A stretch of DNA of 64,000 bases. It comes from Sipunculus nudus. Lineage: Eukaryota > Annelida > Sipuncula > Golfingiida > Sipunculidae. Position 1 is the stretch's first letter, and every line of letters starts with the position of its first letter. Below the pieces are notes generated by a model, which saw only the letters and a list, made by a program, of their open reading frames with translations, was not told where the DNA came from and searched no databases. The stretch covers positions 71,626,300 to 71,690,299 of the forward strand of contig CM049314.1 of the NCBI GenBank assembly GCA_026874595.1, written 5' to 3'. The translations under genes and the position numbers were made by a program. Shown here piece after piece: positions 1-64,000 of this stretch.

Positions 1-177
1 ACCTATGCATGGGTCATATCCCTGTTATCAACAGGATACACTCTGGTAAACTGTATCAGACATGTGTATGAAACATTAGCGTTCTGTGACAGACAGTTTT
101 ACTTATAAGAGTTATGCAATGGATTGTCTTGTTTTGTCCTATTTCGCGGTAAAGCGGAACGTGTTTACAAGCTAGTA

Positions 178-178
<1 letters not shown>

Positions 179-233
<55 letters not shown>
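179..233. repeat. (AT)n microsatellite in lectin intron, unit 1
   Basis: Pure AT dinucleotide run of about 27 repeats, in what would be the intron before exon 3. The same site carries a long run in units 3 and 4 but only a few repeats in unit 2 (near 13345). Tyr-Ile reading frames here are artefacts. Confidence 0.97.
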
Positions 234-236
<3 letters not shown>

Positions 237-626
237 AGCTGTCCAATTCATCACTTTCTTTGTCGTCACATTTTGTATTAAGGTCGTCACACAGTATTGC
301 AGGAGAAGATAAACCATTAAATTTATATAAATGGAATAAAAAAACAAGGATATAATGGTAATTATCAAAATAACAAAGATTAATCAATTATAATTTTTAA
401 AAATTTATAATTTGACTCACACCTCAAAATTGAAAGACAATTTCATCTTTACAGAAAATGTTAAATGTCATTCACTTCTTATAATTCAATTTAGCTGCAC
501 CTTGAATGACAATGTATAAGAGAATACATCAAACAAATAAATTAACTGTATGAATGTTCTGTTCTTCAACAAAACTTGTGTACCTGACTACTACAAGAAT
601 AATGAATTAAGATATATTTGTTTTAG

Positions 627-883
627 ACCCAAGATATGACACACTAAGAGCAGACCTTCATCGCGGATACTGAACCTCAGCTAAATATGTTAAAACCGAG
701 GACAAATGGATCTGGGAAGCAACTGGACAAGACATGGTGTATGAAAACTGGGGATTTGATCAGATTCGGCTTCCATGGGAAGGACACATGTACATCGACA
801 TGGGAGTATTTCGGTGGCGATATATACAAAGTACCCGCATATTTTCGCCACTGTGCGAGAGAAAAACAGTTTGTGCGCCATGA
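627..883 (+). pseudogene. C-type lectin exon 3, nonsense-mutated (unit 1, isolated 3' exon)
   Basis: This encodes the second half of a C-type lectin-like domain (CTLD). A TTTTAG acceptor precedes 627. The frame opens AC-CCA (phase 1, completing an Asp codon split by the intron) and ends with TGA at 881-883. The open copy at 13750 has Gly-Tyr-Trp-Thr-Ser; here the Trp codon is TGA at 671-673, residue 15 of the exon. Beyond the stop the frame stays open and keeps WIWEATGQ, YENW and the terminal PLCERK box. Its exons 1 and 2 lie left of the window. The family lacks the EPN/QPD sugar-binding motif, and the Cys expected in the M-C-I position is Tyr. It is a pseudogene by the stop, unless a truncated product is made. 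Confidence 0.85.
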
Positions 884-1150
884 AACTAAAATACACTGAA
901 AGGCTAATATATGGTCCGTCTTGTTTCATGAAAATCTGATTTCCCCTTGGAAAGGAAAAAGAAACATGAATAGATACATGAACATAGACCAATTTTAAAG
1001 AGTCAGTAACATCATTTGAAGAACAAAATGTGTTTTCATTGGGTGAATTCCATATTTTTATATGAAGGTAAGATTACCATTGGCGAAGTACGACATTTTC
1101 CATTTGGCGTTCCGGACTTCTATCTGCTTCTTATTTCCCATAACATTTTA

Positions 1151-1865
1151 CAATGTTCAGTTTAGTCAATGAGGTATTTCTTATACTTCTTTCTTTGTGT
1201 TTTTACAATGTTCAGTTTAGTCAATGAGATATTTCTTATACTTCTTTCTTTGTGTTTTTAGAATGTTCAGTTTAGTCAATGAGATATTTCTTATACTTCT
1301 TTCTTTGTGTTTTTACAATGTTCAGTTTAGTCGATGAGATTTTTCTTATACTTCTTTCTTTGTGTTTTTACAATGTTCAGTTTAGTCGATGAGATATTTC
1401 TTATACTTCTTTCTTTGTGTTTTTACAATGTTCAGTTTAGTCGATAAGATATTTCTTATACTTCTTTCCTTGTGTTTTTACAATGTTCAGTTTAGTCGAT
1501 GAGATATTTCTTATACTTTTTTCTTTGTGTTTTTACAATGTTCAGTTTAGTCAATGAGATAATTCTTATACTTTTTTCTTTGTGTTTTTACAATGTTCAG
1601 TTTAGTCAATGAGATATTTCTTATACATATTTCTTTGTGTTTTTACAATGTTCAGTTTAGTCGATGAGATATTTCTTATACTTCTTTCTTTGTGTTTTTA
1701 CAATGTTCAGTTTAGTCAATGAGATATTTCTTATACTTCTTTCTTTGTGTTTTTACAATGTTCAGTTTAGTCAATGAGATATTTCTTATACTTCTTTCTT
1801 TGTGTTTTTACAATGTTCAGTTTAGTCAATGAGATATTTCTTATACTTCTTTCTTTGTGTTTTCG
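1151..1865. repeat. 55-bp minisatellite, 13 copies (unit 1)
   Basis: Period is exactly 55 bp, counted from successive CAATGTTCAG words at 1151, 1206, 1261 and so on to 1811. Monomers differ at a few sites, such as TCAATGAG versus TCGATGAG and CTTCTTTC versus CTTTTTTC. No spacers separate the copies. The array starts about 270 bp after the lectin stop, so it could lie in a 3' UTR or just downstream. Confidence 0.97.
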
Positions 1866-4230
1866 CCCACGATCAAGTGTGTTGTTTCAGATATTCTTTA
1901 CTTTCCCTTCCTCCTCTTGGAAATAAGTTATTATATCCAAGAATCATGTTACAAAAGTATGAATATGCCGATACAATATTATAAAATGAATAAAACTAAA
2001 GTAAAACCATGTTTTTCTAGTTTACCGACATCTGTTTAGTGAACCTTCGACATCGAATGTAGTATTTTGGACATCGAATGTAGTATTTTAACAGGTCAAA
2101 CAAGATGAGAATGTTCTTAGATATCATATTCCAGCATTTTTATTCTCTGTATGTGGTTATATATTCAAAGAATGAAAAGCTATCAGTTTAAATAAAGCAA
2201 TCGTCACTGCATATCCTTATTTATTTCTAGGATGACATGTAAGTATATTGTTTAAGGAATATTGGGTATATTAAAATATATTTCCGTTTAGTGGACCATG
2301 TTCGTCTGTAACATAAAACATAAAATGGAAAAATATATTGGTAAAATCAGCAGGACGAGGCATAAGACGTTAAGGTACAACCATTAAAGAAGCATGGTAA
2401 AACTGTAATTGTTTTAGGAAGGCCTGTCATAAATGTAGAGTTTTGTTTTCTTTTTAAATCAAGTATTCAAAATATCATTTGGCGTGCGTACCGTTGACTG
2501 GGCATTGGTTAGACCAATCTACTTCATTTCACATCTTGGTTTGGAAACAACTGCTCAAAGGGTCTTAATCCATCAAGTTTTCCCCAGTTCCCTTTAAAAT
2601 ATTCCGCCTTATCATATATTTATATCCAAATGGGTGTTTTGATAAGCACCATGTCAATTTGAATGACTTACACTTGATGCAATGTGCGGACTTCAATTTG
2701 CTTCTTATTGCTTATATTATTTACATTTACTGTTCAGTTAATCAATGAGATATGTTTAGCCAATCATGTAACCATGTTGTATTGTACATTGTAAATAAAT
2801 AATTTTTGTAAAAACATTATGGTAAAAAATGTGGTCACACAATATGTGACCTCATTTTATAATATTACAAACATAATACATACTTATATGGCTGGTCACA
2901 AAAAAGTCAAATAAAATGTAGTCACACCATATTTTTGCCAATATTTATTGGTAAAAATGTGGTGACATCATACCTAACAACATTTTATAATATTATATAA
3001 CTTAATTCGCTGTTCAAATAAAATGTGGTCTTACCTTAATTTTGTTAATATTGTTTGGTAAAAAAAATATTGTCACTTGGTTTGAAAAATATAATTAAAT
3101 ATTGAAAAAATAAGGGAAATTATGATGTAAGTAAATATTTAAATGTTGTCACATGATGTGATCAAATGTATGAATAATAATAACAAAAATAAGGCACGTT
3201 ATGGTGAATTAATAAATATGAATTGTGCCACAAAATATGTTCAAATTTAAGAAAAATGAAAGTTCATACATTTGAATCATGACATTGGATTCTTTGCCCA
3301 ACATGATCCTGTATTTGTTCCGTTTGTCTATCAATATTGGGTATCTTCTCATCTGACTGTCCTGATATACAGTAGTCAAACAGGAAAATAAAAAAAGATA
3401 AACGTGTCTAAAATGTATTTCGATACTCCGTATTTTAATGACTATATTATACAATATTTTATTTATTTGAAATATAAAACATACCTTAAGACAGTGTTGA
3501 ATAGAGCAAGAGTTCACGTGATCAGTAAAATACACTCACAGTCGACAGTTGTTTATTTTTGTCAGCATAACTTCGTCAACTTTTTGAAAATCTAGTTAAA
3601 CGTGGCTAGTTGAGGTAAAAGTTATTTTTTATCTATGCACAAACAGACTTATCCAATTTAATTTTATTTGACATAATATTTTTGTTTAATCTGGTATATA
3701 CGTACATAACGTCGGCTCAGAACGTCTTTAATACGACGTTAATTTCGGTATTTAAAAAAAACGTTTTTGGACAGTTTGTAAAAAATTAATATATATTTAA
3801 TTTACCAAAATATGATATCATTAGATGTGCCGAATCGTAAACTTTTGATGAGAGAACAAAAAAATATGGGTCTATTATATTGCACGATTAATTGTAAACG
3901 ATTGATCGTCAGGATTGATATCAGCTTCTAGATTTTTATTTGACTGTATGATATTTTATTCATGTTGTTTATTGATTTATAAATCAAGATATTCATTTTT
4001 TTAAATTGCTGTCATAAGGGACGCCGTATGCTATAAATTTAAATATAAAGTCTAATAAGCATTTGCGATCATACTAGCAGAAAATTATTATGAATATGGT
4101 AAACCATCAGCAAAATTAATATGAAAGGTAACCCTTGTGAGGTGGCTCATATAACTGAGACACGGAGAACAAGGATTCCATGCTAAGTATTAGATTTTAA
4201 CAATGTACGCTTTAAATCATCACATTTCCT
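1866..4230. other. AT-rich spacer between minisatellite and LINE remnant (unit 1)
   Basis: No supportable gene. Short open frames occur but have no domain sense, and several are interrupted in the other units. An AATAAA hexamer at 1989-1994 is shared with units 3 and 4 but mutated in unit 2. It could serve as a distant poly(A) signal for the lectin exon 3. A diverged local repeat lies at 2821-3075. Confidence 0.6.
2821..3075. repeat. Diverged local repeat (GGTAAAAATGTGGT blocks)
   Basis: Two clear blocks start with GGTAAAAA(A)TGTGGT (near 2821 and 2949) and share a later ATTTTATAATATTA word. A third, weaker block starts near 3057. Spacing is about 130 and 107 bp. The same structure occurs near 15301 (unit 2), 31053 (unit 3) and 46651 (unit 4). 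It is an old, degraded tandem repeat with no coding content seen. Confidence 0.6.
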
Positions 4231-4234
4231 AATG

Positions 4235-5205
4235 TCAACAAAAACTATGTAGACATTCTTAAGTCTCGAAGGACTTTATAGTTGCGCTCCTGTTGGATGT
4301 TCTACAGCCGCGTCATGTATGGCTGGTTAGGCCGATGCAGGGGCGGGAGTCTCCCAGACAGCGATTGCACAGGAACGCTGAAGCTGTTCTGTCAGTTTGA
4401 CCTCTGGCTCGTGGTTTTGGATGGTTTTGTATTGCTGGACTAAAGTCTTTTCTATTTTAGTACTGCCTTTTCTGTATTGTCTGCGTCCAGGTTGTTCGTT
4501 CTAAGGCGATGGCTTCCCCGTTTGATGCATATGACCTTCGGTTCTCTCTTGCGGACATCTTTGTAGCGGAGTTAAGGTCTTCCTGTAGAGGGTGTTCCCT
4601 GTGCCAGTTCACCGAAGGATATCCGTGGGGATCAAACCATCATTCATTCTCATGGAGTGTCCGAGACATCGCAACATCTTTGTTTGAGTATGGCGTACAT
4701 ACTGGGGATTTCATCTCTCTTCATGACAGCAGTGTTTCGTACTTTATCCTGCCAGCCGATGTCCAGGATGCGGAAAGCATTCAGCTTGTGCTCCTGTGTG
4801 GCGCTTGGTGGTCAGGCCTCACTGCCGTACAACAATGTATCTCGGAGCAAGGCTTTAACCAGTACAGCGGGCCGCCCGAATGGTTTGAAGATTTTTGTTT
4901 GCTGGGATTGGCTTTTAGCGCGTTCCCTTTTTCTTCGATGAGGGGTACCATTTCCTCAAAGTGGGCTTGGAACCAGTCTGCTTATCTTAGTTTTATTGTC
5001 AAAGGTGGATATGGCTGTGTTGTAGTCTCTGAAGTGTTTTTGTTTCGTGGTCACTTGCGCCAGGTGGGCCTTGTAGGGATTATTCGATTGCTTTTGCAAA
5101 CTTTTCCACTGTCTTCTATCTGCGTATGCTGTTGGTGTAAATGCAAGTCTGTCTTCCTTTCTGGAGAGATGCAGATTATTCACGCGCAGTTTCAATTTGT
5201 TGCAT
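4235..5205 (-). mobile_element. Non-LTR retrotransposon remnant, antisense (unit 1, shortened)
   Basis: Read on the minus strand with frameshifts, this gives the recognisable C-terminal part of a LINE polyprotein. In order: a LLYGSEA-like stretch, HKLNAFRILD, WQDKVRNTAV, PSMYAILKQR, a LGH..RM.DG.IPTDI stretch, TGRP.LRYKDV.KR, and a Cys-rich end with CNRC and IGL.SH..RC, the usual tail of this LINE group. Frameshifts and stops make it inactive. Compared with units 2 to 4, about 930 bp of the upstream half is missing at a junction near 5205. The long plus-strand frame over it (4509-5216) is only the antisense shadow. Confidence 0.82.
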
Positions 5206-6400
5206 ATAAAAAATGAATTGAAATAATAAAATGACAAGTAATATATAAAACACACTCATTGCTTATAAATTTAATACAAAGCAAATATCACAATATGTTT
5301 CGCAATAAGCTACCACATATCGCAATACAGTGTACTAAGGAATTTGTAGGCGATACCCAGTCCTAGTAAAAAGCATTGTAAAAAAGGGAAATGGATATGC
5401 AATCGTCTGAGAAAGGCGTGGGTTTAACTACTTATTTTAAATCAAGTACTCAAAATAGCCTTTTGAGTTCCTTCATATCAGTGAGTGTCGCATTGATCAA
5501 TGTATGTCTATGGCTATTTTGGTTTACATACAACTGATCAAAGTGTCTGCAACCATCTGGGTCTCTTTGCAAACTCTTTGAAATTAGACTGCCTGATTAA
5601 ATATTGATATTTTAATGGGCGTTTTGACAAGCACACTATTAAATTGATAGACTTACACTTAATGCAATGGGGAAAATCATTGCAAGTATCACGCCTTTCC
5701 TCTGGAAATTAAATTGATTTATAAACTTTTTATTTAAACCAAACCTAGAAAGTCCTCTTTAAATCGAAATATCTCTTAATTTAGTCCTTTTTTGAATTAA
5801 TGGATACATGGACATTTATTAAAAAGTGTCAGGCGATATAAGACATCAGAATAGTTTTTCTAATATAATGTTTTTTTCGACACACTGAAACAAACACAGC
5901 AGTTCAAGCCGATTACAGGATCGGTTATAAAGTTAATTTATCATAATCTTTTATCTTCTAACACAAGCAGATGATTTATTAATGGTCCATATTTAAGTGT
6001 TACATGAGACGTGGGTAGAAGTTGTATCTTTATGCGGTACAAACCGATGAAATATAAATATGATATTATAATATAGTGAAAATAATTTTTCAATGGTATA
6101 AGAGGAATGAAATTGCGTGATGACTGACGTTTTTCAGTTATATATGTTTATTCGTATAACATATGACACTTGACTCATATCTGCAAAAGACCTTTGCTCT
6201 CTCTGAGAAACTCACTTGGAAATGGTTTCAAAGCATTTCTAGAATGTTTCATTTAATAATGTTAAAATGGTTGATAGAATAACTTTACACAAAGAGGATG
6301 CTATTATAGTTAACATTCAATATTGAAACATATTTACTTAAAAGTAAAAGACTATTAACAAGTGGTAGACAGCTGGTGAATATAGGTCTACGAGTGTTCA
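5206..6400. other. AT-rich spacer, no gene seen (unit 1)
   Basis: Shared with units 2 and 3 (about 18.6-19.8 and 34.4-35.55 kb) with scattered substitutions and small indels. No splice-bounded coding segment or RNA gene was recognised. Confidence 0.6.
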
Positions 6401-6645
6401 TCTCTCTGTCTGTACTCTCTTACTGCATTCTTTTTCACTCTGTCTCTTGATTCCTATCACACACTCTCTCTATATCCCTCTCTCTGCCTATTGTTTTCTA
6501 TCCTGTCCCTTGATTTCTCTCTGTCTATCCTCTGTTTATTGATGTCTCCGTCTCTCTCTTTCTCTCTGTTCCCCTATCTTCTCTCGTGTAATCTCTCTGC
6601 TACCCCTGGCTCTTTCATTCTCTTTCGCTGTCTCGGTCTGTACAT
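6401..6645. repeat. CT-rich polypyrimidine tract (unit 1)
   Basis: Dense TCTCT and CTCTG words over about 240 bp, a degenerate simple repeat. Counterparts lie at about 19790-20045 and 35560-35820. Frames rich in Arg, Glu and Ser on the minus strand come from this composition and are not genes. Confidence 0.85.
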
Positions 6646-7025
6646 GTATTAGCATCATAACTTTCATTTCATATGATAGGCTTTAAGTCCTGTCACAAAA
6701 GACTAATTAAAATGTTCCACTTTATGTCTTGTCTATTAATTAGACCAGTTATCTTATCTAAATAGGTTAAATCTGAGTTTTTTTGTCATTCTATGGCTCT
6801 GGTTTATTATTCTGTCATTGAAGTATGAACATGGGCTTATATAAAAACCAATTCTCCCTTCTATTTAATATAGTAAAAAAGAGAAGTCCTTGGGTATTAT
6901 ATTTGTTTTCTGTTTGGACACATAAAGGTATCTCCGACTCTATCTTACTCTCTCTCGATATTTGTATGTGCATATATTATATTATATATATATTATTTAC
7001 TTTTACATATATAGCATATTTGTTT

Positions 7026-7076
7026 TTAGATAGATTGATAGATAGATATAGATAGATAGATAGATAGATAGATATA
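7026..7076. repeat. (GATA)n microsatellite (unit 1)
   Basis: About 12 GATA repeats with two interruptions, next to an AT-rich TATATA stretch. Units 2 and 3 carry shorter versions. Confidence 0.93.
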
Positions 7077-7079
7077 AAT

Positions 7080-9880
7080 CCATAACTTTTAATGTATCAG
7101 AATGCAAATACATGCACCATCGAATAATTTTTTTTCTAAATGTTGTAATGTACTTTTAGAACACAGCCATTGTATTGGAGGACAATGCAGGTTTTCATGT
7201 TGATTGCTCTGGATGAATATTTGTCAGATACAGTATTGTTTTGTGACGGGCATTTATCTATGCGGCCTACAAGGGTATAAAGATATGCCCCTTTCGACCT
7301 CACAAAACAATACTTTTATAATGCTGTCTTTCAAATTTGATGTTTTCAGTTCTGACTTAAAATGCGGACCTGTCCTATTGAATGGTGCAGTTCTCGTAGG
7401 GAATATATTTTAAAGGGATATTGGTCGCATGATTTTACATCCTACCAGGTTGAAAAAAAGCATTTCGTTTATTATACAGGAATAGCGGTTGGTCTCTTAC
7501 AAGTCACTATAAACTTTGAAAACGTTATGTATTTGGATGTTCATTTTGTTGGATCAAAGATAAGATGTTTTCAAAGACCTATATTGAAAAAAAAATTTAA
7601 TAATTGAAACATCTTCTCTAAATAATTGATAATGATCCTTCAGGCAATCTGTTGAAGCTGCATATATGAGATTATTAAAAAAGGATTATTCTATATAAAA
7701 GGATTATTCCATACAAGGGATTATTTCGTGATGAACTTTATTAAATATTTTATATTTCGAGGTAATGATTATATGTGCGGTAAGTGTTAAGATTCGAGGT
7801 GTTTGCATAGTCGAGAAAAGATAGAGATATCAGAAGAAATATCAGAAGAAACAAACAAAAAAACAAGCAAACTGACATATTACACACATGTATATACTTG
7901 TGATTATTCCAGAGCTAACACTCAGAATCTATTATCATTTTAGTTTATTTTTCTTTGAAAAAGAAACTATATATTTGATTGTATATCTGCATCGTATAAT
8001 ATAATTCTGGAGTTATGGGATGGCTCAGTGTAACTGATTTACAATGCTCATCAGATGATTAAAATAGTTGATTATATGATTTTTAATAAAACTATAATGT
8101 GCGTTAAATGCAAGAATCTTTGTAATATAATTTTTTTATGCTCAGCTTTGAATAATCACTGGCGCAACTACATTCTACTGAACAGTAGTTGTAGACCTGC
8201 AGCTTAATGACTCTGTTTTGAACATTTCGAAAATTGTTTTCATAAATAAAAATAATTTAAATGTTTACCGTAGAATTCTCACATGTATTTCGGATTGTAT
8301 TAACTTTTTCTGTAAATTATATATTACTGATAATAATATGATATACTAAGTACTATAATATTACTTTTTACGTAAAAAAAATTATTATAAATCTTTTAAA
8401 AAATAAAAACTATTTATTAAAAAAATATGTCTTTGGAGACAGCCTTTGGAGAATCCGGTCATGAAAAAAGAGACACAATGCAATGATGGGGCTTTCGTTT
8501 TAATGGTCCTTTCCGTTAGGTACAGATAACAAAGACATGCTTCTGAGAAGATACAGGTTTTAGAATCTACTCAAACTGCTTCGAAGCGCAGTAAGTGGGT
8601 TCGTGTACTTTGTATTTTTAAAGAAAATTATCATATACACACATGAATAAGTAACAATTTACATTTTGATATATTTTAATTTGCCTGAAAATTTAATGGA
8701 ACTTGGGTAAACGGTTTCTTGTCTCATGACATAAAAGCAGTTCTCGCTATAATGAGATTTTAATTAATGTAGAGTTTGTTAAACAGATTACATTAATCAT
8801 TACCAGTTTGATTTGCTATACATTTTTTCAAATATCAGATATAAATATATATTTAAAAGTACAAATAAACAGACACGGTTGAAACACAAAAGAGAATAGT
8901 CAAATTTAGTATGGGCGAAACTGCCTTTAAAAAAAGAATATCGACTCGAAAGTTTTAAGTTTAAACGAATCACATTCCTGTTACAAATCAGCTGATTTTA
9001 ACACCAACTACCTCACACGTATTAAACTTTAACATTACCATTGTTCAAATTCATTAATAAGCTGGGATAAATCCTGCAAATCGTTACAATAGATAAAAAG
9101 TGGGTCGGGCAGGTCTCAAGTACTTTTTATAATATCAATAGTTATATATTTCCTTCATATCACGTGGTCTATCGGTATATGAAAAGATGAAGGACTATAG
9201 CTCTCAAGCTGTATGATTTAGGCTCATAGAACTGCATATATATCCAATATACATTAAACCCTAAACTACCCTTAGGTTTAATTATAATCCGTTTCCTTGA
9301 TTTATTCTACATACAGATATATCCATTGCCCTCATAAATAAAAAAGAGACATATTACAAAGTTTGCTTATATTGTAGCCAGTAAAAATAAATACATTATC
9401 GAGTTGAATTGACATCATATTTCATAACAAGCATTCTTTTGTAATTATGAGCCGATGATATTTTAATTGAACGTTAAACTGACTAAAGTATTACAGTCCG
9501 TCGTCATGCGAAACCTTAATAATACATGTTTCGCTCGAGTCGTGGATTATGGAACAATGATGAGGCTCGTGTTTGTCACAAATTCCACCCTGAATCATCA
9601 ATGACCAAAGATACAGCTCAGGGGAAATGCAATAGGATTTGTTTGAGATTTAGTAGGCATTGAATATCAGGAAGAGAAAACGACATTTACCTGCCTACAA
9701 ATATATTTATCTGATAATAATCCATGTCTGAAGAAACACTCCATTGCTTAAGGCATACTTTAATATCCAAACAACAATTAACTAATGACTTTAATGAACA
9801 AGTTCGGACGAGATCATGACATCCAGTATGTGTTCAAAAAATTAATTAATAACTTCTATCCGTCGTTAGAAAAATGACAG
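7080..9880. other. AT-rich spacer with no supported gene (unit 1)
   Basis: Conserved between units as DNA, but reading frames are not. A frame at 7362-7607 here is broken by indels at the matching place near 20780 and 36555. No domain, tRNA or known repeat was recognised by eye. Confidence 0.55.
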
Positions 9881-9888
9881 ATAGAATA

Positions 9889-10110
9889 AGGATATAAAGT
9901 TGGCGATGGGTAAAAATAATATTACAAAGGCCAAGTGAGATCGCCTAGCTAGATTACAAGGTTATACGGGAGCTGCTGATTGACAGCTCAGTAACTTGTA
10001 AGGAAGAAACTCGGAATGTAATTGCTAAGACACAAGATTCGTCTTCATATGCCATGTCCTTTTGTATATAGTCGACATCGGAAGTAGACACACCACATAC
10101 AGGAAGTGCA
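9889..10110 (+). promoter_or_regulatory. TATA-like block, older paralogue of the lectin promoter block (unit 1)
   Basis: GGATATAAAG is followed by an AATAATATTACAAAGG stretch and a GTGAGAT word. Downstream lies a TTCATATGCCA block and a GTCGACATCGGAAGT block. The same series, diverged, surrounds the signal-peptide exon promoter candidate at 24498 and 40271. It recurs at about 23371 (unit 2) and 39144 (unit 3). No signal-peptide exon was seen downstream of this version, so it may be a dead duplicate. Function is inferred only. Confidence 0.35.
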
Positions 10111-11134
10111 CGTATATGCTTTTGGTTCAATATGGCAGCCTTTTCACCCGACCGCATGCCGTGTACGGTTGAGGCTTATTTATATTTACTATAAAGCAAA
10201 TACCAGGAACAGCGAATTCAGCATCAAATGCCAATGAACCGTCGTGATTGGAGAAAATAAATGATCATTTATAGGTTATTAATCCCGTTTTAGAGTTAAT
10301 AACACACACGTTTGTACCACAAAGACTACTTCAAGTCTCTTAAATCACAATGAAATGTAAAAAAAGGCCCTTTGAGAGAAAAAAAAGGCTGTTCGCAAAT
10401 TTGACAAGTAAACGTGCTGTGAAATGCCAGTGTTAATTCTAATCAAATAAACATAAAAAATACATTTAAATATCAAATAAATTCCATAGATTAAATAAAA
10501 AAATGTCAGTTCTAATTAAGCAGACCTTTTCTACATTGATAACACCTGTCAAGCGTTAATGAAAACGTTTATTGGCCCCAATGCATGCATTGTTACTTGA
10601 AACCCCAATTGAATTTTTTTTAAGTGCTACCAATACAAAATCACTTCTATCGAATAATGGCAAATTTTAATAGGTATACAAATAAAGCTGAAATTAGAGA
10701 TTCACTGAAATAACTATAGATATTAAAAGAGGAAAGGATATTGGTAAAAGGAGTGGAAAATAATTCAACTATAGGTTTTTTTTCGTGTATCTAAGTCAAC
10801 TGTCGCGGTTTCTTTAATCGAAATTGTCCTGACAAAAAATAGCCATACCTTATCGTATAGATGGAATGAATAACACTAAAAAATCTCAAGTACATGTATT
10901 TCTTATCGTGGTCTATATATTATCAGAAGTTAATTCTACTTAAATGACTCTGGCTGCTGCAATCACGAATGTGATATGTGTATCTAAGATCATTTTCCAT
11001 GTTTAATCAAACAAAATCTTAGTATTTACTAAAATATGTGGATCTGATATCATATGTTATAAAAATAATCAAGTTAAAAAGTTGTAGGATTTAAGTCCTT
11101 TTCCAAATAACTGGCACAGAAAACTTTACAATTA

Positions 11135-11375
11135 CTTACGGCGGTAGCTCTCTTGGGCCGCTACACAGACCACACACGGTTTTGAGGTCGCTAGGGCCCG
11201 CCATACGCAAATTGCACTTCATCCGATACCAATTTGTAATGCTGGGAAGACATCAGCACACTATTCCCGGGAATGTGCTTGAGGGTCTAAGCTAAGACGT
11301 GAGTGCCTACGGGATTCGAAGCCACGACCACTTGACCACAAGTCCGGCTCCTTTGCCGTTACTCCACCAGGCTCC
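11135..11375 (-). mobile_element. tRNA-derived SINE (unit 1)
   Basis: On the minus strand the element begins GGAGCCTGGTGGAGTAACGG, which fits a pol III A box. About 40 bases on comes GGCTTCGAATCC, one base off the B-box consensus. The remaining ~150 bp is a GC-richer body ending near 11135. The same insertion is present at the same place in units 2 and 3, so it predates the duplication. No cloverleaf could be completed, so it is not called as a tRNA gene. Confidence 0.75.
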
Positions 11376-12533
11376 ATATACGTAAATAATATGACCTGTC
11401 TTAATATGACCAGAATATTTCGGTGGGTATGTTTATATGTACATACAAGTTTATCAATAATATAATAATCTCACGTGTTTTAATATATTCGCGCATGTTT
11501 TCATATTGAAATTATGAATACATGAACGCAAATGTGAAGTAAACTGATTTTACGTTGTACCAGTGAATCCGAGCAAACAAAAACAACAGATTTTATAAAA
11601 ATATATCTACAAATGAAGTAAAAAAAAAATAGACTGTATAAAGTTTCACTTCTTATAAGTTAACTTTGAATAACAACTGTGTCTGTTGTTTCACTCTACC
11701 TTTTTTTAAATTAAATAAGGCTGCGCGATATTATCTATATTTTTTAAAGAAAAGATTATAATGAAAACCAGAACATGAACAACATAATCCTCATAGCGCT
11801 TAACCTCACTAAGTGCATTCAATGATTATTTTATCATAGATAATTAGTATTTAAGGTAGCTTCACCTGCACCGTTCAAAATTTTGTGCTAATATTTAGAA
11901 GTCAGCTCTAACAATAATAAAATAAAGCAAACAGACATTAAATGATCAAGCTTTAAAGGTGAAAAATAATTTTCCGTGTTTTTTTAAACTGTGCTTAATT
12001 ATTGAATTTTAAAATAGTCTTACAGTTGGAAAGCTCACACTTAGCTCTCTCAGACAACAAAAACTAAACAAAATCAATCAAGATAAAAAGAAGTATTTTT
12101 TTTTTAATTTTGAAAGAAAAAGTTCATTAATTTGAAAATTATTGGATTTCAAAATTTTTTGTCAACGTATAAGGCCCACCTCTAGCCATTTCTTGTAAAA
12201 GAATCATTTCCGTTAATCGCGGCCGGAAGACGGATGGACGGCACAGCATTGCGGGACGGTATTTATATAATGAGTAAATTATTCCGTGGAACAAATGTCA
12301 CTTATATCAATCAGAATTCGGGTACCACTAAATACTGGGAAGGTAATCTGCGATGGTAAAGCGACCCATCCAGGTGGAGTTTATTTACTAAGTCGCTTCA
12401 TGCTACAGAAACCAGGATAAACTCCGGCCTGATGGGCCAAAGGGCTCTGGTGTAAAAGCCTTATAGACTTTATCTTTACTCTTTGGGAATTATTTGAACA
12501 AACGTCCTTAGAACTAATCCCTTCATGTTTCAG

Positions 12534-14006
12534 GACGAGCGTGTGCCACCGGCTATGGGCATATGATTAGCCAAATGAGCAGTGATAGAAGTGTTTGCTA
12601 CCAATTTTTTACCCAAACGATGGAATGACTGAGAAAAAAGCTTCCGAAAGATGTATGATTACCGGTGGAACTTTAGTGAGCATCGAATCGCAGGAAGAAA
12701 TGGATCATTTGAAAGACATCCTGGACAAGAACCAAAACCTGCTGGCGTTCGGTACTTCTATCTTATTGCTATTCTTACCATGCTGATTTATTAACATTCT
12801 AGGACACGTATGACTGGGATAGCGCTACTTTGGTCATCTAGGTTACCATCCATTAGTTCAACGACACAGCAGGTGATATACCAATGATCGAGACAAGAGT
12901 GTGTTTTTGCCTATGAGGTTTATGGTCTCAAAGCCAGGAGATGGTCAGTTTAAATCTTAGCTAAACAGCAATGGTATTGTTCACGGTAGGACTTCCGCCA
13001 TTGATGATAATTGTATCATAGTGTACTTTCTCAAAGTTATTAAGTGCGAAACCGAAATTATATTCTACAGGTGTACAAAGTAGTACCCTATCAAATTTAG
13101 TATAGTACACGTGTCATTAAATTCGTGTGTACGCATACACGTCAGTAAACATACAGACCCCGTTGGGACCTATGCATGGGTCATATCCCTGTTATCAACT
13201 GGATTCCCTCTGGTAAACTGTATCAGACATGTTTATGAAATATTGGCGTTCTGTGACAGACAGTTTTACTTATAAGAGTTATGCGATGGATTGTCTTGTT
13301 TTGTCTTATTTCGCGGTAAAGCGGAACGTGTTTATAAGCTAGTATAAATATATATATAGAAAGCTGTCCAATTCATGACTTTCTTTGTCGTCACTTTTTG
13401 TATTAAGATCGTCACACGGTATTGCAGGAGAAGATAAACCATTAAATTTATATAAATGGAATAAAAAAAGGATATAATGGTAATTATCAAAATAACAAGG
13501 ATTAATCAATTATAATTTTTAAAACTTTATAAATTGACTCACTCCTCGAAATTGAAAGACAATTTCATCTTTACAGAAAATGTTAAATGTCATTCACTTC
13601 TTATAATTCAATTTAGCTTCTCCTTGAATGACAATATATAAGAGAATACATCAAACAAATTAACTGTATGAATGTTCTGCTCTTCATAAAAAAAAAAATT
13701 GTGTACCTGACTACTACAAGACTTATGATTTTAGATATATTTGTTTTAGACCCAAGATATGACACACTAAGAGCAGGCCTTCATCGCGGATACTGGACCT
13801 CAGCTAAATATGTTAAAACCGAGGACAAGTGGATCTGGGAAGCAACTGGACAAGACATGGTGTATGAAAACTGGGGATTTGATCAGATTCGGCTTCCATG
13901 GGAAGGACACATGTACATCGACATGGGAGTATTTCGGTGGCGATATATACAAAGTACCCGCATATTTTCGCCACTGTGCGAGAGAAAAACAGTTTGTGCG
14001 CCATGA
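12534..14006 (+). pseudogene. C-type lectin pseudogene copy 1 (frameshifted exon 2, intact exon 3)
   Basis: Exon 2 is 12534-12751 (acceptor TTTCAG, donor TTCG|GTACTT). Exon 3 is 13750-14006 (acceptor TTTTAG, stop TGA 14004-14006). Exon 2 encodes the N-terminal CTLD half, with the conserved ERC cysteine and LVSIESQEEMDHL. It is 218 nt against 216 nt in the other copies, because a T run after the Cys-Tyr-Gln codons has two extra bases. The frame is lost about 30 codons into the exon and meets TGA soon after. Exon 3 is the only uninterrupted one of the four: GYWTSAKY, WIWEATGQ, VYENW, FRWRY, PLCERK. The phase-1 junction gives a split Asp codon. No exon 1 was found, since the block that carries it in units 2 and 3 is absent. 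Sugar-binding EPN/QPD and WND motifs are missing. Confidence 0.82.
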
Positions 14007-16699
14007 AACTAAAATACACTTAAAGGCTAATATATGGCCCGTGTTGTTTCATGAAAATCTTATTTCCCCTTGGAACGGAAAAAGAAATATGAATAGATAC
14101 ATGAACATAGACCAATTTTAAAGAGTCAGTAACATCATTTGAGGAACAGAATGTGTTTTCATTGGTTGAAATCCATATTTTTATATGAGATATGAAGGTA
14201 AAATTACCATTGGCGAAGTACGACATTTTCCATTTGGCGTTCCGGACTTCTATCTGCTTCTTATTTCCGATAATATTTTACAATATTCAGTTTAGTCAAT
14301 GAGATATTTCTTATACTTCTTTCTTTGTGTTTTCGCCCACGATCAAGTGTGTTGTTTCAGTTATTCTTTTCTTTCCCTTCCTCCTCTTAGAAATAAGTTA
14401 CTATATCCAAGAATCATGTTACAAAAGTATGAATATGCCGATACAATATTATAAAATGAATACAACTAAAGTAAAAACATGTTTTTCTATTTTACCGACA
14501 TCTGTTTAGTGAACCTTCGACATCGAATGTAGTATTATGGACATCGAATGTAGTCTTTTAACAGGCCAAACAAGCATTTTTATTCTCTGTATGTGGTTAT
14601 ATATCCAAAGAATGAAAAGCTATCAGTTTAAATAAAGCAATCGTCACGACATATCCACTGGAGATTTGTTTTTTGACCACCTATTCTTCGTCATTTAAAA
14701 TCTGTATTTCTAGGATAACATTTAAGTATATTGTTTAAGGAATATTGGGTATATTAAAATATATTTCCATTTAGAGGACGATGTACGTCTGTAACATAAA
14801 ACATTAAATGGAAAAATATATTGGTAAAATCAGCAGGACGAGGCATAAGACGTTAAGGTACAACCATTAAAGAAGCATGGTAAAACTGTAATTGTTTTAG
14901 GAAGGCCTGTCATAAATGTAGAGTTTTGTTTTCTTTTTAAATCAAGTATTCAAAATAGCCTTTGGCGTGCGTACAGTTGACTGGGTATTGGATAGACCAA
15001 TCTATTTCATGGCACATCTTGGTTTGGAAAAAACTGCTCAAAGGGTCTTAATCCATCAAGTTTTCCCCAGTTCCCTTTAAAATATTCCGCCTTATCATAT
15101 ATTTATATCCAAATGGGTGTTTTGATAAGCACCATCTCAATTTGAATGACTTACACTTGATGCAATGTGCGGACTTCAATTTGCTTCTTATTGCTTATAT
15201 TATTTACATTTACTGTTCAGTTAAATCAATGAGATATGTTTAGCCAATCATGTAACCATGTTGTATTGTATTGTAAATAAATTATTTTTGTAAAAACATA
15301 ATGGTTAAAAATGTGGTCACACAATATGTGACCTCATTTTATAATATTACAAACATAATACATACTTATTTGGCTGGTCAAATAAAATGATGTCAAATAA
15401 AATGTAGTCACACCATATTTTTGCCGATATTTATTGGTAAAAATTTGGTGACACCATACCTAACCACATTTTATAATATTATATAACTTAATTGGCTGTT
15501 CAAATAAAATGTGGTCTTACCTTATTTTTGTTAATATTGTTCGGTAAAAAAATATTGTCACTTGGTTTAAAAATATAATTAAAAAATAAGGGAAATTATG
15601 ATGTAAGTAAATATGAAAATGTTGTCACATGATGTGATTAAATGTATGAATAATAATAACAAAAATAAGGCACGTCATGGTGAATTAATAAATATGAATT
15701 GTGCCACAAAATATGTTCAAATTAAAGAAAAATGAAAGTTCATACATTTGAATCATGAAATTGGATTCTTTGCCCAACGTGATCCTGTATTTGTCCCGTT
15801 TGTCTATCAATAATGGGTATCTTCACATCTGACTGTCCTGATATACAGTAGTCAAACAGGAAAATAAAAAAAAAGATAAACGTGTCTAAAATGTATTTCT
15901 ATACTCCGTACTTCAATGACTATATTATACAATATTGTATTTATTTGAAATATAAAACATACCTGAAGACAGTGTTGAATAGAGCAAGAGTTCACGTGAT
16001 CAGTTAAATACACTCACAGTCGACATTTTTTATTTTTGTCAGCATAACTTCGTCAACTTTTTGAAAATCTTGTTAAACGTAGCTAGTGGAGGTAAAATTA
16101 TTTTTTATCTATGCACAAAAAGATTTATCCAATTTAATTTTATTTGACATAATATTTTTGTTTAACCTGGTATATACGTATATAACGTCGGCTCAGATCG
16201 TCTTTAATACGACGTTATTTTCGGTATTTAAAAAAAAGTTTTTGGACAGTTTGTAAAAAAAATTAATATATATTTAATTTACCAAAATATGATATCATTA
16301 GATGTGCCGAATCGTAAACTTTATGATGAGAGAAAAAAATATGGGTCTGTTATATTGCACGATTAATTGTAAACGATTGATCGTCAGGATTGATATCAGC
16401 TTCTAGATTTTTATTTGACTGTATGATATTTTATTCAAGTTGTTTACTGATTTATAAATCAAGATATTCATTTTTTAAATTGCTGTCTTAAGGTACGCCG
16501 TATGCTATAAATTTAAATATAAAGTCTAATAAGCATTTGCGATCATACTAGCAGAAAATTATTATGAATATGGTAAACCATCAGCAAAATTAATATGAAA
16601 GGTAAGCCTTGTGAGGTGGCTCATATGACTGAGACACGGAGGACAAGGATTCCATGCTAAGTATTAGATTTTAACAATGTACGCTTTAAATCATCACAT

Positions 16700-18560
16700 T
16701 TCTTAATGTCAACAAAAAGTATGTAGACATCCTTAAGTCTCGGAGGACTTTATAGTTGCGCTCCTGTTGGATGTTCTACAGCCGCGTCATGATGGCTGGT
16801 TAGGCCGATGCAGGGGCGGCAGTCTCCCAGACAGCGATTGCACAGGAACGCTGAAGCTGTTCTGTTAGTTTGACCTCTGGCTCGTAGTTTTAGATGGTTT
16901 TGTATTGCTGGACTAAATTCTTTTTTGATTTAGTACGGCCTTTTCTGTACTGTCTGCGTCCAGGTTGTTCGTTCTAAGGCGATGGCTTCCCCGGTTGATG
17001 CATATGACCTTCGGTTCTCTCTTGCGGACATCTTTGTAGCGGAGTTAAGGTCTTCCTGTAGAGGGTGTTCCCTGTGCCAGTTCACCGAAGGATATCCGTG
17101 GGGATCAAACCATCATTCATTCTCATGAAGTGTACAAGCCATCGCAACATCTTTGTTTGAGTATGGCGTACATACTAGGGATTTCATCTCTCTTCATGAC
17201 AGCAGTGTTTCGTACTTTATCCTGCCAGCCGATGTCGAGGATGCGAAAAGCATTCAGCTTGTGCTCCTGTGTGGCGCTTGGTGGTCAGGCCTCACTGCCG
17301 TACAACAATGTATCTCGGAGCAAGGCTTTAACCAGTACTGCGGGCCGCCCGAAAAGTTTGAAGTTTTTTGTTTGCAGGGATTGGCTTTCAGCGCGTTCCC
17401 TTTTTCCTCGATGAGGGGTACCATTTCCTCAAAGTGGGCTTGGAACCAGTCTGCTTATCTTGGTTTTATTGTCAAAGGTGGATATGGCTGTGTTGTAGTC
17501 TCTGAAGTGTTTTTGTTTCGTGGTCACTTGCGCCAGGTGGGCCTTGTAGGGATTATTCGATTGCTTTTGCAAACTTTTCCACTGTCTTTTATCTGCGTAT
17601 GCTGTTGGTGTAAATGCAAGTCTGTCTTCCTTTCTGGAGAGATGCAGATTATTCACGCGCAGTTTCAAGTTGTTGCACACCGGAGAGTGGTTTGTGTTGC
17701 AGTCAGCACTGTGGGATGTTTTTGATGATAACGTTGAGGTGATCATAAAACTGTCCTAGCTTCTGCCGAGGATGTCACTGTTAGTGCGTAGACACTTATT
17801 CGGTGGACTTGTCCGAATGATAAAAGAAGTTGAAGAACAGGATTCTTTCAGATGAATCCGAGCAGGCAAATAACACTCCATACTATCTGCTTTCATCAGG
17901 TTTCCCTTCCAGAAAAAAGGAGAAGACTGTTTCTCTTACTCTTCCTTTTCCTGGGAGTCTTGCCTCTTGCACGGCGACGAAGTCCATTTGCAGTCTGCTC
18001 AGCTCCATATCATTGCCCGGTGTGATTGTCCTATCAGGATATATGGAAGAGTATTGGTTTCCTTCTCTTCATTGCTACCTGCACAGCTGTCAATCCGCTG
18101 GTCGGTTTCAACCCTAAACCTCATGCACCAGTTGATGCTAACGGACCGTGGCTGGGCATCTTACTGATTGGTTTTTGCCGAGCTAAATGCGGGTGGTGGC
18201 TGCCAAATGAGACGCGAAGGTCTCTCCCACCGTCGAAAGCAGCCCCTGGCGTCTAACTCTACAACCAATCGAGTTTGGACCTATAACCAGTAAACTGATG
18301 CTTTCAGTGAAGCTGGAGTGTTCTCTCCAGTACGCAGAAAGCCTGGGTAGGTTAGTATGGAGGACAGTTTCCCAGGAAGCGGTCCAATAAAGGGCAGATG
18401 CGAGTACGCATGGTTCTATTGCCAGGATTTTGCTTGATACAGCCTCGAGCTGCCTTTGGGACTCCGACTCAGATTTTTTGTCAGATATAACTCCCTTAGC
18501 CTTTCTCTCTCTAAGCCTTTTGATTTCCTTAGGCTTTCTCTTTCGCTCTTGTCACATTTT
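16700..18560 (-). mobile_element. Non-LTR retrotransposon remnant, antisense (unit 2, longer form)
   Basis: The C-terminal LINE segment described for unit 1 lies at about 16700-17330. Above it the minus-strand frame 17746-17429 contains NPYKAHLAQVTTKQ, resembling the AHLA segment of the linker between endonuclease and reverse transcriptase in this LINE group. This passes almost directly into the C-terminal LLYGSEA region, so the reverse-transcriptase core appears deleted. Higher still (17750-18560) is GC-richer sequence that is probably 5' element sequence, with many stops. It is inactive. The insertion is shared by all four units and sits between the lectin copy and the next promoter block. 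Confidence 0.78.
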
Positions 18561-19789
18561 TTAATTAAAAGAATTTCTCATCTCATTAAATGTACTATTA
18601 TAAAAAATGAATGGAAATAATGAAATAACAAGTAATATATAAAACACACTCATTGCTTATAAATTTAATAGAAAGCAAATATCACAATACGTGTCGCAAT
18701 AAGCTACCACATATCGCAATACAGTGTACTAAGGAATTTGTAGGCAATACCCAGCCCTAGTAAAAAGCATTGTAAAAAAGGGAAATGGATAGGCAATCGT
18801 CTGAGAAAGGCGTGGGTTTAACTACTTATTTTAAATCAAGTACTCATAATAGCCTTTGGAGTTCCTTTATATCAGTGAGTGTCGCATTGATCAATGTATG
18901 TCTATGGCTATCTTGGTTTACATACAACTGATCAAAGTGTCTGCAACCATCCGGGTGTCTTTGCAAACTCTTTGAAATTAGACTGCCTGATTAAATATTG
19001 ATATTTTAATGGGCGTTTTGACAAGCACTATTAAATTGATAGACTTACACTTTATGCAATGGGGAAAATCATTGCAAGTATCACGCCTTTCCTCTGGAAA
19101 TTAAATTGATTTATAAACTTTTTATTAAACCAAACCTAGATAGTCCTCTTTAAATCGAAATATCTCTTAATTTAGTCCTTTATTGAATTAATGGATACAT
19201 GGACAATTATTGAAAAGTGTCAGGCGATATAAGACATCAGAATAGTTTTTCTAATATATTTTTTTTTCCGACACTGAAACAAACACAGCTGTTCAAGCCG
19301 ATTACAGGAGCAGTTATAAAGTTAATTTATCATAATCTTTTATCTTCTAACACAAGCAGATGATTTAATAATGGTCCATATTTAAGAGTTACATTAGACT
19401 TTGGTAGAAGTTGTCTCTTTATGCGGTACAAAGCGATGAAATATTAATATGTTATAATAATATAGTGAAAATAATTTTTCAATGGTATAAGAGGAATGAA
19501 ACTGCGTGATGACTGACTTGTTTTCAGTTATATATGTTTATTCGTATAACATATGACACTTGACTCATATCTGCAAAAGACCTTTGCTGTCTCTGAGAAA
19601 CTCACTTGGAAATGGTTTCAAAGCGTTTCTAGAATGTTTCATTTACTAATGTTAAAATGGTTGATAGAATAACTTTACACTAAGAGGATGCTATTATAGT
19701 AAACGTTCAATATTGAAACATATTTACTTAAAAGTAAAAGACTATTAACAAGTGGTAGACAGCTGGTGAATAAAGGTCTATGAGTGTTC

Positions 19790-20045
19790 ATCTCTCTGTC
19801 TGAACTCTCTTATTGCATTCTTTTTCACTCTATCTCTTGATTCCTAACACACACTCTCTCTATATCCCTCTCTCTGCCTATTGTTTTCTATTCTGTCCCT
19901 TGATTTCTCTCTGTCTATCATCTGTTTAATGATGTCTCCGTCTCTCTCTTTCTCTCTGTTCCCCTATCTTCTCTCGTGTAATCTCTCTGCTACCCCTGGC
20001 TCTTTCTGTCTCTTTTGCTGTCTCTGTCTCTTGCTCTTTTGATCG
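19790..20045. repeat. CT-rich polypyrimidine tract (unit 2)
   Basis: Counterpart of 6401-6645. TCTCT and CTGTC words dominate. It has a small extra segment near 20030 relative to unit 1 and is shared with unit 3. Confidence 0.83.
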
Positions 20046-20470
20046 TTTGTTATCATTTTCTATTTCGTTTATGTTACGTACATGTATTAGCATCATAACT
20101 TTAATTTTCATATGATAGGCTTTAAGTCCTGTCACAAAAGACTAATTAAAATGTCCCACTTTATGTCTCGTTTTATAATTAGATCAGTTATGTTATGTAT
20201 ATAGATTAAATCGGAGTTTTTTTTGTCATTCTATGGCTCTGGTTCATTATTCTGTCATTGAAGTATGAACTTGGGCTTATATAAAAACCAATTCTCCCTT
20301 CTATTTAATATAGTAAAAAAGAGAAGTCCTTGGGTATTATATTTGTTTTCTGTTTGGACACATAAAGGTATCTCCGCCTCTATCTTACTCTCTCTCTCGA
20401 TATTTGTATATGTATATAATATATTATATATATATATTATTTACTTTTACATATATAGCATATTTGTTTT

Positions 20471-20507
20471 TAGATAGATAAATAGATAGATAGATAGATA
20501 GATATAA
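20471..20507. repeat. (GATA)n microsatellite (unit 2)
   Basis: Shorter GATA run than unit 1, with one AATA interruption. It is the same in unit 3 (36244-36279). Confidence 0.9.
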
Positions 20508-23500
20508 ATTCATAACTTTTAATGTATCAGAATGCAAATACATGCACCAACGAAAAAAATGTTTTTCTAAATGTTGTAATGTATACGAACACAGCCGTTG
20601 TATTGGAGGACAATGCAGGTTTTCAGGTTGATTGCTCTGGATGAATATTTGTCAGAACAGTATTGTTTTGTAACGGGCATTTATCTATGCCGCCTACAAG
20701 GGTATAAAGATATGCCCCTTTTGACCTCACAAAAACAATACTTTTATGATGCTGTCTTTCAAATTTGACGTTTTCAGTTCTGACCTGTCCCATTAAATGA
20801 TGCAGTTCTCGTAGGGAATATATTTTAAAGGGATATTGATCGCATGATTTTTACATCCGACCAGGTTGAACAAAAGCATTTCGTTTATTATACTGGAATA
20901 GCGGTTGGTCTATTTCAAGTCACTATAAACTTTGAAAACGTTATGTAGTCGATGTTCATTTTGCTGGATCAAAGATAAGATGTTTTCAAAGACCTATATT
21001 AAAAAAAAATTAATAATTGAAAAACATCTTCCCTAAATAAGTGATAATGATCCTTCAGGCAATCTGTTGAAGCTGCATATATGAGATTATTACAAGAAAG
21101 GATTATTCTATATAAAAGGATTATTCCATACAAGGGATTATTTCGTGACGAACTTTATTAAATATTTTATATTTCGAGGTAATGATTATATGTGTGGTAA
21201 GTGTTATGATTCGACGTGTTTGCATAGTCGGGGAAAGATAGAGATTATTGTCAGCCTTTAGATTTCCCTGTGCTCTTTAAACCATGCATATATAAATATC
21301 GAAATATCAGAAGAAACAAACAAAGAAACAAGCAAACTGACATATAACACACATGTATATACTTTGGATTATTCCAGAGCTTACACTCAAAATCTATTAT
21401 GGTTTTAGTTTATTATACTTTGAAAAAAAAACTATATATTTGATTGTACCTCTGCATCGTATAATATAATTCTGGAGTTATGAAAATATATACAGCAAAG
21501 AATATGGGATGGCTCAGTGTAACTGATTTACAATGCTCATCAGATGATTAAAATAGTTGATTATATGAATTTTAATAAAACTATAATGTGCGTTAAATGG
21601 AACAATCTTTGTAATATAATTATTTTATGCTCAGCTTTGAATAATCACTGGCGCAACTACATTCTACTGAACAGTGGTTAACGACCTGCAGCTTAATGAC
21701 TCTGTTTTGTACATTTCGAAAATGTTTTATAAATAAAAATAATTTAAATGTTTACCGTAGAATTCTTACATGTATTTCGGATTGTATTAACTTTTTCTCT
21801 AAATAATATATTACTGATAATAATATGATATACTAAGTACTATAATATTACTATTGACTTAAAAATTATTATAAATCTTTTGAAAAATAAAAACTATTAA
21901 TTAAAAAAATATGTCTTTGGAGACAGCCTTTTGAGAATCCGGTCATGAAAAAAGAGACACAATACAATGATGGGGCTTTCGTTTCAATGGTCCTTTCCCT
22001 TAGTTACAGATAACAAAGACATGCTTCTGAGAAGATACAGGCCTTAGAATCTACTCCAACTGCTTCGAAGCGCAGTGAGTGGGTTCGTGTACTTTCTATT
22101 TTTAAAGGAAATTATCATATACACACATGAATAAGTAACAATTTACATTATGATATATTTTAATTTGCCTGAAAATTTAATGGAACTTGGGTAAACGGTT
22201 TCTTGTCTCATGACAAAAAAAGCAGTTCTCGCTATAATGAGATTTTAATTAAGGTAGAGTTTGTTAAACAGATTGCATTAATCATCACCAGTTTGATTTG
22301 CTATACATTTTTTCCAATATCAGATATAAATATATATTTAAAATTACAAATAAACAGACACGGTTGAAACACAAAGGAGAATAGTCAAATTTAGTATGGG
22401 CGAAACTGCCTTTAAAAAAAGAATATCGGCTCGAAAGTTTTAAGTTTAAAAGAATCACATTCCTGTTACAAATCAGCTGATTTTAACACCAACTACGTCA
22501 CACGTGTTAACCTTTAACATTACCATTGTTCAAATTCATTAATAAGCTGGGATAAATCCTGCAAATCGTTACAATAGATATAAAGTGGGTCGGGCAGGTT
22601 TCAAGTACTTTTTATAATATCATTAGTTATATATTTCCTTCATATTACGTGGTCTATCGGTACATGAAAAATGAAGGACTATAGCTCTCAAGCTGTATGA
22701 TTTAGGCTCATAGAAGTGCATATATATCCAATATACATTAAACCCTAAACTACCCTTAGGTTTAATTATAATCCGTTTCCTTGATTTTGTCTACATACAG
22801 ATATATCCATTGCCCTCATAAATAAAAAAGAGACATATTACAAAGTTTGCTTATATTGTAGCCAGTAAACATAAATACATTATCGAGTTGAATTGACATC
22901 ATATTTCATAACAAGCATTCTTTTGTAATTATGAGCCGATGATATTTTAATTGAACGTTAAACTGACTAAAGTATTACAGTCCGTCGTTATGCGAAACCT
23001 TAATAATACATGTTTCGCTCGAGTCGTGGATTATGGAACAATGATGAGGCTGGTGTTTGTCACAATTCCACCCTGATTCATCAATGACCAAAGATACAGC
23101 TCAGGGGAAATGCAAAACGATTTGTTAGAGATTTAGTAGGCATTGAATATCAGGAAGAGAAAACGACATTTACCTGCTTACAAATATATTTATCTGATAA
23201 TAATCCATGTCTGAAGTAACACTCCATTGCTTAAGGCATGCTTTAATATCCAAACAACAATTAACTAAAGACTTTAATGAACAAGTTTGGACGAGATCAT
23301 GACATCCAGTATGTGTTCAAAAAATTAATTAATAACTTCTATCCGTCGTTAGAAAAATGACAGATAGAATAAGGATATAAAGTTGGCGATGGGTAAAAAT
23401 AATATTACAAAGGCCAAGTGAGATCGCCTTGCCAGATTACAAGGTTATACGTGATCTGCTTATTGACAGCTCAGTAACTTGTAAGGAAGAAACTCGGAAT

Positions 23501-24497
23501 GTAATTGTTAAGACACAAGATTCGTCTTCATATGCCTTGTCCTTTTGTATATAGTCGACATCGGAAGTAGACACACCACATACAGGAAGTGCACGTATAT
23601 GCTTTTGGTTCAATATGGCAGCCTTTTCACCCGACCGCATGCCGTGTACGGTTGAGGCTTATTTATATTTACTATAAAGCAAATACCAGGAACAGCGAAT
23701 TCAGCATCAAATGCCAATGAACCGTCGTGATTGGAAAAATAAATGATCATTTATAGGTTATTAATCCCGTTTTAGAGCTAATAACACACACGTTTGTACC
23801 ACAAAGACTACTTCAAGTCTCTTAAATCACAATGAAATGTAAAAAGAGGCCCTTTGAGAGAAAAAAGGGCTGTTCGCAAATTTGACAAGTAAACGTGCTG
23901 TGAAATGCCAGTGTTAATTCTAATCAAATAAACATAAAAAATACATTAAAATATCAAATAAATTCCATTAGATTAAATAAAAAAATGTCAGTTCTAATTA
24001 AGCAGACTTATTCTTCATTGACAACACCTGTCAAGCGTTAATGAAAACGTTTATTGGCCCCAGTGCATGCATTGTTACTTGAAACCCCACTTGAATTTTC
24101 TTAAGTGCTACCCATACAAAATCACTTCTATCGAATAATGGCAAATTTTAATAGGTATACAAATAAAGCTGAAATTAGAGATTCACTGAAATTAACTATA
24201 TTATATTAAAAGAGGAAAGGATATTGGTAAAGGGAGTGGAAAATAATTCAACCATAGGTTTTTTTCGTGTATATAAGTCAACTGTCGTGGTTTCTTTAAT
24301 CGAAATTGTCCTGACAAAAAATAGTCATACCTTATCGTATAGGTGGAATGAAATTACACTAAAAAATCTCAAGTACATGTATTTCTTATTGTGGTCTATA
24401 TATTATCAAAAGTTAATTCTACTTAAATGACTCTGGCTGCTGCAATCACGAATGTGATATGTGTATCTAAGATCAATTTCATCAGGAAAATCACAGG

Positions 24498-24540
24498 TAT
24501 ATAAAGGATATATTGATACAAAGCGTACAAATAATATTAC
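24498..24540 (+). promoter_or_regulatory. Candidate TATA promoter of lectin copy 2
   Basis: TATATAAAGG stands 432 bp before the signal-peptide ATG. About 35 bases on, AACGTGAGAT could be the donor of a short noncoding first exon, as in the minus-strand lectin. The block is absent from unit 1 together with exon 1. This is position-based inference without transcript support. Confidence 0.35.
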
Positions 24541-25330
24541 AACGTGAGATAAACCAGGTAGAAACATTATATTAGATGTGTCATAGTAATTAGGAATATA
24601 ATTAGGAAGACAAAAGATTCCTCTTCATATGCCAGATCCTGTATAAATTTATGTTCTTTGTCGACAATAGAAGCTACACCACATGTCAGAGCTTCACCAG
24701 ATCCATGGCGTCTGAGGTATACTTCTAATTTCTAGGAAGTGAAACAACGAATGTTTGTAACATGAAATGACACAAACAATATACAAATAAATAGTAACCG
24801 TATACATTATCTATTTTGTTCCATATATTACCAAAAGAGCACTTTGGAGTGACAGGTTCAAAATGAACGTGGCTGCTTAAGACATGGTACTTTGACGTCT
24901 TCCCAATTCATCCGGCTGAGGGATACCTAATGGCAGAGAAGAATACAGTGATCACCCTGCTGTGTTTATCTGGTAATAACGTACATCATAACATTTGCTA
25001 TATCATGAATGCTTAAATTTAAAATTTCTTTTAGTTTGTGTCGACCGTTTTGTCTTCCAGTATTAGTTTTTGCCATCTTGTACTAATTATCATGTAAAGA
25101 AACAAGGTTACGTATTTTGAATAACCCTTGTTATACAATACTAGTGATTCCAGATAATGATATATCAATTTGTTCAGGTCTAGCCGCGATATTAAAATAA
25201 AGTGAATGTTAAGATGACATATCAATATACCAATGTCAGTATACTTTTTTCATTGACATAATTTTATTTTATAAAAATTTATTGGGTTTTTATTAGTATC
25301 ATATATGTATTACCTTACCAAACGGAAAAT

Positions 25331-25516
25331 ATGTTACGTTCCTTTTTAGTAACTGTTAATGGAATTAGGAATACCAATACCACCGGCCTGAAGATAATAA
25401 CTACAACGGATGCTTCCCTATCCTGCTGTCCCAGCTATCTGATATATAATGTTAGTATCATCCTGAACATGATCCCGAATTTGCGGACCACCCTGAGATG
25501 CAGTGAGTATTGCCAT
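25331..25516 (+). other. Exon-like open segment in lectin intron 1 (unit 2)
   Basis: An open frame rich in Thr, Ile and Asn with two adjacent cysteines (LSCCPSY) ends close to a good donor word, CA|GTGAGTATT, near 25501. The sequence is unchanged in unit 3 (41104-41313) and missing in unit 1. No family was recognised. It may be an alternative exon or chance. Confidence 0.2.
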
Positions 25517-25580
25517 AAGTTAAAAAGTTGTAGGATTTAAGTCCCTTTCCAAATAATTGGCACAGAAAACTTTACAATTA

Positions 25581-25821
25581 CTTACGGCGGTAGCTCCCTT
25601 GGGCCGCTACACAGACCACACACGGTTTTGAGGTCGCTAGGGCCCGCCATTCGCATATTGCACTTCATCCGATACCCATTTGTAATGCTGGGAAGACATC
25701 AGCACACTTTTCCCGGGAATGTGCTTGAGGGTCTAAGCTAAGACGTGAGAGCCTACGGGATTCGAAGCCACGACCACTTGATCACAAGTCCGGCTCCTTT
25801 GCCGTTACCCCACCAGGCTCC
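25581..25821 (-). mobile_element. tRNA-derived SINE (unit 2)
   Basis: Orthologous to the unit 1 insertion, with the same A-box-like head at the high-coordinate end and TTCGAATCC B box. It lies in intron 1 of lectin copy 2, antisense to it. Confidence 0.75.
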
Positions 25822-27925
25822 ATATACGTAAATAATATGACCTTTCTTAATATGACCAGAATACTTCGGTGGGTATGTATATATGTACATACAAGTTTAT
25901 CAATAATATTATAATCGCACGTGTTTTAATATATTCGCGCGTGTTTTCATATTGAAATTATGAATACATGAAAGCAAATGTGAAATAAACTGATTCTACG
26001 TTGTACCGGTGAATCCGAGCAAACAAAAACAACAAATTTTATACAAATATACCTACAAATGAAGTAAAAAAATAGACTGTATAAAGTTTCACTTCTTATA
26101 AGTTAACTTTGAATAACAACTGTGTCTGTTGTTTCACTCTACCTTTTTTTTTATTTAATATTATCATGAACAACATAATCCTCATAGCGCTAAACCTCAC
26201 TAAGTGCATTCAAAGATTATTTTGTCATAGAAAATTAGTATTTAAGGTAGCTTCACCTGCAACGTTCAAAATTTTGTGCAAATATTTAGAAGTCAGCTCT
26301 AACAATAATCAAATAAAGCAAACATACATTAAATGATGAAGCTTTAAAGGAGAAAAATAATTTTCCGTGTTTTTTAAACTGTGCTTAATTATTGAATTTT
26401 AAAATAGTCTTACAGTTGGAAAGCTCACACTTAGCTCTCTCAGACAACACAAACAAAACAAAATCAATCAAGATAAAAAGAAGTATTTTTTTTTAATTTT
26501 GAAAAAAAGTTCATTAATTTGCAAATTAATGGATTTCAAAATTTTGTGTCAACGTATAAGGCCCACATCTAGCCATTTCTGGTAAAAGAATCATTTCCAT
26601 TAATCGCGGCCGGAAGACGGATGGACGGCACAGCATTGCGGGACGGTATTTATATAATGAGTAAATTATTCCGTGGAACAAATGTCACTTATATCAATCA
26701 GAATTCGGGTACCACTAAATACTGGAAAAGTAATATGCGATGGTAAAGCGACCCATCCAGGTGGAGTTTATTTCCTAAGTCGCTTCATGCTACAGAAATC
26801 AGGATAAGCTCCGGTCTGATGGGCCAGTGGGCTCGGATGTAAAAGCCTCATAGACTTTATCTTTACTCTTTGGGAATTATTTGAACAAACCTCCTTTGAC
26901 CTAATCCCTGCTTGTTTCAGAAAGAGCGTGTGCCACCGGCTATGGGCATAAGATTAGCCGCACGAGCAGTGATAAGGGTGTTTGCTACCAATTTTACCCA
27001 AACGATGGAATGACCCAGAAAAAAGCTAACGAAAGATGTATGGTCACCGGCGGAACTTTAGTGAGCATCGAATCGCAGGAAGAAATGGATCATTTGAAAG
27101 ACATCCTGGACAAGAACCAAAACCTGCTGGCGTTCGGTACTTCTATCTTATTGCTATTCTTACCATGCTGATTTATTAACATTCTAACACATGTATGACT
27201 GGGATAGCGCTACTTTGGTCAACCAGGTTACCACAGCAGGTGATATACCAATTATCGAGACAAGAGTGTGTTTTTGCCCATGAGATTTATGCTCTCAAAG
27301 CCAGGAGATGGTCAGTTTAAATTTTAGCCAAACAGCAATGGTATTGTTCACGGTAGGACTTCCGCCATTGATGATAATGGTATTATAGTGTACCTTCTCA
27401 AAGTTATTAAGTGCGAAACCGAAATTAAATTCTACAGATGTACAAAGTAGTACCCCATCAAAATATTAAAAAGACACGCACAGGACTTCTTCGTAAACCC
27501 AAACAGATTTATCACATGATTATAACCAACAGGAGAAATACTCTGGACAAAACGATAGCAGTTTTAAAGTAATAACTGCAACGATTGACACTTAATGTCA
27601 TTGTTGAACTTTACTGGCATTATATCGCTAATGGCTTAATTTAAATGAATATCCTTTAAAAGCATGTTTAATTATACTTAGTACAGTACACGTGTCATTA
27701 AATTCGTGTGTATGCATACATGTTAGTAAACATACAGACCCCGTAGGGACCTATGCATGGGTCATATCCCTGTTATCAACAGGATACACTCTGGTAAACT
27801 GTATCAGACATGTGTATGAAACATTAGCGTTCTGTGACAGACAGTTTTACTTATAAGAGTTATGCAATGGATTGTCTTGTTTTGTCCTATTTCGCGGTAA
27901 AGCGGAACGTGTTTACAAGCTAGTA

Positions 27926-27927
<2 letters not shown>

Positions 27928-27981
<54 letters not shown>
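27928..27981. repeat. (AT)n microsatellite in lectin intron 2 (unit 3)
   Basis: Uninterrupted AT run of about 27 repeats in the intron between exons 2 and 3 of lectin copy 2. Confidence 0.97.
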
Positions 27982-27984
<3 letters not shown>

Positions 27985-28898
27985 AGCTGTCCAATTCATC
28001 ACTTTCTTTGTCGTCACATTTTGTATTAAGGTCGTCACACAGTATTGCAGGAGAAGATAAACCATTAAATTTATATAAATGGAATAAAAAAACAAGGATA
28101 TAATGGTAATTATCAAAATAACAAAGATTAATCAATTATAATTTTTAAAAATTTATAATTTGACTCACACCTCAAAATTGAAAGACAATTTCATCTTTAC
28201 AGAAAATGTTAAATGTCATTCACTTCTTATAATTCAATTTAGCTGCACCTTGAATGACAATGTATAAGAGAATACATCAAACAAATAAATTAACTGTATG
28301 AATGTTCTGTTCTTCAACAAAACTTGTGTACCTGACTACTACAAGAATAATGAATTTAGATATATTTGTTTTAGACCCAAGATATGACACACTAAGAGCA
28401 GACCTTCATCGCGGATACTGAACCTCAGCTAAATATGTTAAAACCGAGGACAAATGGATCTGGGAAGCAACTGGACAAGACATGGTGTATGAAAACTGGG
28501 GATTTGATCAGATTCGGCTTCCATGGGAAGGACACATGTACATCGACATGGGAGTATTTCGGTGGCGATATATACAAAGTACCCGCATATTTTCGCCACT
28601 GTGCGAGAGAAAAACAGTTTGTGCGCCATGAAACTAAAATACACTGAAAGGCTAATATATGGTCCGTCTTGTTTCATGAAAATCTGATTTCCCCTTGGAA
28701 AGGAAAAAGAAACATGAATAGATACATGAACATAGACCAATTTTAAAGAGTCAGTAACATCATTTCAAGAACAAAATGTGTTTTCATTGGGTGAATTCCA
28801 TATTTTTATATGAAGGTAAGATTACCATTGGCGAAGTACGACATTTTCCATTTGGCGTTCCGGACTTCTATCTGCTTCTTATTTCCCATAACATTTTA

Positions 28899-30053
28899 CA
28901 ATGTTCAGTTTAGTCAATGAGGTATTTCTTATACTTCTTTCTTTGTGTTTTTACAATGTTCAGTTTAGTCAATGAGATATTTCTTATACTTCTTTCTTTG
29001 TGTTTTTACAATGTTCAGTTTAGTCGATGAGATTTTTCTTATACTTCTTTCTTTGTGTTTTTACAATGTTCAGTTTAGTCGTTGAGATATTTCTTATACT
29101 TCTTTCTTTGTGTTTTTACAATGTTCAGTTTAGTCGATGAGATATTTCTTATACTTCTTTCTTTGTGTTTTTACAATGTTCAGTTTAGTCGATGAGATAT
29201 TTCTTATACTTTTTTCTTTGTGTTTTTACAATGTTCAGTTTAGTCAATGAGATAATTCTTATACTTTTTTCTTTGTGTTTTTACAATGTTCAGTTTAGTC
29301 AATAAGATATTTCTTATACTTCTTTCTTTATGTTTTTACAATGTTCAGTTTAGTCAATGAGATATTTCTTATACTTCTTTCTTTGTGTTTTTACAATGTT
29401 CAGTTTAGTCGATGAGATATTTCTTATACTTCTTTCTTTGTGTTTTTACAATGTTCAGTTTAGTCAATGAGATATTTCTTATACTTCTTTCTTTGTGTTT
29501 TTACAATGTTCAGTTTAGTCGATGAGATATTTCTTATACTTTTTTCTTTGTGTTTTTACAATGTTCAGTTAAGTCAATGAGATAATTCTTATTCTTTTTT
29601 CTTTGTGTTTTTACAATGTTCAGTTTAGTCGATGAGATATTTCTTATACTTCTTTCTTTGTGTTTTTACAATGTTCAGTTTAGTCAATGAGATATTTCTT
29701 ATACTTCTTTCTTTGTGTTTTTACAATGTTCAGTTTAGTCGATGAGATATTTCTTATACTTTTTTCTTTGTGTTTTTACAATGTTCAGTTTAGTCGATGA
29801 GATATTTCTTATACTTCTTTCTTTGTGTTTTTACAATGTTCAGTTTAGTCAATGAGATATTTCTTATACTTCTTTCTTTGTGTTTTTACAATGTTCAGTT
29901 AAGTCGATGAGATATTTCTTATACTTTTTTCTTTGTGTTTTTACAATGTTCAGTTTAGTCAATGAGATAATTCTTATACTTTTTTCTTTGTGTTTTTACA
30001 ATGTTCAGTTTAGTCAATGAGATATTTCTTATACTTCTTTCTTTGTGTTTCCG
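28899..30053. repeat. 55-bp minisatellite, 21 copies (unit 3)
   Basis: Monomers start at 28899 and repeat every 55 bp to 29999. Variant monomers (TCAATGAG/TCGATGAG, GATATTTC/GATAATTC, CTTCTTTC/CTTTTTTC) recur in blocks, suggesting internal duplication of several monomers at a time. Confidence 0.97.
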
Positions 30054-30059
30054 CCCACG

Positions 30060-32470
30060 ATCAAGTGTGTTGTTTCAGTTATTCTTTTCTTTCCCTTCCT
30101 CCTCTTGGAAATAAGTTATTATATCCAAGAATCATGTAACAAAAGCATGAATATGCCGATACAATATTATAAAATGAATAAAACTAAAGTAAAACCATGT
30201 TTTTCTTTTTTACCGACATCTGTTTAGTGAACCTTCGACATCGAATGTAGTATTTTGGACATCGAATGTAGTATTTTAAAAAGTCAAATAAGATAAGAAT
30301 GTTCTTAGATATCATATTCCAGCATTTTTATTCTCTGTATGTGGTTATATATCCAAAGAATGAAAAGCTATCAGTTAAAATAAAGCAATCGTCACTGCAT
30401 ATCCACTGGAGACTTGTTTTTTGACAACCTATTCTTCGTCATTTAAAATCTGTTTATTTCTAGGATGACATGTAAGTATATTGTTTAAGGAATATTGGGT
30501 ATATTAAAATATATTTCCATTTAGAGGACCATGTACGTCTGTAACATAAAACATAAAATGGAAAAATATATTGGTAAAATCAGCAGGACGAGGCATAAGA
30601 CGTTAAGGTACAACCATTAAAGAAGCATGGTAAAACTGTAATTGTTTTAGGAAGGCCTGTCATAAATGTAGAGTTTTGTTTTCTTTTTAAATCAAGTTTT
30701 CAAAATATCCTTTGGCGTGCGTACCGTTGACTGGGCATTGGTTAGACCAATCTACTTCATTTCAAATCTTGGTTTGGAAACAACTGCTCAAAAGGTCTTA
30801 ATCCATCAAGTTTTCCCCAGTTCCCTTTAAAATATTCCGCCTTATCATATATTTATATCCAAATGGGTGTTTTGATAAGCACCATGTCAATTTGAATGAC
30901 TTACACTTGATGCAATGTGCGGACTTCAATTTGCTTCTTATTGCTTATATTAATTACATTTACTGTTCAGTTAAATCAATGAGATATGTTTAGCCAATCA
31001 TGTAACCATGTTTTATTGTACATTGTAAATAAATTATTTTTGTAAAAACATAATGGTAAAAAATGTGGTAACACAATATGTGACCTCATTTTATAATATT
31101 ACAAACATAATTTAATACTTATATGGCTGGTCAAATAAAATGATGTCAAATAAAATGTAGTCACACCATATTTTTGCCGATATTTATTGGTAAAAATGTG
31201 GTGACACCATACCTAACCACATTTTATAATATTATATAACTTAATTGGCTGTTCAAATAAAATGTGGTCTTACCTTATTTTTGTTAATATTGTTTGGTAA
31301 AAAAATATTGTCACTTGGTTTGAAAAATATAATTAAATATTAAAAAAATAAGGGAAATTATGATGTAAGTAAATATTTAAATATTGTCACATGATGTGAT
31401 TAAATGTATGAATAATAATAACAAAAATAAGGCACGTTATGGTGAATTAATAAATATGAATTGTGCTACAAAATATGTTCAAATTAAAGAAAAATGAAAG
31501 TTCATACATTTGAATCATGACATTGGATTCTTTGCCCAACATGATCCTGTATTTGTCCCGTTTGTCTATCAATAATGGGTATCTTCTCATCTGACTGTCC
31601 TGATATACAGTAGTCAGGAAAATAAAAAAAAAAAAAAGATAAACGTGTCTAAAATGTATTTCTATACTTCGTATTTTAATGACTATATTATACAATATTT
31701 TATTTATTTGAAATATAAAACATACCTTAAGACAGTGTTGAATAGAGCAGAGGTTCACGTGATCAATTAAATACACTCACAGTCGACAGTTGTTTATTTT
31801 TGTCAGCATAACTTCGTCAACTTTTTTAAAATCTTGTTAAACGTGGCTAGTTGAGGTAAAATTGTTTTTTATCTATGCACAAAAAGATTTATCCAATTTA
31901 ATTTTATTTGACATAATATTTTTGTTTTACCTGGTATATACGTACATAATGTCGGCTCAGAACGTCTTTAATACAACGTTATTTTTGGTATTTAAAAAAA
32001 ACTACCGTTTTTGGACAGTTTGTAAAAAATTAATATATATTTAATTTACCAAAATATGATATCGTTACATGTGCCGGATGGTAAACTTTATGATGAGAGA
32101 AACAAAATATGGGTCTGTTATATTGCACGATTAATTGTAAACGGTTGATCGTCAGGATTGATATGAGCTTCTAGATTTTTATTTGACTGTATGATATTTT
32201 TATTCAAGTTGTTTACTGATTTATAAATCAAGATATTCATTTTCTAAATTGCTGTTATAAGGGACGCCGTATGCTATAAATATAAATATAAAGTCTAATA
32301 AGCATTTGCGATCATACTAGCAGAAAATTATTATGAATATGGTAAACCATCAGCAAAATTAATATGAAAGATAAGCCTTGTGAGGTGGCTCATATGACTG
32401 AGACACGGAGGACAAGGATTCCGTGCTAAGTATTAGATTTTAACAATGTACGCTTTCGATCATCATATTT
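30060..32470. other. AT-rich spacer (unit 3)
   Basis: Counterpart of 1866-4230. Small frames at 31447-31776 and 31862-32044 have no recognisable domain. The second also occurs in unit 4, but only because the DNA is nearly identical. A diverged local repeat lies near 31053-31320. Confidence 0.55.
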
Positions 32471-32474
32471 CTTA

Positions 32475-34335
32475 ATGTCAACAAAAAGTACGTAGGCATC
32501 CTTAAGTCTCGGAGGACTTTATAGTTGCGCTCCTGTTGGATGTTCTACAGCCGCGTCATGTATGGCTGGTTAGGCCGATGCAGGGGCGGCAGTCTCCCAG
32601 ACAGCGATTGCACAGGAATGCTGAAGCTGTTCTGTCAGTTTGACCTCTCGCTCGTGGTTTTGGATGGTTTTGTATTGCTGGACTAAAGTCTTTTCTAATT
32701 TAGTACGGCCTTTTCTGTACTGTCTGCGTCCAGGTTGTTCGTTCTAAGGCGATGGCTTCCCCGTTTGATGCATATGACCTTCGGTTCTCTCTTGCGGACA
32801 TCTTTGTAGCGGAGTTAAGGTTTTCCTGTAGAGGGTGTTCCCTGTGCCAGTTCACCGAAGGATATCCGTGGGGATCAAACCATCATTCATTCACATGAAG
32901 TGTCCAAGCCATCGCAACATCTTTGTTTGAGTATGGCGTACATACTGGGGATTTCATCTCTCTTCATGACAGCAGTGTTTTGTACTTTATCCTGCCAGCC
33001 GATGTCCAGGATGCGGAAAGCTTTCAGCTTGTGCTCCTGTGTGGCGCTTGGTGGTCAGGCCTTACTGCCGTACAACAATGTATCTCGGAGCAAGGCTTTA
33101 ACCAGTACTGCGGGCCGCCCGAAAAGTTTGAAGTTTTTTGTTGCAGGGATTGGCTTTCAGCGCGTTCCCTTTTTCCTCGATGAGGGGTACCATTTCCTCA
33201 AAGTGGGCTTGGAACCAGTCTGCTTATCTTGGTTTTATTGTCAAAGGTGGATATGGCTGTGTTGTAGTCTCTGAAGTGTTTTTGTTTCGTGGTCACTTGC
33301 GCCAGGTGGGCCTTGTAGGGATTATTCGATTGCTTTTGCAAACTTTTCCACTGTCTTTTATCTGCGTATGCTGTTGGTGTAAATGCAAGTCTGTCTTCCT
33401 TTCTGGAGAGATGCAGATTATTCACGCGCAGTTTCAAGTTGTTGCACACCGGAGAGTGGTTTGTGTTGCAGTCAGCACTGTGGGATGTTTTTGATGATAA
33501 CGTTGAGGTGATCATAAAACTGTCCTAGCTTCTGCCGAGGATGTCACTGTTAGTGCGTAGACACTTATTCGGTGGACTTGTCCGAATGATAAAAGAAGTT
33601 GAAGAACAGGATTCTTTCAGATTAATCCGAGCAGGCAAATAACACTCCATACTATCTGCTTTCATCAGGTTTCCCTTCCAGAAAAAAGGAGAAGACTGTT
33701 TCTCTTACTCTTCCTTTTCCTGGGAGTCTTGCCTCTTGCACGGCGACGAAGTCCATTTGCAGTCTGCTCAGCTCCATATCATTGCCCGGTGTGATTGTCC
33801 TATCAGGATATATGGAAGAGTATTGGTTTCCTTCTCTTCATTGCTACCTGCACAGCTGTCAATCCGCTGGTCGGTTTCAACCCTAAACCTCATGCACCAG
33901 TTGATGCTAACGGACCGTGGTTGGGCATCTTACTGATTGGTTTTTGCCGAGCTAAATGCGGGTGGTGGCTGCCCAATGAGACGCGAAGGTCTCTCCCACC
34001 GTCGAAAGCAGCCCCTGGCGTCTAACTCTACAACCAATCGAGTTTGGACCTATAACCAGTAAACTGATGCTTTCAGTGAAGCTGGAGTGTTCTCTCCAGT
34101 ACGCAGAAAGCCTGGGTAGGTTAGTATGGAGGACAGTTTCCCAGGAAGCGGTCCAATAAAGGGCAGATGCGAGTACGCATGGTTCTATTGCCAGGATTTT
34201 GCTTGATACAGCCTCGAGCTGCCTTTGGGACTCCGACTCAGATTTTCTGTCAGATATAACTCCCTTAGCCTTTCTCTCTCTAAGCCTTTTGATTTCCTTA
34301 GGCTTTCTCTTTCGCTCTTGTCACATTTTTTAATT
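32475..34335 (-). mobile_element. Non-LTR retrotransposon remnant, antisense (unit 3)
   Basis: Same remnant as in unit 2. The lower part, up to about 33030, has the diagnostic bases of unit 4 (for example GTTTTGTAC and AGCTTTCAG). From about 33121 it has those of unit 2 (GAAAAGTTTG), apart from one base lost in a T run near 33140. It therefore contains a recombination or conversion junction. It has no coding capacity. Confidence 0.78.
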
Positions 34336-35559
34336 AAAAGAATTTCTCATCTCATTAAATGTACTATTATAAAAAATGAATGGAAATAATGAAATAACAA
34401 GTATATATAAAACACACTCATTGCTTATAAATTTAATAGAAAGCAAATATCACAATACGTGTCGCAATAAGCTACCACATATCGCAATACAGTGTACTAA
34501 GGAATTTGTAGGCAATACCCAGCCCTAGTAAAAAGCATTGTAAAAAAGGGAAATGGATAGGCAATCGTCTGAGAAAGGCGTGGGTTTAACTACTTATTTT
34601 AAATCAAGTACTCATAATAGCCTTTGGAGTTCCTTTATATCAGTGAGTGTCGCATTGATCAATGTATGTCTATGGCTATCTTGGTTTACATACAACTGAT
34701 CAAAGTGTCTGCAACCATCCTTGTGTCTTTGCAAACTCTTTGAAATTAGACTGCCTGATTAAATATTGATATTTTAATGGGCGTTTTGACAAGCACAATA
34801 TTAAATTGATAGACTTACACTTTATGCAATGGGGAAAATCATTGCAAGTATCACGCCTTTCCTCTGGAAATTAAATTGATTTATAAACTTTTTATTAAAC
34901 CAAACCTAGATAGTCCTCTTTAAATCGAAATATCTCTTAATTTAGTCATTTATTGAATTAATGGATACATGGACAATTATTGAAAAGTGTCAGGCGATAT
35001 AAGACATCAGAATAGTTTTTCTAATATATTTTTTTTTTCCGACACTGAAACAAACACAGCTGTTCAAGCCGATTACAGGAGCAGTTATAAAGTTAATTTA
35101 TCATAATCTTTTATCTTCTAACACAAGCAGATGATTTAATAATGGTCCATATTTAAGAGTTACATTAGACTTTGGTAGAAGTTGTCTCTTTATGCGGTAC
35201 AAAGCGATGAAATATTAATATGATATAATAATATAGTGAAAATAATTTTTCAATGGTATAAGAGGAATGAAACTGCGTGATGACTGACTTGTTTTCAGTT
35301 ATATATGTTTATTCGTATAACATATGACACTTGACTCATATCTGCAAAAGACCTTTGCTGTCTCTGAGAAACTCACTTGGAAATGGTTTCAAAGCGTTTC
35401 TAGAATGTTTCATTTACTAATGTTAAAATGGTTGATAGAATAACTTTACACTAAGAGGATGCTATTATAGTAAACGTTCAATATTGAAACATATTTACTT
35501 AAAAGTAAAAGACTATTAACAAGTGGTAGACAGCTGGTGAATAAAGGTCTATGAGTGTT

Positions 35560-35820
35560 CATCTCTCTGTCTGAACTCTCTTATTGCATTCTTTTTCACT
35601 CTATCTCTTGATTCCTAACACACACTCTCTCTATATCCCTCTCTCTGCCTATTGTTTTCTATTCTGTCCCTTGATTTCTCTCTGTCTATCCTCTGTTTAA
35701 TGATGTCTCCGTCTCTCTCTTTCTCTCTGTTCCCCTATCTTCTCTCGTGTAATCTCTCTGCTACCCCTGGCTCTTTCTGTCTCTTTTGCTGTCTCTGTCT
35801 CTTGCTCTTTTGATCGTTTG
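35560..35820. repeat. CT-rich polypyrimidine tract (unit 3)
   Basis: Nearly identical to the unit 2 tract at 19790-20045. Confidence 0.83.
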
Positions 35821-36243
35821 TTATCATTTTCTATTTCGTTTATGTTACGTACATGTATTAGCATCATAACTTTAATTTTCATATGATAGGCTTTAAGTCC
35901 TGTCACAAAAGACTAATTAAAATGTCCCACTTTATGTCTCGTTTTATAATTAGATCAGTTATGTTATGTATATAGATTAAATCGGAGTTTTTTTTTTGTC
36001 ATTCTATGGCTCTGGTTCATTATTCTGTCATTGAAGTATGAACTTGGGCTTATATAAAAACCAATTCTCCCTTCTATTTAATATAGTAAAAAAGAGAAGT
36101 CCTTGGGTATTATATTTGTTTTCTGTTTGGACACATAAAGGTATCTCCGCCTCTATCTTACTCTCTCTCTCGATATTTGTATATGTATATAATATATTAT
36201 ATATATATATTATTTACTTTTACATATATAGCATATTTGTTTT

Positions 36244-36279
36244 TAGATAGATAAATAGATAGATAGATAGATAGATATA
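36244..36279. repeat. (GATA)n microsatellite (unit 3)
   Basis: Matches the unit 2 allele in length and in its AATA interruption, unlike unit 1. Confidence 0.9.
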
Positions 36280-39200
36280 AATTCATAACTTTTAATGTAT
36301 CAGAATGCAAATACATGCACCAACGAAAAAAATGTTTTTCTAAATGTTGTAATGTATACGAACACAGCCGTTGTATTGGAGGACAATGCAGGTTTTCAGG
36401 TTGATTGCTCTGGATGAATATTTGTCAGAACAGTATTGTTTTGTAACGGGCATTTATCTATGCCGCCTACAAGGGTATAAAGATATGCCCCTTTTGACCT
36501 CACAAAAACAATACTTTTATGATGCTGTCTTTCAAATTTGACGTTTTCAGTTCTGACCTGTCCCATTAAATGATGCAGTTCTCGTAGGGAATATATTTTA
36601 AAGGGATATTGATCGCATGATTTTTACATCCGACCAGGTTGAACAAAAGCATTTCGTTTATTATACTGGAATAGCGGTTGGTCTATTTCAAGTCACTATA
36701 AACTTTGAAAACGTTATGTAGTCGATGTTCATTTTGCTGGATCAAAGATAAGATGTTTTCAAAGACCTATATTAAAAAAAAATTAATAATTGAAAAACAT
36801 CTTCCCTAAATAAGTGATAATGATCCTTCAGGCAATCTGTTGAAGCTGCATATATGAGATTATTACAAGAAAGGATTATTCTATATAAAAAGATTATTCC
36901 ATACAAGGGATTATTTCGTGACGAACTTTATTAAATATTTTATATTTCGAGGTAATGATTATATGTGTGGTAAGTGTTATGATTCGACGTGTTTGCATAG
37001 TCGGGGAAAGATAGAGATTATTGTCAGCCTTTAGATTTCCCTGTGCTCTTTAAACCATGCATATATAAATATCGAAATATCAGAAGAAACAAACAAAGAA
37101 ACAAGCAAACTGACATATAACACACATGTATATACTTTGGATTATTCCAGAGCTTACACTCAAAATCTATTATGGTTTTAGTTTATTATACTTTGAAAAA
37201 AAAACTATATATTTGATTGTACCTCTGCATCGTATAATATAATTCTGGAGTTATGAAAATATATACAGCAAAGAATATGGGATGGCTCAGTGTAACTGAT
37301 TTACAATGCTCATCAGATGATTAAAATAGTTGATTATATGAATTTTAATAAAACTATAATGTGCGTTAAATGGAACAATCTTTGTAATATAATTATTTTA
37401 TGCTCAGCTTTGAATAATCACTGGCGCAACTACATTCTACTGAACAGTGGTTAACGACCTGCAGCTTAATGACTCTGTTTTGTACATTTCGAAAATGTTT
37501 TATAAATAAAAATAATTTAAATGTTTACCGTAGAATTCTTACATGTATTTCGGATTGTATTAACTTTTTCTCTAAATAATATATTACTGATAATAATATG
37601 ATATACTAAGTACTATAATATTACTATTGACTTAAAAATTATTATAAATCTTTTGAAAAATAAAAACTATTAATTAAAAAAATATGTCTTTGGAGACAGC
37701 CTTTTGAGAATCCGGTCATGAAAAAAGAGACACAATACAATGATGGGGCTTTCGTTTCAATGGTCCTTTCCCTTAGTTACAGATAACAAAGACATGCTTC
37801 TGAGAAGATACAGGCCTTAGAATCTACTCCAACTGCTTCGAAGCGCAGTGAGTGGGTTCGTGTACTTTCTATTTTTAAAGGAAATTATCATATACACACA
37901 TGAATAAGTAACAATTTACATTATGATATATTTTAATTTGCCTGAAAATTTAATGGAACTTGGGTAAACGGTTTCTTGTCTCATGACAAAAAAAGCAGTT
38001 CTCCCTATAATGAGATTTTAATTAAGGTAGAGTTTGTTAAACAGATTGCATTAATCATCACCAGTTTGATTTGCTATACATTTTTTCCAATATCAGATAT
38101 AAATATATATTTAAAATTACAAATAAACAGACACGGTTGAAACACAAAGGAGAATAGTCAAATTTAGTATGGGCGAAACTGCCTTTAAAAAAAGAATATC
38201 GGCTCGAAAGTTTTAAGTTTAAAAGAATCACATTCCTGTTACAAATCAGCTGATTTTAACACCAACTACGTCACACGTGTTAACCTTTAACATTACCATT
38301 GTTCAAATTCATTAATAAGCTGGGATAAATCCTGCAAATCGTTACAATAGATATAAAGTGGGTCGGGCAGGTTTCAAGTACTTTTTATAATATCATTAGT
38401 TATATATTTCCTTCATATTACGTGGTCTATCGGTACATGAAAAATGAAGGACTATAGCTCTCAAGCTGTATGATTTAGGCTCATAGAAGTGCATATATAT
38501 CCAATATACATTAAACCCTAAACTACCCTTAGGTTTAATTATAATCCGTTTCCTTGATTTTGTCTACATACAGATATATCCATTGCCCTCATAAATAAAA
38601 AAAAGACATATTACAAAGTTTGCTTATATTGTAGCCAGTAAACATAAATACATTATCGAGTTGAATTGACATCATATTTCATAACAAGCATTCTTTTGTA
38701 ATTATGAGCCGATGATATTTTAATTGAACGTTAAACTGACTAAAGTATTACAGTCCGTCGTTATGCGAAACCTTAATAATACATGTTTCGCTCGAGTCGT
38801 GGATTATGGAACAATGATGAGGCTGGTGTTTGTCACAATTCCACCCTGATTCATCAATGACCAAAGATACAGCTCAGGGGAAATGCAAAACGATTTGTTA
38901 GAGATTTAGTAGGCATTGAATATCAGGAAGAGAAAACGACATTTACCTGCTTACAAATATATTTATCTGATAATAATCCATGTCTGAAGTAACACTCCAT
39001 TGCCTAAGGCATGCTTTAATATCCAAACAACAATTAACTAAAGACTTTAATGAACAAGTTTGGACGAGATCATGACATCCAGTATGTGTTCAAAAAATTA
39101 ATTAATAACTTCTATCCGTCGTTAGAAAAATGACAGATAGAATAAGGATATAAAGTTGGCGATGGGTAAAAATAATGTTACAAAGGCCAAGTGAGATCGC

Positions 39201-40270
39201 CTTGCCAGATTACAAGGTTATACGTGATCTGCTTATTGACAGCTCAGTAACTTGTAAGGAAGAAACTCGGAATGTAATTGTTAAGACACAAGATTCGTCT
39301 TCATATGCCTTGTCCTTTTGTATATAGTCGACATCGGAAGTAGACACACCACATACAGGAAGTGCACGTATATGCTTTTGGTTCAATATGGCAGCCTTTT
39401 CACCCGACCGCATGCCGTGTACGGTTGAGGCTTATTTATATTTACTATAAAGCAAATACCAGGAACAGCGAATTCAGCATCAAATGCCAATGAACCGTCG
39501 TGATTGGAAAAATAAATGATCATTTATAGGTTATTAATCCCGTTTTAGAGCTAATAACACACACGTTTGTACCACAAAGACTACTTCAAGTCTCTTAAAT
39601 CACAATGAAATGTAAAAAGAGGCCCTTTGAGAGAAAAAAGGGCTGTTCGCAAATTTGACAAGTAAACGTGCTGTGAAATGCCAGTGTTAATTCTAATCAA
39701 ATAAACATAAAAAATACATTAAAATATCAAATAAATTCCATTAGATTAAATAAAAAAATGTCAGTTCTAATTAAGCAGACTTATTCTTCATTGACAACAC
39801 CTGTCAAGCGTTAATGAAAACGTTTATTGGCCCCAGTGCATGCATTGTTACTTGAAACCCCACTTGAATTTTCTTAAGTGCTACCCATACAAAATCACTT
39901 CTATCGAATAATGGCAAATTTTAATAGGTATACAAATAAAGCTGAAATTAGAGATTCACTGAAATTAACTATATTATATTAAAAGAGGAAAGGATATTGG
40001 TAAAGGGAGTGGAAAATAATTCAACCATAGGTTTTTTTCGTGTATATAAGTCAACTGTCGTGGTTTCTTTAATCGAAATTGTCCTGACAAAAAATAGTCA
40101 TACCTTATCGTATAGGTGGAATGAAATTACACTAAAAAATCTCAAGTACATGTATTTCTTATTGTGGTCTATATATTATCAAAAGTTAATTCTACTTAAA
40201 TGACTCTGGCTGCTGCAATCACGAATGTGATATGTGTATCTAAGATCAATTTCATCAGGAAAATCACAGG

Positions 40271-40313
40271 TATATAAAGGATATATTGATACAAAGCGTA
40301 CAAATAATATTAC
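40271..40313 (+). promoter_or_regulatory. Candidate TATA promoter of lectin copy 3
   Basis: TATATAAAGG with the same downstream GTGAGAT word as in unit 2, 432 bp before the exon 1 ATG at 40703. Inference from position and from the TATA/noncoding-exon layout of the minus-strand relative. Confidence 0.35.
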
Positions 40314-41344
40314 AACGTGAGATAAACCAGGTAGAAACATTATATTAGATGTGTCATAGTAATTAGGAATATAATTAGGAAGACAAAAGATTCCTCTTCA
40401 TATGCCAGATCCTGTATAAATTTATGTTCTTTGTCGACAATAGAAGCTACACCACATGTCAGAGCTTCACCAGATCCATGGCGTCTGAGGTATACTTCTA
40501 ATTTCTAGGAAGTGAAACAACGAATGTTTGTAACATGAAATGACACAAACAATATACAAATAAATAGTAACCGTATACATTATCTATTTTGTTCCATATA
40601 TTACCAAAAGAGCACTTTGGAGTGACAGGTTCAAAATGAACGTGGCTGCTTAAGACATGGTACTTTGACGTCTTCCCAATTCATCCGGCTGAGGGATACC
40701 TAATGGCAGAGAAGAATACAGTGATCACCCTGCTGTGTTTATCTGGTAATAACGTACATCATAACATTTGCTATATCATGAATGCTTAAATTTAAAATTT
40801 CTTTTAGTTTGTGTCAACCGTTTTGTCTTCCAGTATTAGTTTTTGCCATCTTGTACTAATTATCATGTAAAGAAACAAGGTTACGTATTTTGAATAACCC
40901 TTGTTATACAATACTAGTGATTCCAGATAATGATATATCAATTTGTTCAGGTCTAGCCGCGATATTAAAATAAAGTGAATGTTAAGATGACATATCAATA
41001 TACCAATGTCAGTATACTTTTTTCATTGACATAATTTTATTTTATAAAAATTTATTGGGTTTTTATTAGTATCATATATGTATTACCTTACCAAACGGAA
41101 AATATGTTACGTTCCTTTTTAGTAACTGTTAATGGAATTAGGAATACCAATACCACCGGCCTGAAGATAATAACTACAACGGATGCTTCCCTATCCTGCT
41201 GTCCCAGCTATCTGATATATAATGTTAGTATCATCCTGAACATGATCCCGAATTTGCGGACCACCCTGAGATGCAGTGAGTATTGCCATAAGTTAAAAAG
41301 TTGTAGGATTTAAGTCCCTTTCCAAATAATTGGCACAGAAATTA

Positions 41345-41585
41345 CTTACGGCGGTAGCTCCCTTGGGCCGCTACACAGACCACACACGGTTTTGAGGTCG
41401 CTAGGGCCCGCCATACGCATATTGCACTTCATCCGATACCCATTTGTAATGCTGGGAAGACATCAGCACACTTTTCCCGGGAATGTGCTTGAGGGTCTAA
41501 GCTAAGACGTGAGAGCCTACGGGATTCGAAGCCACGACCACTTGATCACAAGTCCGGCTCCTTTGCCGTTACCCCACCAGGCTCC
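41345..41585 (-). mobile_element. tRNA-derived SINE (unit 3)
   Basis: Same insertion as units 1 and 2. A short deletion just before it (ACTTTACA missing) separates it from unit 2. Confidence 0.75.
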
Positions 41586-43703
41586 ATATACGTAAATAAT
41601 ATGACCTTTCTTAATATGACCAGAATACTTCGGTGGGTATGTATATATGTACATACAAGTTTATCAATAATATTATAATCGCACGTGTTTTAATATATTC
41701 GCGCGTGTTTTCATATTGAAATTATGAATACATGAAAGCAAATGTGAAATAAACTGATTCTACGTTGTACCGGTGAATCCGAGCAAACAAAAACAACAAA
41801 TTTTATACAAATATATCTACAAATGAAGTAAAAAAATAGACTGTATAAAGTTTCACTTCTTATAAGTTAACTTTGAATAACAACTGTGTCTGTTGTTTCA
41901 CTCTACCTTTTTTTTTTATTTAATAAGGCTGCACGATATTATCATGAACAACATAATCCTCATAGCGCTAAACCTCACTAAGTGCATTCAAAGATTATTT
42001 TGTCATAGAAAATTAGTATTTAAGGTAGCTTCACCTGCAACGTTCAAAATTTTGTGCAAATATTTAGAAGTCAGCTCTAACAATAATCAAATAAAGCAAA
42101 CATACATTAAATGATGAAGCTTTAAAGGAGAAAAATAATTTTCCGTGTTTTTTAAACTGTGCTTAATTATTGAATTTTAAAATAGTCTTACAGTTGGAAA
42201 GCTCACACTTAGCTCTCTCAGACAACACAAACAAAACAAAATCAATCAAGATAAAAAGAAGTATTTTTTTTTAATTTTGAAAAAAAGTTCATTAATTTGC
42301 AAATTAATGGATTTCAAAATTTTGTGTCAACGTATAAGGCCCACATCTAGCCATTTCTGGTAAAAGAATCATTTCCATTAATCGCGGCCGGAAGACGGAT
42401 GGACGGCACAGCATTGCGGGACGGTATTTATATAATGAGTAAATTATTCCGTGGAACAAATGTCACTTATATCAATCAGAATTCGGGTACCACTAAATAC
42501 TGGAAAAGTAATCTGCGATGGTAAAGCGACCCATCCAGGTGGAGTTTATTTCCTAAGTCGCTTCATGCTACAGAAATCAGGATAAGCTCCGGTCTGATGG
42601 GCCAGTGGGCTCGGATGTAAAAGCCTCATAGACTTTATCTTTACTCTTTGGGAATTATTTGAACAAACCTCCTTTGACCTAATCCCTGCTTGTTTCAGAA
42701 AGAGCGTGTGCCACCGGCTATGGGCATAAGATTAGCCGCACGAGCAGTGATAAGGGTGTTTGCTACCAATTTTACCCAAACGATGGAATGACCCAGAAAA
42801 AAGCTAACGAAAGATGTATGGTCACCGGCGGAACTTTAGTGAGCATCGAATCGCAGGAAGAAATGGATCATTTGAAAGACATCCTGGACAAGAACCAAAA
42901 CCTGCTGGCGTTCGGTACTTCTATCTTATTGCTATTCTTACCATGCTGATTTATTAACATTCTAACACATGTATGACTGGGATAGCGCTACTTTGGTCAA
43001 CCAGGTTACCACAGCAGGTGATATACCAATTATCGAGACAAGAGTGTGTTTTTGCCCATGAGATTTATGCTCTCAAAGCCAGGAGATGGTCAGTTTAAAT
43101 TTTAGCCAAACAGCAATGGTATTGTTCACGGTAGGACTTCCGCCATTGATGATAATGGTATTATAGTGTACCTTCTCAAAGTTATTAAGTGCGAAACCGA
43201 AATTAAATTCTACAGATGTACAAAGTAGTACCCCATCAAAATATTAAAAAGACACGCACAGGACTTCTTCGTAAACCCAAACAGATTTATCACATGATTA
43301 TAACCAACAGGAGAAATACTCTGGACAAAACGATAGCAGTTTTAAAGTAATAACTGCAACGATTGACACTTAATGTCATTGTTGAACTTTACTGGCATTA
43401 TATCGCTAATGGCTTAATTTAAATGAATATCCTTTAAAAGCATGTTTAATTATACTTAGTACAGTACACGTGTCATTAAATTCGTGTGTATGCATACATG
43501 TTAGTAAACATACAGACCCCGTAGGGACCTATGCATGGGTCATATCCCTGTTATCAACAGGATACACTCTGGTAAACTGTATCAGACATGTGTATGAAAC
43601 ATTAGCGTTCTGTGACAGACAGTTTTACTTATAAGAGTTATGCAATGGATTGTCTTGTTTTGTCCTATTTCGCGGTAAAGCGGAACGTGTTTACAAGCTA
43701 GTA

Positions 43704-43705
<2 letters not shown>

Positions 43706-43743
<38 letters not shown>
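43706..43743. repeat. (AT)n microsatellite in lectin intron 2 (unit 4)
   Basis: AT run of about 19 repeats, shorter than the equivalents in units 1 and 3. Confidence 0.97.
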
Positions 43744-43746
<3 letters not shown>

Positions 43747-44660
43747 AGCTGTCCAATTCATCACTTTCTTTGTCGTCACATTTTGTATTAAGGTCGTCAC
43801 ACAGTATTGCTGCAGAAGATAAACCATTAAATTTATATAAATGGAATAAAAAAACAAGGATATAATGGTAATTATCAAAATAACAAAGATTAATCAATTA
43901 TAATTTTTAAAAATTTATAATTTGACTCACACCTCAAAATTGAAAGACAATTTCATCTTTACAGAAAATGTTAAATGTCATTCACTTCTTATAATTCAAT
44001 TTAGCTGCACCTTGAATGACAATGTATAAGAGAATACATCAAACAAATAAATTAACTGTATGAATGTTCTGTTCTTCAACAAAACTTGTGTACCTGACTA
44101 CTACAAGAATAATGAATTTAGATATATTTGTTTTAGACCCAAGATATGACACACTAAGAGCAGACCTTCATCGCGGATACTGAACCTCAGCTAAATATGT
44201 TAAAACCGAGGACAAATGGATCTGGGAAGCAACTGGACAAGACATGGTGTATGAAAACTGGGGATTTGATCAGATTCGGCTTCCATGGGAAGGACACATG
44301 TACATCGACATGGGAGTATTTCGGTGGCGATATAAACAAAGTACCCGCATATTTTCGCCACTGTGCGAGAGAAAAACAGTTTGTGCGCCATGAAACTAAA
44401 ATACACTGAAAGGCTAATATATGGTCCGTCTTGTTTCATGAAAATCTGATTTCCCCTTGGAAAGGAAAAAGAAACATGAATAGATACATGAACATAGACC
44501 AATTTTAAAGAGTCAGTAACATCATTTGAAGAACAAAATGTGTTTTCATTGGGTGAATTCCATATTTTTATATGAAGGTAAGATTACCATTCTCGAAGTA
44601 CGACATTTTCCATTTGGCGTTCCGGACTTCTATCTGCTTCTTATTTCCCATAACATTTTA

Positions 44661-45650
44661 CAATGTTCAGTTTAGTCAATGAGGTATTTCTTATACTTCT
44701 TTCTTTGTGTTTTTACAATGTTCAGTTTAGTCAATGAGATATTTCTTATACTTCTTTCTTTGTGTTTTTAGAATGTTCAGTTTAGTCAATGAGATATTTC
44801 TTATACTTCTTTCTTTGTGTTTTTACAATGTTCAGTTTAGTCGATGAGATTTTTCTTATACTTCTTTCTTTGTGTTTTTACAATGTTCAGTTTAGTCGAT
44901 GAGATATTTCTTATACTTCTTTCTTTGTGTTTTTACAATGTTCAGTTTAGTCGATGAGATATTTCTTATACTTCTTTCTTTGTGTTTTTACAATGTTCAG
45001 TTTAGTCGATGAGATATTTCTTATACTTTTTTCTTTGTGTTTTTACAATGTTCAGTTTAGTCAATGAGATAATTCTTATACTTTTTTCTTTTTGTTTTTA
45101 CAATGTTCAGTTTAGTCAATGAGATATTTCTTATACTTCTTTCTTTGTGTTTTTACAATGTTCAGTTTAGTCAATGAGATATTTCTTATACTTCTTTCTT
45201 TGTGTTTTTACAATGTTCAGTTTAGTCGATGAGATATTTCTTATACTTCTTTCTTTGTGTTTTTACAATGTTCAGTTTAGTCAATGAGATATTTCTTATA
45301 CTTCTTTCTTTGTGTTTTTACAATGTTCAGTTTAGTCGATGAGATATTTCTTATACTTTTTTCTTTGTGTTTTTACAATGTTCAGTTTAGTCGATGAGAT
45401 ATTTCTTATACTTCTTTCTTTGTGTTTTTACAATGTTCAGTTTAGTCAATGAGATATTTCTTATACTTCTTTCTTTGTGTTTTTACAATGTTCAGTTAAG
45501 TCGATGAGATATTTCTTATACTTTTTTCTTTGTGTTTTTACAATGTTCAGTTTAGTCAATGAGATAATTCTTATACTTTTTTCTTTGTGTTTTTACAATG
45601 TTCAGTTTAGTCAATGAGATATTTCTTATACTTCTTTCTTTGTGTTGCCG
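44661..45650. repeat. 55-bp minisatellite, 18 copies (unit 4)
   Basis: Monomers start at 44661 and repeat every 55 bp to 45596. The order of variant monomers largely follows unit 3, with three fewer copies. The first copies, including the TAGAATG variant, also match unit 1. Confidence 0.97.
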
Positions 45651-45654
45651 CCCA

Positions 45655-48075
45655 CGATCAAGTGTGTTGTTTCAGTTATTCTTTTCTTTCCCTTCCTCCT
45701 CTTGGAAATAAGTTATTATATCCAAGAATCATGTTACAAAAGCATGAATATGCCGATACAATATTATAAAATGAATAAAACTAAAGTAAAACCATGTTTT
45801 TCTTTTTTACCGACATCTGTTTAGTGAACCTTCGACATCGAATGTAGTATTTTGGACATCGAATGTAGTATTTTAAAAAGTCAAATAAGATAAGAATGTT
45901 CTTAGATATCATAGTCCAGCATTTTTATTCTCTGTATGTGGTTATATATCCAAAGAATGAAAAGCTATCAGTTAAAATAAAGCAATCGTCACTGCATATC
46001 CACTGGAGACTTGTTTTTTGACAACCTATTCTTCGTCATTTAAAATCTGTTTATTTCTAGGATGACATGTAAGTATATTGTTTAAGGAATATTGGGTATA
46101 TTAAAATATATTTCCATTTAGAGGACCATGTACGTCTGTAACATAAAACATAAAATGGAAAAATATATTGGTAAAATCAGCAGGACGAGGCATAAGACGT
46201 TAAGGTACAACCATTGAAGAAGCATGGTAAAACTGTAATTGTTTTAGGAAGGCCTGTCATAAATGTAGAGTTTTGTTTTCTTTTTAAATCAAGTTTTCAA
46301 AATATCCTTTGGCGTGCGTACCGTTGACTGGGCATTGGTTAGACCAATCTACTTCATTTCACATCTTGGTTTGGAAACAACTGCTCAAAAGGTCTTAATC
46401 CATCAAGTTTTCCCCAGTTCCCTTTAAAATATTCCGCCTTATCATATATTTATATCCAAATGGGTGTTTTGATAAGCACCATGTCAATTTGAATGACTTA
46501 CACTTGATGCAATGTGCGGACTTCAATTTGCTTCTTATTGCTTATATTAATTACATTTACTGTTCAGTTAAATCAATGAGATATGTTTAGCCAATCATGT
46601 AACCATGTTGTATTGTACATTGTAAATAAATTATTTTTGTAAAAACATAATGGTAAAAAATGTGGTAACACAATATGTGACCTCATTTTATAATATTACA
46701 AACATAATTTAATACTTATATGGCTGGTCAAATAAAATGATGTCAAATAAAATGTAGTCACACCATATTTTTGCCGATATTTATTGGTAAAAATGTGGTG
46801 ACACCATACCTAACCACATTTTATAATATTATATAACTTAATTGGCTGTTCAAATAAAATGTGGTCTTACCTTATTTTTGTTAATATTGTTTGGTAAAAA
46901 AATATTGTCACTTGGTTTGAAAAATATAATTAAATATTAAAAAAATAAGGGAAATTATGATGTAAGTAAATATTTAAATATTGTCACATGATGTGATTAA
47001 ATGTATGAATAATAATAACAAAAATAAGGCACGTTATGGTGAATTAATAAATATGAATTGTGCTACAAAATATGTTCAAATTAAAGAAAAATGAAAGTTC
47101 ATACATTTGAATCATGACATTGGATTCTTTGCCCAACATGATCCTGTATTTGTCCCGTTTGTCTATCAATAATGGGTATCTTCTCATCTGACTGTCCTGA
47201 TATACAGTAGTCAGGAAAATAAAAAAAAAAGATAAACGTGTCTAAAATGTATTTCTATACTTCGTATTTTAATGACTATATTATACAATATTTTATTTAT
47301 TTGAAATATAAAACATACCTTAAGACAGTGTTGAATAGAGCAGAGGTTCACGTGATCAATTAAATACACTCACAGTCGACATTTTTTATTTTTGTCAGCA
47401 TAACTTCGTCAACTTTTTTAAAATCTTGTTAAACGTGGCTAGTTGAGGTAAAATTGTTTTTTATCTATGCACAAAAAGATTTATCCAATTTAATTTTATT
47501 TGACATAATATTTTTGTTTTACCTGGTATATACGTACATAATGTCGGCTCAGAACGTCTTTAATACAACGTTATTTTTGGTATTTAAAAAAAACTACCGT
47601 TTTTGGACAGTTTGTAAAAAATTAATATATATTTAATTTACCAAAATATGATATCGTTACATGTGCCGGATGGTAAACTTTATGATGAGAGAAACAAAAT
47701 ATGGGTCTGTTATATTGCACGATTAATTGTAAACGGTTGATCGTCAGGATTGATATGAGCTTCTAGATTTTTATTTGACTGTATGATATTTTTATTCAAG
47801 TTGTTTACTGATTTATAAATCAAGATATTCATTTTCTAAATTGCTGTTATAAGGGACGCCGTATGCTATAAATATAAATATAAAGTCTAATAAGCATTTG
47901 CGATCATACTTGCAGAAAATTATTATGAATATGGTAAACCATCAGCAAAATTAATATGAAAGATAAGCCTTGTGAGGTGGCTCATATGACTGAGACACGG
48001 AGGACAAGGATTCCGTGCTAAGTATTAGATTTTAACAATGTACGCTTTCGATCATCATATTTCTTAATGTCAACA
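45655..48075. other. AT-rich spacer (unit 4)
   Basis: Nearly identical to the unit 3 spacer at 30060-32470. No gene was recognised. It includes the diverged local repeat near 46651-46920. Confidence 0.55.
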
Positions 48076-48079
48076 AAAA

Positions 48080-49925
48080 GTACGTAGGCATCCTTAAGTC
48101 TCGGAGGACTTTATAGTTGCGCTCCTGTTGGATGTTCTACAGCCGCGTCATGTATGGCTGGTTAGGCCGATGCAGGGGCGGCAGTCTCCCAGACAGCGAT
48201 TGCACAGGAATGCTGAAGCTGTTCTGTCAGTTTGACCTCTCGCTCGTGGTTTTGGATGGTTTTGTATTGCTGGACTAAAGTCTTTTCTAATTTAGTACGG
48301 CCTTTTCTGTACTGTCTGCGTCCAGGTTGTTCGTTCTAAGGCGATGGCTTCCCCGTTTGATGCATATGACCTTCGGTTCTCTCTTGCGGACATCTTTGTA
48401 GCGGAGTTAAGGTTTTCCTGTAGAGGGTGTTCCCTGTGCCAGTTCACCGAAGGATATCCGTGGGGATCAAACCATCATTCATTCACATGAAGTGTCCAAG
48501 CCATCGCAACATCTTTGTTTGAGTATGGCGTACATACTGGGGATTTCATCTCTCTTCATGACAGCAGTGTTTTGTACTTTATCCTGCCAGCCGATGTCCA
48601 GGATGCGGAAAGCTTTCAGCTTGTGCTCCTGTGTGGCGCTTAGTGGTCAGGCCTCACTGCCGTACAACAATGTATCTCGGAGCAAGGCTTTAACCAGTAC
48701 TGCGGGCCGCCCGAATGGTTTGAAGGTTTTTGTTCGCTGATATTGGCTTTCTGCGCGTTCCCATTTTCCTCGATGAGGGGTACCATTTCCTCAAAGTGGG
48801 CTTGGAACCAGTCTGCTTACCTTAGTTTTATTGTCAAAGGTGGATATGGCTGTGTTGTAGTCTCTGAAGTGTTTTTGTTTCGTGGTCACTTGCGCCAGGT
48901 GAGCCTTGTAGGGATTATTCGATTGCTTTTGCAAACTTTTCCACTGTCTTCTGTCTGCGTATGCTGTTGGTGTAAATGCAAGTCTGTCTTCCTTTCTGGA
49001 GTGATGCAGATAATTCACGCGCGGTTTCAATTTGTTGCACACCGGAGAGTGGTTTGTGTTGCAGTCAGCACTCTGGGATGTTTTTGATGATAACCTTGAG
49101 GTGATCATAAAACTGTCCTAGCTTCTGCCGATGATGTCACTGTTAGTGCGTAGACACTTATCCGGTGGACTTGTCCGAATAATGAAAGAAGTTGAAGAAC
49201 AGGATTCTTTCAGATGAATCCGAGCAGGCAAATCACACTCCATACTATCTGCTTTCATCAGGAGGTTTTCAAAAGGAGAAGACTTTCTCTCTCACTCTTC
49301 CTTTTCCTGGGAGTCTGGCCTCTTGCACGGCGACGAAGTCCATTTGCAGTCTGCTCAGTTCCATATCATTGCCCGGTGTGATTGTCCCACCAGGATATAT
49401 GGAAGAGTATGGGTTTCCTTCTCTTCATTGCTAAGTGCACAGCTGTCAATCCGCTGGTCGGTTTCAACCCTAAACCTCATGCACCAATTGATGCTAACGG
49501 ACCGTGGTTGGGCATCTTACTGATTGGGTTTTGCCGAGCTAAATGTGGGTGGTGGCTGCCCAATGAGACGCGAAGGTCTCCCCCACCGTCGAAAGCTGCC
49601 CCTGGCGTCTAACTCTACAACCAATCGAGTTTGGACCTATAACCAGTAAACGGATGCTTCCAGTGAAGCTGGAGTGTTCTCTCTAGTACACAGAAAGCCT
49701 GGTTAGGTTAGTATAGAGGACAGTTTCCCAGGAAGCGGTCCAATAAAGGGCAGATGCGAGTACGCATGGTTCTATTGCCAGGATTTTGCTTGATACAGCC
49801 ACGAGCTGCCTTTGGGACTCCGACTCAGATTTTCTGTCAGATATAACTCCCTTAGCCTTTCTTTCTCTAAGCCTTTTGATTTCCTTAGGCTTTCTCTTTC
49901 GCTCTTGTCACATTTTTTAATTTAA
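48080..49925 (-). mobile_element. Non-LTR retrotransposon remnant, antisense (unit 4)
   Basis: Complete version of the remnant found in unit 2, including the AHLA linker segment on the minus strand (49108-48791) and the GC-richer upper part. In the middle it shares GAATGGTTTG with unit 1, where units 2 and 3 have GAAAAGTTTG. The array ends about 100 bp above it. Confidence 0.78.
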
Positions 49926-50027
49926 AAAATTTCTCATCTCATTAAATGTACTATTATAAAAAATGAATGGAAATAATAAAATAACAAGTAATATATAAAA
50001 CACACTCATTGCTTATAAATTTAATAC

Positions 50028-52692
50028 AGGAACTGCCGGATAAACTCGGGTAAGTACAATTAGAAGCAGCCAGAATCAATACGGCGGGTGTATAGGGTAC
50101 CAGTTATAGTTTATAATACATTGAAACATATCTAGATTCTCAGCAAAAAGGAGAAACACCCAGAAAATAGTTTTATTGTACAAAGTGTTTAAAAATGAAG
50201 CCCCAATTTATTTATAAAATCTGATCACCACAAACTCCATACACGTCAATAACCTGAGAAGAGGAATAAATCACATAAATCCTGTTCATGCTAATACATC
50301 TATTTATCAGAAATCATTTTTCACAAATGCTTTGACCCGGATTAATATTCTTAATATTGAAATACAAAATAGTAATAGTGGTTAATGCACTTAAAATTTT
50401 ATCAACAAACTGGAAACCACCTATGTAATACTTTAGTGGAAAAAGAAAATGTCAAATATACTATACAAGATTAGGATTGAAATGTAGCAATCTCAATTAC
50501 CACTTACCATAACGTCATAACATTGATTATCCTTCCGGAGATGCGGATACCTGATATAAGACGCCCACTATTATATTCATGAGTGTGGATTATAAAAAAT
50601 GAAAGACACATACATCTTTACAACCTGCAACAAGATATGAACAATTTTCTCAACATCCAATTGATTCTGTATGGCGATCCTAGTAAAGAGTAATCTTTCA
50701 ATTAGAAATTAGTGCCTACAAAATTATACTGAAGAAACAAAACGTTTCGATTGATCTCAGCATGACAACGTCTCGATAAAAAATCAACATCTATTTTATC
50801 ATAACAGCAAACAACCCATATTACCTTTTCTTTTTTATATGCCTGTATTTCCTTATAGGCAACCGACTCTTATTACCGTATTGTCATCTATAATCACCGT
50901 CACCATGTTCATGAAAGCTTGCCATGTTCATGAAGGACACACTATTTTCACACTCAATCGTTTGTTAATGTCACTTATATGAGCCATGCTCGTGCTCAAT
51001 CCAAAACAGTTTCTTCCGCAATGTATGTTTTTTCAGTCAGATGTCACTAAAAATTACTCACAACAACACATAGCAATATTCCGGTTGTGTGAATAACCTC
51101 TATAAATGTTAGGAAAGTTGCTAATGCAATGTGACTGCGATGATGACTAAATATTTTCCTCAAATTACTTAACTATTATCATTTAAAAATATTTCAAATT
51201 GAATTTAATAAAAATAAATTTAATTGCATTTAATTAAATAAAAATCGTATATTTGTTTGACATCCATGCGTTTAATCAGCATGTTTACACTAGAACTACA
51301 TGTATATTGCAATCTACATTGCTATTATTCGGTCACTAATACATTGTTACATAAAGCTATTAAAACTTATTAAATAAAGTTTCTGATAAAACTGTATTTA
51401 TCCAGTCATTCATGGTAACCAATTTGGCCGATTTCTTAATTAATAATAGTGCAATAGAGTCTGCATTAAATTAATTTAAAATACATAAAACGGTCATGTA
51501 TGAAGTATTGTAGTATGTGAGATTTCTAATGATATAATATAAATAGTCCAGCACACAAGGTGGTCTACTTTTGAGAAATAAAAGTCTCGAGTGGGCGAAT
51601 TTCTTTTCATTTCTCACAAATTAATAAAGAAGAGAAAACATAATGTAGGAAATCTCCACGGACTTAACACCTAGGTCCAAATTAAACTTTTATCTAAGAT
51701 TCGCCAAATTATTTGCTCGACCCTGGGGACACTGAAGAATCATAAAGTCAAGAAATCATATTTCAAATATTTAAAAAAAGGATCTTTACAAATATACAAT
51801 ATATATGAAAATCATTGTTAATGATACATCTTACCTACTTGAAGTATAAATCACTTGCCTAGTCTTACGGCACTTAAGCTTATTGATGACTGCTTATTGG
51901 CAGGTTCATTACGGTGGTTTTAAAAGGACTAAAAGGATATAACTTAGGATGCATTACACCATTACACCAATGAGAGACTGCTTAGTCACCTTGTTCAAAT
52001 TGCCTTACTTATGGTATATCATCATGTTCGACTTTCAGTTGAAAGAATAATGGCTTCGTGTAGTCAATATTTCATTAAACCTTGTACGGCTTTAAGTATA
52101 CAAACATTCACACATGCATATTTGTAAGGACCATGTTTTATATACAAAGGTTCATATACTAGAACAAAAACATTATTGGACATGAAAACAGGAACAATTG
52201 TTATTGCCTGATGATATCATGTTTAGGGCAGGTGTGTGTGTGTGTTTTGAGTTAATTCACAACTTAATTAGCTGTTTGGTCCTTGATATGTGCAAATAAC
52301 AGGGTCCCTTTACCTAACATTTTACATCAAGGGTAATAAAATAAAATTAAATTTGGTGTTGTTATTTTAGTTTTCACATCATGGACATGTGCATCGCTGT
52401 TGGCTGGGCCATGTGATGTCACTTGTGATTAAAGACTGCTTTTCCCAGAACATCACAAGGTCTGGCATGTTAGAAAACACAGTCGCAAGATCGCATTGCA
52501 TATTATTAACACAAGCACCTGTATATTCAATACTCTGCTAAATATAATAATTTCCTGGCTCACTTTTCCACAAAGGGAGCAACGTTTTAATCTGAATGAC
52601 GTTCTCAAGCAGAAGGTGTTATTACAATTGAACAAAAAAATCTATATAGGGGTTTAGATCGCATTCTCTTATGAAACATAAGTATGAATATA
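50028..52692. other. Unique AT-rich region between array end and minus-strand lectin
   Basis: This has no counterpart in the array. No exon, RNA gene or mobile element was recognised. A short GT run lies near 52231-52244. The 3' UTR of the minus-strand lectin must extend into the right end. A possible ATTAAA poly(A) hexamer reads on the minus strand near 52586. Confidence 0.6.
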
Positions 52693-53779
52693 TCATTGAA
52701 CGTAAGTAAATCCCCTTTGTTTTATGTGTAGACATGTATTAAATGCACAAAGAATGTATGTAGAATATATGATACAGACAGCCTTCTTCTCACATAAAGG
52801 ATTTTGCAGAACGTCAGATTTTAGATCTAACCACTTGAAATCACCCATGTTAATACACATGGCGTCATCACCAGGAAAATTGTTAGGTTGAAATAAAGCC
52901 CAGTTATCATAGGAAACCTCCTGGCCGGTTGCTTCCCAGAACCAGGTTTGTTGATTCCTAGATCCTGACGTCCAGTAACCACGGTAAAGTTTAGATCGAA
53001 ACTTATCTTCAACAGGATCTGCAAAAAAAAAGCTGCATCAAGGTTCGCAAAAGAGAATGAAACATCTAATTAAATATGTAGTTTCCTACGGTAACTTCTA
53101 CGCCAGGTTATGTAAAATATAGTTTTTCGATAATATAATAGTGGCAGGATATAATAAGGTTATATAATAAGGTTCAATACATCACAGTGAAAGTGCTCTA
53201 CCGTACAGGGGAGCTTATTCAGTGTACCTGAGAAGTTGGCCGGCTGGTAAGCTGAACTCACGAAACAGTACTGAAGTACATTATGAAACCAAGCTAACTA
53301 TACATATAGTATAATATTATTAATGCTCCCCTGTAGGCAGAGCACTTTCACTGTGATGTATTGAAAATTAATGTATTATATTGATTACCAAGCTCCTACC
53401 TTTGTTGTGCACTCTTCACATCATCATGGATTCAGTTGGTTTGTCTTGTTTTACAAAAAAATCCCTATGCCACGAAAGAAAGACAACATAAAGCGCCCAA
53501 TAGTACCATAAACCCAAGCATAAACCAGCTAGCTTAAACGAACTAAATTCACACATGATCATTTCAGTGTCAAACCAACTGGATCGATGATGTTATGAAG
53601 AGTGCTCAGCAAAGGTAGGTTTTTGGTAATCAATACATTAAGGTTTTACATCTCAGTAAAAGAGCTCTACCGTACAGGGGAAGATATTCAGTGTACCTGC
53701 AGAGATGTCGGCTGGAAAGCTGAACTCAAGAAACAGTACTGCAGATCATTATGATATCAAGCTAACTATTCACATAGTA

Positions 53780-53846
<67 letters not shown>

Positions 53847-55451
53847 GAATCCTGACACTTAGTTACAAAAAAAGCTTTAGTTGTATATCCGGAGGATTTG
53901 CCGCCGAATTGACTAGGTAAACTATGTTCTATATATGGATTAAATTCATGGTGCAAGAAAGTCTTCTCTACTTGGATGAACAGAATAAAAGGCATATACC
54001 ATCATTGTCCCACATATTCAGTGCAACCACCATGGTAAATATTAATTATTTTCCTACTAAAGATTCTACCAACCGTTTGCTTCCATTTTTGGGTCATCAA
54101 CCATAATTTCTTCTAGGTGCGACATCTCTTCTTGCGACTGGATACTCACTAAATCTCCGCCAGACCCCAAACATACATCTCTGGCTTCCCTACGTGTCAT
54201 TGCTTGTCCAGGGTAGAATTTATAACAAACAACCCCATCGATGTGACTAAGGATAGACTCAGGTGACGGGAAAAACATATAGCTGTAGCCAGGTTGACAT
54301 GTTGGTCCTAAAAAACAGATCATGAGGAGAAGCGTTAGGGTGCTGCTTTCTCTGTCTGGATGCCTATAGGAAGGAAGACCAATCAGAACTAATTTACTGC
54401 AAGATATGCCCGTCCAGCTGTACACAGAAAATCACAGCTTTTGGTGCAATTGACCAGTTTTTGCCTTTCCTTTATCTAGGGAATGACCTACAATGACATC
54501 ATTTATTTGGAGAAAAATCTTTAATGATCTCATGTTTCTGGAGACTATCAACCCAAATGCCAAATTACCTTTCATTATACACATTCAATGGCAGCAAGGT
54601 GGACCTACATGCGTACGGCAACCGATAAGTGAAAACACACTGAATGTAGCCGTATCCTGTCCCTATTACTGTCCGAATAAGAGCTCCGAACGCCTAAGTG
54701 ATAAATGCTCTGCACTGGCAATTTAATCATGCATAATAAAGCGTCAGACTGAATATCGACGAACAGAAATATTTATTTTTTAGATATGTTTTACTATATT
54801 TCAAATATATTTTGTTACTTAATCTTATTTGTGCCAAACCACTATATTTCAATTAGATTTTTCCATTAAATAAGGCAGCAATGGTTCCTGATTAATCTGA
54901 CATTTTATAATGCGACAGAATATTCTTACTGCATCTAGAGTAGGGCACGAGTTGGTGTGTTTTACGAAAATTTCCGACGGTATTGTCTGTTGCATGTATC
55001 ATTTCGACGACATGTGACAAATCAGGCAACCGAGAACCATCACAAACTTCAAATATCCTTTCTCTCGAGTGCATTTTGTTTGTTTCCCGACTGATGTGGT
55101 TAGCTTCGTTCGAACAAACTCTGATGAACCCTGCATCTTCTGCATCAATATTTTAGGAAATGCAAATGAAATATAAAGCGAGAAACACCGATCTACTTTC
55201 CTTATATAAAAACATGGGTATATGTGTGTAACACACGAAATATATTCATATAATATATGTAGAAAAACATAAAGGTGCGTGCGCACGAAAGGTAAGAGAA
55301 TTATTCCCCTGGGACTCGCTCACATCCGGGAACTTCAATTCCATCATTCCTTTATCTTACATATATTTTTAAATACAAAATTGAGGCGGAATAGCTAAAA
55401 TTTTATGATTTTACCTGTTAGGAAAAATAACACCAGCACGGTCACTTTCAT
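52693..55451 (-). CDS. Secreted single-domain C-type lectin, intact, three coding exons
   Basis: Coding exons on the minus strand are 55451-55415 (37 nt), 54307-54074 (234 nt) and 53018-52693 (326 nt). They total 597 nt, 198 residues and a stop, with phase-1 introns. Residues 1-13 (MKVTVLVLFFLTG) form a signal peptide. Exon 2 holds Cys16, Cys40, VCYKFYP, Cys58 and LVSIQSQEEMSHL. Exon 3 holds GYWTS, WFWEATGQ, YDNW, a QPN motif at 134-136, MCINMG with Cys145, WLD at 153-155 and PLCEKK with Cys166. It then has a tail with three more cysteines to residue 198. In this family EPN or QPD plus WND bind Ca2+ and sugar; QPN and WLD are close variants. The Cys that usually pairs with Cys145 is not at its normal place. 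An in-frame ATG lies 12 codons upstream (55487-55485); I chose the lower one because the signal peptide starts there. It is probably a secreted immune or mucosal lectin. Confidence 0.85.
53179..53790. repeat. Compound inverted/direct repeat in lectin intron
   Basis: The block near 53171-53215 (CACAGTGAAAGTGCTCTACC) returns inverted at about 53330-53365, with a loop of some 120 bp. A second inverted pair joins about 53370-53435 with 53585-53640, around AAAGGTAG and GGTAATCAAT words. The first arm and loop then repeat directly at about 53655-53785, including GCTCTACCGTACAGGGGA and AAGCTGAACTCA. The whole lies in the intron between exons 2 and 3 of the lectin. It looks like a foldback element or nested MITEs. 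Confidence 0.7.
53787..53844. repeat. (AT)n microsatellite
   Basis: Pure AT run of about 29 repeats directly at the end of the compound repeat, within the lectin intron. Confidence 0.97.
54592..54726 (+). other. Short Cys-rich open segment antisense in lectin intron
   Basis: A plus-strand frame stays open to TAA (54724-54726). It reads GPTCVRQPISENT, then SCPYYCPNKSS, then DKCSALAI, with four cysteines in about 40 residues. It could be an exon of a small secreted peptide gene on the other strand. No signal-peptide exon or clear acceptor was found and the family is not recognised. Confidence 0.2.
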
Positions 55452-57921
55452 ATTGGTAGATATACCGTGTTTGAAAGTTGTGCCCATCTCCAATCGTCGG
55501 TCTGGAAGTGTAATTAAAAAATACAATGAATTTATAACAATAGTTGCATTTTACTTACTGTAATATGTTAAAATAAGGAGCTGGGGTGGGGTTTAAATGT
55601 TTTAGTGTAAATATTGATCATGAAGTTGTCTAGAACGAATTTAAATTTAAATTTGCGACAAAAAAACTGACCCCGGTAAATGCTCCTGTCATTTATTTAA
55701 ATTGTGGATTACGTAGAGCGCAGTGATCATTTTTAGCGGACTTTATACAACTGCATTTAGTTCTTTTATATCATTACGTTTATGTGAATCAATTGGAGGA
55801 ATACTGTGATATCCGTAATACAAGCACTGTAAAGCATTGATTCCGGTGCCCTTTCTTTGAACACATTGGTAAGGTATATTTACATCAGACTTGCTAATCA
55901 GTTTTTGTATCACCTCATTTTAACCTATCAAATGGTACTTATGCACTTTTGATCATAAGTAGTTTTTATTACTTTTGTCTTCAACTAGATGTCAAACACG
56001 GTCTGAAGGTGTGATATAACAATACAATACATTTATATGCACGGTAGCTTTGCTTACGGTAACATATTAAAATATATATATTAGATATAGAAAGGGGATG
56101 GGGTTTCAATTTTCTTAATGCTTAAAAAAATTACGTATAGAGGTGTTTCGTTCGCAGTGGTATGTTCAGACAAATATGATCACTGCGTCCCTTCGTTTTG
56201 TCATTTATAACCTCGACAGGCTTAGAAAGGTGTTATACATCAACCTTGGTTTGTTGTCTATCAGCCGATTTATGCGACACATACTGAACATAATAGTTTA
56301 AAATGTTATGGAGGATAAAAATAACATCCAAGAAAAATATCATTTAGTGGTGGAGGTGTATTATTCAGCATATTTATTATCATTAAAATACTATCCCACT
56401 GTGAGATAAGGCTATTTCATAAGAAGCCTAATCATAGGTGTTACTTGATAGTATTTTCTGGAGGTAACATTTGACAGGGGTTTTAAACAGTGACAGCCGT
56501 GTAAACATGACAGCATTGCGACTTCTATTAGGGTTTAGTGTCTCCGACAACTTCCTTCGTTTGCGTTGTTTAACTTAAACGAACACTTACTTATTTTCCA
56601 CATTTGTAAATAAATATACGTGGAAAAATTTACTGCATACAAATAAATGTGTATTGTTATCACCAAGCATCATGAATATAATTATTAAATTTGCAATGCC
56701 AAAACTTAAAGTTGGTTTATTCAGCATGTCGTGTTAACTACGATGATATGTTTATTTAAATTCTTAAGAGCGACGAACTTAATTAACCAATCAACCGTTC
56801 AAATTTTTTTTCAATGACAAAGTATCTAACTTAGAAGACCACAACCGAATAAGACTTACGAATCTTTCTCTCAGACAATATCTTAAACTTGTTTGAGGCA
56901 AAAGTATAATTGTTAATTGTTTTTATTGAAATTAATGAAGCTAACAATTAGCTGTTAATATGCAGTAATTATTTTGGGTTTTTGATCGGCACCAAGTGAA
57001 CAAAATTCCTTTTAGTAAACGAACAAAAGTGTTTACTAAGTGGATCAAACATTGATCTTGTCAAGGCATTAATATTCATTCTCAAATGCACATTAATTTC
57101 AGACAAGTAATGGTTCGAATCTGCTGTATGATATGCGAATATACTTTTCGATCTGACAGGTCCAAACAACAATACCATTAACTCTAATGATTTTTCATTA
57201 GCTAAAAGGGCAAAACGCCAATTCATACCATGGTGATTGGCTTCGCTGCAAGCTATGTCTACTTGTTAACATTTTCCCCATTACCATGCACGTCATGTTA
57301 TTTATTTTTCCTTACACTTTTAATGGTGGATCATTGTGGCGACCCGTATCAGCTGGTACATGTTTGAAATAAGAAATAAAACATAATAATACAACGTCCA
57401 CAATATCTAAAAAATGAATGATTTAGTCGTATAGCATGTCTGCATTATCTGATTAAACAAATGTCGTGTTTTATTGATAAAAAATGTATCATTTCCTTTG
57501 TGGTGGCAATATAAGCATAGCGTACTGTTTTTAATGTTAATACTTATGTTTTTAGTTATTCAACAATTTGATGTAATTATAATTTTCATTCGCTTATCTA
57601 CTGGGAAAGTTTAAACTAGTCTGGTGCGTTAAAACAGCAGATTGTGTGAATAGATAAATAGCATCTATTGTGCTCGTGATTTTGCCAAAGGGCGGGCTTC
57701 CGCTGGACCGGATGATTTGAGTTAATAATCAGCTTAATGATATATGTATATGAAACCATGACAAGATGATTACAGGTCAATATCGTTTCAGTATAGAGTT
57801 AAATATAAAGACCTATTCCATGACACTAGCGACACCTGTAGGCGGCAATTGGCGCTTAGTGTTTTGGCCGATTATATCGGCAAATGAGAATATTTTGTAA
57901 TATATAAGATGATTTTAAATA

Positions 57922-58095
57922 CAGTGAAACCACAAATTTAACCAACGGGATCTCGAAAATGTGGTAGCCTTTTTGAGGTTGTCGTCTAAGCGAGGTCTGA
58001 TAGAAAGAGAGAGAGAAAAAAACAGAGACCGTGAAAAATGGTCGTTATTTTGAGATGGTCGTTTCACTGAGATCTTCATAGATTAGGTTTTACTG
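57922..58095. mobile_element. Pogo/Tc1-like MITE
   Basis: CAGTGAAACC at the left and GGTTTTACTG at the right are inverted repeats matching at 9 of 10 bases. They are flanked on both sides by TA, the expected target duplication. The element is 174 bp. Internal words such as GGTCGTTATTTTGAG and GGTCGTTTCACTGAG are typical of the non-autonomous pogo-like elements common in invertebrates. It cannot code for a transposase. Confidence 0.7.
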
Positions 58096-58599
58096 TAGCA
58101 AACATATTTGTTCCTGCTGGAGTTTATGGTATGAATTTAGTTAACCAAACCTGTGATGCTTGCCTATTTGACCCTTACACTTCAAACGAATATTATTTCT
58201 CAGCGCGCATGCTCGTGGAAAAGATCTGTTAGTATACGTTCGGAAATAATGTGAGTCAACAACACATCCATGCAAATCAGAGAAAAGCATTCTCTCTAAA
58301 ACTTCTATTTACACAAAGTCCCCGTTTCCTAATATTAAATCCCAAGATAAGACTATTTCCGGTTCCCTCCTAGGACTATCTATTTCCAATACCGAACAAA
58401 CCTAATTTTATTTTCTCAAAATCCTTTTCTTCAAACATGTACTTGAGAGTCAGTTAAGGATGGATTCTGTTCAGTTTATTAGCGTGCATGTTCCATGTAC
58501 GTACTGTGTTTTTATTATGCTTCATATTCCGTTTAAATGTATTCTGTTATATATCTTAGAACTTGTGCTTAGCCTGTATTGTATGTTTTTACTTTGTTG

Positions 58600-59100
58600 T
58601 AAAATGATGGTAGGAATAAAACCTTTAAAATTCTGAATAATCTCCATGTGTGGTCCTCAGTCATCCTTGTGAGGATGCTGATCATGTGACTACTGATCAT
58701 GTGACTGTTGATCAACACGATTCGGGGCACCCTTAATGTAGTTACCCAGACAACCGGTTCTTCTGTGCTATAGTTTGTGGTCCGCCGTCCCATAACGTCC
58801 CTTCTCGACGTTTCTTCGACGTTGCCTCTCTCAGCTTCTTCAACGTTTTCCACATGTTCAGCCGACTTACTACTAGGGCCCACTCCGTTTCATCCACATC
58901 TCCAAGACGACCCCTGCGACCTCAATGCGGGTTAGCTTTAATTCAGGCCTTACCACCCATAACTGGCCCAGGATTTCCCCGCTGTCCCTCAGATCCGGAC
59001 AACCCGTCACACTCCTTGACGACCTGTGCCTGACGGTCTTAACACTTGGCCGTTCTAGTCCGACCTAGGGTGAAAAACACTTTCAGGAAGAAAGTAAACA
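58600..59100. other. GC-richer block of unclear origin
   Basis: Composition shifts sharply from the AT-rich surroundings. A minus-strand frame (58883-58569) is Glu/Arg-rich at its start. A TGATCATGTGACT word is directly repeated near 58678-58707. An AATAAAACC word lies at about 58616 on the plus strand. It may be a remnant of an LTR element or another transposon, but no LTR pair or polymerase motif was seen. Confidence 0.3.
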
Positions 59101-59741
59101 AAGACACATACGTTTTTGGGCCATGCGATTTTAATAGTACGAACACCTCTATGGGCTAACCCCTATTACACCAGCCGGGAAACAAACGATACCCGTGGCA
59201 TGAAGTCCGTGTAAACCTTCGTAAAAAAATTACGAACTTAAAATTATTTTATCTGGCGCCTTGCCAATACCGAAACAACGATAAACATACAGTGGCCTTT
59301 ATGCCATCTGTGGTGCGCTTTCTCTGCTACTTTGTGCCCAAATAAATTAATATTCAACTGAATTCGGTTGATCTGAAATACACCTTCACAACGCAATCAT
59401 TTATTATTAACAAAGTTTATTATAAAATATATTCAATACATGACAAACCTATATAGCCTTATAGAACCGGGCTGACCCCGAATCCTTTAACGTATCCTAT
59501 TCGCTAACCAGAACGTCCACAGTCCTTGCATCAACATCAAATTACATCCATCTTAATATTACTGTATACTGGACAATGTACAGGATCAAAATAATTTTCG
59601 GCTGATAAAAAAAAAAGAGTATATTGTGCGTGGCATGATCTACGAAACACTTTTCTTTGATTTAAAATACTTTCCCCTATACGATCTGTGGCCATATCAG
59701 CTCTAATATGGAAAAAAGTAGTAAGAAATTGTTATACTCAC

Positions 59742-59820
59742 GAGGCTGCTTCCTCAGATTACCGTACTTGAACTCTGTGTTGATTCAGGAGGCGAGGCTT
59801 CCCTCGAGCTACCTTTTATA
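59742..59820 (-). promoter_or_regulatory. TATA promoter and noncoding first exon of the minus-strand lectin
   Basis: Minus strand: GGGTATAAAAGGTAGC (TATA box at about 59820-59814). An expected start lies about 30 bases on, near 59785-59792. A short leader follows, ending at GCAGCCTC|GTGAGTATAA, a strong splice donor after 59742. An ATGCAT octamer-like word lies about 25 bases above the TATA box. The spacing is that of a core promoter with a roughly 50-nt untranslated exon. The nearest minus-strand acceptor that leads to a start codon is the one before 55501. The link to the lectin is inferred. Confidence 0.55.
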
Positions 59821-59829
59821 CCCTGTTCC

Positions 59830-60715
59830 TTACTAACCAAAATGCATATTCATAAGGGTGAGAGAATATCCGGGACTGGCTTAAAATAGGAAACCTCGTA
59901 ACGCAAAATTAACCTCAGAAATTAAAACCTTTGACCTACTACCCTTGATCAGTAATTGGGACTTAAAGACACAACGGCCGAGTAACCGATAGGCGCTCAC
60001 TCAGCCGGAGCAAAGAACAAAGCGATTCCCGGCAAGTCCAGCGAGTACAATTGTCCCGGCCACACTTTAGTAACCAAATTAATAAATAACCACTTTCAAC
60101 AAGTGTAACAAGCTGTTAAATTTGGTGAATACTTATTGATGCCATCACTTCGTTAATACGGGGATAAAACGCACCGGGGTAAGTAAATTACAAAATCTGT
60201 ACCCGGTCGTCGAATCGTGGTTGCTTTAGATATATGTGATTGTCGCGTCTTGCTGTCTTTTCACTGGTGCCCTTTCTCTTCAGTGAAAGTGTTTCCATCG
60301 CTGACACAATATACAAAATATGTCTTATTTTCACAATTGTATACTTTATAGGAATTTTCCTCTGTTACATTATATCACACACGGTACTTCTCCCTTTGAA
60401 AACGTATGGTCAGCAAACGGTGCATATTGGAGAACTGCTTTATGCAATCATGATAACCTGTTTGAAAACTGGGTTTTATATATATAAGGGTATTCTATTA
60501 CTTTCTTTCAACAACTGACACACACTGAGTATTAATTGCACTTAATCTGAACCCAGTTAGTTTGAATTCTAAACTATGTATTACACTATTGGTGAATTAA
60601 CCGGAAGGTGTATAATTACTCTTCTTTGAATTCTAGTGTCGTAAAAAGTGACGCGTCTCACATGCACACCTGATAACTTCTGAAACCTTTGTATCGTATC
60701 TTCAAGGCCAATTTC
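59830..60715. other. Upstream flank, no gene recognised
   Basis: Region upstream of the putative lectin promoter. A hydrophobic plus-strand frame (60240-60518) starts at a non-ATG codon and resembles no family I know. I do not call it a gene. Confidence 0.5.
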
Positions 60716-60719
60716 CAAA

Positions 60720-61465
60720 CATTTACCAACTCAGATGACTAACTGACGGCAGCCAGTCAGTCATGTCAATCAGTTATGTCGCATTGACAGAGAGCTGGTC
60801 GGTATATTAGTCAAAGAACCAGCCAGTTATGTAAGGGAGTCTGACAAGTTAGTTAGTCACACCTGTCAGCCGGTAGGCCAGACATTCGTATCAAACTCCA
60901 GGGTCAATCAGTCAGGCCAGTCTTGACTATGTCAGTCATTCAAGAAAACATACCAGTCAATAAGGTAGCCAATCAGTAAGACATATCAGCCAGCACAAGT
61001 ACTCAATCAGTTAGTCAGAAGGTCAGTCAGTAGGAAATGTCAGCGGGTCCATCAGTCATGCAGGAAAATTACTCAGATTGTCAGCCAGACATTTCAGTTG
61101 GTTATACAAATCAGTCTATCAGTCAGTCAGGCATGCCAGTCATAACGTCATGTCCGTTATTCATGCTATGACATATATTATCTCATGTCGACCTGTCAAG
61201 TCAGTCTCAGTATGATTCATATCAATCGTTGAGGTCAGTCATACCAGTGACTGAGACATTACGTTATTCAGACTTGTCAATCCATCACTCAATTAGCCTG
61301 TCATTCAATAAAATCACTTCAGGCAGTCATACAGTCCATCAGTCCTGTCGGTAAGTTAGTAAATCCTATGAACAGTAAATAGTGACCACTTACCCGTTCA
61401 TGCCGGAGAGTCAGCCGTCACTTAGCAGGTAATGTGAGCCAGCCAGTCAGTCAATCTTATTACTT
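60720..61465. repeat. Degenerate CAGT/TCAG tetranucleotide tract
   Basis: CAGTCAGT, GTCAGTCA, CAGCCAGT and similar words recur throughout about 750 bp. It is an old simple-sequence array blurred by substitutions and indels. Confidence 0.8.
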
Positions 61466-61507
61466 GCTATTGGTCTGCGATATTTATTACAAATGATATG
61501 TATATAT

Positions 61508-61509
<2 letters not shown>

Positions 61510-61594
<85 letters not shown>
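61510..61594. repeat. (AT)n microsatellite
   Basis: About 42 AT repeats with a single ATAC interruption near 61544. Confidence 0.97.
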
Positions 61595-61597
<3 letters not shown>

Positions 61598-61599
61598 TC

Positions 61600-62580
61600 A
61601 CACTTGGTTTTCATATTTTTTCATAGACGTTCGCACAAGGTTTGCGCATAACTACAGGCCAATAATAAAATGTGCCTTTCACATGTGACATAACTTTTCA
61701 AAAGTGATACGATTATTTGTTCTTATTATTTATGTTCACTATTAACTTTTACATTTATTTTGCAATTTGTTGTATCTCCAGGTTTAGTGATATTTAGTGG
61801 CTTTATATGTTAATTCCACTTTATTACTTAAAAACAAAGCCAAATTCTAAATGAGAAATAAGCCTTATTATTCATGCATATAGAGAGGAGGAATGGGCAT
61901 ATTGGAATTCGGGCTCTAAAAAGCACCCATTGTACCTGCAAATCTAAATAAATGAAAACCCATATAACAGTAGAATATTCCACGTCGTCACAAATCACTC
62001 TGAACATTACTTTATCTAACGGTAATAGATACGGTGTAATAATTTACGTTCAAGTTTACATGAAATCTTAGTACATAATGTCACCACACGATTTTGTTTC
62101 GTTAAGTGTTCTGTGTTTTATATTCAATTAATATTTCCGTTTGACTGCTTTAAATTTCATACGAGTGATTTCCTGTTCTTAATGACCATCACTAGTCATT
62201 TGCTAAAGTAAAGTTTTTTTCTGGTAGAACCGGCTGATGCATTTAGGTAGCATCTTTTATATTCTATGGTTTGTTTGAATGTGCACATTCTCTTGCTAAA
62301 GCCTTGAAATATAAATGCACATTGGGCCATAGAATGTAAAATTCCATGGTTAATCTAACGATATATAAAATAATAAATATAAATATAAATATATATCTAT
62401 ATATAGCTCATTAAAATATCTGTATTTAATTGGTCAGTGTAATTTCAAAAGGACTGGGAAGCAGCCTGACGGATGAATACACTTCAAATGCACCGTGAAG
62501 CAAATTGGTTTAGGCGACGCCAGTTGCTATGTAGGAACTCCAAACGCTATTTTGAATCCTTGATTTGAAAGAAATACTTT
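61600..62580. other. AT-rich flank, nothing recognised
   Basis: No exon, RNA or mobile-element signature was seen on either strand. Confidence 0.5.
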
Positions 62581-62581
62581 T

Positions 62582-62600
62582 ACACACACACACACACACG
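62582..62600. repeat. (CA)n microsatellite
   Basis: Short ACAC run ending at the edge of the 0.2-kb direct repeat. The second repeat copy has only CACACG at this place. Confidence 0.85.
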
Positions 62601-62806
62601 TACACACCACAAACAACCACTTGCTGGTTCTTGGGAGAGATAACACAAGTCAGGGTTGACGTTTGAGCAGATTCAAGCTCCCATAAAATAATATTTAATT
62701 TCAAAATGATATGAATTTGAAAAACATACATATGCCCCCATTTAATAAACTCTTAATCTTTTAATTATTTAACAATTCCTAAGAAGGCGTGGGTCCCAAA
62801 AATACC
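62599..62806. repeat. 0.2-kb direct repeat, copy 1
   Basis: Begins at CGTACACACCACAAACAACC and runs through TTGCTGGTTCTTGGGAGAG and CATATGCCCCCATTTAATAA to AAGAAGGCGTGGGTCC. It matches 63510-63718 with few changes. It may be a dispersed element or the end of one. Confidence 0.85.
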
Positions 62807-62809
62807 ATA

Positions 62810-63505
62810 CAATATAAAAACATTTGAATTGCTGTATAACAATTAAACACATATTAACATCTTCTAAAACATGAACTCGCCTCAGCAAATAAACATATTC
62901 ACAAAGTCCAAAACATAAGATAGCATTCTTCTCGAATGGTTAAACAAACATATAAACAGACAATCATCACCTCAAATGTCACAAAGTCCAATACTAAAAA
63001 ATGGTGGTGACAAGGGGGGAGGCGGCGGGTAAATCAGTTGTTGAGAGCTTCGTATGACGAGAAAGACTGAATGCAACTTGTGTATGTCCGTATTTAAATT
63101 GGTTCTGGTGATCCGCAAATCTCACTGTGACATCACGCGAGAACGCTGGTTGTCAACTTTCGCCTGGCTCCATTATCGCTCACTCGGCGCATGTGTGTCC
63201 ACCAATCCAGACGTTTACACCTCACTCGTGGTTTACCGTAATATGCACAATTGTTCTTGAATTTGAATACCCCATGGGCTCTTAAATGTCCAGACCTATT
63301 GTAAGTAGAGCCCTATTTGTCGTGGTCTACACCTACGACAGCAAGGGTCTACAATTTAAACCACTGTAAGGCAAGTCAAATGAGTAATAACAATCAACTT
63401 AGTTGGCTAACTTGTGCAACACGTACATACACTAATAAAATAATAGCTAGTGTGGGTGTGTGTATAAAAAAGCCATAGACTACTCTGACTAAAGTTTACT
63501 CATAT
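62810..63505. other. Spacer between direct repeats
   Basis: AT-rich, with a GC-richer stretch near 63000-63240 (GGGGGGAGGCGGCGGG near 63015). A plus-strand frame at 63054-63260 was considered, but it has no recognisable domain. Confidence 0.45.
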
Positions 63506-63509
63506 CCAC

Positions 63510-63718
63510 ACGTACATAGCACAAACAACCACTTGCTGGTTCTTGGGAGAGATAATACAAGTCAGGGTTGACGTTTGAGCAGCTTTCAGCTGCCATAAAA
63601 TAATATTTAATTTCAAAATGATATGAATTTGAAAAAACATACATATGCCCCCATTTAATAAATTCTTAATCTTTTAATTATTTAACAATTCCCAAGAAGG
63701 TGGGGGTCCAAAAATGCC
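63510..63718. repeat. 0.2-kb direct repeat, copy 2
   Basis: Second copy of the repeat at 62599-62806, same orientation, start-to-start distance about 911 bp. It ends about 60 bp before the tyrosine-recombinase relic and may be terminal sequence of that element. Confidence 0.85.
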
Positions 63719-63779
63719 ACTGCCACAGAGTGGCTCCCCACCCAAGGCAGAGGTTTGTGGTGTTTTCTAAGTGCAATAA

Positions 63780-63998
63780 TTATGAAATAGAATGTAGGCG
63801 AATATATTTTTGGAATGCCTCAAAATTCCATCTACCTAACGCCCTTATTTGAGCGTCACTCAATCCAGCTGCGGCAGCTTCTGTTGCTGCCCCAATACAG
63901 AAATGTGATCTTTGAAATGTTTTGGATCTAACCTTACAAAAGATAGGTCCTTGGCCAATTGTGTTTCCACTTGTTTCCTGGACAGAATTAGGGTGTTC
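63780..63998 (-). pseudogene. Tyrosine recombinase (DIRS/Crypton-type) C-terminal relic, cut by window end
   Basis: The minus-strand frame is open from the window edge to TAA at 63782-63780. It contains GPIFC, SHFCIGAAT, GLSDAQIRALGRW and FQKYIR, the C-terminal signature of eukaryotic tyrosine recombinases carried by DIRS-like or Crypton-like elements. These enzymes normally have HSFRIGAAT, where His and Arg form the HxxR catalytic box, followed by the Trp of GRW and the nucleophilic Tyr of YIR. Here the Tyr and GRW are kept, but the box reads HFC: one residue is lost and the Arg position is Cys. An inactive relic is likely. The N-terminal part lies beyond the window. Confidence 0.75.
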
Positions 63999-64000
63999 TG

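Follow-up and report, generated by a model that had tools for sequence, protein, structure and literature searches.

In the mammalian NK complex, genes for C-type lectin-like receptors are clustered, blocks of them have been duplicated, members are broken in different ways, and exchange or repeats have been proposed as the cause, as set out in the excerpt available of PMC5350243. In the sea urchin, the similar genes of the Sp185/333 family lie clustered in segmental duplications flanked by short repeats, and the accessible part of PMC5103432 proposes gene conversion together with copy-number change. The array of C-type lectin-like domain (CTLD) genes that we describe here from Sipunculus nudus resembles the NK complex in its clustered CTLD genes, block duplication, variously broken members and exchange (PMC5350243, same excerpt). 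It differs from those mammalian NK-cell receptors in that its product is predicted to be a short protein with a leader, found in a marine worm, and the likeness is one of organisation, whatever the orthology of the genes may be. With Sp185/333 it shares similar genes clustered in segmental duplications with short repeats alongside, but that family is described in the same part of PMC5103432 as almost without pseudogenes, whereas eight of the ten close copies here are broken. The array belongs with known clusters of this sort: CTLD genes with broken members and proposed exchange in the NK complex, and unstable immune genes in the sea urchin. To our knowledge, Sp185/333 is not itself a CTLD family. 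Among the titles that a literature search on C-type lectins of S. nudus listed, none names this array.

We read the locus, with a probability of roughly 0.88, as a tandem array, still young, in which a CTLD gene with three exons evolves by duplication, unequal exchange and decay, in other words by ordinary gain and loss of duplicates. The sequences show ten close copies of this gene, which has a short hydrophobic leader, eight of them broken by several different lesions; duplications of near-identical blocks, already broken copies included; and mosaics of two lineages that break late in intron 1. The two structurally intact members, G1 and G2, would be the functional genes.

Extent of the array and its intact members

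The window, by which we mean the whole stretch of 64,000 nucleotides analysed, sits on Chr09 (C9), and coordinates below 1 are given relative to it, 0 being the base that precedes its base 1. A whole-genome protein search with exon 3 located at least ten close copies with 95–100% identity, all of them at C9 71,469,307–71,670,689, a span of ~201 kb. The search gave 149 matches among the best 150 of 836 candidates, and its counts are lower bounds. The census rests on these exon 3 matches; the exons were then read in all ten close copies, the reading covering the array span apart from ~75 kb (71,471,062–71,478,299; 71,485,300–71,545,889; 71,549,130–71,556,299). A solitary broken relative (C9:59296877-59300092), with 67% identity in exon 3 and a TAG, is found ~12 Mb away.

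Among the ten, two are structurally intact. Both G1 (C9:71560140-71563944), about 62–66 kb upstream of the window start, and G2 (C9:71593495-71597390), about 29–33 kb upstream, have exons 1, 2 and 3 open with GT-AG borders and a predicted product of 171 amino acids. The other eight are broken by several lesions: a TGA in exon 3 (copies 0, 2 and 3), two extra bases in exon 2 together with the lack of exon 1 (copy 1 and the twin upstream of it), the loss of one base in exon 2 (copy L033), the loss of five bases in exon 3 (copy L034) and a 5' truncation (a copy near window position −25621). Two intact and eight broken close paralogues (n = 10), combined with unequal block duplication, are what is expected of a birth-and-death family. 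The original prediction had offered, as one of two options, an array that is dead as lectin; the copies of the window are indeed broken, but since two copies have all exons open, the array as a whole is not dead as far as its sequence goes. G1 and G2 are probably working genes, and the window copies are probably recent pseudogenes.

Copies inside the window

Exon 3 occurs four times in the window, all on the forward strand (starts at 627, 13750, 28375 and 44137), with a TGA in the first, third and fourth and a TGG in the second. The original prediction had counted three copies; its account of copies 1 to 3 was correct, and it had overlooked copy 0, whose exon 3 (627–883) reads TGA at 671–673. 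Its exon 2, which is open, falls a little beyond the window start, at about −827 to −612, and an exon 1 of this copy was not found.

Exon reading confirmed each lesion that had been described in copies 1 to 3, all of them on the forward strand. In copy 1, exon 2 (12534–12751) is shifted in frame by two extra T, the run at 12605–12610 comprising six instead of four and the exon 218 bases instead of 216; exon 3 (13750–14006) is open, with TGG at 13794, and exon 1 was not found in the 144 kb that were read in and around the window. In copy 2, exon 1 (24930–24972) provides a start codon, a hydrophobic leader and the donor GTAATA, exon 2 (26921–27136) is open, and exon 3 (28375–28631) has TGA at 28419–28421 in place of TGG. 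Copy 3 repeats this arrangement, with exon 1 at 40703–40745, an open exon 2 at 42699–42914 and an exon 3 at 44137–44393 in which TGA replaces TGG at 44181–44183. The splice borders of copies 2 and 3 are GT-AG and apparently intact.

From these copies it had been concluded that the only open exon 3 lies upstream of both good pairs of exons 1 and 2, and that no in-order splice could rebuild a protein. Both statements hold inside the window. Beyond its edge, structurally intact members are found farther upstream, and exon 3 at 13750 has open exons ahead of it in the sequence, among them exon 2 of copy 0. As the array extends past the window, neither statement can be carried over to the whole of it.

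The complementary distribution of the lesions is in itself unsurprising, since two independent lesions, placed by coding length (43, 216 and 258 bases for exons 1 to 3), would strike different exons with a probability of 0.57. It amounts to separate lesion histories and recent duplication, and the TGA common to copies 0, 2 and 3 would most simply go back to one inherited event.

Domain family and sugar binding

Predicted G1 and G2 products pass the Pfam cut-off for PF00059 (Lectin_C) with 26.3 and 27.1 bits against 22.6, their best stretches being partial and covering profile positions 3–72 (G1) and 3–71 (G2) of 107. Matches to PDB sequences fall weakly among CTLDs, the best with an E of 2.1e-05. 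CTLDs have four conserved cysteines that form two disulphides. In all ten exon 3 copies, Tyr takes the place of one of these cysteines: they read MYIDM, whereas the cysteine is retained, in MCINM (52774–53019), by a divergent CTLD paralogue on the reverse strand of the window (52774–54307; exon 2 at 54307–54074, exon 3 from about 53018). The remaining three cysteine positions are kept in the array copies. CTLDs with a lost disulphide exist, and the missing cysteine weighs against a typical member of the family but leaves the fold itself unaffected as a classification.

Calcium-dependent sugar-binding C-type lectins carry EPN or QPD plus WND motifs. Neither EPN or QPD nor WND is present in the array, where FDQIRLPW (FDQIRFPW in one copy) and FRWRY stand instead. 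A neighbour at 79762–80019 in window coordinates has both QPD and WND, but likewise a Tyr at the MYIDM/MCINM cysteine site. The array would therefore encode CTLD proteins whose lectin activity and sugar binding are doubtful, because one conserved cysteine is missing in all ten copies, as are the motifs customary for sugar binding. Elsewhere, open frames of ~359–382 amino acids that match Lectin_C recur many times across the chromosomes, for example at C8:54904000-54908000; they are very similar, some form tandem pairs ~1.4 kb apart, and they look like a dispersed repeat with a CTLD.

Divergence between copies

Between G1 and copy 1, exon 3 differs at 1 of 261 positions and intron 2 at 48 of 982 (p 0.0002); exon 3 is also less divergent than intron 2 between G1 and G2 (p 0.016) and between copies 1 and 2 (p 0.002), and shows no difference from it between copies 2 and 3 (p 0.44) or between G2 and copy 2 (p 0.23), all p values being uncorrected and referring to 5 of 45 possible pairs. 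Gene conversion could give the same signal of low exon 3 divergence between the older lineages. An argument for selection on exon 3 from dN/dS was dropped, as the changes are too few (one synonymous and two nonsynonymous differences between G1 and G2). Positive selection on exon 2, whose two types in places diverge more than the introns do, was likewise rejected: G1 and G2 show 6.5 synonymous differences in 41.7 sites and 8.5 nonsynonymous differences in 171.3, so that the nonsynonymous changes per site reach about one third of the synonymous ones.

Mosaic copies and exchange

Copies 0, 2 and 3 are mosaics: they follow G1 up to a point late in intron 1 and G2 beyond it. For copy 2, the change is defined by 194 informative sites on the left and 90 on the right (chi-square 129.5, 0 of 2000 permutations), and the inferred recombination zone covers 26674–26808 on the forward strand, with G1-like sequence to its left and G2-like sequence to its right. 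The position of the break depends on the comparison: 26717–26766 against G1, 26674–26690 against L033 and 26799–26808 against L034. Five of the eight recombination tests yielded 0 of 2000 permutations, namely copies 0, 2 and 3 against G1/G2 and copy 2 against L034/G2 and L033/G2. The signal was weaker when G2 served as query (11 of 2000); 58 of 2000 were counted for the truncated copy near −25621, and copy 1 showed no recombination signal (1061 of 2000). The permutation treats sites as exchangeable and shows a change of affinity along the gene rather than the direction of transfer. Taken together, these comparisons of sequence support past exchange among the copies.

Exchange of this kind lies at the basis of the idea, raised in the original prediction, of a store of parts that unequal crossover could recombine. 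In its fuller form, crossover or conversion would return exons of broken copies to working genes and so regenerate variants. The composition of copies 0, 2 and 3, a G1-like 5' part joined to a G2-like exon 2, speaks for the recombination that such a store needs, and so does exon 2 of G2, which is identical to that of the three mosaics over 210 aligned bases despite 168 differences in 1919 positions between intron 1 of G2 and that of copy 2. However, the clear recombinants all carry the stop; an intact gene that received sequence from a broken copy is not among them, and G2 itself gives the weaker signal noted above. We therefore consider such a store unlikely. A related conjecture, to which we give slightly less credence still, is that exchange in intron 1, perhaps aided by the 55-bp minisatellite behind exon 3, shuffles the types of exon 2 between working and broken copies and occasionally rebuilds an intact gene, in which case the exon 2 repertoires of individuals would differ.

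Stops in a last exon generally escape message decay. Copies 2 and 3, in which the TGA falls in the last exon, could accordingly still be active and give rise to a truncated protein, for which their open exons 1 and 2, their good splice borders and a predicted length of 101 amino acids would speak. In such a protein the CTLD would end halfway, without two of its cysteines. We consider this reading improbable, and duplication, unequal exchange and decay remain our preferred one.

Duplicated blocks and minisatellite

The copies are true duplicates, as a tandem block of 15.4 kb recurs at a shift of 15,748 with 98.6% identity. A second, larger pair of blocks measures 21.7 kb: the segment at 2220–23905, which contains copy 1, matches window positions −22999 to −1296 at 99.71% and a shift of 25,219, with 37 mismatches and 26 gaps, and the other segment holds the twin of copy 1. 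Copy 1 and this twin have identical lesions, so an already broken copy was duplicated. With 0.17% mismatch against a heterozygosity reported for S. nudus as 2.03% (PMC10212961, in the portion available), the pair is young, and copy-number variation among individuals is to be expected. The small distance between the two segments might also suggest haplotypes that were falsely duplicated or misjoined in the assembly, but this is very improbable, because a heterozygosity far above 0.17% makes the twins unlike retained alleles, three copies share the TGA and two the two-base insertion, and the same portion of PMC10212961 describes a PacBio HiFi assembly with purged haplotigs. For the lesions themselves, assembly error is an unlikely source, since they recur across copies and the assembly derives from HiFi reads.

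A minisatellite with a 55-bp unit lies behind exon 3. It comprises 13 units behind copy 0 (1146–1863), 21 behind copy 2 (28894–30050) and 18 behind copy 3 (44656–45646), as well as nine behind G2, seven behind L033 and six behind the truncated copy; copy 1, its twin, G1 and L034 are each followed by a single unit. Separately, a repeated stretch within the units of the array (4461–5216, 17049–18551, 32819–34320 and 48411–49523) contains several overlapping open frames. Three of these frames (4461–5216 on the forward strand, 17429–17755 and 18183–18551 on the reverse strand) gave only Pfam matches below the cut-offs; these hits, among them ATX_III with 19.7 bits where 25 would be needed, were taken as chance. 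Rfam gave no match above its gathering scores over the window.

Meaning for the gene family

The edge of a window can make an ordinary gene array appear wholly dead. The array also shows, at a very early stage, how a CTLD cluster of a sipunculan duplicates, exchanges exons and decays. Should individuals differ in their sets of intact copies, it would offer a small natural test of recombination feeding an immune-type gene family.
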